A stretch of DNA of 64,000 nucleotides from Membranipora membranacea (Eukaryota > Bryozoa > Gymnolaemata > Cheilostomatida > Membraniporidae), in the NCBI GenBank assembly GCA_914767715.1, contig OU612072.1, forward strand, positions 5,516,001 through 5,580,000, written 5' to 3'. Positions 1 to 64,000 of the stretch are shown piece after piece. Both the position numbers and the translations under genes were made by a program. Every line of letters starts with the position of its first letter. Positions within the stretch are counted from its first letter, which is position 1. The notes beneath the pieces were generated by a model, which saw nothing but the letters and a program-made list of their open reading frames with translations, made no database searches and was not told the DNA's origin.

Positions 1-204
1 AAAATTGCATATTGATGGCCACTGCTGTATGTTTTGTCAATCAAGTGGTCTCATCCCAATAAACATACATAATGATGATGATAGGAGGTTTGTCTCAAGT
101 AAAACCAACCAATTTACCTGAAGGGAGACTTGAGTCTGTTTTTTTCAATATTAATTGAATAAGGAAGATAATATTGCTATGTAACTTTTCTATTGTATAC
201 TCAC

Positions 205-418
205 TTGTAGGTTTGTTCTTGATGGTGGTGAATCTTGCAGCAATCAGCTCACCAACAATCTTCCCCGAGGCATTGGCCTTTACCCCTCTGGTGTCACTAA
301 AATTGACATCATACTTGTCATATAGACATGGTCTAGCCCTAACACATTCTATCAAAAACTCTTGCCAAGTCATGGTAGAATTACCTAGTGTCTGCTGTTC
401 TGATTCTGAGTCTGACAT
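205..418 (-). CDS. MADF-domain protein, probable first coding exon (partial)
   Basis: The exon starts with ATG at 416-418 and reads an acidic/Ser-rich leader (MSDSESEQQ) and then a MADF-like segment with FLIECVRARPCLYDKY followed by KIVGELIA. This fits the first two helices of MADF, a Myb/SANT-related DNA-binding domain. A good splice donor (ACAA|GTGAGT, minus strand) ends the exon at 205. Without splicing, the frame would run only to a stop at 95-97. The rest of the domain (third helix, KxxxLR region) is missing and probably lies left of the window. MADF proteins are nuclear regulators in animals and also partners of PIF/Harbinger transposases, so the host or transposon origin cannot be settled here. 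It could also be a gene fragment. Confidence 0.45.
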
Positions 419-715
419 GATGAATTATGATTTTGATTTATTATATCAGCTGCAAAATTGACTCTTGCTTGAGAAATATCAGAGCAGAAACTAGTACTCA
501 AACTTCAGTACTCCTTCATAAGGGTTGACTGGCCAGTCAGCCAATCACAGTTGACCGTGGGAAATTCACGGTCTGAAAAGTCTGTTGTGACAAACGTTCA
601 AAACTGTACGCCCAAAACACGACCGGGCTGACTTTTCCTCGGTGCGGGTCGGTTCACCGGTCAAAAAGCAGAATCGGCCGGTTTGTTTTGTCGGATTCGG
701 CCCAGTGTGGACAGA
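419..715. other. Unassigned sequence left of the array
   Basis: Upstream of the MADF exon. It holds a GC-richer patch at about 600-710 and no credible ORF. It is not homologous to the repeated spacers, which begin at about 716, so it lies outside the duplicated array. Confidence 0.5.
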
Positions 716-3700
716 CCTTTACTGCAAATATGCTTTGATTTCAAGCTTGAATAATGTATCCAACTGGTTAAGACATAATAATATAATAGCGCTGCTGTGT
801 GAGCTGTGCTTTCACAAGTTCCTGTTAGATGTATTATAGAGTTATAAAATGACTCAGACCTGTCAATTTAGGCTATGGGAATCATGTGACTTTATGAACC
901 TTAATCACTGTTTTATAGATTGGCTGCTGGCTATTAATGAAAACAGTTTGAATCATATTGGGTTTCGTTGTATTGTCATGACATAGTCAAAACCAGCGGA
1001 ATTATTTGCACTCCATATGAAATTTTTCCTCGTATCAGTAATAATTCTAGCCTGTTATAATGGATATAACCACAATGACAACATCTTTAATTAGTAATTT
1101 TCGTCTCTTTTTAAGTTGCAAGAATCTATCATTACAATTGGATCAGGAAATGCTACGGTCGAGGTCTGAAGTCTGCCCATTGTTTTTTGATGCTGAGTGC
1201 AGAAAAAATGATTGTTGGTCTCCATCTTGTAGTTATTTGGCATGATATTTGGACATTGAGGGCACCTGTTTTAGTCAATGATAGTTATCCATTCTAACAC
1301 CAATTTTGATCAAGTGTTATGCTAAACTCATGTATGCCCGGAAAATTCAGTTACATCAAATTGCAAAAACTCGTATCAGACGAGCACATCCTTAGTTGGA
1401 GTGTCTTTCTGCCGATAGTGTACCTGTGGATCATACAGACTTATCTCAGGAGTTACAAGAGGAACTTCAGCCTTCTGTTAGCGGGGTGGTTCAACAGGAC
1501 AACCCACTCTCTGCTGATGATGGATTGGAGACCGGCGAATATCACTCGTACCTGCTTTACAATATTAGAGACCAATTATAACTGAGTCTATTTACATTTA
1601 GAAATCGCGCTATGCTAGTATTGATTATTTTAGTGAAAATACTATGTTGATGCAAGGGTAATCATCTGTTATCTGGAATGGGGAACCCTGCCTGAAAGAC
1701 ATAGACACGTTATAAATATATATAATCAGACAGAGGTATATTTTGGTACTATGTATTGTAATGAAGCTTGTATAATTTGTAAAACTGATTTATTATCCTA
1801 GCAGCAAGGGCAAGGTTTACATAAGAGTGTTGTAGGTTCCACAAAAAGAAGAAGAAGATAACTAATCAATAGACACTGTTTCTAGGCAGATTACTATTGA
1901 CCTGCGCACTTAATGTTTATATAAATCTCTTGAGTAGAGTGCTGTGTTGGCAGGAGGTTAACTAGAGGAAGGGGGGATAAAGCAACTGCTTAGAGATCAA
2001 AAGAAATCTATCAATGATCAAATTTATTTGTAAACAAATATTTTACAACTGCTTTGCCTTATCTACTTGAGGACCGAGTGTTGAAATTGTTGATAAAACA
2101 CTGTCAATCCCAATTAAACAGAGTGTCTTGTGTTAGGAGAAGCCTGGATAATATATGATATCTATTGGCCCGGATATCAGCCAATTTAAACTGATATTGA
2201 ATGTCTTCCATGTTGGCTACAAATAATAATACAATGGCATAAAACTCCTAGACTTCCCCAATGATTGTTTGAGGTACCAGTACCTTGCTATGCAGTACAT
2301 GTAACCTAGCCAGCTTGAGGCTATTTTTGTTTCCTGGTGAATTCCCAATGATAAATTATCCTTTCAATTTCCAGGAAGTGAGTCTACAATCTCCCCCCCC
2401 CCCCCCGCCGCATCACATCTAATGCGAGAAGACGAGTACAGAAGGAATGATGAACTTTAATGTGCCCTCAATGGTAAATGTTTAAACTGGCACCCAGCAT
2501 AGGCGGTGAAATTTTCCATATTGTATATCAAGGGTCAATAGATAATGGGAAACTGCGCAATATATACAAACTCTCAATTATCGCTACTGTAAACTCATTT
2601 TGGCAAATAATTTGTCACTATTTTTGTGTAGCATACTGACCTATTGACTACTGCAATCTCCGCCCACAATATTTTAATTTTCAGGTGGGTTCTGGTTGTC
2701 TCCCCGTATGAAGAAAAGAGATAACTCCCAATATACATTTGGTCTGGATCATAAAATCTGGCAGTGTTTGATTAAAACTTATGTTGCGTTTTTAGATTCA
2801 TGCATTAATCTCAACACAGAAGTCTTGTTTGTACGTACACCTCAAGATTACACAGCAAATTGTCAATATATAACGGTCCTGATTTTATAACGCTGCATTC
2901 AAAACCCGACAAACCAATAGCAGAATGATTTTGAGTGGCTATATGATGAGTATTGAGTTTTGAAAAAGGCTTTTTGAGCTAGCAAGACAGTCTAGTTCAT
3001 AAATAATGTAATCGGGAAATTAGATTTTGTACCAATTGAGTGGGAAAAAGGAAAAACGTTCATATCGAAGTGTAGATGAATGCAAAAGTATTATATGATA
3101 AAAGCAAAGGTACAATCTGATTGCCTACTGCCAGAGTCTAAACAACCAAACTGTAAATGCACATAGGTCGTACCCAAGAGCAAAAACTAGCTGCAGTCAC
3201 CACTGCCCAATAGACAGGAAGTTAGGTTCAGGGGTACGCAAGTCTGAGAGCCTTACTCCACTCCCTTTGGATATTTAAAGCCCTCTCAACCCAATTGTTG
3301 TCGGTGTTCTTTAGCCGTAAATCGTTTTTTTAAAGAACCGTAATGGAGCAACGAGTTTTTATTGACATATTCATCAATGAGGGGGTTTTGTGGTTACACT
3401 CTAATTGATCTCTAAACTAGCTATTTAACAATATTTGGAGCATAGCTCCTAGTCTATCTACCTTGCCTTCCACCCTGTGGACACAAGATGCCACATTTAG
3501 ATAGAGGGTTACAAAATGGCAGATGATTCTCACAAGCAATTACATCGGGCCTCATCTTTATATATAATTACTCTAATTGCACACGACACAACTCAGCACA
3601 AAGTCTAATAATTAGACAGACGCACCATCTCAAGTTACAGACAACCTGGAGCATCTTTTTGATTAAACCCAACAAATTGTGTATCAGAGGATAGGACAAG

Positions 3701-4869
3701 CTATATCATTGGACAGACCTAACAAAGTTATACGAGCTTGTAGGTTCTCAAGATGCTCTCGAATTCTCTGAAAATTGAGAATTATTTGAGATATTGATTT
3801 TCGAGCTAGAAGTTGCCCCTGAACTATAAGCTCCAGTCGAGGCAGTAGACTTAATTTTGAAATCTAATCTCAAGTGGTTTAGTTTCATAATATACTAATA
3901 TATGACAACTCCATTCTTTTGTTGCGCAATGCCTCTTGCCCAATTTCTCCCCTGCTCTCCTGCATCCACTTTCTGAAGGGGAGATTAATCCTGGGAAGAC
4001 CCCTCTACGGCTACTCACAGTATTGTGAGCATTGACCAATGATATTAAAAAACCATCTGTGGTTTCGGCTCTGAGCTTATCTATCAATAAACCTCTTATA
4101 TAGTTGAGGGTCATGGTTAGCTCTGCCTAGCAGTATATTGAAACAGTTATAAATGTATCCGCTACAAGATCAGGCTCTTATCTGCTAGTATACCAAGGCT
4201 CTGTTAGGCTAACGTGATCCACTAGTAAGTCCTTCTCTACCAAAACTCCCAAGGTCTGGCCCTCATTCCTGGTTGTGTGCTAAAGCTCTGCTAGGTTGAC
4301 ATAATTTTGCTCGTTTTTTTAGCTTGAATTCCAGACTCTCACCATGTAATGGTTGAGTCAACCACAATCACCCTTTTCTTTTTTCCAGTACTTCCTTCGA
4401 AAACCCAGTTGAGAATCTCTTTAAAGGGGTTCGTAAGTACAGAATGAAAATAGTATTTGGATGGGCATAGTTCCCAATATTAAGAAAGATTACGTGACAT
4501 ATTCTATTGACTTTTTATTCAGAATTCTTTTATTAATATTCAAACTTGCTTCCGAGCTGTGTCAGTGGCATGGCCCCAGAATGCAATTCTGTAGAGTAAA
4601 TTTGGGTGAAAAAAGGAGTAATATAGGTCTACCATAGTATTGGTATCTTATGTGAAAAATAATGCCTAAAATTCGTGTTTAAATTGAGTCTGTTGGCAAT
4701 GCACTGAGTTCGAACTTTTGAGATTTCTTGCCTTGGTAGGTTTTGGTCAGTCAAGCAAATATTAGTGTCATCTGTATAAAAGATAATTGAGTGAGGAAAC
4801 TGCTTTCAACCAAGTCATTGATTAAGTTTAATATGGGCCTAAAGTCAAAATCTGAGTTTTATGTAAAAT
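716..4869. repeat. Intergenic spacer 1, copy of spacer 3
   Basis: Noncoding sequence lying 3' of gene A. It is near-identical over long stretches to 36260-41284 and, more distantly, from about 1900 on to 21540-24430. Shared marks include a poly-C run at about 2394-2406 (matching 21937 and 38146). Segment 716-1060 also matches 56703-56794 plus 58003-58252, where a retroelement splits it. I see no supported gene. The 87-codon ORF on the minus strand at 3851-4114 is shared with spacer 3 but broken in spacer 2. Confidence 0.7.
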
Positions 4870-5146
4870 GCATGTTGTAGTATAGAAGTAGGATTACATC
4901 AAGGATTTGCACTTAGCCCTTTCCTTTTCATATTGATCTCGGATGTCATCACCGAGGATATTCAGGAGGACCCGCTGTGGGCAATGCTGTTTGCTGACGA
5001 CCTTGTTCTTCGCGATGAAACTAGGGAGAGGATGGAAGAGAGAGACTGGAGAACTGGAGGGGGTGTTTAGAAGATGCAGGATTAAAAGTAAGTAGGCCAA
5101 AGACAGAACATCTACCGCCAGCCAGAAATTTACAAAGGATATAGAA

Positions 5147-5797
5147 ATGAAGAAGTATGATGTAGAAGGTTCAACTGATCTGCCGCAGGTATCAGCATTC
5201 AAATACCTGGGAACCACAATAGATCAAGAGGGAGGATGCGGAATAGAAATTGCAAAGAGGGTAGAGAAGGCATGGAATAGATGGAGAGAGCTGACAGGAG
5301 TGCTTTGCGAGAAGAAAATTCCCACCAAGCTCAAGGTTCTATTGTACAAGACGGCAATAAAACCTACACTGATGTATGGAAATGATATCTGGCCACTGAC
5401 TCAACAAAGACAAGAAGACAAGATAAGTGCAACTGAGATGAGGATGCTCCAACACATTTATAATAAAGACTGGGAAGAGCATAAAACAAATGAGAGTATA
5501 AGGGAGGAGGCCAAAATAGAAGCGATAGCAATAGGTATGAAGAGGAGGCGTCTTCAATGGTATGGACATGTACGCAGGAGAGATAGGGAGGAAAATATTA
5601 GAATGGTGGCTGAGATTAGAATACATGGAAAGAGAAAGAGAGGGAGGCCAAAGAAAAGATGGATGGATACAGCGAAGGATGAAATGCTGAGATGGGGCCT
5701 CTCAGATGAAGATGTTGATGATAGAATCAGATGGCATTCTCTGATAGAACTTGGTGCCATGCAGGGCCGCCACCCATCCCGGAACACGGCGGGCTAG
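5147..5797 (+). pseudogene. RTE-like RT C-terminal fragment
   Basis: A frame of 216 codons with the usual C-terminal landmarks of this retrotransposon group: FKYLGTTID, the thumb-like RWRELTGVLC, KTAIKPTLMYG, the RLQWYGHVRRRD segment and the basic GKRKRGRPKKRWMD block near residues 160-175. It is only the end of a polyprotein. The endonuclease and most of the RT are absent, and a frame break separates it from the FADD box upstream. It should not be annotated as a host gene. The stop overlaps the centre of an inverted repeat that is absent from the sister copy at 41562-42212. Confidence 0.85.
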
Positions 5798-5839
5798 CCT
5801 AGCCCGCCGTGTTCCGGGATGGGTGGCGGCCCTGCATGG
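5757..5839. repeat. Perfect 40-bp inverted repeat with 3-nt loop
   Basis: Arms 5757-5796 and 5800-5839 are exact reverse complements around GCC. The sister element in spacer 3 (about 42168-42212) has one arm only, so the second arm was added as a fold-back copy, or is an assembly error. Confidence 0.95.
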
Positions 5840-6528
5840 TAAGAAAGTGAGAAAGCATGTTGTAGTATGCCATTGTTGAATTAATAATTGGTCTTAAAAG
5901 GGTTAATCAACAGTTGATATGTTGAATAAAATTCTGCTTTATTGAAAGTAAAATCTTTAGGAAGGCTAAACAATTTGATTATTCACGCTGCGAAACCAAA
6001 CTGCATTCAGTATGTAGTTTAATAAATAAAAATCAGTGAAATTATTAGAGAAACGAGTTCCGCAGCGATTCCGTTTAGATATCTTGGCATCCGAGTACTT
6101 CAAGATACTTTTGTGATATTATCCTATAATTCGAGCAATCTTTGTACAAAAATAATTGTGCAAAAAGTACATTAGATAATCGAAAATGAGTTACGCAGCT
6201 TTCTGGTTGGGGGAGTGATATTTCAATAAAACATATCTAGACGGGCTGTGTTTAACTATGCAAAACTGTCGGGAAACTTTATCTTGTCAGGATAGCCAGC
6301 ATGGGCTTGGCTTAATTTTCCCCGATCTCCAATGTTTACTGAAGTAACTTCCTCTCCCATCATCATCATCATCATCTTTTGATAGTGATATGAAATCAGC
6401 GCAAACAGGTCCGACTCTAATGATGATTTCATCCTCTAAGATATTGCAGCAGTGTTCTACAATCTTATTCAACCAATCTGGCTCCCACAGCGTTGATGCA
6501 AATAATAAATTTTCTGGCATTTTATCAT

Positions 6529-7020
6529 TCATATTATTCCTGTTATACCACAAATACCTCTGGTATTATTACATAAATTTGTATGAACAGCCATTTCAGG
6601 TCTTACTTGGATTATTGTATCAGACATAACTTGGATATTGCTTACATGCAAACCCCCTAAACTGTCATCACATAACATATTTTTAATATTGATATACAGT
6701 GAGGCTTCCTTGAAGCTTAGTGTACCGCCGCTCGCTTTGAAAAACGACATTCCGAGTATAGCATCATGTGTTATTTCACTAGCAATGAATTCCTCAACAA
6801 ATTTCTCTCATTACTCTGAACATTGCAGCTTGATTTTCCTTATGAGGGGTAGTTTTGACCCATCTGCCATTGCCCCAGATTTTTCCAGAGGCTCATTTTC
6901 GGATCTGAGAGATTTACGGAGTCTATCATACACATGCCTTGATAATACAGATTAAGAACATCCAGAATCAAGTATATACAGGATACTCTTTCCTCCGGCC
7001 TTGCCAGGCATATATTAACA
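6529..7020 (-). pseudogene. Retroelement aspartic protease remnant, copy 1
   Basis: The minus-strand frame ending at 6529 reads MSFFKASGGTLSFKEASLYI, matching the C-terminal end of Ty3/gypsy proteases (ILGMxFL region). The N-terminal half, with its catalytic D-S-G motif, is frameshifted in this copy but readable in the sister copy at 43181-43384. Confidence 0.55.
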
Positions 7021-7937
7021 GGAATTTGACACATTTCATTACAGCTGAAAACCTTTTCATCATTTTTCCCACTGTTATTTTCACATAGTGTTTCCCTCAA
7101 GCATTGTTGATTCTGGTATTCTATCTCTTTCTACTAGGCTGGCAATGCTCCTCTGTATACAGATTGAGCCGACCTCTTCATTTTGAGACACACTAGACTG
7201 GTCGAAAATGTTAACAAGTTAACTGCTTGCATCAGCTTTCGAAACCTGATCACATTCACTTCCCGCAGTGTTCAATTGGGTTTGATTTCATGCTCATCAC
7301 TAGTATCTTTGTCCAATTTTTTAATGGTTGCTCAGAGTGAGTGAAACTTTTGACCGGTTTCTTTTCTTACGGTGGACAATTCGTCACGTGCTTGTCTCTG
7401 TGTCAGACCACACCTGGCTCTCAGGTTAACAAATATCGCCTCTACATTTTCTCTTATTGCAAATTATTGTGATTGTTTCTCGAGACACAGTCTGATAGTT
7501 AAATGGGCTGCCTGGGGATTCCAGTTGTTGGCTTGGGCACATCAGTGAATTTTTGAATGAATAATTCGATATCTTCACTTCCATTATCCTTAACAGTTTA
7601 AAGTGGTCTCTCCCACCATTCATTAGCCTGAAGGCATTTTGGAAGGCGTTTGCTAAACGGTCTGCTTCATCAGTCGGCTGTTGCCTGGCAAATTAAATGA
7701 TATTTTGTTTTAAGCAATCCTACAGAGCTTTTTTCCATTTTGTTCATGTCTTCTTTTAAGGCCAGTATTTACACTGAATTTCGCGACATGTAATATTGTC
7801 TGTGATATGTAATAGATCAATCAATCAACATTTAACTCTGTTTGCCATATTTTCGGAGTCTACTATTGAGCAGAACCGTGAGAGAGTTGATAGATTTCTC
7901 GATTATGCAGATACGAGATCTGCAGTAGTTACGCAAT

Positions 7938-8334
7938 ATTTTCACACTTAGAAAATTAAGAGCACTCCTGGGTAAAAATTACGTAAAGTGTTAGAAATTG
8001 TCCTCCCTTCTCATATATGACGTATGAGGTATTTGCGAAGCCTAGTGCTGAACCAGCCCAATAAACTATCACTTGTATCTACCTGAGAGAACTGTATAAA
8101 TTCATAAATGAAGTTATCTACTGTTGTAAAATATCTCCTGACAATGGAACAATAATTATTTTGAACTTATGTGAAAAGAATGGTGATTAAGTATTTTGAA
8201 GTAGTAGTTTATTAGGTTGGCACAGCACTAGGCTACATGGATACCTCATAGCTCTTAGATGAGAAGGGAGGACAATTTTTAATACTGTGCATAATTTTTA
8301 CCCTTAAGTGCTCCGAATTTTCTAAATGTGAAAA
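7938..8334. repeat. Fold-back (long inverted repeat) element, copy 1
   Basis: Arms of about 130 bp (7938-8069 and 8206-8334) are imperfect reverse complements around a loop of about 135 bp. Both contain AATTGTCCTCCCTTCTCAT-type sequence. The structure resembles a MITE or fold-back element nested in the Ty3/gypsy block. The sister copy is at about 44312-44707. No coding capacity. Confidence 0.7.
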
Positions 8335-8641
8335 CAATGCATAATTAATGTAGAACTAGCTGCCAGTCTATATATTGCTGTGGTCCTTCCACAGTCTTTA
8401 ATGAGAATGTTAATTGAAATTGTTATTTTCCTTAGTCTGGTCAATACATGATAGCTCTCGTGGCCTACATCTCAGTAGAGCTGTGAGCGCATTGAGATTC
8501 TTTGACCAGCAATACCGACAAGAAGCGTTAAGTATTTTGGTCACAAAAAATTTTTGAAATGCTCTGGCATGGTCACCAAAGAAGTTCTATGGTCTACATT
8601 TTAGTAGAGCTATGAGCGTAATGACATTCTTAGACGGGCAA

Positions 8642-8993
8642 GGAAAATACTTTTCAATAAATTTCCAGATTACCAACCTTACGCGTCCGTCCCACTTCTG
8701 ACACCAGTGTCGGGAAATTCTAACTTCTCAGAACAGCCAGCATGGGCTTGGCTTAATTATTCCCAATCTCCAACTTGTTCTGATGAACAGGTAAGGCTTA
8801 ACAGCAACCTGCCAGTTGGAAAATACTTTTCAATAAATTTCCAGATTACCAGCCTTCCGCGTCCGTCCCACTTCTGACACCAGTGTCAGGAGATTCTATT
8901 TTGTCAGGATAACCAGCATGGGCTTGGCTTAATTATTCCCAATCTCCAGCTTGTTCTGATGAACGCGTAAAGCTTAGCAGCAACCTGCCAGTC
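8642..8993. repeat. Tandem duplication, 176-bp unit, two copies
   Basis: Units start at 8642 and 8818, each with GGAAAATACTTTTCAATAAA. The homologous place in spacer 3 (about 45014-45190) has one unit, so the duplication is private to this copy. Confidence 0.8.
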
Positions 8994-9636
8994 GAAAATG
9001 TCTGTTAAAATCAAGCCTACCAGCCAGGCATAAAAATATGTTGTTTATCAACTATGATATGATTTTATTTTTGTACTAACTTACTATCTCAAACTTACAG
9101 AGAAACTGCATATAATTTGATGTAAACGGTGAAAATAATTGATCCATTATTGGTGAAGTCCGCTATGAAATATGAAGTGTCAAGCTGTAAGAGGGAAGGG
9201 TGTTAGGGAGCTAAAGATAGTTACAGTCGTAGCATTTATAAAGGATTATTGTAACAGACAAAACATAGTGAGGGAATAAAACGTATGCATAGAATGTGTC
9301 CTTAGTGTTTAATATTTGTACGACAGTCAAAGACTGAAACTCCCCGTAATACCAAGTCACAGTGATACAATTAAAGGGTTGGAAATAATGTGTATGTATG
9401 TGTGTAGTAGGAGTAGCGAATTAAACTCAGATTATTTTTAGGTCATGGCAGAAATGCTGTTAAACTTATCACTTCTCTACAACACTCTCAGATATGGTTT
9501 TCACATTCAAAAACTTATTAATGTGCTGAGTAATAGGTTTTTCATACTGTGTGCAGTCAGTCTATTGATTCTCGTGTCAGAAAGTATCACTTATGTATGT
9601 CATACACACCTAGAACTCTTACTAAAACTAGCTTCT

Positions 9637-9941
9637 CTACTGAATGTTACTTACATTCTCATAGTTCTTTTCTAGGCCTACATTGGCATAGGTAGACCTA
9701 TGACCTTGTGATGATGAAGTGACACTTCTAAGCTGATGATTATCTCCGCAGTTTGATTCTGCATACACATGATCATCTTCTACTCTAGCCCTGCTCAGCA
9801 CCTCATACTGTGAGGATAAGGTAGCATACTGATGATCTTCTTTAGAAGAGATTAAGTTATCGGGTACAGTCTCATATTCAGCAGTTGTTTGTGATTTGGA
9901 TGTCTGAACATCAAGGATTATCTCCTCATAGTCCCTTGGGT
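9637..9941 (-). other. Gene A last exon: tyrosine-motif cytoplasmic tail
   Basis: About 100 codons with DYEEI (Src-family SH2-like), EYETV, HQYATL, SQYEVL (matches ITIM S/I/V/L-x-Y-x-x-I/V/L), HVYAES, STYANV (ITIM-like and YxN Grb2-like) and NYENV. The frame stops at 9637-9639. A consensus donor AAT|GTAAGT lies 15 nt before the stop, so a longer alternative tail is possible. Gene B lacks this GTAAGT (GTTAGT), which favours use of the stop. Confidence 0.75.
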
Positions 9942-12900
9942 CTTATCAAATAGGAAACATACTAAATTTACTAATGATTCAGATGTAAAGATTCACAGGT
10001 AAAAATCATACTGTGGTCTGAAGATAGACACAAAATCAATAGCAAGGAAACTAGACGTTAATTTGAAACATAATAGAATTAACAAACAGATAAAACCAGG
10101 CTTGACAGTCCGTTCTTTATCTAGTTATTTCTCTGTCAAGTTATGCAAATCAACCTTCACAATTTACAATAAGGGAATTTGATTCGAGCAATGAGTGAGT
10201 TTTTGTGATAGTAGAAGCTAGAATTTCATCACTCACTGTGGGTCTGGGGAGAGCTTGCTGCCGGATAGTGCTCTTTGCCGCTAATACTATCTGTACTGCA
10301 AATGGTAGTGAAGCAGTATGAACTAAGGCCAGAGCAGCTAGGCACAATTTATTGAGGTTGGAGACAGCATAGGGTAAGTGACTTCTCATATTTCACCTCT
10401 ACTTTGAATTTTACATTTTCAAATATGCATTCACAGTCAGTACCATCATGAACCACAACATTGGTGTACATTAAAACTTCCTAACTTTGAATAAGTAAAC
10501 TTACTTCCTGGTTTTCTGCATATTTCTTTTCTTCAAAAGTATGACCAGTAATATGACGAGGGTACCAACAACCAAGGGTACAATCACTATTCCAGCAATG
10601 ACTCCGGATGACAGATCACCTTTAGGCTCTATACTCTCTGGGTCTGGTGATAGTGTTATATCTTCCAGAGGAGCTGTGGGGACACAATCAAATCTTGGCA
10701 AAATCCATTGGATGCAACAGCTTGAAGATACTTATCTTCTTAAAGCTGTGTCTGGCCCTTAATAAAGTATGATGGCATGAACCATAGGCGTATTTAACTA
10801 TCTCGAACTCTCGAATGTTAGAGGCAAGGATGGTTAGAGTGTTGGGAAAAATGTTCCACCCTCGAATCAAGTAATGAGGAATTGTCTTCTTTTTCTGTTA
10901 TTATTATTAGTTGTCCTCTCTTTGTCACTGGACATAAAAGTAAAATTTTGATATGAAACCAGTAGACTTTTTGTTGTCTATTGACATTCCAAGGTCATCA
11001 TAATTAATACTTTGGGATGCAACGAAGTTACAGGAAAATACAGATAGAGCAAATCTTTTCTCCCTAAAAACTTCCTCATGCTACCCTAATGCTACCCAAA
11101 TCTCTGGAGTATTGCTCTGTATATATTGTTACCCAGAAAGTCCCTTGACTTTTATCCCTCCAATCCTCTCATCAATATGCATATTTAGCAACAAAGCAAA
11201 GCAAGCACACCTGTCTGTTTTTGTTTTTTTTTCATCATCATCATCATGATCATCATTTCATTATTGATGATGATGGTTGGTGGTTGATTGATTGCTTGTT
11301 GTTGATTCATTGATTTTATTGTTGTGTTGATTGATTGAGACTGTCAACAGAACCCCACAGAACCACCACTTGGTCATCATAGTCATAGCTATCAATCATG
11401 GTCACAACACAGCCTCAGAGTCAGACCCACTGCAGTCATCATGGGATTGGCACCTGCTGGATTTATTCTGGGGAATGATGTTGATTTTCCAATCTTTAAC
11501 CTGGAGGTCAACAAGTCACTTACTTACCATTGGAGTTTGTCTGGTTATGTTAATATTCTCTACTCTAACAATTTGTCAGAGACTCTAACAAATTTGTTAG
11601 AGTCTCTAACAGATGCTTGTCTCCTGAAAAAATTTTTCCGCTGCGTTGGCCTTTTTTTGTTAGAGAGTTGACCAGACAGATTAAATACGCCTATGGCATG
11701 AACATGAGCATGAGATGAATCAAACAATTTTTGGCTCTGTATATTACACTGTAAATTTAGCAGGATCGTGCATAGTCATTACTAAGAAGAAGGATATGGG
11801 GATATAAGGATTGAATGCCTCAGTACCAGACTGTTGTTAAGAATTATTACTGTGACAACAACAACAAAAAATGTATGGCCTGCCACGTAGAACCATGCAG
11901 TCCAACTTATAAAATAAGGGGATAGAAGGCTTTCTAAATATGACTAGATGTTGTTTCGTATGGCAAGTTTTCTGATTGAAATAATCGATTTTTTATTCCA
12001 AAGGAATCCTTAAGATTTAAACAGACTTGTGAGCATCACATGCAGATCCAAGGTCTGCTTACACACTACTTTGCTAGCTTTATAAACAGGGTTATACCTT
12101 GAATATCAGCGATAGGTTGATCCAACACTTGAACAATAACATCGGTTTGTCCCTGTAAAAATAGTCAAAGTCAAAGACAAAGATGATTCAATAACTTTCT
12201 AGTATCACACTATGGGAGGCACATAGACATTCATAAAGAAAAATGCACTGATGTACCCATATCAGATTCGACTATGATGCGAACGAATTGCACCAATGCT
12301 AGCTGGATATAATCGTTATCAAGAGAAATTTTATTATTTTCAAGTTGATTTGTGGTTAACATATTTGATTTTAATTGAATTGCAAAGTCACACATCACCA
12401 AAACAAGGAAGCAGAATAGGTCACCATAGACCAGTTAGAGACTTGTATGGATGCAAATGCACTGCGTCCACACTTGGTACAAACAAAAACTTATGGTAGG
12501 GAAGTAACCTTTCAGAAGCATACTATACGAAATATTTGTGTTTATTGACCCTGGATTGTTTCCTAAGCTGTGGAAAAGACACCCATATAATAAGAATGGG
12601 AGCCAGAAGTTGTTTCATAAAGCATATTTTTATTTTTACATCAATCGAATTGTACACTGTTAGCTACTTCCTTCTTCAAATTCTAAAAAATTAATTGACA
12701 CCAACTAAAATGCCCCCTAGAGGCATTGAAATTAACTTCATGGTGTATTTAATAGGCTAAAAGACAATTTGTGTGCCAATTTTATCAGGTGTGTCTTATT
12801 AGATGTCATTTATAGGCCCAAAAGGTCATCAGGGTTAACAATCAAAAGTTTCAACATGAGCATGAGTGTCATAACTTTGGGTGTATCAGCAAATCATCTC

Positions 12901-15900
12901 ATCATGTAAATAGCAGTCTGCTTTATCAATTGAATCCCATTTAATTGGTTGTATCTCACGCGATACTAATTCTATGCCCTCCAATACGAGGCAATGATCA
13001 CGAAGCGATGTGATTAGGGTGCCAGAACTTCAACACGCTTCCCAGTTTTTTTACTCACTTTAATTATCTGGTTCAGTGACTCGTCATTCTTTTTCTCCCA
13101 TGAAATGAAACCTACCTCTATTCGGACATCAACGCCGTAGTAAACATCGTATCCAGATCCTTTTTCAAGTAGAACATTGAGAACTCCATTGTATATTTTG
13201 CCATCACCTACTGGAAATCGGTAGCCTGTAGAATAAGAATTAATGATTGATTGCAAGATAGTTAAGATCATATGTAATATCAATATGAAAAGTTATGATT
13301 TGGTCAGCGATGTGAATATTTGTGAAAAAAATCAAGCTACCAAGGTCAACTAATAACCTCATTGCAAGATCGACTAATAGTATCATGTCTTATCATCTAA
13401 GATTAGACTAAGTTAACTTTTATACAGCCATGACAAAATGATTAAGCTTGTTTACGTACCAGCTTGAGGGGGTTCTGTAAGAATGGCAGCCAAGTAATAA
13501 TCTAGACTGCAATCTGCTGCTTCTGTGAAGTTGAGTAATGGGTCAAATGTGGTAGGCCCAGCCCGTTCTGGTATGATCTGATAGGAACAAGACTGAGATG
13601 CTCGTCTCTTTCTTCCTCTTTCCTCTGCAGCAGTTTTCTTTGTGACAATAACTTTGTAAGCCCTGGAATACGACAGGCATGAAGATAGAAGTCTCAATTT
13701 TGGTGAAAACATCACAAAATTAATTCAATGTTTTGATTTGCTCTTTTCTTTCAGCTTCGAACATTGCAAAATTTAGGAAAAAAATTGACAAGCGTCTACT
13801 GATATATTTCCTCGTATTTGGGCAGCAATATACCTTAGTTTCTGTTCATAAAATTGTTTCCCCCAACAAATTAGAGCCTTTGTAGCATTTTCAAAAGTAG
13901 GAAGCTATCGAGGATGTTTACTCACACAGCATCAGCGTTTTCAGGTGTTGTGATGTTAGGAAGTGGTACTGGGAATATTCCACCTACTTCAGGAATCACT
14001 TCTTCTACAAAAACTCCCACTACAACAACAAACAAATCATTTCAGGATTATTAATTGATTTCAACCAGTTATCCCTTCCTGCATTGTTCAACAACAGATA
14101 TCACACCTGTATGCTCACCTCATCAGGATGAAACTTCTAGTTTGTGATATATCTGACTCCTATTACAGGTCAAGTCTGCATAATGCTTTTACTCATAAAT
14201 TCTTCATTGCCTATTGTAATAAGGGATCAAGGATGGAGTTTCGCCGTTCTCATAGTTTCCTCTTTCATTTGGTTGATAAGTACTCACGATTTATATGGGT
14301 GATGGTAGATACTTCTTCACTGGCAGGACCTCTGTTATATGTCTGGTTGTTAGATGTGAAGGCTGTGACATCACATTTCACTTCAGTACCAGCTGAGAAG
14401 CCACAGATATCTACAGATATTGGTAATGTTCCTGCAGGTACTTCCTTCTCTATATCCAGATCAGTGCCATTATGCTTACATGTAATCTACAGCAATGCAA
14501 ATGTAATCAGAAAAAAAATGAGAACAGGTGGGGGAAGAAAATTGAATCAGCTTTTGTCACTTTCCAAACCAGCCATTGGTAAGTTTGAATGTCCTGATCC
14601 TGTTTCAGTTATTTTGGTATCATTTAATTTTCACAGCATCAGTTTCCCTGTTGTGAAATCAAGTTTGGACTATTCAGACTATCCTTCCACATGCAGCTCA
14701 AACAACATAATAACATAAGGTAATTAATTGATAAATTTATATATCCAACCAGAGACTTTTCGTCATGAACCTGCTGTTACAACATTGAAGAGCCTTTTAA
14801 AGTTGTATATGAACTTACCAATATTTCAAGTTCGGTTGTGATAGGACACAGCAAAATTTTATATTTAATTAGTTCAGGTAAACTCACTTCGTATTTTGTG
14901 ATTGGGCCATTTTTGTTGCTCCCAGCTTTGAACCATCCGGCATTCACACATGTCTTGTTGACTGTGAATAGAGAAATGCCACTAGGTGCTTCAGTTGGTG
15001 CTGAAATAATGGAAATGAGTACACAGGAGCACTTTATCAGTTATAATGATACAACAAACACTTTTCCTAAGGCCGTTGACTCTTCTAGAGCAATTATAAC
15101 TTAGTTATTGTTCATTTAGGTTGCCAACATATTCCATTTAAAAGGGCTATGGTTTAAGCAACAAAGATAGATTTTCATACATATTAACCAGAGGAAAAAC
15201 GGTGTTCATTACTGTATACTAAAACTCACCTGCGGAAATGGATTTCAGGTCAAGTGTTGACCACACACTTTTCATTTCCTGGTGATTTACTGCTCTTACA
15301 CTGACTCCGTAATTTGTATAGGCCTTTACATTCACATCAAGAGATAGGTTTGTAGAATTATAGGTAGTGCCATTGACTGAGGTTATATAAGTGAGGACCT
15401 GGTTTGTCCAGGGCTCACAGCCAGTTTTACCAGGTACCTGAATGAAATAAAAAAAAGGTTTCTTTGTAATATCGGGTGCTAAAGTTTGTAATAGGAGATA
15501 TAACTCCCCAAACCATTTTAATTCTTTGCCTGCAATACTTTCAGCTGCATCCATCAATAATTACCTGCCAGCTTATGGAAAGCTTGGTTGGTTTTTCTTT
15601 ATTCTGATGATCGATCGACTGAGCCACATTGAGACCTCCTGCGTTCTGTGGTTCTGTTGATAGAAATAAAATGAAGATGAAAGTGTTGTAAAGACCCTTT
15701 TTGAAGACTATCCATGCCCTGATTCTTAAAAGGCAGATTACAATTCGACTCCCCATATTTGGTATGATATTGAAGGTTTAAGGCTATTTAAGATCACTAT
15801 GGCGACCTTTTAAATAGCCTAAGGGCACAGCTGAAACTATTAGCTTTACTGGGGAGAAAACTCTTCTTTAACTCCTGTCAACTTCCAAAATTGTCCCCTC

Positions 15901-18900
15901 TTTATCACTTTATAACATGTAAATGTTATCTTAATTTTGATTGGTTTTACCCCTGCAGGTAAAGGCAGTTGTAGCTTTCTGGAAGGTCTCTGTTTTCATC
16001 ACCATGTCATAGGTCAATAATCTTATCTCATAGAAGTAAGTTGTAGAAGGAGTCAGATCAATGTGATGGAAATTTATAGATTCTTCACCGTCCATTATGG
16101 GGAAATTTTGCAAGACTTGCTTTCTTCCATCAGATTCTACTAAAGTCAGAACCAACCTAGAAAATATTTAAAATTCAATGTTCAATACATGATACATGGT
16201 ACAACAGATTTCAGTGTGGCATATTTTCAGACTAAAAATTGTTAATTTTTAGTTTAGTTTCAAGTAAGTTGTGAATAGAGCTCTCCAACCTTCTTCCTTG
16301 GAATCCTGTGAGCTAGTCACTGTTATATGGCTTACCATATATACACTGCTAGGCTGAGGGCTTATGCCTTATATGTTTTAATCGAGACCTGTTCTTAATA
16401 ATGAATTGTTCGTTGCAACATGGTATCATGTTCGGTACAACTATTTGGTTTGATTAAAATACCAAGGATCAGGAGATGCTACTGCATCATCACAATAATT
16501 GGTTAATGGTAATATAGGTTAGGCTACACTGGAGGTATATGTTTATTTACAAAAAAATGAGACTATTTAAACGATATAATTCACAAACCTTGTGCTCTCG
16601 AATACCGTTTTATTGTATCCATTTAGGTTTGCTTTAATGGTCATATTGAAAGGTGTTCTGTCTTCTACTGAATGCTGAATAGCAATGGTATTTATATCTA
16701 TAAAACCTTATATATTTACATAAGGAAATATGGAATGGATGAAAATAGTCCAAACATTTTTGCCCAGCTCTTGATGGACAGACAGACAGATCATAAAAGT
16801 TGCAACTTCAAATGCGTGATGTATTTTTAAGTGATCAGGCCTCTGCTATTAAGAAAAATTGTTGTCATATATATTCTTATATATTACATGCAAACAAATA
16901 TTCCATTCAAACTTGTTGACTAAATTACCTTCAGGATACACAGACATACAAGCACTAATATTGGTGACAACTATTACACTTACCATCCTGACTGAATCCT
17001 TCCACAGTTACTTCTCTTAAGGTCACTCCATAGCCTTCTGCTGATTTGAAGACAGCGACATGTCTGGTTGATATGCTTGCATTATAACTCTGTTCTCTGA
17101 ACTCCCCAGCAGGTGAAGGTACTGTATAAATCTGTGTCCAGTCAGATAGGGCTATACTGGGAGATCGTGGGTTTTCAGTCACACTAGTCAGTACCTGAGC
17201 TCCGTTCAACCGTTGAGCTGTAGAAATATGAATGAGATTGTAATGATTACTATCATTGATATGGAGTCACCCTTTTAGAGTTAATATAATTATACTAATA
17301 GCCTGGGTGAATCCAATTGGTAGTAAAGAAGCCATAAATTAATTGCAATAGTTGTGAATTCGGAATAAAGTAAAACTTGTCCGATTTTATTCTATGGTCT
17401 ATCGGTCATGTGAGCACAATATAGAAATAGACTAAGTTGATGTCTGTGTATCTATGTCTATCGATCACAATGTTGAATTTAGTAAATAAATTTTCTTCAC
17501 TCCAGCAAGTCTCTACTATTTAAGCCTAAGTAAGTTGTAGTTTTACAATCAGCATGACATAACAAATGAGCAGGAACTCACATGGGATAAGAAGAAGAAT
17601 TAATGTCAAGCCAAGAACTTCTCCTTGTTCAAACTAACAAAGATGTTTTTGTTAGTTGGCTATTGATCGTGAATCCGAATATATGACATGACAGCCTGCC
17701 CAGGCTAGGTCTGGTGTATGTCTCAATGTTTGGGATCTTCCATGATCAATTGTTCCATCCCCACGCGCCCTAAATTGTATATATCGAACCCACTTTGTAT
17801 ATTTATTCACTCACTGATAAAGGTGCCTTTACTGTCGGATCGAGAAAGATCACAACAGTTCACTGCTGGCAGAGTTCTTTATAATACTGAATGCAGTTTT
17901 TCGGCAGTTTGATGATTTTATTACTGAACTACACCCTGGGGCAAATGCCCCAGGCAACTGATAAATTGCAACGCCAAGTTGTAACTGAATCTTCAGAGCA
18001 AAAACCACTGTTCTTTATACCGACCTGTATAAATAGGTCGTAAAAATAGAAACAGGTGGGATGATACGTCATCATTTTGATGGCCAACCTCCGCATTTAG
18101 ATGGTAATTAAATGTGCAAAAAATGGAAGTAAATGCGGAAGAGTATAACAATTAATCAGATTAGGACCATGGCAACCATGACAGTGCAATATACAATGCC
18201 TAACTTCATGTAGAGTCATGCACCTAGGCGTGTCACATACAGTGTATGTGACACATGCACCCCCCTGGTTGCGATCGTCCTCGATCGCTTTAACTGGTTC
18301 AAAAAACATTACAGCTTATGTCACACAAGGATAATCATTGCAATATAAAATTTAAAACCTCAAAATCTCCTGAAATACAAACAAATAAAAAATGTCATGC
18401 ATAAAAGACGGTCATAACAAAATCATGACATTCCCTTCCAAGGCTGAAGAACCTTAACAACTGCTTCAGGTCCATTAACAAAAAAAATATATCCCACTTT
18501 CCTCTCAACTCTAGATCTAAGAACCTAAGCTTTGCTTAGATTACAGGACAGACGAAGGTATAAAATTCATGAAATATTATAATGCTGCTTTCCTGCACAA
18601 CTATCATTAAAAAATCGGCATCGCAGGAAATTCAAACGATAAATATATAAATTGCATGATCAAGGTTGTGTCGATGGTAATAATATCAAATAATTCATTA
18701 CATCCTAACTAATACAGTGACCATATTATTTTGTGCTGATCCTTGCACTAATACTGCTGCTATATTAAGATCAGTTGCCAGTTGGTTGTAGTCAGCTGCA
18801 TTCCATAATCTTTTACTCTTAGCGGATCTTAGGTTACGGCTGCCTAATGTTTTTATTGAAGTTTTTCTATTTTTTTGAGTTAAAGTGTTCACACCACCAG

Positions 18901-20908
18901 AGTAGTTTGTCTGCTGTTGTAGACTGAGACTGAATAGAACTGGTTGAATAAAATCAGGAAATTGCAGAGGTACCTTGTCAGTTGGTGAATCATGAGCAGA
19001 AGATCAAATGTCATCACTAGTATATCAGCTTCCATATGTTTTGTCTCTACATCATCTAAAAAGTCCGTGTCCATTTCTCCTTATAGTAATGTAGACGATG
19101 TAGACACATATGGTTCCATTATACTGCTTGCATTAGATCATCTACTCCAAAGACATTTTCCTCCAAGTCCAAAATCTCCATCCTCTTTCTTGTATATTCA
19201 ACGCTATCAGTCTCATCATCTGAAGGTGTGAAGTTCTCTCCTCACTCGGTTGGGCACCAATTGTCGGATCGAGAAAGATCACAACAGTTCACTGCTGGCA
19301 GAGTTCTTTATAATACTGAATGCAGTTTTTCGGCAGTTTGATGATTTTATTACTGAACTACACCCTGGGGCAAATGCCCCAGGCAACTGATAAATTGCAA
19401 CGCCAAGTTGTAACTGAATCTTCAGAGCAAAAACCACTGTTCTTTATACCGACCTGTATAAATAGGTCGTAAAAATAGAAACAGGTGGGATGATACGTCA
19501 TCATTTTGATGGCCAACCTCCGCATTTAGATGGTAATTAAATGTGCAAAAAATGGAAGTAAATGCGGAAGAGTATAACAATTAATCAGATTAGGACCATG
19601 GCAACCATGACAGTGCAATATACAATGCCTAACTTCATGTAGAGTCATGCACCTAGGCGTGTCACATACAGTGTATGTGACATTACCACGATTACATATG
19701 GTTATCCTATAGATGTAATACACCTTCTCCAAATCAACTCTCCACCAGCTTTTTGCCGACAACTCAGTGTGGGAAAATAGTCCATCATCTGCTATCAGAT
19801 CGCTACAGCTTTCTGGAAGTGGAACTCCATCCACAGCTACACCAGACGGTTGCACACCAGTCACACCAGCAGCACTTGATGGCCTACTGTAATAAGATGA
19901 CTGATCGGCTGGTTTTCCTACAGCTACATTCAATCCAGCGTCTGTACAACCTGTATGATTATTAAATCATAATCTAGAGCCATAACATGAGGTACATCAA
20001 ATGTGATGTTGAGTTGTGATGAAAGGGTTACATCGCTAGTATAAGCCGATAACCTATGTTGGTAGATTGTAGCTCAAGAGCGAGGGTGTGAGAAGTAAGG
20101 CTTAGAGTGTTTGCTGTGAATAGTTACAATTAGGTGGTAGAATTTCATAACAAATCTTTGAAAACGGTTTCATTGGAGCTTCTCAATAGAATAACGAAAG
20201 TAAATATGCCTTTGGTGCTGTGATGGAATAAATAACAAAAGGGAATGTTATGTAAAGTCAGCGGTGCGTCGCAGTAATTATTGCATACAAGATTGATGAG
20301 GCATAATTCACTGCGTTTCCATGTTAACTTTGAGGTCGATCTGAGGCTATTTCCAGAGCTGTTCGAGCCATCGAAACACCTGCAGGCTTGCACTAAGCCC
20401 GAAGGTTCAGCTTGCACTAAGCGGCTCGCACCATAGTGAGCTGGCGTGGCTGAGCGGTTAGCAAAGACTATCACGCAAGATGCCCTGGTCCCGTGGCGGC
20501 GGATTCTTTTCTCGTTTTCTTCTCAACTCTATCCATGGGAATGGATGCATTTTACGAGGGCACGCAAAGAGGTGACAACTCAGCTCGATCCAGACCGACC
20601 TCAAACCCACAGGGAAACGTGGTGTTTATGAGACTTCCTGGCTCCTCATCAGTCTAACAAGACAATTCAAAGTGTGGCTTTGACCGCCAACACGACTATC
20701 CCAAAATCACTGATAACGGAGGATACCAAACGTACCGACCGTTACAAGATCCTTCAAAAGTGTTTCGTGGTCTCAAATAATGACGATACAAACCCCTATA
20801 TTCAGGTGAAGTTTAAATCATATAATTATCTTCCATAATTACGCACTAAGAGACATGACAGTTCTTACCCAATAGAGCAACGAAGATGACGACGTACACA
20901 AGATACAT
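9637..20908 (-). CDS. Receptor gene A: FTP-FN3-TM-ITIM protein, lectin exon split by an LTR element
   Basis: Exons in transcript order: 20869-20908; 19683-19950 continued by 17815-17828; 16984-17217; 16589-16697; 15951-16156; 15565-15653; 15230-15437; 14888-15000; 14288-14486; 13926-14019; 13460-13662; 13059-13225; 12098-12152; 10505-10673; 10237-10295; 9637-9941. All junctions keep phase; without the insertion it would be about 843 aa. Exon 1 is a signal peptide (MYLVYVVIFVALLG). Exons 2-3 form the FTP fucolectin domain (NVAVGKPADQSS, SHT, WWRVDL, CNRG, RLNGA). Exons 4-9 are FN3-like. Exons 11-12 are receptor-phosphatase-like with RGRKRR. Exon 14 holds the TM helix and exons 15-16 the tyrosine-rich tail, including ITIM-like SQYEVL and STYANV. 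The LTR element at 17833-19682 sits after CNRG; reading into it hits a stop at about 19526, so this allele probably makes no full receptor. Confidence 0.78.
10237..10295 (-). other. Gene A exon 15, short cytoplasmic exon
   Basis: A 59-nt exon between a pyrimidine-rich acceptor (CATTTGCAG) and donor ACA|GTGAGT. It reads TDSISGKEHYPAASSPQTH and enters in phase 2 and leaves in phase 1, exactly as needed to join the TM exon to the tail exon. The same holds at 27517-27575 and 46430-46488, which is the main reason for calling it. Confidence 0.72.
10505..10673 (-). other. Gene A exon 14: transmembrane helix
   Basis: An acidic juxtamembrane segment is followed by about 23 hydrophobic residues (GVIAGIVIVPLVVG...) and a basic stop-transfer KKRNMQKTR. 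This gives a type I membrane topology with the lectin outside. Donor is GAA|GTAAGT. Confidence 0.88.
10783..11695. mobile_element. Non-autonomous hAT-like DNA transposon in gene A intron 13
   Basis: A 913-bp insertion between perfect 8-bp target duplications GCATGAAC (10775-10782 and 11696-11703). Terminal inverted repeats start CATAGGCGTATTTAA on both ends. Genes B and C have the empty site (about 27980 and 47000). The interior has CAT/GATT-rich simple repeats and no transposase. An 8-bp duplication is typical of hAT, but the family assignment rests on that only. Confidence 0.85.
17833..18253 (-). repeat. LTR (3' in element orientation)
   Basis: 421 bp, TG...CA, preceded in element orientation by a G-rich polypurine-like tract. 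Confidence 0.92.
19262..19682 (-). repeat. LTR (5' in element orientation)
   Basis: 421 bp and apparently identical to its partner. Its first bases form an inverted repeat (TGTCACATACAC and GTATGTGACA). Translation from the gene A lectin frame runs into this LTR and stops at about 19526. Confidence 0.92.
20445..20475 (+). other. tRNA-like box A sequence in intron 1 of gene A
   Basis: GTGGCTGAGCGGTTAGCAAAGAC resembles the D-arm/box A of tRNA-Leu/Ser. No clear box B or acceptor stem follows. A sister copy is at about 56049-56073. Probably a decayed tRNA-derived repeat and not a tRNA gene. Confidence 0.3.
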
Positions 20909-21074
20909 CTCGAGTACAATTCAGCCGCGTTGTTGGCTGCTGATATTTCCTTTACGGGCAGGTTACTGTATTTCTTATTTTATCAAAATATCCTGAAAAA
21001 TCTGCTGCGCTACAACAGCTGGATTCTTCTACTGAACAGCATTCACTGAAATAAAGGATGATATCATTTCATGT

Positions 21075-21165
21075 CGTTCATCTAGAATTTAACTTCCTCG
21101 CTGCCACTATTGTAAAGCCTCAATTAAGTCATGAGGTCACAAATATTTCATCACTACACATAAAG
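21075..21165 (-). promoter_or_regulatory. Conserved upstream block of gene A
   Basis: About 170-260 bp upstream of the start codon. GTTCATCTAGAATTTAACTT and AATATTTCATCACTAC recur upstream of genes B (36116-36205) and C (56557-56638) with few changes. Shared position fits a promoter or enhancer, but duplication alone could explain the similarity. Confidence 0.35.
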
Positions 21166-24100
21166 AAATTTTAGAATCACAATGACTCTAGCTCAAAATC
21201 AAAAGGTATATTAGCATCAAATAACAGTTATATTGATTCCAAGATAGTTCCCCCTCCCTTTGAATTAATCAAATAAGAATCATATTTCAGAGTTAATTTG
21301 AATATTTATTCACCTACAACCAGTTTCAGGAGACAGTTGATTAATTCAGAGTATCAAATCACAGCTGATGGTTCTTTAATTGGCAGGTCATTTTAGTGTC
21401 AAAATAATTAATTGCAAGGGTGAAGTAGGGGAACTATCTCAAAATCAAAACAATGCTATTTTTTTTCTGTGTGTACTTGGCATTGAATTGGCATGAATAC
21501 AAGCCAACAGGGCATGCAAACTCTGTAGTGTTGACATGAGGTTAACTAGAGTACTGGTGGATAATACAACGACGAAGAGATGAAAAGAAATCACTAAACA
21601 ATCACATTAAATTGTACACAAATGCTTTGCCTTATCTCCTAGAGGATCAAATTTTGACATTTCTCCATAATACGCTGTCGATCACAGTTAAAACAGTGCA
21701 TATCTTTTTAGGAGAGGCCTGGATTATATTTGATATCTATTGGCCTGGATATTAACCAATGAAAATCTGAGATTGGATGTCTTCCAAGTCGACCACAATT
21801 ATTAATACGATGGCATAAAACTCCTAGACTTTTAATTTGAGGTACGAGTACTTTGCTATGCAACACATTTTTGTTTACTGGTGAATTCCAAATGATGAAT
21901 TATTCTTTCAATTTTCAGGAAGAGAGTCTACGATTCCCCCCCCCCCCACTGCATCACATCTTATGCGAGAAGTCCAGTGCAGAACTGATGATCTATTATG
22001 TGCCTTCAATTGTGAAGGTGTAAACAGGCACCTAGCTGAGGCGGTGAATCTTTCCATATATATGAGGGATCCAAGTCGATGATGGGAATCTGCACATTCT
22101 ATACAAACTATCAATTCATTATCAAATAATTATCGCTACTGTCAATTCGTCAATTCACTATTTTTGTGTACATATTATGTGATGGAAAATATTTGATTTT
22201 GTACTTCACTACTTATTGACTAATGCAATCTTCGTCCACATTATTTTAATTTTCAGGTGAATATCGATTCTAGTTGTCTCCCCGTGTGAAGAAATGAGAT
22301 AACTCCCGCTATTTCCCATCCGGTCTTGATCATGAAATCTGGCAGTGGGTGTGGATTTTTTTGTGTTTCATTGAAACCTACTTTGCATTTTTAGATTTGT
22401 GCATTATCTCAACACAGAAGGTCTTGCTTGTACGTATACGACACCTCAAGATTACACAGTCCAAACAGCCTTATACTTGCCAATATATAAAGGTCCTGAT
22501 TTTATTATGCAGTGGTCAAAACATGACGAACTGATAGCAGAAGGGTTTTCAGTGGCTATTCATGAGGAGTATCACATTTTGAAAAAGGCTTTTGGAGCTA
22601 GCAAGACAGTATAGTTCATATATAACGCAATCGAGAAATTAGCTTTTGTACCAATTGAGTGGGAAAAAGGCAAAATGTTTAAAATCGAAGTGTAGATGAG
22701 TGCAAAAGTATTACGTAATAAAAGCAAAGGTACAATCTGACAGCCTACTGTTAGAGTCTAAACGACCCAACTGTAAATGCACAAAGATCATACCCAAGTG
22801 CCCACACTAGCTGCAGTCATCACTGCCCCAATCCACAAGAGGTTATGCTCACAGGCACGCAAGTCTGAGAGGCTTTCTCCACTCCCTTTAGATATTTATT
22901 GTACTGTGAAAATCACGCAATTAGTTTTTAATGACAGATTTACCGATGAGGTAGTTTTGAGGCTACACTCTGATTTATCTCTAAACTAGCTATTTGACAA
23001 TACTTGGAGCATAACTCCTAATCTATCAACATTGCCTTCCACCCTGTGGACATGATATGCCAATTTTATATAGAGGGTTAAAAAATGGCTGATGATTCTC
23101 ACAAGCAATTGAATTGGGCCTCATCGTTATTTATAATTACTCTCATTGCTAACGACAAATCTCAGCACCAAGTCTAATAATTAGACAGCCGCACCGTCCA
23201 AAATTACAGACAGCCTGGAGCATCTTTTTAATTAAACCCAACAAATGTGTTTCAGAGGATAAGACAAGCTATATCATTGGACAGACCTAAAAAAGTTTTA
23301 TGAGCTTGTAGGTTCTCAAGATGCTCTCAAATTCTCTGAAAGTTGAGAATTATTTCAGATATTGATTTTTGAGCTAGAAGTTGCCCCCGAACCATAGGCT
23401 TTAGTCGGGGCAGTAGACTTAATTTTGATATCTAATCTCAAGTGATTTAGTTTTATAGATTACTAATCTATGACAACTCCATTCTTTTCTTGCGCAATGC
23501 CTCATGCCCAATTTCTCCCCTGCTCTCCTGCATCCACTTTCTGAAGGGGAGATTAATCCTGGGAAGACCCCTCTACGGCTACTCACAGTATTGTGAGCAT
23601 TGACCAAAGATTCTAAAATCCATCTGTGGTTTCGGCTCTAAGCTTATCTATCAATAAACCTCTAATGTAGTTTAGGGTCATTGTTAGTTCTGCCTAGCAG
23701 TATATTGAATCAGTTATAGATGTATCCGCTACTGGATCAGGCTCTTATCTGCTAGTATACCAAGCCTCTGTTAGGCTCACTTGATCCACTAGTAAGTCCT
23801 TCTCTACAAAAATTCCCAGGGTCTGGCCCATGTTCCTGGTTGTTTGCTAAAGCTCTGCTAGGTTGACTTAATTTTGCTTGCATTTTTAGCTTGAATTCCA
23901 GACTCTAACCATGTAATGATTGAGCAAACCACAATCACCCTTTTCTTTTCTCTAGTACTACATTCGAAAACCCGCTTGAGAATTTTCGTTAGTACAGAAT
24001 AAAAATTGTATGTGGATGGGCATAGTTCCCAAAATTAAAAAAGATAATATGACATATTCTTTTTCGACTAATTGTAAAGAATGGTTTTGTTAATATGTAA

Positions 24101-25182
24101 GCTTGCTTGAGAGCTGTGTCAGGGGCATGGCCCAGAGTGCAATTCTATAGAGTAAGTTTGGGTGAAAAAATGAGTAATATAGGTCTACCATATTTTTGGT
24201 ATAATAAGTCAAGAATAATGCCTAAAATTTGTGTTTAAATTGAGTCTGTTGGCGATGCACCAAGTTTGAACTTTTGAGATTTTTTGCCTTGGTAAGTTTT
24301 GGTTAGTCCAGAAAATATTTGTTTCATCTGTATAAAGTATATATCTGAGTGAGGAAACAGCTTTCAACCAAGTCATTGATCAAGATTAACATAAACCTAA
24401 AGCCCAACTCTGAGTTTTATGTAAAATGTATGTTGTATTATGCCATTGTTGAAATAATAGTTGTTCTTGAAAGGGTTAATCAACAGTTGACATGTTAGGT
24501 CTACTTCATTAAAAGTAAAATCTTTAGGAAGGCTAAATAATGTAATTATTCATACTGAATACAAACTCCATACAGTATGTAGGCAAAGAAATCAAAATCA
24601 GTCAAATTATTAGAAAAAACGAATTCCGCACCAATTCCGATACCTTGGCATTATCCTATAATCCGAGCAATCTTTAGGCAAAATTTAGATTAGATTATCG
24701 AAAATTATTTACGCAGCTTTCTAGTTGGGGGAGTGACATTTCAAACAAACATAACGGGACGGGGTGGGTTTAACTGTGTAATACCAAAATACAGTGATAC
24801 AATTGAAGGGTTGGAAACAATGTGTATGTATGTGTTTAGTAGGAGTAGCGAATTAAACTCAGATTATTTTTAGGTTATGGCACAAATACTGTAAAACATA
24901 TCACTTCCCTACAACACTCTCAGATACGGTTTTCACATTCAACAACTTGTTAATGTGCTGAGTAAAAGGTTTTGCATACTGTGTGCAGTCAGTCTATTGA
25001 CTCTCATGTCAGAAAGTGTCACTAATGTATGTCATACATTCCTGGAACTCTTAGTATATTATACATAATAGTAGCTTCTCTACTGAGTGTTACTAACATT
25101 CTCATAGTTATTCTCTAGGCCTACATTGGCATATGTAGACCTATCACCTTGTGATGATGAAGTGACACTTCTAAGCTGATGA
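21166..25182. repeat. Intergenic spacer 2 (3' of gene B)
   Basis: Homologous to spacers 1 and 3 but more diverged and shorter. It lacks the RTE-like insertion (empty target near 24422), the Ty3/gypsy block (junction near 24780) and about 1.2 kb near its right side. The poly-C run is at about 21937-21945. It holds no supported gene. The minus-strand ORF at 23419-23607 is a broken version of the shared spacer ORF. Confidence 0.7.
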
Positions 25183-28100
25183 TTATCTCCGCATATATTC
25201 TGCATACACATGATCATCTTCTACTCTAGCCCTGCTCAGCACCTCATACTGTGAGGATAAGGTAGCATACTGATGATCTTCTTTAGAAGGGATCAAGTTA
25301 TCAAGTACAGTCTCATAGTCAGCAGTTGTCTGTGGTCTGGATGTATGAACATCAAGGTTTATCTCCTCGTATTCCCTTGGGTCTTATTAAATAAGAAATA
25401 CACTAAATTTACTAATGATTCAGATGTAAAGATTCACAGCTAAAGATCATACTGTGGTCTGAAAATAGCCACAAAATAAATAGCAAAGAAACTAGACATT
25501 AATTTGACACATAATAATAAACTTATAGGCCAGAAGCAGCTATAGCATAAGTTGTTATGGCACGGAAATATTTGATGGCAGGATACTGATCACGTTTTAT
25601 ATTTCGTTGATGTATGTTCTGTAAAATTCACCGGGTTTGCCCAGTTGTAGTGGTCATATTTAGAAATTAAAAGGTGTTTTGTTTTGGCATTATATGTGTG
25701 AAGAAATAACTCCCATTCTGTGTAATCTAACTAATTTAATCATCAGGGAATTCCAGGTTGAAATTGCATTGTGGGACTTGTTGACATGGCAATTAATTAA
25801 AGAAGTAAACTTGTAGAGAAGTTTGCTCGTATCAGACCAGCACAAATTGAAAAAATTCAATTGAATTCTGTCAAACTTTTTATGGGACTAATATGATATT
25901 GTATGGTCTTAAGACCACTGTCTTTGGGCATTTACAAACAACATTTTTTGATGTTTCAATTGCCTATTATGACATTTTTCGGCTGGATATATTTTGCATA
26001 ACACATGAGCAAAGAGTTCAATGAGTGCCTCACTTTCCAGAAAGAAACCCAACTTTCAGATTCTGAAAAACTTAGATATGCCAGCTTCGCATTCTTTCCT
26101 AACATGCTAATGACATGATATGGGGATATGCGGTAGCGCTGTCTCTCACCAACCACCTCATGCAATGATAAAACATATACAATGTAGAACCCAGGACTAT
26201 AGTCTTGACTTGTGCCAACTGCATCAAACTCTTGACTTCCTACTAATAACATATCGATAGTGTGAATATTTGGGATATGCAGTAGTGCTGCGGCTGACCT
26301 CTTCAACTGGGTACACACTTTTTTCCTACATCGAATTTGTCTCACGCTATCATGTTTTGAGCAGTTATACGTCTAGGCTGCTTTTTGTCTTGTTCTCGTT
26401 GAGATGTAGTGCTGTTGCTGACCACCTTTTATAATGATGTGATAGAATATATTGTTGAAATCATACATATAGTCGTGTTTCCTGCTGACCATATCAATCA
26501 CTTAACATTTCACTTAGCTAACCGATTGTGAAGAAAATTGCAGGTATGCTGCCGCGCTGCCGCTGACGTGATTGCTACAACAGGATACACTCTCAATTTT
26601 GGATTCAGCACGTTGTTCTGCCCTAGATATACCCTTGTTTTAAACTCGTAATATTTCACTTATTATTAGCGATTGTGAGAAAAATTGCGAGATGCTGCCG
26701 CGCTGCCGATCTTCCGCTGACATGATTGCTATGACTGGGTCCATTTGCCTGCATTCCGAGTGGCTCCCAATCCACTGGATATGCTGCCGCGCTGCCGCTG
26801 ACAAGATTGCTACAACTGGGTACACCCTTAATTTTGGATTCAGCACGTTGTTTCACCCTAGAAACACGCTTTATTGAATTCTTAACATTTCACTCATTAT
26901 ATGTAGTTTTGAGAAATATTGCGGATATGCTGCCGCAAGACAGTATCATACTAACCTCATAAAGATCTGACATTATACTTATTGAAAATTTTAAAGTCTG
27001 CTGGTGTTAGATCAGGACAAATTATTTGTCCTGATCTAACACAAGCAGACTTCTGCAAGTTTACTTGGTAAATAAATTGGCAACTCAACGAAATCCCCAC
27101 AATGCAGTTTCAACCTGGAATTCCCTAAAGAATAGATTAGTAAGATTACACTGAATAATAGTTATGTCCCCACACATATAATGCAAAAACAAAACAATTT
27201 TTAATTTCTAAACATGAACACTACAACTGGGTACATCCAGTGAATTTTACAGAAGAAACATCAGTGAAGTATAAAATGCGATCAGTTTCCTGCCATCAAA
27301 AATAATTGTCCATGCCATTATTTTATAGAGCAGTTACAGCTAGGCTGCTTCTGGCCTATTAACAAACAGATAAAACCAAGCTTGACAGTCCGTTCTTTAT
27401 CTAGTTATTTCTCTGTCATGTTATGCAAATCAACCTTCACAGTTGACAATAAGGGAATTTGATTCGAGCAATGAGTGAGTTTTTGTGATAGTAGAAGCTA
27501 GAATATCATCACTCACCGTCGGTTTGGGAAGAGCTTGCTGCCGGAGAGTTCTCATTGCCGCTAATACTATCTGTACTGCAAATGGTAGTGAAGCAGTATG
27601 AACTAAGGTCAGAGCAGGTAGGCACAATTTATTGAGGTTTATTTCACCTCTACACTGAATTTTACATTTACAAATTTACAAACACAGTCAGTAACATCAT
27701 GAACCACAACATTGGTGTACATTAAAATTTCCAAACTTTGAATAACTAAACTTACGTCTTGGTTTGCTGCATATTTCTTTCCTTCAAAAGTATGACCAGT
27801 AATATGATGAGTGTACCAACAGCCAAGTATACAATCACTATTCCAGCAATGACTCCGGATGACAGATCACCTTTAGGCTCTATACTCTCTTGGTCTAGAG
27901 GAACTGTGGGGACACAATCAAATCTTGGCAAAATCCATTGGATGCAACAGCTTGAAGATAATTATTTAATTAGTATGATGGCATGAACATGGGATGAATC
28001 GAACAATTTTGCCTCTGTATATTACACTGTAAATTTAGCAGGAGCATGCATAGTCATGAATAAGAAGGATATAAGGATTGAATACCTCAGTATTAGACTG

Positions 28101-31100
28101 TGGTTAAGAGTTATTACTGTGACGACAACAACAAAAAATTTATGGCCCGCCACATAGAACCATGCAGGCCAATTTTTAAAATAAGGGGATAGAAGGCTTT
28201 CCAAATATGACTAGATGTTGTTTCGTATGGCAAGTTTTCTGATTGAAATAATCGATTTTTTATTCCAAAGGAATCCTTAAGATTTAAACAGACTTGTGAG
28301 CATCACATGCAGATCCAAGGTCTGCTTACACACTACTTTGCTAGCTTTATAAACAGGGTTATACCTTGAATATCAGCGATAGGTTGATCCAACACTTGAA
28401 CAATAACATCGGTTTGTCCCTGTAAGAATAGTCAAAGTCAAAGACAAAGATGATTCAATAACTTTCTAGTATCACACTATGGGAGGCACATAGACATTAA
28501 TAAAGAATAATGCACTGATTTACCGATATCAGATTCGACTATGATGCGAACGAATTGCACCAATGCTAGCTGGATATAATCGGTTATCAAGAGATATTTG
28601 ATTATTTTCAAGTTGATTTGTGGTTAATATATTTGATTTTAATTGAATTGCAAAGTCACACATCACCGAAATAAGGAAGCAGAATCGTTACCATAGACCA
28701 GTTAGAGACTTGTATGGATGCAAATGCACTGCTTCCACACTTGGTACAAATAAAAACTTATGGTAGGGAAGCAACCTTTCAGAAGCATACTATACGAAAT
28801 ATTTGTGTTTCTTGACCCTGGATTGTTTTCTAAGCTGTGGAAAACACACCCATATAATAAGAATGGGAGCCAGATGTAGTTTCATAAAGCATATTTTTAT
28901 TTCTACATCAATCGAATTGTACACTGTTAGCTACTTCCTTCTAGAATTCTAAGAAATTAACTGACACCAACTAAAATGCCCCCTAGAGGCACTGAAATTA
29001 ACTTAATGCGTGTATTTAATTGGCTAAAAGACAATTTGCGTGCCAATTTTGTCGGGTGTGTCTGTTATTATATGTCATTTATAGGCCCAAAAGGTCATCA
29101 GGGTTTACAATCAAAAGTTTCAACTTGAGCATGAGTGTCAAATATTTGGGTGTATCAGTGAATCATCTCATCATGAAAATAGCAATCTGTTTTATCGATG
29201 GAATCCCATTTAATTGGTTGTTTCTCACGCAATACTAATTCTATGCCCTCCAATACCAGGCAATGATCAAGAAGCAATGTGATTAGGGTGCCAGAACTTC
29301 AACACGCTTCCCAGTTTTGTTAGTCACTTTAATTATCTGGTTCAGTGACTCGTCATACTTTTTCTCCCATGAAATAAAACCTACCTCTATTCGGACATCA
29401 ACACCGTAGTAAACATTGTATCCAGATCCTTTTTCAAGTAGAACATTGCGAACTCCATTGTACATTAGGCCATCACCTACTGGAAATCGGTAGCCTGTAG
29501 AATAAGAATTAATAATTGATTGCAAGATAGTTAAGGTCATATGTAATATCAATATGAAAAGTTATGATTTGGTCAGCGATGTGAATATTTGTGAAAAAAC
29601 CAAGCTGCCAAGGTCAACTAATAACGTCATTGCAAGATCGACTAATAGTATCATGTCTTTTCATCTAAGACTAGATCAAGTTAACTTTTATACAGCCATG
29701 GCAAATTGATTAAGCTTGTTTACGTACCAGCTGGAGGGGTTTCTGTGAGAATGGCAGCCAAGTAATAATCTAGACTGCAATCTGCTGCTTCTGTGAAGTT
29801 GAGTAATGGGTCAAATGTGGTAGGCCCAGCCCGTTCTGGTAAGATCTGATAGGAACAAGACTGAGATGCTCGTCTCTTTCTTCCTCTTTTCTCTGCAGCT
29901 GTTTTCTTTGTGACAATAACTTTGTAAGCCCTGGAATACGACACGCATGAAGATAGAAGTCTCAATTTTTGTGAATACATCACAAAATTAATTCAATGTT
30001 TTCATTTGCTATTTTCTTTCAGTTTCGAACATTGCAAAATGTAGGAAAAAAATTGACAAGCGTCTACTGATATATTCCCTCGTATTTGGGCAGCAATATA
30101 CCTTAGTTTCTGTTCATAAAATTATTTCCCCCAACAAATCGGAGCCTTTGTAGCATTTTAAAAATTATGAAGCTATCGAGGTTGCGTACTCACACAACTT
30201 CAGCGTTTTCAGGTGGTGTGATGGCAGGAAATGGTACTGGGAATATTCCACCTACTTCAGCAATCACTTTTTCCTCTTGAGGTTCAAAACTATCAACTGC
30301 AAACAAATCATTTCAGGATTATTAATTGATTTCAACCAGTTATCCCTTCCTGCATTGTTCAACAACAGATATTACACCTGTATGCTCACCTCATCAGGAT
30401 GAAACTTCTAGTTTGTGATATATCTGACTCTTATTACAGGTCAAGTCTGCATAATGCTTTTACTCATAATGTTTTCATTGCCTATTGTAATAAGGGATCA
30501 AAGATGGATTTTCGCCTTTGTCATAGATTCCCCTTTTATTTGGTTGATAAGTACTCACAATCTATATGGGTGATGGTAGATACTTCTTCACTGGCAGGAC
30601 CTCTGTTATATGTCTGGTTGTTAGATGTGAAGGCTGTGACATCACATTTCACTTCAGTACCAGCTGAGAAGCCACAGATATATACAGATATCGGTAATGT
30701 TCCTGCAGGTACTTCCTTCTCTATATCCAGATCAGTGCCATTATGCTTACATGTAATCTACAGCAATGCAAATGTAATCAGAAAAAAAATGAGAACAGGT
30801 GGGGGAAGAAAATTTAATCAGCTTTTGTCACTTTCCAAAGCATCTATGGTTTAGATTGAATCTCCTGATCCTGTAGGAGATAATTCAATATCATTTAATT
30901 TTCACAGCATGAGTTTTCCTGTTGCGAAATCAAGTTCGGGATATTCAGCTTATCCTTTGACTTGCCGCTCAAACAGCATAACAGCATTATTCGGTAATCA
31001 ATTGATAAATTTGTATATTTGTATACATTTTTCCCATAACTCATCTTACAACATTGAAGAGAATTTGAAAGTTTTACATGAAGCTAACAATCTAGAAATC

Positions 31101-34100
31101 TAACAATCTAGTTCAGTTTTAATCTTATATACCCTAGTGTTGTATTGAGCCAGCAAAAATGAAAATGAGCCGAGCCACTGAAATTTCCCTAAATTTGGGT
31201 ATGAGCCGGGTCGAGTCGAAAAGAGCCATGAAATGGATTTACATTCCGACTTCATAAGTCGATGTCCTACTCCTACACTGTCTTCAGATATCACAATTTA
31301 AAAGAATGATGGATATTCATCTACTAATCACTAGTGCAATTAGCTAATAGTACATGTTAAGTTTGATTCAGTTTGTAATATATAATCTAGACATAATGAA
31401 CAATGTTGAGACCAAGTTCCATCAAATTCTGTCAAGGATTTATCGAATTATAGATGTCTGAAGAAAGCTTTATGTAGTGTTGTAAGCCGTTCATAATAAT
31501 CACAGCAAAAGCATGACTAATAGCTATATGTTTTATCATCGTATAGTCTCTATTTCCCATATCATCACCTAAAATCCATATCATAGTGGTTAAGAGCGTG
31601 GACTGTAGTGCACTAGGTCTCAGGTTCGAGTCCAGTATTTTGACCATCACTCTAGTAGATGAGACCCGTAAGGATGTAGACCTCTGACCCGACTTGACCC
31701 TAACATGACCCAACCGACATTACCGTTGATTACAGTTTACTCACTTGGTATTTCGTGATTGGACCATTTACATTGCTCGTAGCATTTGACCATCGGATAT
31801 TCACACATGTCTTGTTAACTGCTAGTAGAGAAATGCCACTGGGAGCAGCTGAGAATATAACCAAAAAATATAAATCAAATAATCCACGATAAAAGAAAGA
31901 CTTTTTCCAAGGGCCAATGCCCTTTGAGAGCCATAATTCTTTTCTTATGATTTAGAGAGGTAACAAGTTTATTATTTTCAAACGGCTTTGGTTAAAGGGG
32001 AAAGGTTCAGTTTGCAAATAAGCCAGTGCATCCTTCAGTTAGATTGAGCGATGCTTATTATAGTTATTGTTCACATGCTCTTTCAACTTGACAAATTTGG
32101 TCACACTCAGAATGTTTATAGTTCCATCAAAGAGTGAGCGTTTTGAGAACGAGACCCTGCAGATATCCCTCCCACACAGATTGAGCGACCAGATAGTGAT
32201 GTCGGCTGTTTTCAAATTGAAAGATGCCACAGAGGAATTAATATTAGAGGATTAATATCACAGTTGATTGAAAACAAACCTGTAGATATGGTTGTCAGTT
32301 GAAGTCTTGACCACACACTTTCCATGCCCTGGGAATTTACTGCTCTTACACTGACTTCATAATTTTTATGGGCCTTCAGTGTCACATCAAAAGCTATGTC
32401 CATAGAATTATAGGTGGTATCATCAACAGAGATTATATAAGTTAGAATCTGGTTCATCAAGGGCTCACAACCAGTTGTACCAGGTACCTACAAACCATAA
32501 AACAAAGATATGCATATCTATAAGAGCCATTTAATTTGAAATCCTCCAAACCATTTTTATGTCTTCCTTAAATCAGTTTCTGCTACATTGAATACTATAC
32601 AGGATCTTAAATTGGTGTGCGCTTATTAGAGAAGGAAAAGGGGATAAACAGTCGTATGCAAAACATTATCACCTGCCATCTGATGAACAATTTGACCGGT
32701 CTTTCTTCATTCTCCATATCTTCTGACTGAGTCACAGATATTTGTCCTGGTGTGCTGGGATCTGATTACCGAGAGGAAAAATAACAAGTGTCTTATAAAA
32801 AACCTTCTGATATTCATTCATGCCTTAATCGACTGAACTGGTTTGAAAGCCGTAGAAGGATTGCTTCATATTGACACGAAATTTGCATTTGTTGTACCAT
32901 GAATATTCGATTTGCGAGTCATTGTCATTTAATTGATAAAGATACATAGGATAAATTGGTCTTACCACTGCAGGTATAGGCGATGAAGTTTTCTGAAATG
33001 TCATGGATTTTATTTCCATGGCATGAGTGAATAGCTTGATTACATAAGAGTATGTTGTAGAGTGACTCAAACCAACATGAGAGATGATTATTGAAATGCT
33101 AAAAACTTTTCTTATGTGTATACAGCCAGTAAATACATTGTCAGGTTATTAGTTCATAGACTTCTTCCCCAGTCATGACAACAGCTTTGTGTAAGGTGAA
33201 AAAAGGAAAAAAAATGCCGGTGTGGCTCCTATGCCGTGACCAAAATGACTCAGTAGCTCATTTTGTTGTAAGGGATTTTATCAATTGGTCTCTGTTGCCA
33301 CAATCCCATGAGCAATTTTACATATAGACTTGACTCTGTTTGTTGCCGATTCACTCACCTTGACAAATGTATGGCGAAGTGCTTGCATTAAATCGTCGAT
33401 TAAGCAACACATGACTGTATGTTAAAATTTCGGCCTCAAAGAAATATTGAGTTGATGGTGTCAGGTTTTCTTGTGAGAAGAAAACGTCCTCTGTGCTGCC
33501 CATTATGATTCTCATTTGGATTTGATTCCTTTCACCTGCGGCGGATATCTCGTAAATTGTTAAACTGCATAAAAAGAAGAAAGGATAAAACAAGTTTTTG
33601 TTGTTGCATTTATAACCATGCCAATTCTTTCATGGTCAAAGAGGGGTTTAATTGAAGCACCAATGAGTGTTACACATTTGGTCACATTTGTGGATACATT
33701 GGGCCTGTAGATAAGCTCAACATTTCATTCCTCACTTTTATGGTTAGTTGTGTTGTTCATGATAGTCATGTGACAAGCTGAGAACAAAAAAAAATTAAAT
33801 CTCGCGGAAGTTATTTTATTGAAATAACAAAGCCTCATCATGATTTCACATTCTCAATTATGAAGGATATAAAACCTCTCAATTCTGAATGTTGATATGG
33901 GTGTTAGAGCTGCTGCTGTTGACCCTTTTAAGCAGTGACAGGTTTTGACAAAAATTATTGGAAGCTACTTTTCCAGTGATCGTGGCTCAAAACCGTCACC
34001 CATTTAGGTCACAGCGGTGAAAAGTGAACATAGACCACATCTGCTGAGCAAGGTAATTTATCCGATTTAATAATTTGGTATAATTTGGTAGCCATGTTTC

Positions 34101-35938
34101 AGACGATATCTTTTGGCTTAATCGATTCTAAAATACTAAGTCCTGCTTTTTACGGTTGATGCAATATCTTAAAACAAAACAATTCAAAGGCTCACCGACC
34201 ACTCACTTGGAATTCTCAAATGTTGATGTGTTGAATTGAGATAGACTGATTGTTAGATTCATTGTGAATGGAGAAATGTCATCAATGTATTGTTGGAGGT
34301 TGATGGCAATGACATCTGTAAGAGAAAGCAGACGAAGCGTAGGCTATTGACGATGATATGGTGGCCTACTATCTGAGAGGGGAAATTGTGCTGAATCTCA
34401 AGCCCAGCGGAAGATGAAACAGCTTAGGCTCTTCCTAGCTCAGCTCTTTTCAAACTTTGCTTGGTCCAATTATTGCCCAATCACATAGCACTGGATATCA
34501 TTCGGCTGTGGATCTTCAAGATTTTGTAGATGGTGTTATAAAAGCCAGTATTTCTTTTTAATTACTCAAACTATAAGGCGACTCACCTTCCATGCTGAAT
34601 CCCTCAACAGTGACCTCTCTCAGAGTAACAGATGCACCAGAAGGATTAAATAAAGCAATGTGTCGAGCACTCTCAGCGGCATAGAATTCAGCATCAGTAA
34701 AGTCGCGCGCAGGCTCCCTGACAGTGTAGATTGACCTCCAATTATTTCCAAATGTACTTGGATTTGATGGATTGGAACTACTGCTTGACAAAATCTGTAC
34801 ATTATTGAGCCGACCGTCTACAAATCATATAGTCATAGCCACATAAATGTTAGGGAAAAGCTTGACAGTAATAGACGATATCAGAAGTGCCAATTATGGT
34901 CCTTAATTAAATTTTTGACATCATTCTCACGGGCTGCGGACAGGAGACAGGAGGAGGGTTCCTTTCATTTTGATGCAGCGCATCTTTATTTGTGTTGTTC
35001 CGGTGTTTGTTGTCATGGTTGATACACTGTTGAGTGGATTTTTTTAGAGATCGAACATGTTCGGACCTATCTCAAGTGTTGCCTAAACTTCCCTTTAACA
35101 CTCGGAATCAACATCATCCCTAAATAAACTCTAGGAGTGATTCAAACTCAACATTGTGGCATCTGGATTTAAATGGTCTGAATTTTGAGAACAATGTCTG
35201 ATGACTATTTCAGATTGAAAAAGTATTATTATCCGAAATCAGCGCTCGCTAACGTCAGTCAATATCTTCATACTTCTGTCAAATATCCACTATCACTTAC
35301 TCAATGTGGAACCACGATTACAAATAGTTATTCTGTAGATGTAGTAGATCTTTCCCAGGTCAACTTTCCACCAGCTGTTTTTATATGGCTCTGTATGGGA
35401 AAACAGTCCGTCTGATCTATCCAGATTTGTACATTGGTTAGGTCGTGGTATTCCATCAACAGCTATTGAAGGTACTCTTGGCCCTGTCTCACCTGTACCC
35501 GCACTAGGGGGCCGATCAAACGTAGTGGACTGTCGGACATTTTTCCCGATCGCAACGTTGACACTCGCGTGGCTATGACCTTCAAGTAAGGGTGGTGTAA
35601 TGTAATTAGAAGGCAAAATTTATAAAAAGCATTGTTTCCTGTAACAAGGGATCAAAAAAGTCTATGTTAACTCATATTACTAGAGTAGACTAGGGAAACA
35701 ATTTTGCACCTATATGGATTAACACTTTTTCTAACATATTGCATATTCGATCACCCCGGTTAAAGCTGTTTCCTGATTAACTCAAAAATTGTCTACATCA
35801 TGAACTGTGGATTATTTAGATGCTAATGGCGTGGCAGCTTGACTCCATAACTTCCATTAAACATGTGTATAACTGAACCGACTTACCCCAAAGGGTGGTT
35901 ATGATATAAACCACACATAAAATCTTCAATCCCATCAT
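25183..35938 (-). CDS. Receptor gene B: FTP-FN3-TM protein with truncated tail
   Basis: Exons in transcript order: 35887-35938; 35301-35579; 34587-34817; 34207-34315; 33359-33564; 32673-32761; 32280-32487; 31745-31848; 30559-30757; 30194-30296; 29728-29930; 29328-29494; 28365-28419; 27756-27903; 27517-27575; 25183-25382. All phases match genes A and C; the product is about 803 aa. The signal peptide begins MMGLKILCVV. The FTP domain (NVAIGKNVRQST, SHT, WWKVDL, CNRG, GRLNN) and the first FN3 pair are strongly diverged from A and C, while exons 9-15 are nearly identical to A. The furin-like RGRKRR is kept. A 2-bp deletion near 25193 changes the tail frame, giving VYAEYMRR then a stop, so the YANV and YENV motifs are lost while YEEI, YETV, YATL and SQYEVL remain. 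The exon 12 donor is weaker (GTGACT). Confidence 0.82.
25528..27356. mobile_element. Tc1/mariner-like non-autonomous element in gene B intron 15
   Basis: Terminal inverted repeats begin GGCCAGAAGCAGC, extend with imperfect homology for about 300 bp, and are flanked by TA on both sides. A and C have the uninterrupted intron. The interior has repeated GC-rich units (GATATGCTGCCGCGCTGCCG) at about 26548, 26693 and 26780 and a 54-bp near-palindrome at about 27000. A 129-codon minus-strand frame at 25956-26345 has no recognised domain and is probably not coding. Confidence 0.75.
26548..26940. repeat. Internal degenerate tandem repeats with GCTGCCGC motifs
   Basis: Three to four irregular units share an AT-rich leader (TTTCAC.TATTA...TGAGAAAAATTGC), a GC-rich core (ATGCTGCCGCGCTGCC) and a trailer (TTTTGGATTCAGCACGTTGTT). 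They lie wholly inside the transposon. Confidence 0.65.
31577..31645 (+). repeat. tRNA-derived SINE-like head in gene B intron 8
   Basis: A box A-like TAGTGGTTAAGAGCG is followed about 40 bp later by a perfect box B, GGTTCGAGTCC (31623-31633). The stems do not close as a functional tRNA. It is best read as a tRNA-derived SINE fragment. It is not seen in genes A or C. Confidence 0.5.
32966..33090 (-). pseudogene. Decayed second copy of FN3 exon 5 in gene B
   Basis: Minus-strand sequence reads SHSTTYSYVIKLFTHAMEIK and MTFQKT, clearly related to exon 5 of A and C (TPSTTY, YEIKLLTYDM, TFQ). It ends with the same CCTGCAGTG|GTAAGACC donor context. One base is missing just before the donor, so the frame fails, and the N-terminal half is gone. 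The exon actually usable in gene B (33359-33564) is a different, diverged version. Confidence 0.7.
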
Positions 35939-36115
35939 GACAGCCAAACGGCTGTTCTATCAGCACAATTAAAGACCTACTGCAGTCCTCTTCTTGCAGG
36001 CAGTTACCAGATATTTGTAGTGTGTAAACTTTCAGATATCAAGATTAACTGACCCTAACACAAGCTAATGTAGTAAGTAAATCATCACAAAAATGATTAC
36101 AAAGGGAACATGTTG

Positions 36116-36205
36116 TTCATCTAGAATTTAACTTCCTCGTTGCTTAGCTTTCAAAGCCTAAATTAAGTCATGAGATCACGAATATTTCATCACTACTTAG
36201 CATTG
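36116..36205 (-). promoter_or_regulatory. Conserved upstream block of gene B
   Basis: Carries the same two motifs (TCTAGAATTTAACTTCCTCG and AATATTTCATCACTAC) as the regions upstream of genes A and C. This is notable because the first exons of gene B differ greatly from A and C. Confidence 0.35.
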
Positions 36206-36312
36206 AATTGGCATGAATACAAGAGCAATAGGGCATGCATTAACGATGAATAAACCTCACAGCAAATATGCTTTGATTTCAAGCATGAATAATGGAGCCA
36301 ACTGGTTAAGGT

Positions 36313-37010
36313 GATGTCAAAGACCGATCCGAATATCAACATATCATATACCGTTGGAAAGCTGCCGAGCTACTGAAAATGAATACCTGAACAAAAACTT
36401 GATTCGATGACGTTGTGTCATTTTAGGGAGGAAATGAGGCACAAAACGCTGTTTTTGTCAATGCAGATGGAGGAGTCAAAATAATTGCAAAAAATTTCAA
36501 AACATGTGGAATGTATACTTAGAGATTGCGTTCATCATAAAATTTGATTTTCTCTGATATATGACTAGTCTACATTGACTTTTTACGTCACGCCATACAA
36601 CGCATTTTTTTTGTGAAGCCGTGAAAATATGTGAAATTTCAATCATTAGGCTCGAAACAAAATTAATTATGATTTTCTCTTAGAGTACTCTTCAAATGTC
36701 ATATACATTGACTTTCAAAAACTTAGCTTGCATACTGGAATGACAGTAGACTCTCGAATACGGCTAATATTTTCGCCGCCTTTGCATAACGCCAAACATG
36801 CTGTCCAAATAACCATTATTGTGGCCAAACAAAGTTTTTTTGAAAGTTCTCACATACGAAGCCGCTTTCATTAACCATGGTGCACACAAGAAATGCCAAC
36901 ATAATTTTTAATTGACTTCATTTTTCTTGAATTTAACACAAAAGAATGCCAACAAAACACCTCAAAAGTACCTAAAAAGACCTCAAAAGTCCCTAAAAAT
37001 AGCTGTTTTT
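36313..37010. other. Segment private to spacer 3
   Basis: Replaces about 500 bp of spacer 1 (about 776-1260). It has no ORF, no clear terminal repeats and no recognisable element. It may be an indel plus an insertion of unknown type. Confidence 0.4.
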
Positions 37011-38825
37011 TGGCATTCTTTTTAGTCAGTGAGAGTTATCCATTCTTACACCAATTTTGATCAAGTGTTATGCTAAACTCATGTTTGACGGGAAAATTCA
37101 GTTACATCAAATTGCAAAAACTCGTATCAGACGAGCACATCCTTAGTTTGAGTGTCTTTCTACAGATTGTGTACCTGTGGATCATACAGACTTAGCTCAG
37201 GAGTTACAAGAGGAACTTCAGCCTTCTGTTAGCGGGGTGATTCAATAGGACAACCCACTCTCTGCTGATGATGGATTGGAGACCGGTGAAGATCACTCGT
37301 ACCTGCTTTACAATATTTGAGACCAAATATAACTGAGTCTCTAGATTTAGAAATTGCGCTATGGTAGTATTGATTATTTTAGTGAAAATACTATGTTGAT
37401 GCAAGGGTAATCATCTGTTATCTGGAATGGGGAACAACCCTACCTGATAGACATAGACACGTTATAAATATATATCATCAGACAGAGGTATTTTTTGGTA
37501 CTATGTATTGTAATGAAGCGTGTATATTTCTGTAAAACTGATTTATTAACCTAGCAGCAAGGGCAAGGTTTACATAAGAGTGTTGTAGGTCACACAAAAA
37601 GAAGAAGAAGATAATTCATCATTAGACACTGTTTCTAGGCAGATGACTATTGACCTGCGTACTTAATATTTGTATAAATCTCTTGAGTAGAGCGCTGTGT
37701 TGGCAGTAGGTTAACTAAAGGAATGGGGGATAAAACAACTGCTTAGAGATCAAAAGAAATCTCTCAACGATCAAATTTATTTGTACACAAATATTTTACA
37801 ACCGCTTTGCCTTTTCTACTTGAGGACCAAGTGTTGAAATGTTTGATAAAACACTGTCAATCACAATTAAACAGAGTGTCTTGTGTTAGGAGAAGCCTGG
37901 ATAATATATGATGTCTATTGGCCTGGATATCAGCCAATTAAAACTGATATTGAATGTCTTCCATGTCGACTACAATTGATAATACAATGGCATAAAACTC
38001 CTAGACTTCCCCAATGATTGTTTGAGGTACAAGTACCTTGCTATGCAGTACATGTAACCTAGCCAGTTTGAGGCTATTTTTGTTTCCTGGTGAATTCCCA
38101 ATGATAAATTATCCTTTCAATTTCCAGGAAGTGAGTCTACAATCTCCCCCCCCCCCCCCCAGCGCATCACATCTAGTGCGAGAAGTCGAGTACAGAAGGA
38201 ATGATGAACTTTTATGTGCCCTCAATGGTAAATGTTTAAACAGGCACCCAGCATAGGCGGGGAATCTTTCCATATTGTATATCAAGAGTCAATAGATAAT
38301 GGGAAACTGCGCATTATATACAAACTCTCAATTATCGCTACTGTCAACTCATTTTGGCAAATAGTTTGTCACTATTCTTGTGTAGCATACTGACCTATTG
38401 ACTACTGCAATCTCCGCCCACAATATTTTAATTTTCAGGTGGGTCCTGGTTGTCTCCCCGTATGAAGAAAAGAGATAACTCCCAATATACATTTGGTCTT
38501 GATCATACAATCTGGCAGTGTTTGATTAAAATTTATGTTGCGTTTTTAGATTCATGCATTAATCTCAACACAGAAGTCTTCTTTCTCAAGATTACACAAC
38601 AAATCGTCAATATATCACGGTCCTGATTTTATTACGCTGCATTCATAACCCGACAAACCAATAGCAGAATGATTTTGAGTGGCTATATGATGAGTATTGA
38701 GTTTTGAAAAAGGCTTTTGGAGCTAGCAAGACAGTCTAGTTCATAAATAATGTAATTGAGAAATTAGATTTTGTACCAATTGAGTGGGAAAAAGGAAAAA
38801 CGTTCATATCGAAGTGTAGATGAAT

Positions 38826-39186
38826 CATACCTGACAAGTCTCCCTTTTTGGTAGGGAGCCTCCCAATTTTTAGGTGCAGTTTCCACCTCCTCCCAATCTC
38901 CCTTTTTCCTCCCTTTTGTCAGCTTCTTTCACCCAAAAGACTTTTTAAGCTGTTTTCCTACACCCACAGTACATATACCTAGATATAATTGCCTATTAAC
39001 ATACTATCTCTCTTCGTTCGGATAAAGTGCAACAATACAATTTCATAATATGAACGCTCTAGTTTTGGCTTGAAATAAATGACAAAAAGGACCCAATTAC
39101 ACCTTCACTGTGGGACGCGCAGAGTGGTACGGGAGTTTGTCCGCGGAGACCTCCTTATTTCTGGGTTTACCAACTTGTCATGTATG
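38826..39186. mobile_element. hAT-like MITE, 361 bp
   Basis: Flanked by the 8-bp duplication AGATGAAT (38818-38825 and 39187-39194). Ends are CATACCTGACAAGT and the complement of CATACATGACAAGT. Spacer 1 has the empty site at about 3078. Confidence 0.85.
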
Positions 39187-39684
39187 AGATGAATGCAAAA
39201 GTATTATATGATAAAAGCAAAGGTACAATCTGATTGCCTACTGCTAGAGTCTAACCAACCAAACTGTAAATGTACATAGGTCGTACCCAAGAGCCAAAAC
39301 TAGCTGCAGTCACCACTGCCCAATAGACAGGAAGTTAGGTTCAGGGGTACGCAAGTCTGAGAGCCTTACTCCACTCCCTTTAGATATTTAAAGCCCTCTT
39401 AACCCAATTGCTGTCGGTGTTCTTTAGCCTTAAATCATTTTTTTATAGAACCGTAATGGCGCAACGAGTTTTTATTGACAGATTCATCAATGAGGGGGTT
39501 TTGTGGTTACACTCTAATTGATCTCTAAACTAGCTATTTAACAATACTCGGAGCATAGCTCCTAGTCTATCTACCTTGCCTTCCACCCTGTGGACACAAG
39601 ATGCCATTTTTAGATAGAGGGTTGCAAAATGGCAGATGATTCTCACAAGCAATTACATCGGGCCTCATCTTTATATATAATTAC

Positions 39685-39971
39685 CATTGAATTCCATATC
39701 TGGAATAGCATCATTAGCTTTCTTTTGCAAAACAAAGGGCTTGCAAAAATAGCCAGTCCCTAGTAGCAATCTAGAAATGCCCTAATCATCGACACTGTAG
39801 GGGTATAATTACTGTTTGCAATATTGTAAACAAGACAATTTCTCAGGCTAATTATTCATGCTACTAGGGACAGCCAATCAGATAACAGTCAGATGGGTCC
39901 CTGTGTTTAGTGTCCTAACCGTATAACGCTATGATACTATTTCCATTCTAAGAGAAGAATCTAATTCAGTG
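39685..39971. mobile_element. hAT-like MITE, 287 bp
   Basis: Flanked by the 8-bp duplication ATAATTAC (39677-39684 and 39972-39979). Ends are CATTGAATT and the complement of CACTGAATT. The empty site is at about 3570 in spacer 1. A different family from the element at 38826. Confidence 0.8.
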
Positions 39972-41298
39972 ATAATTACTCTCATTGCTCATGACACAAC
40001 TCAGCACAAAGCCTAATAATTAAACAGACGCACCATCTCAAGTTACAGACAGCCTTGAGCATCTTTTTGATTAAACCCAACAAGTTGTGTTTCAGAGGAT
40101 AGGACAAGCTATATCATTGGACAGACCTCACAAAGATATACGACCTTGTAGGTTCTCAAGATGCTCTCAAATTCTCTGAAAATTGAGAATTATTTGAGAT
40201 ATTGATTTTTGAGCTAGAAGTTGCCCCTGAACCATAGGCTCCAGTCGAGGCAGTAGACTTAATTTTGAAATCTAATCTCAAGTGATTTAGTTTTATAATT
40301 TACTAATCTATGACAACTCCATTCTTTTGTTGCGCAATGCCTCTTGCCCAATTTTTCCCCTGCTCTCCTGCATCCACTTTCTGAAGGGAAGATTAATCCT
40401 GGGAAGACCCCTCTATGGCTACTCCCAGTATTGTGAGCATTGACCAATGATATTAAAAATCCATCTGTGGTTTCGGCTCTGAGCTTATCTATCAATGAAC
40501 CTCTTATATAGTTGAGGGTCATGGTTAGCTCTGCCTAGCAGTATATTGAAACAGTTATAAATGTATCCGCTACAAGATCAGGCTCTTATCTGCTAGTATA
40601 CCAAGGCTCTGTTAGGCTCACTTGATCCACTAGTAAGTCCTTCTCTACCAAAACTCCCAAGGTCTGGCCCTCATTCCCGGTTGTTTGCTAAAGCTCTGCT
40701 AGGTTGACATAATTTTGCTCATTTTTTTAGCTTGAATCCCAGACTCTCACCATATAATGGTTAAGTCAACCACAATCACCCTTTTCTTTTTTCCAGTACT
40801 TTCTTCGAAAACCCAGTTGAGAATCTCTTTAAAGGAGTTCATAAGTACAGTACAGAATGAAAATAGTGTTTGGATGGGCATAGTTTCCAAAATTAAGAAA
40901 GATTACGTGACATATTCTATTGACTTTTTATTCAGAATTCTTTTATTAATATTCAAACTTGCATCCGAGCTGTGTCAGTGGCATGGCCCCAGAATGCAAT
41001 TCTATAGAGTAAATTTGGGTGAAAAAAGGAGTAATATAGGTCTACCATAGTTTTGGTATCTTATGTGAAAAATAATGCCTAAAATTCGTGTTTAAATTGA
41101 GTCTGTTGGCAATGCACTGAGTTCGAACTTTTGAGATTTCTTGCCTTGGTAGGTTTTGGTCAGTCAAGCAAATATTAGTGTCATCTGTATAAAAGATATA
41201 ATTGAGTGAGGAAACTGCTTTCAACCAAGTCATTGATTAAGTTTAATATGGACCTAAAGTCAAACTCTGAGTTTTTTGTAAAATGCATGTTGTAGTAT

Positions 41299-42228
41299 AG
41301 AAGTAGGATTACATCAAGGATTTGCACTAAGCCCTTTCCTTTTCATATTGATCGCGGATGGCATCACCGAGGATATTCAGGAGGACACGCTGTGGGCAAT
41401 GCTGTTTGCTGACGACCTTGTTCTTTGCGATGAAACTAGGGAGAGGATGGAAGAGAGAGACTGGAAAACTGGAGGGGGTGTTTAGAAGATGCAGGATTAA
41501 AAGTAAGTAGGCCAAAGACAGAACATCTACCGCCAGCCAGAAACTTACAAAGGATGTAGAAATGAAAAAGTATGATGTAGAAGGTTCAACTGATCTGCCG
41601 CAGGTATCAGCATTCAAATACCTGGGAACCACAATAGATCAAGAGGGAGGATGCGGAATGGAAATTGCAAAGAGGGTAGAGAAGGCATGGAATAGATGGA
41701 GAGAGCTCACAGGAGTGCTTTGCGAGAAGAAAATTCCCACCAAGCTCAAGGTTCTATTGTACAAGACGGCAATAAAACCTACACTGATGTATGGAAATGA
41801 TATCTGGCCACTGACTCAACAAAGACAAGAAGACAAGATAACTGCAACTGAGATGAGGATGCTCCGACACATTTATAATATTGACTGGCAAGAGCATGAA
41901 ACAAATGAGAGTATAAGGGAGGAGGCCAAAATAGAAGCGATTGCAATAGGTATGAAGAGGAGGCGTCTTCAATGGTATGGACATGTACGCAGGAGAGATA
42001 GGGAGGAAAATATTAGAATGGTGGCTGAGATGAGAATACATGGAAAGAGAAAGAGAGGGAGGCCAAAGAAAAGATGGATGGATACAGCGAAGGATGAAAT
42101 GCTGAGATTGGGCCTCTCAGATGAAGATGTTGATGATAGAATCAGATGGCATTCTCTGATAGAACTTGGTGCCCTGCAGGGCCGCTACCCATCCCGGAAC
42201 ACGGCGGACTAGGTGAGAAAGTGAGAAA
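41299..42228 (+). mobile_element. 5'-truncated RTE-like non-LTR retrotransposon, copy 2
   Basis: Same insertion as 4884-5854, with the same 14-bp duplication (41285-41298 and 42229-42242), the same 5' truncation just before VGLHQG-type sequence and the same frame break. It differs mainly in lacking the fold-back arm at the 3' end. Confidence 0.88.
41562..42212 (+). pseudogene. RTE-like RT C-terminal fragment, copy 2
   Basis: 216 codons, about 95% identical to 5147-5797, with the same YLGTTID, RLQWYGHVRRRD and GKRKRGRPKKRWMD landmarks. It is a remnant of a retrotransposon polyprotein, not a host gene. Confidence 0.85.
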
Positions 42229-43180
42229 GCATGTTGTAGTATGCCATTGTTGAATTAATAATTGTTTTAAAAGGGTTAATCAACAGTTGATATGTTGAAC
42301 AAAATTCTGCTTTATTGAAAATAAAATCTTTAGGAAGGCTAAACAATTTGATTATTCACGCTGCGAAACCAAACTGCATACAGTATGCAGTTAAATAACT
42401 AAAAATCAGTGAAATTATTAGAAAAACGAGTTCCGCAGCGATTCCGTTTAGATATCTTGGCATCCGAGTACTTCAAGATACTTTTGTGATATTATCCTAT
42501 AATCCGAGCAATCTTTGTACAAAAATAATTGTGCAAAAAGTACATTAGGTAATCGAAAATGAGTTACGCAGCTTTCTGGTTGGGGGAGTGATATTTCAAT
42601 AAAACATATCGAGACGGGCTGTGTTTAACTATGCAAAACTGTCGGGAAACTTTATCTTGTCAGGATAGCCAGCATGGGCTTGGCTTAATTTTTCCCGATC
42701 TCCGATGTTTACTGAATTAACTTCCTCTCCCATCATCATCACCATCATCTTTTGATAGTGATATGAAATCAGCGGGAGCAGGTCCGACTCTAATGATGAT
42801 TTCATCCTATAAGATATTGCAGCAGTGTTCTACAATCTTATTCAACCAATCTGGCTCCCACAGCGTTTATGCCAATAAAACATTTTCTGGCATTTTATCA
42901 TTCATTTTATTCCTGTTATACCACACATACCTCTAGTATTATTACATAAATTTGTATGAACAGCCATTTCAGGTCTTACTTGGATTATTGTATCAGACAT
43001 AACATGGATATTGCTTACAAGCAAACCCCCTAAACTATCATCACATAACATATTTTTTTTATTGATATACAGTGAGGCTTCCTTGAAGCTTAGTGTTCAG
43101 CCGCTCGCTTTGAAAAACGACATTTCGAGTATAGCATCATGTGTTATTTCACTAGCAATGAATTCCTCAACAAATTTCTC

Positions 43181-43384
43181 TCATTGCTCTGAACATTGCA
43201 GCTTGATTTTCCCTACGAGGGGTAGTTTTGACCCATCTGCCATTGCCCCAGATTTTTCCAGAGGCTCATTTTTGGATCTGAGAGATTTTGGGAGTCTATC
43301 ATACACATGCCTTGATAATACAGATTTAGAACATCCAGAATCAAGTATATACAGGATACTTTTTCCTCCGGCCTTGCCAGGCAT
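43181..43384 (-). pseudogene. Retroelement aspartic protease remnant, copy 2
   Basis: The minus-strand frame reads YILDSGCSKSVLSRHVYDRL, with the D-S-G catalytic signature expected of a Ty3/gypsy protease, followed by MADGSKLPLVG (flap-like). The C-terminal half continues, broken, towards 42900. Confidence 0.65.
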
Positions 43385-44311
43385 ATATTAACAGGAGTTT
43401 GACTCGTAATAACACATTTCATTACAGCTGAAAACCTTTTCATCATTTTTCCCACAGTTATTTTCACATAGTGTTCCCCTCAAGCATTGTTGATTCTGGT
43501 ATTCTATCTCTTTCTACTAGGCTGGCGATGCTCCTCTGAATACAGATTGAGCCGACCTCATCATTTTGAGACACACTAGACCGGTCGAAAATTTTAACAA
43601 GTTAACTGCTTGGATCAGCTTTCGAAACCTGATCACATTCACTTCCCGCAGTGTTCAATTGGGTTTGATTTCCACGCTCATCACTAGTATCTTTGTCCTA
43701 TTTTTTAATGGTTGCTCAGAGTGAGTGAAACTTTTGACCGGTTTCTTTTCTTACGGTGGACAATTCGTCAAGTGCTTGTCTCTGTGTCAGACCACACCTG
43801 GCTCTCAGGTTAACAAATATCGCCTCTACATTTTCTCTTATTGCAAATTATTGTGATCGTTTCTCGAGACACAGTCTGATATGTAAATGGGCTTTCCAGT
43901 TGTTGGCTTGGGCACATCAGTGAATTTTTAAATGAATAATTCAATATCTTCACTTCCATTATCCTTAGCAGTTTAAAGTGGTCTCTCCCACCATTCATTT
44001 TCCTGAAGGCATTTTGGAAGGCGTTTGCTAAACGGTCTGCTTCATCAGTCGGCTGTTGCCTGGCAAATTAAATGATATTTTGTTATAAGCAATCCTCCAG
44101 AGCTTTTTTCCATTTTTGTTCATGTCTTCTTTTAAGGCCAGTATTTACACTGAATTTCGCGACATGTAATATTGTCTGTGATATGTAATAACTCAATCAA
44201 TCAACATTTAACTCTGTTTGCCATATTTTCGGAGTCTACTATTTAGCAGAACCGTGAGAGTTGATAGATTTCTCGATTATGCAGATACGAGATCTGCAGT
44301 AGTTACGCAAT

Positions 44312-44707
44312 ATTTTCACACTTAGAAAATTCAGAGCACTCCTGGGTAAAAATTACGTAAAGTGTTAGAAATTGTCCTCCCTTCTCGTATATGACGTATG
44401 AGGTATTTGCGAAGCCTAGTGCTGAACCAGCCCAATAAACTATCACTTGTATCTACCTGAGAGAACTGTATAAATTCATAAATGAAGTTATCTACTGTTG
44501 TAAAATATCTCCTGACAATGGAACAATAACTATTTTGAACTTATGCGAAAAGAATGGTGATTAAGTATTTTGAAGTAGTAGTTTATTAGGTTGGCACAGC
44601 ACTAGGCTACATGGATACCTCATAGCTCTTAGATGAGAAGGGAGGAAAATTTCTAATACTGTACACAATTTTTACCCTTAAGTGCTCCGAATTTTCTAAA
44701 GTGAAAA
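44312..44707. repeat. Fold-back element, copy 2
   Basis: Same long inverted repeat as 7938-8334, inherited with the spacer duplication. Confidence 0.65.
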
Positions 44708-45829
44708 CAATGCATAATTAATGTAGAACTAGCTGCCAGACTATATATTGCTGTGGTCCTTCCACATTCTTTAATGAGAATGTTAATTGAAATTGTTATT
44801 TTCCTTAGTCTGGTCAATACATGATAGCTCTCGTGGTCTACATCTCAGTAGAGCTGTGAGCGCATTGAGATTCTTTGACCAGCAATACCGACAAGAAGCG
44901 TAAAATATTTTGGTCACAAAAATTCTTGAAATGCTCTGGCGTGGTCACTAAAAATGTTATCTGGTCTACATTTTAGTAGAGCTATGAGCGTAATGACATT
45001 CTTAGACGGGCAAGGAAAATAATTTTCAATAAATTTCCAGATTACCAACCTTCCGCGTCCGTCCCACTGCTGACACCAGTATCAGGAGATTCTATTTAGT
45101 CAGGATAACCAGCATGGGCTTGGCTTAATTATTCCCAATCTCCAACTTGTTCTGATGAACGCTAAAGCTTAACAGCAACCTGCCAGTCGAAAATGTCTGT
45201 TAAAATCAAGCCTACCAGCCAGGCATAAAAATATGTTGTTTATCAACTATGATATGATTTTATTTTTGTACTAACTTACTATCTAAAACTTACAGAGAAA
45301 CTGCATATAATTTGATATAAACGGTGAAAATAATGGTTACATTTGGTTAAGTCCGCTATCAACTATGAAGTGTCAAGCTGTAAGAGGGAAGGGTGTAAGG
45401 GAGCTAAAGATAGTTACAGTCGTAGCATTTAGAAAGGATTATTGTAACAGACCAAACATAGTGAGGGAATAAAACGTATGCATAGAATGTGTCCTTAGTG
45501 TTTAATATTTGTACGACAGTCAAAGACTGAAACTCCCCGTAATACCAAGTCACAGTGATACAATTAAAGGGTTGGAAACAATGTGTATGTATGTGTGTAG
45601 TAGGAGTAGCGAATTAAACTCAGATTATTTTTAGGTTATGGCAGAAATGCTGTAAAACTTATCACTTCTCTACAACACTCTCAGATACGGTTTTCACATT
45701 CAAAAACTTATTAATGTGCTGAGTAATAGGCTTTGCATACTGTGTGCAGTCAGTCTATTGATTCTCGTGTCAGAAAGTATCACTAATGTATGTAGAACTC
45801 TTACTATGTTATACATGAAAGTAGCTTCT

Positions 45830-46134
45830 CTACTGAAAGCTACTTACATTCTCATAGTTCTTTTCTAGGCCTACATTGGCATAAGTACAGCTATCACCTT
45901 GTGATGATGAGGTGACACTACTAAGCGGTTGATTATCTCTGCAGTTTGTATCTGCATACACATGATCATCTTCTACTCTAGCCCTGCTCAGCACCTCATA
46001 CTGTGACGATAAGGTAGCATACTGATGATCTTCTTTAGTAGGGATCAAGTTATCAGGTACAGTCTCATAGTCAGCAGTTGTTTGTGGTCTTGATGCTTGA
46101 ACATCAAGGATTATCTCCTCATAGTCCCTTGGAT
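45830..46134 (-). other. Gene C last exon: tyrosine-motif tail
   Basis: Full-length tail with DYEEI, DYETV, HQYATL, SQYEVL (canonical ITIM), HVYADT, CTYANV and KNYENV, ending VSSFQ and a stop. The gene C tail is the complete reference against which the truncation in gene B can be seen. Confidence 0.78.
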
Positions 46135-49100
46135 CTTATCAAATAGGAAACACACTAAATTTACTAATGACTCAGATGTAAAGATTCACAGGTAAAAATC
46201 ATACTGTGGGCTGAAGATAGCCACAAAATCGATAGCAAGGAAACTAGATGTTAATTTGAAACATAATAGAATTAACAAACCGATAAAACCAGGCTTGACA
46301 GTTCGTTCTTCATCTAGTTATTTCTCTGTCATGTTATGCAAATCAATCTTCACAGTTTACAATAAGGGAATTTGATTCGAGCAATGAGTGAGTTTTGGTG
46401 ATAGTAGAAGCTAGAATTTCATCACTCACCGTGGGTTTTGGGAGAGCTTGCTGCCGGATAGTGCTCTTTGCCGCTAATACTATCTGTACTGCAAATGGTA
46501 GTGAAGCAGTATGAACTAAGGCCAGAGCAGATAGGCACAATTTATTGAGGTTGGAGACAGCAGGTGAAATATGAGAAGTCACTTACCCTATAGGGTAAGT
46601 GACTTCTCATATTTCACCTCTACTCTGAATTTTACATTTTCAAATTTTCATTCACAGTCAGTACCATCATGAACCACAACATTGGTGTACATTAAAATTT
46701 CCAAACTTTGAATAAGTAAACTTACTTCTTGCTTTGCTGCATATTTCTTTTCTTCAAAAGTATGACCAGTAATATGATGAGGGTACCAACAACCAAGGGT
46801 ACAATCACTATTCCAGCAATGACTCCGGATGACAGATCACCTTTAGGCTCTATACTCTCTAGGTCTGGTGATAGTGTTATATCTTCCAGGGGAACTGTGG
46901 GGACACAATCAAATCTTGGCCAAATCCATTGGATGCAACAGCTTGAAGATAATTATCTTCTTAATGCTGTGTCTGGCCTTTAATAAAGTATGATGGCATG
47001 AGCATGAACATGGGCATGAGATGAATCGAACAATTTTTGGCTCTGTATATTACACTGTAAATTTAGCAGGAGCGTGCATAGTCATGAATAAGAAGAAGGA
47101 TATGAGGATATAAGGATTGAATGCCTCAGTACCAGACTCATGTTAAGAATTATTACTGTGACAACAACAACAAAAAATGTATGGCCTGCCACATAGAACC
47201 ATGCAGTCCAATTTATAAAATAAGGGGATAGAAGGCTTTCCAAATATGACTACAGGTTGTTTCGTATGGCAAGTTTTCTGATTGAAATAATCGATTTTTA
47301 GTCCAAAGGAATCCTTAAGATTTAAACAGACTTGTGAGCATCACATGCAGATCCAAGGTCTGCTTACACACTACTTTGCTAGCTTTGTAAACAGGGTTAT
47401 ACCTTGAATATCAGCGATAGGTTGATCCAACACTTGAACAAAAACATCGGTTTGTCCCTGTAAAAATAGTCAAAGTCAAAGACAAAGATGATTCAATAAC
47501 TTTCTAGTATCACACTATGGGAGGCACATAGACATTCATAAAGAATAATGCACTGATGTTCCCATATCAGATTCGACTATGATGCGAACGAATTGCACCA
47601 ATGCTAGCTGGATATAATCCTTATCGAGAGAAATTTGAGTATTTTCAAGTTGATTTGTGGTTAACATATTTGATTTTAATTGAATTGCAAAGTCACACAT
47701 CACCAAAACAAGGAAGCAGAATCGGTTACCATAGACCAGTTAATGACTTGTATAGATGCAAATGCACTGCGTCCACACTTGGTATAAATAACAACTTTTG
47801 GTAGGGAAGTAACCTTTCAGAAGCATACTATACGAAATATTTGTGTTTCTTGACCCTGGATTGTTTTCTAAGCACACCCATATAATAAGAATGGAACCCA
47901 GAAGTAGTTTTATAAAGCATATTTTTATTTCTACATCAATCGAATTGTACACTGTTAGCTACTTCCTTCTAGAAATTTTAAGAAATTAACTGACACCAAC
48001 TAAAATGCCCCCTAGAGGCATTGAAATTAACTTCATACGTGTATTTAATTGGGTAAAAGACAATTTGTGTGCCAACTTTATCGGGTGTGGCTGTTATTAG
48101 ATGTCATTTATAGGCCCAAAAGGTCATCAGGGTTAACAATCAAATGTTTCAACATGTGCATGAGTGTCAAAACTTTGGGTGTATCAGTGAATCATCTCAT
48201 CATGAAAATAGCAGTCTGTTTTATCGATGGAATCCCATTTAATTGGTTGTATCTCATGCAATACTAATTCTAGCATTCCAATACGAGGCAATGATCATGA
48301 AGCAATGTGATTAGGGTGCCAAAACTTCCAAGTTTTGTTACCGGCACCGGAACTTTGCCGACCTGCCGACTGCCGACAGGCCTGTTCTCAGATATTTCAG
48401 TCCTAGCATGTGATTACCAACCTAAATGCAAAATGTAAGTGCATATGCTAACAGTATGCAAGTGCATATACTAACAGTACCCCCAGCACATGTTGGTAAC
48501 CCTTTAGGGCAGTGAACTGACTCAACTTAACAAGTTTCTTGCTTCTTCTCCCCTTCTTCCTCTCCCTTGTGAAAAAATTTCTTTTTGCATGGGGGCCGCC
48601 ATCTTTCTTTAAACTGTTTTGGGAATTGCGCTCTCATTCTCATTTTGAAAAGACAACCCTCATGGTTTTTGAAAGAAACATTGCCTTTTTATTGTTATTC
48701 AATAAAATACAAATGTTGGAATTTTTATCCAGTGCATTTCTCTCATTCCTTTTATGCTGCCTGGGATTTAATAGTGTTTTGAGTTTAGTTCAAGTATGAA
48801 TGAAGCTCTCTGGATTCAGGGATTTAATAAATTGTTTTTATATTTCCGAAATGTATCATAATAGTTTATCGGTAGCCAGTTAAGACCGGTTCACTATCAT
48901 TAAGCAGTGTAGAGCCTCTGCTGGATTGATTATCAATACCCAACTCTACATACCACTGTGTCAGCAAATTTGGCCCAATGCATGAAGATATGAGTTAGGC
49001 ACTTCTGACAAGTTAAAAAGAGGTCTAGTCTACGCAGCTACAACTGTGACAATATTGTTGTTGAATCTATTGGCAAAGGGCTATCACCCATTTCGATTTC

Positions 49101-49266
49101 GTTTAGATCAAGCCATGGTAAGCGGTTCTGTTTCATGCTGTTATCAGTTTTACTGGGTTCCATTGCCTTATATTACTCGCTGCTGAAGAAAGGCTCATTG
49201 ACATGAAACAATTTCGCCAATTTTATTAACCTTTGTGACCTTTGGGAAGATTTATTGGTCCTAATC

Positions 49267-49307
<41 letters not shown>

Positions 49308-52300
49308 TAGCTATGGGGTGCGACCCATGCAAGTACTAGGGAGGGAAGAGGTCTTAACATAGTAAACCTATTTTTAGGTCTATGTGTCTAAACTGTTTGC
49401 ATAGTATTGCTTGGAACCCTTAGTAGGCACTGATGTGTACTTTGTGATAAGTATCAGTACACAGTCGTTACCATTGTCATTGTAATTAAACCCTCATTTA
49501 GATCAAACCTAGGCAAATCAGCCTTTTCCAATATTGTTGATACATTTGTAACTAAATCAACCAAGCCTCATGAATCATATCATTTAATCTTACATAATGT
49601 TAATAACTTGTATTTTTGTTTGCCACTCTTTGTTTCTTCTTTTCTTTTTTCATCTTATTCACGCAATTTATGATACCATGCTTTCATTATCCTACTCACT
49701 ATATTATAGTATGTAACACCCTACCACTTATATCTTTTTATTCAAGTCATTTTTTTGTATCAATGTTAATGTGTATGAGGTCACCAAGTTATTTTTAATT
49801 TGCTTTAATTATAAACTTTTAGAAAACCTCAATAAATAAATAAATAAAATTCATATTTGCATAAAGCTTAGTTTAATGCAGCAGTGATCAACCTCTCTGA
49901 TCTTGATTCTGTACTAACCATTAGTGATGATGATCTCCATGCTATTAATGGTAAGACACACCCATCATTCGAAAGTTTCACAGGGAAGATAGTCATTGAC
50001 TTGGTAGCAGCCAAATCAAAAATAATCTCATGCAATTTGGGCTTCATCTTACATCGTTCAACCGCAACTTTTTTTTGCTGCCACACTGCCAACAATGGTT
50101 CGTTGTTGGCTCTCGCTATAGACTACAGCCCGCTGTGGTGATTTTCCCCTTCTTGATAATATGCATGAAGCTTAGTTTAATGAAGCAGTTGTCCTCTTTT
50201 TGTCAGTGAGGATGCAACTCCAAAATATTATACCATAATTATAATTCAAAATCGCGGCCCCCATGCAAAAAGAAAAGTTTTCACAAGGGAGAGGAAAAAG
50301 CAAGGAAACATGGTATGTTCAGTCTGTTCACTGCCCTAAATGGGTTACCAACATCTGCTGGGGGTACTGTTAGTATATGCACTTGCATACTGTGAGCATA
50401 TGCACTTAGCATTTTGCATTCAGGTTGGAAATCAAATGCTTGGACTGAAATATCTAAGAACAGGCCTGTCGGCAGTCGGCAGGTCGGCAAAGTTCCGGCG
50501 CCGGTTTTGTTACTCACTTTAATTATCTGGTTCAGTGATTCGTCATACTTTTTCTCCCATGAAATAAAACCTACCTGTATTCGGACATCAACGCCGTAGT
50601 AAACATCGTATACACATCCTTTTTCAAGTGGATTATTGAGAACTCCATTGTAAATATTGCCATCACCTACTGGAAATCGGTAGCCTGTATAATAACAATT
50701 GATGATAGTTTGTGACATAGTTAAGATCAAAAATATGGAAAGTTATGATTTGGTCAGCGATGTGAGTGTTTGTGAAAAAAATCAGGTAACCAAGGTCACC
50801 TAATAACCTTATTGCAAGAGCGACTATTAGTATCATGTCTTTTCATCTAAGACTAGACTAAGTAAACTTTTATAAAGCCAGCAAAGTGATTAAGCTTGTT
50901 TTCGTACCCACTGGAGGAGTTTCTGTGAGAATGGCAGCCAAGTAATAATCTAGACTGCAATCTGCTCCTTCTGTGAAGTTAAGTAATGGGTCAAATGTGG
51001 TAGGCCCAGCCCGCTCTGGAATGATCTGATAGGAACAAGACTGAGACGCTCGTCTCATTCTTCTTCCTTCCACTGCAGCTGTTTTCTTTGTGACAATAAC
51101 TTTGTAAGCCCTAAAATACATCTAAAAATTAATATCAATGATACCAATAAGTCATTGCTCTTTCCTTTCTGTTTTAGTCATAGCAAAATTTGGGATAAAA
51201 ATTGGAAAACGTCTACAGATATATTTTTTTTATATTTCTGCAGCAATATACAGCAGTTTCTGCTCATAATATCATTCACCTCAATACATCGGAACAGTTG
51301 TAACGGTTTTCAATAGAAGGAAGCAATCAAGGCTGTTCACTCACACAACTTTAGCATTGTCACGAGGTGTGATGGCAGGAAGTGGTACTAGGAATATTCC
51401 ACCTACTTCTGGAATCACTTCTTCTTCTTGAGGTACAAAAATATCAACTGCAAACAAATATTCCAAGAAAATTAATTGATTTCAACCAATCATCTCTGCC
51501 AACATTGTTTAACAACAGATTTGCCAAGTTCATCAGGACAAAACCTCTAGTTTGGAATGTATCTGGCTCTTATTACAAGTCAAGGCTGCAAAATTCTTTT
51601 ACTTGTAATTTTGATTGACTTTTGAATTTAAGGATCAAAAGCGGAAGCAGCTCTGTCGCCATAGTTTTTCTATCTCATTTAGTTGACAAGTACTCACGAT
51701 ATGAATGAGTGACAGTTGAGACTTCTTCACTAGCAGGACCTCTGTTATATGTCTGGTTGTTTGATGTGAAGGCTATGATATCACATTTCACCATCGTACC
51801 AGCTGAGAAGCCACAAACATCTACAGATATTGGTAATGTTTCTGCGGGTACTTCCTCATTTGTATCCAGGTCGCTACCACTAGCCCTACATGTAATCTAC
51901 AGCAGTAAATGTAATCAAGAGTATGAGCACAGGTGTGTAAAGAAAAAAATCATTATTGTGGCCTTTAAAAACAGTCATAGGGTAAAATTGAATATCAACA
52001 TTTTAGTACAAATTTACTTCTCACCGCATGAGTTTCCCCGTTTTTGAAATTAAGTTTGGGATGTTTTGAATATTTTTCGACAATTAATCTATATATTAGT
52101 GTATACAACTCGAGAGTTTTTTTCCCTAACCAAACCTTACAATCTTTTTTATTTGATTAAGACGCAACAATTATTCCCATACTAGTTTTAGGTTAAACTC
52201 ACTTCATATTTTGTGATTGGACCATTCTCATTGCTCGCAGCATTGGACCATCGGACATTCACACATGTCTTATTAACCGCTAGTAGAGATATGCCGCTAG

Positions 52301-55300
52301 GTGCGTCTTTTGGTGCTGAAAAGGATAAGAAGTAAGAACTGGCCTGAGCTGATTCATGACCAATGATGAAACGACCACTTCTTCCACAGTCTGGTGCCAT
52401 AGAGTTTGCAAACATAATCATTTAAAAGGCTATGGTTTGAGCTGACTAGTTCAATTTGCATGGACCGTAGCCGGAAGAATTATGATTTATACCACATTTA
52501 TCTTAAACATACCTGCAGTTATGGATTTGAGTTGAAGATTTGACCACACACTTTTCTTATCCTGGTAATTCACTGCTCTTACACTGACTTCATGATTTGT
52601 AAAGGCCTTCACATTCACGCTTAGAGATAGGTTTGTTGAATTATAGGTGGTGCCATTGATGGAGATTTTATAGGTGAGGACCTGGTTCATCCAGGGTTCA
52701 CAGCCAGTATTACCAGGTACCTGCAAGTTACATAGCGTATATAAGTTTAGAACAGGATAACGCTAACTAAACCATTTAGCTGTTTTGCCCGAAATAGATT
52801 TCGCTCACTATGCGCTGTATACATTACCTTGATTTCTCTACACCCCTATTACATCCATTGTTGCTAATTAACATTAATGGCGATGTGACAAAACAGGTGT
52901 GTATGACATGGTTACCTGCCAGCTTATTGAAAGTTTGATGGGTTTCTCTTTATTCTGATGATCAATCCTCTGACCTACATTGAGTCCTCCTGCACTCTGT
53001 GGGTCTGTTGATATTAATAGAGAGAAAAGAAAAGCGTTATTACGACCCTGCTTGAAGACTAATCCATGACCTGATTTTTAAAAGGTAAATGACTATATCA
53101 AAATGTTCAAATTATTTTAACTCATATTTATTCAGACATAATCTCGTAATAATTTAAGTAATTCCAAAGAGCACTACAGTTATTATGCACAACCTGCATG
53201 TACAGACTTTTTGTTCCATGAAAATCGCAAAGCAAGAGTGTTGTATTATTCCAAGTGACAAATAAATGATTGGTTTTACCACTGCAGGTATCAGTAGCTG
53301 TAGCTTGCTGGAAGGTCTCCGTTGTCATCACCATGTCATAGGTCAATAACTTTATCTCATAATTGTATGTTGTAGAGGGAGTCAGATCAGCGTGATGGAA
53401 ATTTATTGATTCACTACCGTCTGTTATGTTGACATCTCTCACAACCTGCTTGTTTCCACCAGACTTAATTAATGCCAGAACCAACCTAGAAGAGAATTCA
53501 AAGTTCAATATTATTGTATACTAGATTTTAGTGTTGTATGTTCGGAGGACAAAAAGTCTTCTTCAATCTAACTTTCAAATTTTTAGCTTCAGATAAGTTG
53601 TAAATGTAGCTTTCCATCCTTCATCATGGCATCAAAGTGAGTGAAACATAGTTTTGAAACGTCACAGGTACTAACGGCTCAGGAATGTCTAACTAGGAAC
53701 AGTTAGTCAGATGATAAATTCACCACTGTAATAGGGTAACACGCCTGGTGCACAAGTAAAACTATTGGTGGTTGAGTGGTAAAAAGTTCAAGGAAGCAGC
53801 AGGTCCTCCTGTAGCCTGTCTTACCAAGCTATGTTGGGTGGGTGGGGGGAACTCACCCCCCAACCACCGTACAAAGCTTGTTAAGACAGGCTAGTCCTCC
53901 TGTATCATTTCAATTCCTTGATAATGGTAACAAAGGTTATACAGGTCAATTTTAATTACCAAAAATATGAAATCTGTAAAAATATTATTCGTTCTTACAT
54001 TACATGACTAGCAAAATGAACTGTGTAATTTTTTGTTGAATTAAAATGTAAACGGAGTACTATTCTTGGCAGAAGAGGATTTTGATGAATTATGTCATAA
54101 ACCTTGTGTTCTCGAACACTGATCTATTATATCCATACAGGCTCGCTTTTATGGTCATATTAAAAGCTGTTCTGTCTTTTGCTGAATGTTGAATATGAAT
54201 GGCATCTATGTCTGTAAAACAGGATAAATATGACTGGCGATTAAGGTATAAAGGTACCTGACTTGTGCCCCACTCTTGATGAATAGAATGGGCAGGTCAT
54301 AAATGTTGCATCTACAAAAATTGACTGGGATTTACAAGCGACATTGAGATTTGATCATGCCTCTGTTTCAGCAAATGTATCTAAAACTGCAGATAACTAA
54401 CTTGATATGCCAAGTTAAGTAACAATTGTCTTCATATATGCTGTATTACAAATATATGCAATGAATAATGCGTTCAAACTCGCTGACCAAATTACCTTTG
54501 TTATCCGCAGTCTTAAAAAGTACTTACATTTGTGACCGATAGTACACTTACCATCTTGACTGAATCCTTCTACAGTTACTTCTCTTAATATTACACTTTT
54601 CCCTCCATGTAAATGGAAGACAGCCACGTGTCTGGCTGATATGTTTGCATTGTATCTCGGGTCTCTAAAGTCCTGAGCAGGAGTAGGTACAGTATATATC
54701 TGTGTCCAGTTAGATAGAGTTGTACTGAGAGATGGGGGGTTGTCAGCTGTGGTATTCAGTACCTGCGCTCCACTTAGCACGTAATCTAAAGAGGGAGCAC
54801 AGGAAAGATGATATTTTTAATCACGAATTCAAATCCTCTGGTCTCACTGACAATAGCTACACACCAGATTAAAAAAGTTAGGAGGACACCAGTAGTGTGT
54901 ATGGGCCTATAACCTTGAGATTGTATTGAGCATACCGATATACCTGTTGCATGCAATATTAAAACAAACATCTGCATAGCTAATAAAAATATTGAAGCAC
55001 CAACATGAGAGTTTACCCATCAACAAAAGCTTAATGCATGTGATCTAAGGTCTACATAAGGATATATTTTTCTATTAAAAAAAATACAGTATTTCAAACC
55101 TCGTTTAACTCATTGTAAAATTATTGGGAAACTTCTTTCTGCAAAATCACTTGGGTTGAATTCCATTTTATGTTTTGTTGCTGCATTGTTGTGCTTTCAA
55201 ATAGGCTATTTAATGTGTATATAAATTTTATTTGCCGGTCAAGTCAGACCTATGCTTTATATCCAGTATGCATGTTGAACTAATTCATACTCACTGAGTT

Positions 55301-56382
55301 GGTAGCCACGATTACAAAGGGTTATTCTGTAGATGTAGTAGATCTTCTCAAGGTCCACTCTCCACCAGCTGTTTGCCTTGGGTTCAGTGTGGGAAAACAG
55401 ACCGTCACCTGGGTTTAGACCACTACAGCTTTCTGGAAGTGGAACTCCATCCGCTGCCACACCAGGCGGCTGAACACCAGTCACACCAGGAGCAGTCAAT
55501 GGCCTGCTGAAATTAGACGACTGAGTGGCTGGTTTTCCAACAGCTACATTCACTCCAGCATCTGCACAACCTGTATGATTATTTAATCAGAATTTAGCAC
55601 CATGGCATGAGGAACATCAAATGTGATGTTGCTAGTACAGGCTGATATCCTAAATGTTGGAAGATTGTAGCTCAGGAGCAAGAGTGTGAGGAGCAGGGCT
55701 TTGAGTATCCGCTGTGAATAGTTGCAATTAACTGGTAGGGTTTCATAACAATTTTTTGGAAATCCAAAACTGTTTTCATTAAAGCTTCTAAATAGAACAC
55801 TGAAGGTACATATGCCTTTGGTGCTGTCATTGAATGAATAACATAAGGGAATGCTATGTAAAGCCAGCAGTGCTGCGCAGTCATTATTGCATACAGGATT
55901 AATGAGGCATAACTCACTGCATTTCCATGTTAATTTTGAGGTCGAGCTGAGGCTATTTTCAGAGCTGTTGAGCCATCGAAACACCTGCAGGCTCGCACTG
56001 AGCCCAAAGGTTCAGCTTGCCCTAAGCGGCTCGCACCATAGTGAGCCGGCGTGGCTGAGCGGTTAGCAAAGACTCTGACGCGATCAATCTAAGCCGACCT
56101 CAAAAATCACATGGAAACAGTGTGTTTATGAGACTTCCTGTCTCCTCATCAGTTTAACAAGACAAATCCAATTATGTGGCTTTGACCACACCGCCAACAT
56201 GAATATCCCATCATCACCAATACCATAGGCTACCAACCATACTAACTGTTTCAAGAACCTTCAACAGTGTGGGTGGTTTGAAATACTGACCATACAAACA
56301 TATAAATACTTCCCATAATGCACTAAGAGACACAACAGTTCTTACCCAATAAAGCGACGAAGATAACACATGCAAGATACAT
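45830..56382 (-). CDS. Receptor gene C: intact FTP-FN3-TM-ITIM receptor
   Basis: Exons in transcript order: 56346-56382; 55295-55570; 54552-54785; 54103-54211; 53280-53485; 52916-53004; 52513-52720; 52203-52315; 51698-51896; 51345-51447; 50908-51110; 50518-50684; 47403-47457; 46726-46894; 46430-46488; 45830-46134. Total 2532 nt, about 843 aa, no internal stop. Residues 1-15 are a signal peptide (MYLACVIFVALL), about 17-180 the FTP domain (NVAVGKPATQSS, SHT, WWRVDL, CNRG), about 183-490 three FN3-like modules, each of two exons, and about 525-648 the receptor-phosphatase-like module with RRMRR and YYLAAIL. The TM helix is at about 688-712, and the tail has eight tyrosines. No enzymatic domain. 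An Arg in the RLxGA lectin motif is changed (YVLSGA). Predicted role: cell-surface glycan-binding receptor with inhibitory or adaptor signalling; this is inference. Confidence 0.86.
46562..46619. repeat. Perfect 58-bp palindrome in gene C intron 14
   Basis: Two 29-bp arms meet with no spacer (centre TA at 46590/46591). Gene A has only the right arm (about 10372-10400). Gene B has a deletion of the same place (about 27640). Confidence 0.95.
48341..50504. mobile_element. hAT-like DNA transposon with long TIRs in gene C intron 12
   Basis: A 2164-bp element with 8-bp duplications TTTTGTTA (48333-48340 and 50505-50512). Terminal inverted repeats of about 260 bp start CCGGC(A/G)CCGGAACTTTGCC on both sides. 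Right-hand insertion lies 13 nt into the intron, leaving the donor GTGAGT (50512-50517) intact. The interior has a (TA)n tract (49270-49309) and a 27-bp direct repeat (about 49858 and 50163) but no recognisable transposase. A and B have the empty site. P-type elements also make 8-bp duplications, so the superfamily is tentative. Confidence 0.88.
49270..49309. repeat. (TA)n microsatellite
   Basis: About 18 TA dinucleotides inside the transposon. Confidence 0.95.
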
Positions 56383-56556
56383 ATTGCGTACAATCTAACA
56401 GTGCTGTGGGCTGCACCTTATTCCTATGCAGGCAGATAACTGTAGTGCTTATTTTTTATCGAAATATCCTGAAAAAAGTACTGCGCTCCAACAGCTGGCT
56501 TCTTCTACTGAACAGAATTCACTGAAATAAAGTCAAGAATGATATCACTTCACGTT

Positions 56557-56638
56557 GTTCATCTAGAAGTTAACTTCCTCGTTGCTTAGAATTCATAGCC
56601 TAAATTAAGTCATGAGATGACGAATATTTCATCACTAC
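56557..56638 (-). promoter_or_regulatory. Conserved upstream block of gene C
   Basis: Same motifs and spacing as upstream of genes A and B (GTTCATCTAGAA, TTAACTTCCTCGTTGC, AATATTTCATCACTACT). Confidence 0.35.
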
Positions 56639-56794
56639 TTGGCATTGAATTGGCATGAATACAAAGGCAATAGGGCATGCATTAACAATGAATGAACCAT
56701 TCAGCAAATATGCTTTGATTTCAAGCTTGAATAATGTACCCAACTGGTTAAGACATAATATAATAGCGTTGTGTGAGCCGTGCTTTCACAAGTT

Positions 56795-58002
56795 GGATGG
56801 ATGGATGGATTTTATTACTATCACTGACAGCATTATTAAAAGAAAAAATGAGTCGCGAAATACAGTGTAATTGCTGGCACTTTGAATCAGCAAGAAAAAG
56901 CGAAGACACTTGGGATAAAAAATCAAATCTCTGTCTAAAAAAGTATTTCGTTTAAAATAAGAGTGATATGACGCAGAAAACAGTCTCTCCCCAGTGAGCT
57001 TCTATGTTTTACTGTACGGACATTTACTCAACAAATCATTGATGAGATGATCCTCATCGTGAATATAGCGTAAGGCAAGTGTTCGTGTCTGATTGTCCAT
57101 CATGGTATAAATATCGGGATGTTCAATGCCTAACTTAATAGCGTCCTTGAAAATTTTACACGGGCGTTGCTTGTCAGCAGCATACAAGCTTTTAAAAATA
57201 ATGGGTAAGCAATAGGAGATTCGTGATACAATAAAACTTTTAAAAAGCATATTTGATAGTGATTTAAAGCTTAAAAATACAAAATTCCTGACTACATACA
57301 TCCTTTGAGAGGCGGTTGAAACTATACCATGCACATGATCATTAAAACGCAGCTTATCGTCAACTAATACACCAAGATATTTAACTTTATCACTAAAAGC
57401 AATAGCAGTATCATTTAAAACAAGTGTAGGGGTAGAAGGTTTAACATATTGGGTGGATAGCATCATTTCCTGGGTCTTAGTAGGGTTTAATAAAATATTT
57501 AAATCAGCACATTGTTTAGCAATTCTATGGGTTTCATCAAAATAGGAGTTGAGATCTGATTGATTGGCTATGCAGCCTATGATGCAAGTGTCATCTGCGT
57601 ACTTAATTATTGTAACATTACTCAGGTTTGAGGTAATCCGGTTTGTATATATGGAGAACAAAAGGGGAGACAGACAGCAGCCCTGGGGGGTGAAGCTGTA
57701 GATCCACTCAGTGACACTGGATTTAAGATGAGTAAGCTGCGAGATAAGATCAGGAACATGTATAGTGTTAAAGGCCGATGAAAAGTCTAAGAAGAGACAT
57801 CTAGCATAGTGTGAAGCCTTCTGGTCAATAAAGCTGGTGACGGTCGAAGTTAGACAGAGCAGGGCATCTTGTGTAGACCGATTAGCTTGATATGCGAACT
57901 GGTATCTATCCATAGGAGTATGAGCCATAATATAATGTTTTACGAGCCGCTCCATCATCTTGCAGAGACAGCTAGTTAGCGCTATTGCTATTGCTATTGC
58001 TA
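56795..58002 (-). mobile_element. 5'-truncated CR1/Rex-like non-LTR retrotransposon
   Basis: The insertion is delimited by comparison with the empty site in spacer 1 (about 815-822, CACAAGTT then CCTGTTAGATG). In element orientation the 3' end is a (CCAT)n tail next to 56795, typical of CR1/L2-like ends. The 5' end runs into a GCAATA-type repeat near 57985. No clean target duplication is visible. Outside the element, 56703-56794 and 58003-58252 are continuous spacer sequence. Confidence 0.8.
57002..57958 (-). pseudogene. Truncated non-LTR reverse transcriptase
   Basis: A 318-codon open frame with RT landmarks: RYQFAYQANRSTQDA, CLFLDFSSAFNTI (palm Asp), PQGCCLSPLLF, the catalytic KYADDTCIIG, and VKYLGVLVDD. 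Between WIYSF and PQGCCLSP about 25-30 residues usual for the family are missing, an in-frame deletion in the fingers/palm, so it is unlikely to be active. The N-terminal endonuclease is absent. The family (CR1, Rex or L2-like) is judged by motif style only. Confidence 0.85.
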
Positions 58003-58252
58003 CTGCTAGATGTATTACAGAGTTAAATTATAACTCAGACCTGTCATTTTAGGGTATGGGAATGATGTGACTTTGTGACCCTTAATCACTGTTATATAGA
58101 TTGGCTGCTGGCTGTTAATGATAGCGGTTTGAATCAGATTGGGTTTCGTTGTACAGTCATGACGTAACCGATAAACCAGCTGAAATATTTGCACTCCATA
58201 TGAACTTTAACCTCTTATCAGTTTGAATGCTAGCCTGTTTTAATGGATATAA

Positions 58253-59228
58253 CTGTTTTAGGACGGTTAATGCCAGGGTTTATATTTTATAAATGTTAGA
58301 TATTGATGCAATGACTGTAACCATGTAAATTAATACTTTAACACACATTTAGATTTACCATCATAACCTATAATTAAGTATAGATAGCTTTAACTTTTTT
58401 TTTGTTGTATTTGGGCACGACTCATGACAATGATTATTTTTATGTCAGTGTTGAGGATACAGCCATGCCAATAAGGCCACTAATACAATCTCTGAGGCAA
58501 CTTTTCACCTAGGTAAAAACTTTTCACCAGGATTAACTTGACTTCCAGTCAAACCATTTCATGGAGTCATGTAAGTGTATATACTATTAATTTTGTCATG
58601 TTAACTATATTTCAATGAATAATGTCTTTCCTTTGTTTCTATAAAATTGAGCTTTTAAGACATTTGTGATCATTACATCATTTATATGACAATTGGTGAA
58701 AGTTAAATATGTAGCAGCAATATAATGTATTATATATATCGATGTATTTTTTCTCAGGTTGGCTGACATCATCCTATACCTCATCAATCACCAAGCCTAA
58801 TAACGCTTGGATTTTCAGTTATCTCAACCTCTGATCGGCTCATTAATTGTTAGTGTGTGTGAAATGTTTTCTATATTTTCTATTGTTGGTCTGGGACTGC
58901 GATTGCCATCATCGCATAGGCAACTTAAATAATTGAACAACCTATTATTTTCATTGAAATTGTAAATTTTAATGATCTCTGACAAAACTTTCAAACATGA
59001 TGTCTTTTTTATCTCGCACCATGTTAACACCATTTCATCATTATTGTGATTTATTTAGGTCACGAGTTCTTTGAAGAATATATAAACAACAACTTTAACT
59101 TCACGTGCTCTGTTGACAACCCACGATCAATGTAAATCAAGCAGATGGTATTTCATACCAGTACAGTGACAATTAGATGACACACAGGAGCACTCCACGT
59201 TACATCTTCGCCTAGTCTCTTCTTTACC
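58253..59228. other. Unassigned sequence right of the array
   Basis: The duplicated spacer homology stops at about 58252. I see no gene and no LTR matching anything downstream. The last 150 bp may be leader sequence of the BEL-like element. Confidence 0.45.
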
Positions 59229-60333
59229 ATGTCTACAGAAGCTACTACACTCAAGAAACAGCAAACTGCTCTCGAGCTAAAGTGACCTCCAACGCCAGAC
59301 GCCTACAAGGTATATATGCAACGACCGATCCGGAACATGTTAATTCTGCTCTCGAGGCATTGCATAAGGCTTATGAGGATCTTTCTATTATTGACATTGA
59401 GTACAGCGAGCTAGTATTATCTGATACTGGGAAGTATGCTGAGTATTTAACTGTAGGGAATTTAGGTTTAGAAGGTTATACAGATTTTATTTCTGATATT
59501 TACAACACAGCATTGTCATCTTTTACGACCAGTTCTAATAAGTCTATGGTCAATAGCTGCGCTTTAGCTATAAGTGATGCTAAGAAGCTCATTAGCGAGC
59601 TCAATATTATCGTAACTGCTTTTGATCACCATGTAGCAACTATGCTTTTACAAAAAGCCTCTGTTTCTATGACTAAACATAATATTATATTGGATCAGTT
59701 AGCTAATTCTACCAACTCAGACTTGGCTCTAGAATTAGGCAGCTATCTGAGTGATTTAAAATTCATTATGTTCAAAGTCGAACTAAAGGTGTCAAATCCA
59801 AACAGCCCGCAGCCTTCTGATAGGCAGAATGATATTTCTGAATTTGGTCAATTACCACCATCATCAACAGATAATTTCCCTGTTGAATCTAGTGCTAATG
59901 CACAATCTCATATAAGTTCTGTTTTGACAGCTAGCATTAATGCGCAATCTAGGTCTGCTACTCAATCTCTATCTGAATCAGGCCCTGAACCAGCTGTCCC
60001 GGGGCCCCTGTCCGCTGCTACTGATGTACGATTGCATGGGGTGGATCGAGTGTTATGGGTGATGTCTCTCACAATGGTGGAAGTTCTTCCGTTGTCTATT
60101 CATATGCACAGCATACTCCTTTGCTTAGTTCAACCTCTAGCAAACCCGCTCAGAACAATTCTAACTCATATCACTTTCGTAGACGGTATAAAGAGCTCCC
60201 CATCCCAACTTTTGAGGGCGATAGGCTAAGGTGGGGGGAATTTAAAGAAGCATGGATAAAATACGCTTATTCTGAGCTTGATGATGATTTAGATAGAGCT
60301 CAAGCCCTAAACTCAGCTGTAAGGGTGCGCTGT
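59229..60333 (+). pseudogene. BEL/Pao-type gag remnant with two frame breaks
   Basis: Starts MSTEATTLKKQQ at 59229. A one-base shift near 59282 moves to a long open frame (RRLQGIYATTDPEHVNSALE, then a helical region to about 59800 and a Ser/Pro-rich linker). A second shift at about 60010-60050 moves to the frame with LPIPTFEGDRLRWGEFKEAW, the DUF1759 signature of BEL/Pao gag proteins. Homology ends after RAQALNSAVR. No protease, RT or integrase follows and no flanking LTR pair is visible, so this is a truncated relic. Confidence 0.75.
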
Positions 60334-60458
60334 CCTTACAAGTTGTGGTGGGTATTTGTGATCACTTAGAAGTACTACGCTACTTCGTTGCAACTTATTA
60401 TCTGGTTTATTTGATAGTAAAACTTCTTATATATATATGAGACATAAAATATCCATAT

Positions 60459-60857
60459 ATGCACTCTGTATGTCAGTTATATTTTCCTCATTTTGAACGA
60501 CGAGGTCGTCGTTTCTCTTGCCTGGTGGACTATGTCAGGGTGACAATTTTTGAGGCATGCGCCAGTGCTGTGGACGGATTGATGTGTTGTGTCAGGGTGA
60601 CAGTTTTTGGAGCATGTACCAGTGCTGTAGACAAATTGGTGTATTATGTCAGGGTGACAATTTTTGGAGCATGCGCCGGTGCTGTGGACAAATTGATATA
60701 TTATGTCGGGGTGACAATTTTTGGAGCATGCACCGGTGCTATAGACAGATTGGTGTATTTCTTGAGATTCGTTATCAGACAGGATAAATACCAGACAGAA
60801 TTACTGTACCGAAGGAATGGCAAAAAAAAAACCAACAATAGCAACTTTCTGCGGTGA
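60459..60857 (+). other. Possible repeat-containing ORF
   Basis: 132 codons from ATG, built mainly from the 19-residue repeat. The repeat unit is a multiple of 3 and stays open, but there is no known domain, and an overlapping frame (60557-60787) is also open because of the repeat. Could be a minisatellite with chance coding potential or part of a transposon. Confidence 0.2.
60525..60760. repeat. 57-bp tandem repeat, about four units, open in frame
   Basis: Units begin at 60570, 60627, 60684 and 60741 (exactly 57 bp apart) with GTGGAC/GTAGAC/ATAGAC; a shortened unit starts at 60525. Each full unit is 19 codons in the plus frame from 60459 (pattern VDxLxYYVRVTIFGACxxA). The whole frame (60459-60857) is open. 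Coding status is unknown. Confidence 0.85.
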
Positions 60858-60962
60858 TAGCTCAACCAGAGAGAATGTTTTCATCACCATCTCTGAGGGT
60901 AGTCGCTACCATGATAAACCGACAATAAAAATTTTCTGCGGTGATAGCTTAACCAGAGAAAA
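60830..60962. repeat. Direct repeat of about 46 bp, 88 bp apart
   Basis: CTGCGGTGATAGCTCAACCA (about 60850) and CTGCGGTGATAGCTTAACCA (about 60938), with matching sequence before and after. In the plus frame from 60817 both read KPTIxxFCGDSxTRE. Confidence 0.7.
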
Positions 60963-61023
60963 GCATCAGCTTATTATTGCGTCTCTGCCTTCTGCTATAT
61001 ATGATGCGATGAACGAGAATTGA

Positions 61024-62756
61024 AATAATATCATACTACACACTACACACACTACAAGAAGAAAGAGAATATAACTACAAGTCACCACCAACTTCAATAA
61101 TACTTGCACCAGCTACACCTTGCCTGCTACTTATATCATCAAAGTGAAACTACCTGCTTGCACAACAATTATATCATCATCAAAGTGAAACTGCCTGACA
61201 AAACTGCATCATGTATACACCATTTAACACACCAATAAAGATATGCAGCAGACACAGCTTCAGGCAGTAGCAACAGGACCGTCGTCCTTTACGGTATCAT
61301 TTAAGGCAGTTAGTATTAAGACAGGAACGCAACAGGACCGTTGTCCTATTTTAGCAGTGTCTTAGATTGTGAAGTAAAAGAATTGATTGTATCATATAAT
61401 ATATTGTATTGTTATGTAATTCGAAGTTATACCAACTTATCTGTGCGATCAGTGACTAAATCAGAACTCATCTGGCATTCTGGCATATAACCAAGGATAA
61501 GAGTGCAATATTAGAACGACTTTTAATATTTTTTATCTTATATAAATATTTTATATGTGTATTTTGTCTCAATTGAATTAGATGGTCAGGGTAATTAAAT
61601 AAATAGTCTTAGTCTAAACAGATTAGTTTTATGCCTGTCTGGTTGACACAAATAATTGATAATCCAAGCAGCTTGACTCTTTAGTAGTCGCAATTGTGTA
61701 TTCAAAGGCAATCCAAACTTCACGCACTTGTAGACGGCCTTGTCGGCGCTTTCATGTAATAGATCATAAACAGACATCAAAAGTTGCAATATATATATAA
61801 CTTGTGATGAATTAAATAGACTGTGTATTATAATAATCTTGAATTAAATTTAAGTTAACACTCGTGACGAGGTCTAGTGAATTAAGCTCATGAGTAGATA
61901 AACAGTGCGTGTATTACATTGTGTCAGGAAATTAATTGATATCGGTCATTGACGACCATCAGAATTTGTCGCAACAGTGTATTGTATATCAGTCTATAGT
62001 AGATCCGTGTATTGTATATCAGCCTATCTTTGAAACCCTTCTGTGGGATATATAATGATTCATAATTCGAGCGATGGCTTACAGTGCTAAACTAAATAGA
62101 ACCCTAAACTAGATATAAAAGCCCTCTCGCTCATCAGAGTAGACTCGGAGCAAGCCAACTACACCCTGTTGTGTACACGGCCCAGTCCGTTTCTCACAAA
62201 AGTAATAAAATGTATTCATTAAAAATGTTAATCAGCTAATCTACATGTAAATGTTCAATGTAAAGAATATTATGTTATGCATTGGTTGTATCCGATATAA
62301 AGATATTAAAATTTTATAGATCATTTAATTATGAAGGTGATTCATGCCACTAAATACATGAGGAATGCAATTTCATTTTGTTTTTATGGTTGTCTATCAA
62401 TAGAATGCATCCCTCCCCTCTCAAGTTTCAATGTCAATATGTCATATCTTTAAACTTAACTTAAGGGTTATTATTCCACTCCATCTCTTCTCCGATCCAG
62501 TCATACTAGAGGGTTTCATCACTCAGACCATCCATTACTATGTCCTTCACATTCCACTACCATGCCGATTCATTCTTCACTCCATCGGAAATCCAGGTGC
62601 TGAATGCACACAGGTACAGCCCATCTTGACAATCAAGAGCTGTGACACACACCAGAGATGGAAGTCTCCGGCAGACCAGTAGTAGGAGGCGCCAAACTCT
62701 CTTGGCTTCTTTATCCTTCATATACGACCATCTCTTTGAACTTGGTGAGGTCAGAA
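61024..62756. other. Noncoding stretch with short tandem duplications
   Basis: I see no supported gene. It has a direct repeat around ATCATCAAAGTGAAACT (about 61136 and 61176), two copies of CAACAGGACCGT near 61272 and 61329, and GTGTATTGTATATCAG twice near 61976-62022. At 62114-62220 a TATA-like GATATAAAAGCCC is followed by AATAAA, resembling an isolated LTR or promoter, but I could not find its partner. Confidence 0.4.
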
Positions 62757-62760
62757 GAAA

Positions 62761-62998
62761 GATTCCAGATCCATGCAGCACTGTTTTCCATGCCCACAGT
62801 GTGCGATGTCTCCATCCAAGCAATTTTCCAGTCCAGGTCCCGCCATACCAGTCGTCCATAGAGTGTGAAGATTCCAAATCCACGCAGCACTGTTTTGCAT
62901 GTCCACAGTGTGCAATGTTTCCATCCAAGCAACTTTCCAGTCCAGGATACGCCATACCACTCCTCCATAGAGCGTCAAGACTCCAGATCCACAGAAGA
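62761..62998. repeat. 109-bp minisatellite, about 2.2 units
   Basis: Units start at 62761, 62870 and 62979 (GATTCCAGATCCATGCAGCA, GATTCCAAATCCACGCAGCA, GACTCCAGATCCAC). The period is not a multiple of 3, so overlapping open frames on both strands are by-products. Confidence 0.85.
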
Positions 62999-64000
62999 GA
63001 GACTGCTCAATCCAAGTGGCCGGCCAAAAGAGTGCACAACAACTCAAAACGCACTCAACATATTCAGGTGGGACCAATTTCGTCTTAGATACCAATTCTC
63101 TTTTCTTTTATTTTATTATTTTTTTTTGTTGTTGTAATAAGCTTGTGTGATAATTTTGGGTATCAATTGTGGGTAATAATTTTTGGGCACAATTACATCT
63201 CCAGGGTAATAAGGTAACTGGTTCGGAATTGCCCTCTCACGTTAAAACCTTTAAAAATGAAGAGTTGCCCTCTCTGTTCGAATTTTCACAGGCTTTGATA
63301 TGATTGGCCCATTACATCTTACTTTTTTCTTATTGGCCTGCTCAATAACTTCATACTGATTACAATATCTGTGTTGGGGAACACTGAGTTAGTTATCGAT
63401 ATTGCTAATAGTCAACTTTCTGAACAGCAGTCAGACTCAGTGGCACCAATCAGTTACTTCACAGACACATAAGACCACGATGAAGAGATGATGAGCCAAC
63501 TCAGCTTCACAAGAAGAAGAAGAATGAAATTAGAACAGCTGTGAATGGACTTGATTGAATCAATTTGTTGTAGCTCTCAGGTAAATAAATGTTATTTAGT
63601 ATTTATTTGGTACACTACTATTCTACTACTCAGTTGTGAGTGAAAAATGAGTAGACTAACTAAGAAGTCTAGCTAGTAACTGTTAGTTACTTTCACTACT
63701 AGTAGCTTTCTGTAGTTTGCCAATGGTACCAGTCCAATGTACATGTGCAGTGTAATATCAAGCAAGGAGAAGGACTCCTAAGAGTTGTAAGAGGGGGGGG
63801 GGGAAGACTCATACAAGTCCAAGGAGTTAACTCCTTACTCCTCGCTTTGTTGTTTGTTGGTGGTGGCATGTTTAGTTGGGCAACTCTCGTGCAACTAATT
63901 GTCTAGAACTGTTATTGCTAATCTACTATGGCTACATGTAGGCCTACATACTTTACATTGTAAGGAAATGCCCCCTCTCTTTACTACAACTACAGCCTAT
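62999..64000. other. Unassigned right edge
   Basis: AT-rich sequence with a poly-T tract (63118-63127) and a poly-G run (63793-63802). I see no ORF, RNA gene or element. Confidence 0.5.

Follow-up and report, generated by a model that had tools for sequence, protein, structure and literature searches.

The window, a stretch of 64,000 nt of the Membranipora membranacea genome, contains three tandem receptor genes on the minus strand. They belong to a larger array in which tyrosine-tailed and phosphatase-carrying copies are mixed, one pair of copies shares a closely matching head, and the 3' halves have been homogenised. Our leading reading, held with moderate confidence, is that these genes encode type I receptors following the plan of an R2B-like receptor phosphatase, in which a docking tail would replace the phosphatase exons, while siblings would keep the phosphatase and heads would be exchanged. 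The occurrence of phosphatase-tailed and phosphotyrosine-tailed receptors sharing heads suggests a putative paired receptor system.

Genes 1, 2, and 3 (9637..20908, 25183..35938, and 45830..56382, respectively; minus strand, as are all features below) comprised 16 exons each, with predicted products of 837, 803, and 843 aa. In the exon models rebuilt from the DNA, GT-AG boundaries were present at 15/15 introns of each gene, the phase series was identical in all three, and there were no internal stops; the matching 16-exon models rule out chance ORFs as the source of the genes. The 55-nt exon 13, with at most one difference between the copies of genes 1–3, was included because the reading frame was restored only with it. 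Gene 1 encodes a tyrosine-tailed receptor, gene 2 has a divergent head and a tail truncated by a frameshift, and gene 3 was lesion-free as far as seen. The initial annotation had described three minus-strand, phase-matched 16-exon genes and had assigned them a lectin-type head, FN3 units, a receptor-phosphatase-like module, a transmembrane (TM) segment, and a multi-tyrosine tail; the rebuilt models bore out both the genes, including the outer coordinates 9637 and 56382, and this plan, that of type I receptors in tandem. As a separate observation, genes 1 and 3 were 92–98% identical over exons 11–16, 93–97% over introns 12–15, and 94–97% over the spacers, values that would fit haplotype duplication.

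Each product is predicted to begin with a signal peptide encoded by exon 1 (20869-20908 in gene 1, 35887-35938 in gene 2, and 56346..56382 in gene 3, where it starts MYLACVIFVALL and is hydrophobic by reading). The F-type-lectin-like head is encoded by exons 2–3 of gene 3 (54552..55570; 55570-55295 and 54785-54552) and by the corresponding exons of gene 1 (19950-16984) and gene 2 (35579-34587). Pfam F5_F8_type_C_2 (PF22633) matched genes 3 and 2 at 6e-8 and 2.5e-9, respectively, both above the curated cut-off, in a scan that took in these two genes, and the gene 2 head matched the F-type lectin FBP32 (1.9e-13) and eel agglutinin (7e-6) in the PDB. By sequence, an F-type fold domain is therefore indicated by Pfam for genes 2 and 3 and by the PDB for gene 2. 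The F-type lectin motif consists of H, R, an acidic residue, and R/K, given in a review as HX24RXDX4(R or K), and the motif residues of the eel lectin are His52, Arg79, and Arg86 (PMC5712786). The complete motif was found in 0/3 window genes, and both the acidic residue and the CC of the F-type lectin site were absent from genes 1–3. Gene 2 came closest: its H, R, and R are spaced as in the eel lectin, with 26 and then 6 intervening residues, and it departs from the eel site in nothing but the acidic residue and the CC; gene 3 had V in place of the second R, and gene 1 had a shortened loop in this region. By reading, an H, R, R set could also be assigned in genes 1, A, and F (letters denote further copies of the array), with the loop altered or the exon edge uncertain. 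Because the published motif is incomplete in all three window genes, the initial proposal of glycan sensing, taken as binding at a fucose site, was unsupported in that form.

Three FN3-like units follow, each encoded by two exons with symmetric 1-1 phase (exons 4–9 of gene 3, 51698..54211; 16697-14288 in gene 1 and 34315-30559 in gene 2). Pfam fn3 matches (8e-9 in gene 3 and 4e-12 in gene 2, above the curated cut-off) covered a single stretch of gene 3 and two stretches of gene 2, the other units being recognised by alignment and pattern only. Exons 10–12 encode the membrane-proximal module that resembles R2B receptor phosphatases (50518..51447 in gene 3, with a furin-type RMRR; 14019-13059 in gene 1; 30296-29328 in gene 2, with RKRR). 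Its matches, which point to FN4 of PTPRU and PTPRM, were weak: Fn3_PTPRU was hit below the cut-off (0.003 in gene 3 and 0.016 in gene 2), a three-sequence profile of the module reached PTPRM in the PDB at a weak 0.024, and the gene 3 module alone scored 0.31 against PTPRM, a poorer match than ribosomal protein S1 (0.023). Each protein of genes 1–3 had a single R-X-[K/R]-R furin-type site, separated by four residues from a Cys; the furin loop of PTPRM likewise ends at a Cys, C642 (PMC9800333). The site was missing from array copies B and F. Neither a MAM nor a sushi domain was matched by Pfam in genes 2 and 3, and the one Ig match was weak (Ig_Rha78A_N, 0.003, below the cut-off, over the FN3 region of gene 2). 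The module profile picked out 79 pattern stretches in IMG/VR, none of which was confirmed as a relative. Overall, the window genes share with R2B receptors (PTPRK, PTPRM, PTPRT, and PTPRU) an FN3 stem and a TM segment, and perhaps a membrane-proximal FN3 with a furin-type site and then a Cys, while sequence matches are weak and they differ from R2B in having an F-type-lectin head rather than MAM-Ig, three FN3 units plus the module, and a tyrosine tail without a phosphatase domain; the tandem cytoplasmic phosphatase domains that characterise R2B were absent from the window genes.

Exon 14 encodes a stalk and the transmembrane helix, identified by reading (46726..46894 in gene 3, 10673-10505 in gene 1, and 27903-27756 in gene 2), and exon 16 encodes the tail (45830..46134 in gene 3, with YEEI, YETV, YATL, YEVL, YADT, YANV, and YENV; 9941-9637 in gene 1; 25183..25382, shortened, in gene 2). 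The up to eight tyrosines initially counted per tail were present in genes 1 and 3, whereas gene 2, with its frameshift, has six cytoplasmic tyrosines. YxxI/L/V accounted for 6/8 tyrosines in genes 1 and 3, a number matched by 0 and 2 of 20,000 shuffles, respectively. Canonical ITIMs ([SILV]xYxx[ILV]) numbered 2, 1, and 1 in genes 1, 2, and 3 (shuffle p of 0.04, 0.18, and 0.26), not clearly above shuffled tails. SQYEVL is the single canonical ITIM common to the three genes, and SxYxx[ILV] recurred at its position in 10/10 tails inspected, in one case downstream of a stop. The description of the tails as ITIM-tailed therefore holds for this one site, but the remaining sites are YxxPhi and YxN.

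The cluster of three proved to be real and yet only part of a larger array at C8 5.44–5.83 Mb. On C8 as a whole, 11 tail-exon loci were found, and arrays also occur on C3 (25.0–25.3 Mb) and C6. Protein-tyrosine-phosphatase exons were matched at three loci within this array, A, J, and K; A is the sole phosphatase-type copy read, J and K being known from matches alone, and one of K's phosphatase matches contains a stop. In gene A, Pfam matched 3/4 phosphatase stretches tested (3e-11 to 6e-13), the WPD was present, and the HCSAGVGRTG signature was intact when joined, being split by an intron as HC|SAGVGRTG, so that A adds phosphatase exons to the likeness with R2B. Five exons of the first phosphatase domain join in frame, and the hint of a second domain comes solely from translated stretches; two cytoplasmic exons could not be placed, namely the linker after the TM segment and an early exon of the first phosphatase domain. 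A full-length gene A product is doubtful because exon 12 contains a stop and its usual donor reads ATGAGT. Exons 12 and 13 together measure 222 nt, and by the phases of genes 1–3 their joint skipping would preserve the frame and might by-pass the stop. The initial annotation had named a downstream phosphatase exon as evidence against its reading; none was found for genes 1–3, but siblings in the array carry such exons, and they had been missed because they lie outside the window. An overlooked phosphatase exon in the window was ruled out, since tblastn with gene A's phosphatase pieces found none and neither did a six-frame signature pattern, the latter blind to an intron-split signature like that of gene A; the kinase check of the window consisted of one pattern. 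Phosphatase relics beside the tyrosine-tailed genes were absent from the 260 kb searched, window included (one other match, E 0.3), which rules out an origin of the tail by recent in-place loss of phosphatase exons. Since siblings carry phosphatase exons, the family is better viewed as a branch of a receptor-phosphatase family.

Gene A and gene 1 were 96.6% identical over 5330 bp, with 0 differences in the 549 nt of exons 3–5 and 19/264 differing positions in exon 2 (93%). This similarity ended in intron 12, at A position 5459188 (some 50 bp short of exon 13), and comparisons with genes 2, 3, and G gave the same break point; the TM exon of A had diverged (about 77%). We read this end of similarity as a probable exchange point. 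At the DNA level, a near-identical ectodomain on different signalling ends was seen in one pair only, A and gene 1, and exon 12 of A contains a stop. The case for close heads on both tail types depends on this pair, since J and K are known by matches only and their heads and modules are, segment by segment, 53–56% and 51–68% identical, respectively, to those of gene 3. Heads in the array fall into two identity bands. Over exons 2–8, the heads had w values of 0.22–0.32, indicating net purifying selection and ruling out positive selection on the heads as a whole; dS was saturated, and not estimable, in 4/30 rows (FTP and FN3a with gene 2). The family had been called rapidly changing; more exactly, the heads are constrained overall and differ through age and exchange, while the 3' halves are near-uniform between copies. 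Genes 1 and 3 were ruled out as simple alleles misassembled in tandem by a dS of 0.5 over exons 2–8. For the tail, w was 0.51 (CI 0.29–0.85) between gene 3 and X, the most divergent copy, and not different from 1 among genes 1–3; 2/9 tail comparisons excluded w = 1, both with X.

The lesions in the array bear on the view that it is mostly decaying, with recent duplication and gene conversion spreading lesions and few or no copies still working. Gene 1 carries an LTR element where exon 2 ends (17833..19682), with two identical 421-bp repeats (19262-19682 and 17833-18253), TG..CA ends, and GTAA at both flanks; the element is not present in gene A, and exon 2 of gene 1 ends at a weak donor because the insertion separates the exon from a GTGAGT farther on. 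The frameshift in gene 2 leaves a tail ending in ...VYAEYMRR, with a remnant of the original tail end out of frame (25083..25193, tblastn), and intron 5 of the same gene holds a decayed extra copy of the second exon of FN3-1 (32981..33100; tblastn 45–47% identity, E 3e-4 to 7e-4; frame broken). Tails of F and G are also frameshifted, that of H has a stop, and that of I has an altered end; the exon 12 stop is common to A and G, and B has stops in exons 5 and 7. Such damage would be expected of a decaying array, but gene 3 is without a visible lesion, the tails of genes 1, 3, L, and X reach their natural end, and the w values of the heads and of the tail against X point to constraint, which makes general decay very unlikely.

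Two further readings concern function. In one, heads and FN3 stems would mediate cell contact, with the tail as an adhesion-signalling scaffold and no immune or recognition role; it draws on the R2B-like module with its furin-type site, on the homophilic trans contacts described for R2B ectodomains (PMC9800333), and on the net purifying selection on the heads. We consider it unlikely, since tandem expansion, copy decay, two bands of head identity, and exchange would be more usual for recognition receptors. Distinctly unlikely, in our judgement, are stand-alone glycan-sensing inhibitory receptors whose heads would bind fucose-type glycans and whose ITIMs would recruit SHP phosphatases, the phosphatase siblings being irrelevant: the F-type lectin relatives of the head, the ITIM recurring in 10/10 tails, and the H, R, R sets of gene 2 and of 1, A, and F would suit such receptors, but the acidic residue and CC are missing, gene 3 has V, canonical ITIMs are not clearly more numerous than in shuffles, and a phosphatase sibling, A, has a head in common with gene 1.

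The reading we prefer, a branch of R2B-like receptors with two kinds of tail, would work as follows. On an R2B-like plan, the lectin-type head would take the place of MAM-Ig above the FN3 stem and the membrane-proximal FN3 with its furin-type site, and would bind a ligand on another cell or surface. By general motif rules, Src-family kinases would phosphorylate the tail tyrosines, the ITIM and YxxPhi sites would recruit SHP-type phosphatases, and the YxN sites would recruit Grb2-type adaptors. Phosphatase-tailed siblings on the same or a related ligand may dephosphorylate the tyrosine tails, in which case the mix of the two kinds would set a signalling threshold. More tentatively, recombination at one fixed site in the gene, intron 12, might move one head between phosphatase-carrying and tyrosine-tailed receptors, so that enzyme and substrate would meet at the same ligand, and the array could possibly be a self/non-self or microbe-recognition locus.

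The SIRP, PILR, and KIR paired receptors have near-identical ectodomains on opposite signalling ends and are kept alike by exchange; their tails are activating or inhibitory, both borrowing cytoplasmic enzymes. Here, unlike in those families, one partner appears to carry its own phosphatase, and the fold is another. The Fester co-receptors (FcoR) of Botryllus schlosseri are multigene type I receptors with long tails mixing ITIM and core YxxI/L/V, with copies that differ in the signalling end (PMC12065747). Their ectodomains consist of V-type Ig, sushi, and C2-type Ig domains, whereas the window genes have a lectin head and FN3, and the tail swap is between ITIM and hemITAM in FcoR but between phosphatase and docking tail here (PMC12065747). 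From F-type lectins, to which the head is related by Pfam and PDB sequence search, the genes differ in the incomplete fucose motif and in joining the head to FN3, a TM segment, and a tyrosine tail; neither the word fibronectin nor the word tyrosine appears in the main text of the F-type lectin review (PMC5712786). No described counterpart of the architecture appeared in the titles and abstract openings searched, which lie mostly outside the subscription literature and are thus weak evidence of novelty.

In this system, the phosphatase appears to belong to one side and the tyrosines to the other, in the same array and, in at least one case, beneath closely matching heads. Provided that the genes are expressed, the setting of thresholds by phosphatase and docking receptors could be tested compactly in this array, which would also be a candidate recognition locus in an animal genome.

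The three minus-strand genes at 9637..20908 (gene 1), 25183..35938 (gene 2), and 45830..56382 (gene 3) were rebuilt at the DNA level, with the copies compared against one another and exon borders placed at GT-AG sites. Each comprised 16 exons with identical phases across all 15 introns and an open frame (837, 803, and 843 aa, respectively), bearing out the exon plan of the initial annotation. Exon 13 (55 nt) was located because the phases demanded an exon there; it had good splice signals and at most one difference between the three copies. The predicted order of signal peptide (N-terminal, judged by reading), lectin-like head, three FN3-like units, receptor-phosphatase-like module, transmembrane segment (TM), and tail was also recovered, with a linker following the TM and a weak match for the module. 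The FN3-like units occupied two exons each, and Pfam detected one in gene 3 and two in gene 2. The module (exons 10–12) matched Pfam Fn3_PTPRU below the cut-off (0.003 and 0.016) and PTPRM in a profile search (0.024); with the gene 3 module as the sole query, PTPRM scored 0.31 and was outranked by ribosomal protein S1 (0.023). The module thus appears weakly similar to the last FN3 domain of the R2B receptor phosphatases (PTPRK, PTPRM, PTPRT, and PTPRU). Each protein contained exactly one R-X-[K/R]-R, with Cys as the fifth residue past it, and the furin loop of PTPRM is described in a passage of PMC9800333 as closed by a Cys.

The head (exons 2–3) matched Pfam PF22633 (6e-8 in gene 3 and 2.5e-9 in gene 2), and the gene 2 head matched FBP32 in the PDB at 1.9e-13, which points to a relationship with F-type lectins. 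PMC5712786 gives the fucose-binding motif as HX24RXDX4(R or K), its eel lectin residues being His52, Arg79, and Arg86. In an alignment with that lectin, gene 2 retained H, R, and R spaced as in the eel protein, with S replacing the acidic residue and CC absent. According to the models, gene 3 carried V at the second R position, and the gene 1 loop was shortened at the site of an LTR element. By this alignment and reading, none of the three genes had the full motif, gene 2 being the nearest. The fucose binding that had been ascribed to the heads is not to be assumed, and it is possible for gene 2.

Genes 1 and 3 each had eight cytoplasmic tyrosines, six of them in YxxI/L/V, a number reached by 0 and 2 of 20,000 shuffles, respectively, and gene 2 had six, including four in YxxI/L/V (p 0.003). 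Gene 1 had two canonical ITIMs, and genes 2 and 3 had one each (shuffle p 0.04, 0.18, and 0.26 in gene order). We take YANV and YENV to conform to the Grb2 rule and YEEI to the Src-SH2 rule. Judging from these motif counts, the tail is predicted to combine docking sites of several kinds with a single ITIM that is constant, so that the proposed ITIM tail of up to eight tyrosines held for the tyrosine number in genes 1 and 3 and for that ITIM, but not for the remaining, mixed motifs. The gene 2 tail was frameshifted, its missing end still being readable out of frame.

The window lies at 5516001–5580000 of contig C8 in the 339-Mb, 18-contig genome. Searching the whole genome with the last 320 residues gave at least 49 matches. 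Among them were at least 11 tail-exon loci on C8, ten at 5.505–5.812 Mb and one at 5.002 Mb, and four weaker tail matches (36–42% identity to the tyrosine tail) at 25.006–25.335 Mb of contig C3, remote from the C8 array. The head query gave 41 matches genome-wide. C8 carried 16 first-head-exon loci, at 4.999 and 5.44–5.83 Mb (two of them in sibling gene B), which fell into two bands of identity to gene 3 (73–99% and 49–59%). A further partial head match occurred at 2.075 Mb of C8, and contig C6 had an array of head matches at 2.48–2.91 Mb. In this single assembly, the sequence covered was continuous at C8 5.44–5.70 Mb (400 letters N) and in short pieces beyond.

A phosphatase-domain search of the genome, with 150 of 374 candidates scored, gave at least 158 matches. 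Those listed included C8 5451728–5453143 (sibling gene A), 5742252–5743776 (J), and 5797048–5798758 (K; one of three with an internal stop), J and K being known from matches alone. In all three loci, they lay downstream, in the gene direction, of same-strand module matches. Four gene A stretches were tested against Pfam Y_phosphatase: three matched at 3e-11 to 6e-13 and one at 0.06. The WPD loop was present, and an exon ending in HC joined in frame to one starting with SAGVGRTG through candidate GT-AG sites; by eye, second-domain-like stretches came after this first phosphatase domain. Two exons, a linker and an early one of the phosphatase, were not located, and a full-length gene A product is doubtful and may not be made.

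Gene A and gene 1 had 5330 bp in common at 96.6%, with no differences in the 549 nt of exons 3, 4, and 5 and 19 in the 264 nt of exon 2, and they were the sole pair shown to share a head across tail kinds. Alignable similarity of gene A stopped at 5459188 against genes 1, 2, 3, and sibling G alike. Exon 13 differed from that of gene 1 at 7 of 55 positions, identity of the TM exons was about 77%, and past the TM the cytoplasmic exons of gene A and gene 1 showed no resemblance that could be found. A downstream phosphatase exon, which would have spoken against the initial annotation, was not found in the three genes: the 260 kb searched near tyrosine-tailed genes yielded no phosphatase relic, and one other hit (E 0.3) was chance-like. 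Dense arrays of phosphatase-domain exons were seen at C3 11.8–12.7 and 33.0–34.0 Mb, contig C11 6.83–7.01 Mb, and C6 11.60–12.10 Mb; in the last, which is perhaps a larger sister array, they were interleaved with F5/8-type lectin exons.

Exons 1–6 of gene 2 were 46–62% identical to their counterparts in genes 1 and 3, and none of the introns in this region aligned at the settings used, whereas exons 11–16 were 88–100% identical in every pair and their introns mostly 92–97% where alignable (intron 11 against gene 3, 85–88%). Between genes 1 and 2, four-fold sites matched at 19 of 54 in alignment columns 1–300 and at 126 of 131 in columns 481–840. The dS values of exons 2–8 and 9–16 were 1.59 and 0.07 (genes 1 and 2), 0.50 and 0.15 (genes 1 and 3), and 1.86 and 0.16 (genes 2 and 3), respectively. 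These diverged 5' and near-uniform 3' halves are attributable to recent exchange or duplication of the 3' halves. The spacers downstream of genes 1 and 3 (1269–8824 and 37020–45194) were 94–97% alike over about 7.5 kb; the duplicated unit was therefore the 3' half of the gene plus the spacer. The family had been described as rapidly changing, a description that calls for revision: the heads evolve under net constraint (w 0.22–0.32). Tails among genes 1–3 (w 0.49–0.64, CIs spanning 1) were indistinguishable from neutrality.

Ten of the 11 C8 tails were surveyed, leaving aside those on C3, and four (genes 1 and 3, and siblings L and X) had the natural end. The B tail read beyond it. The last tyrosine was missing from the F and I tails, as were the final two of the set from those of G and gene 2, and the H tail had a stop past the first tyrosine. 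Gene B had stops in exons 5 and 7, and A and G had an exon 12 stop in common. X, the most divergent tail (50% identity), kept five of the seven exon-16 tyrosines of gene 3 (w 0.51, CI 0.29–0.85), and L (67% identity) kept all seven (w 0.56, CI 0.30–1.08); w was 0.54 for L and X (CI 0.32–0.90). The CI excluded 1 in only two of the nine comparisons, gene 3–X and L–X. Because tyrosines are kept and w is below 1 against X, the tail seems to be preserved in the long run, even as single copies decay.

The LTR element at the end of gene 1 exon 2 had a pair of identical 421-bp repeats with TG..CA termini and was flanked on either side by GTAA; it was absent from gene A. Its insertion is judged recent and is perhaps polymorphic; since GTGAGT now lies behind it, the donor used by exon 2 in this assembly must be a weaker one. 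Gene 3 intron 12 contained about 2.2 kb with 89% inverted ends (48340–50505), absent from genes 1 and 2, and gene 2 intron 15 contained about 1.8 kb with 82% inverted ends (25557–27318). A minus-strand reverse transcriptase ORF (57002–58027; Pfam RVT_1, 8.5e-26) and short tandem repeats at 60523–60759 (about 57/114 bp) and 62759–62992 (109 bp) were also present. Elsewhere, a contig end (C1:1–2000) carried a long CCCCAAA array grading into CCCCGAA, a telomere-like repeat that is unusual relative to the usual animal one.

R2B-type phosphatases operate at cell contacts. The closest working parallel found in the literature searched was the Botryllus fester co-receptor family, whose members are described in PMC12065747 as varying in their ITIMs, hemITAMs, and core tyrosine motifs; membership in that family was rejected, the ectodomain being different. 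The C8 array contains phosphatase-exon members alongside docking-tail members, and in at least one case the two kinds have closely matching heads. The simplest mechanism would be that the two tune each other at a ligand they share, and we infer its every signalling step: a kinase would phosphorylate the docking tail, SHP- and Grb2-type proteins would dock on it, and the phosphatase-tailed siblings would strip the phosphate from it.
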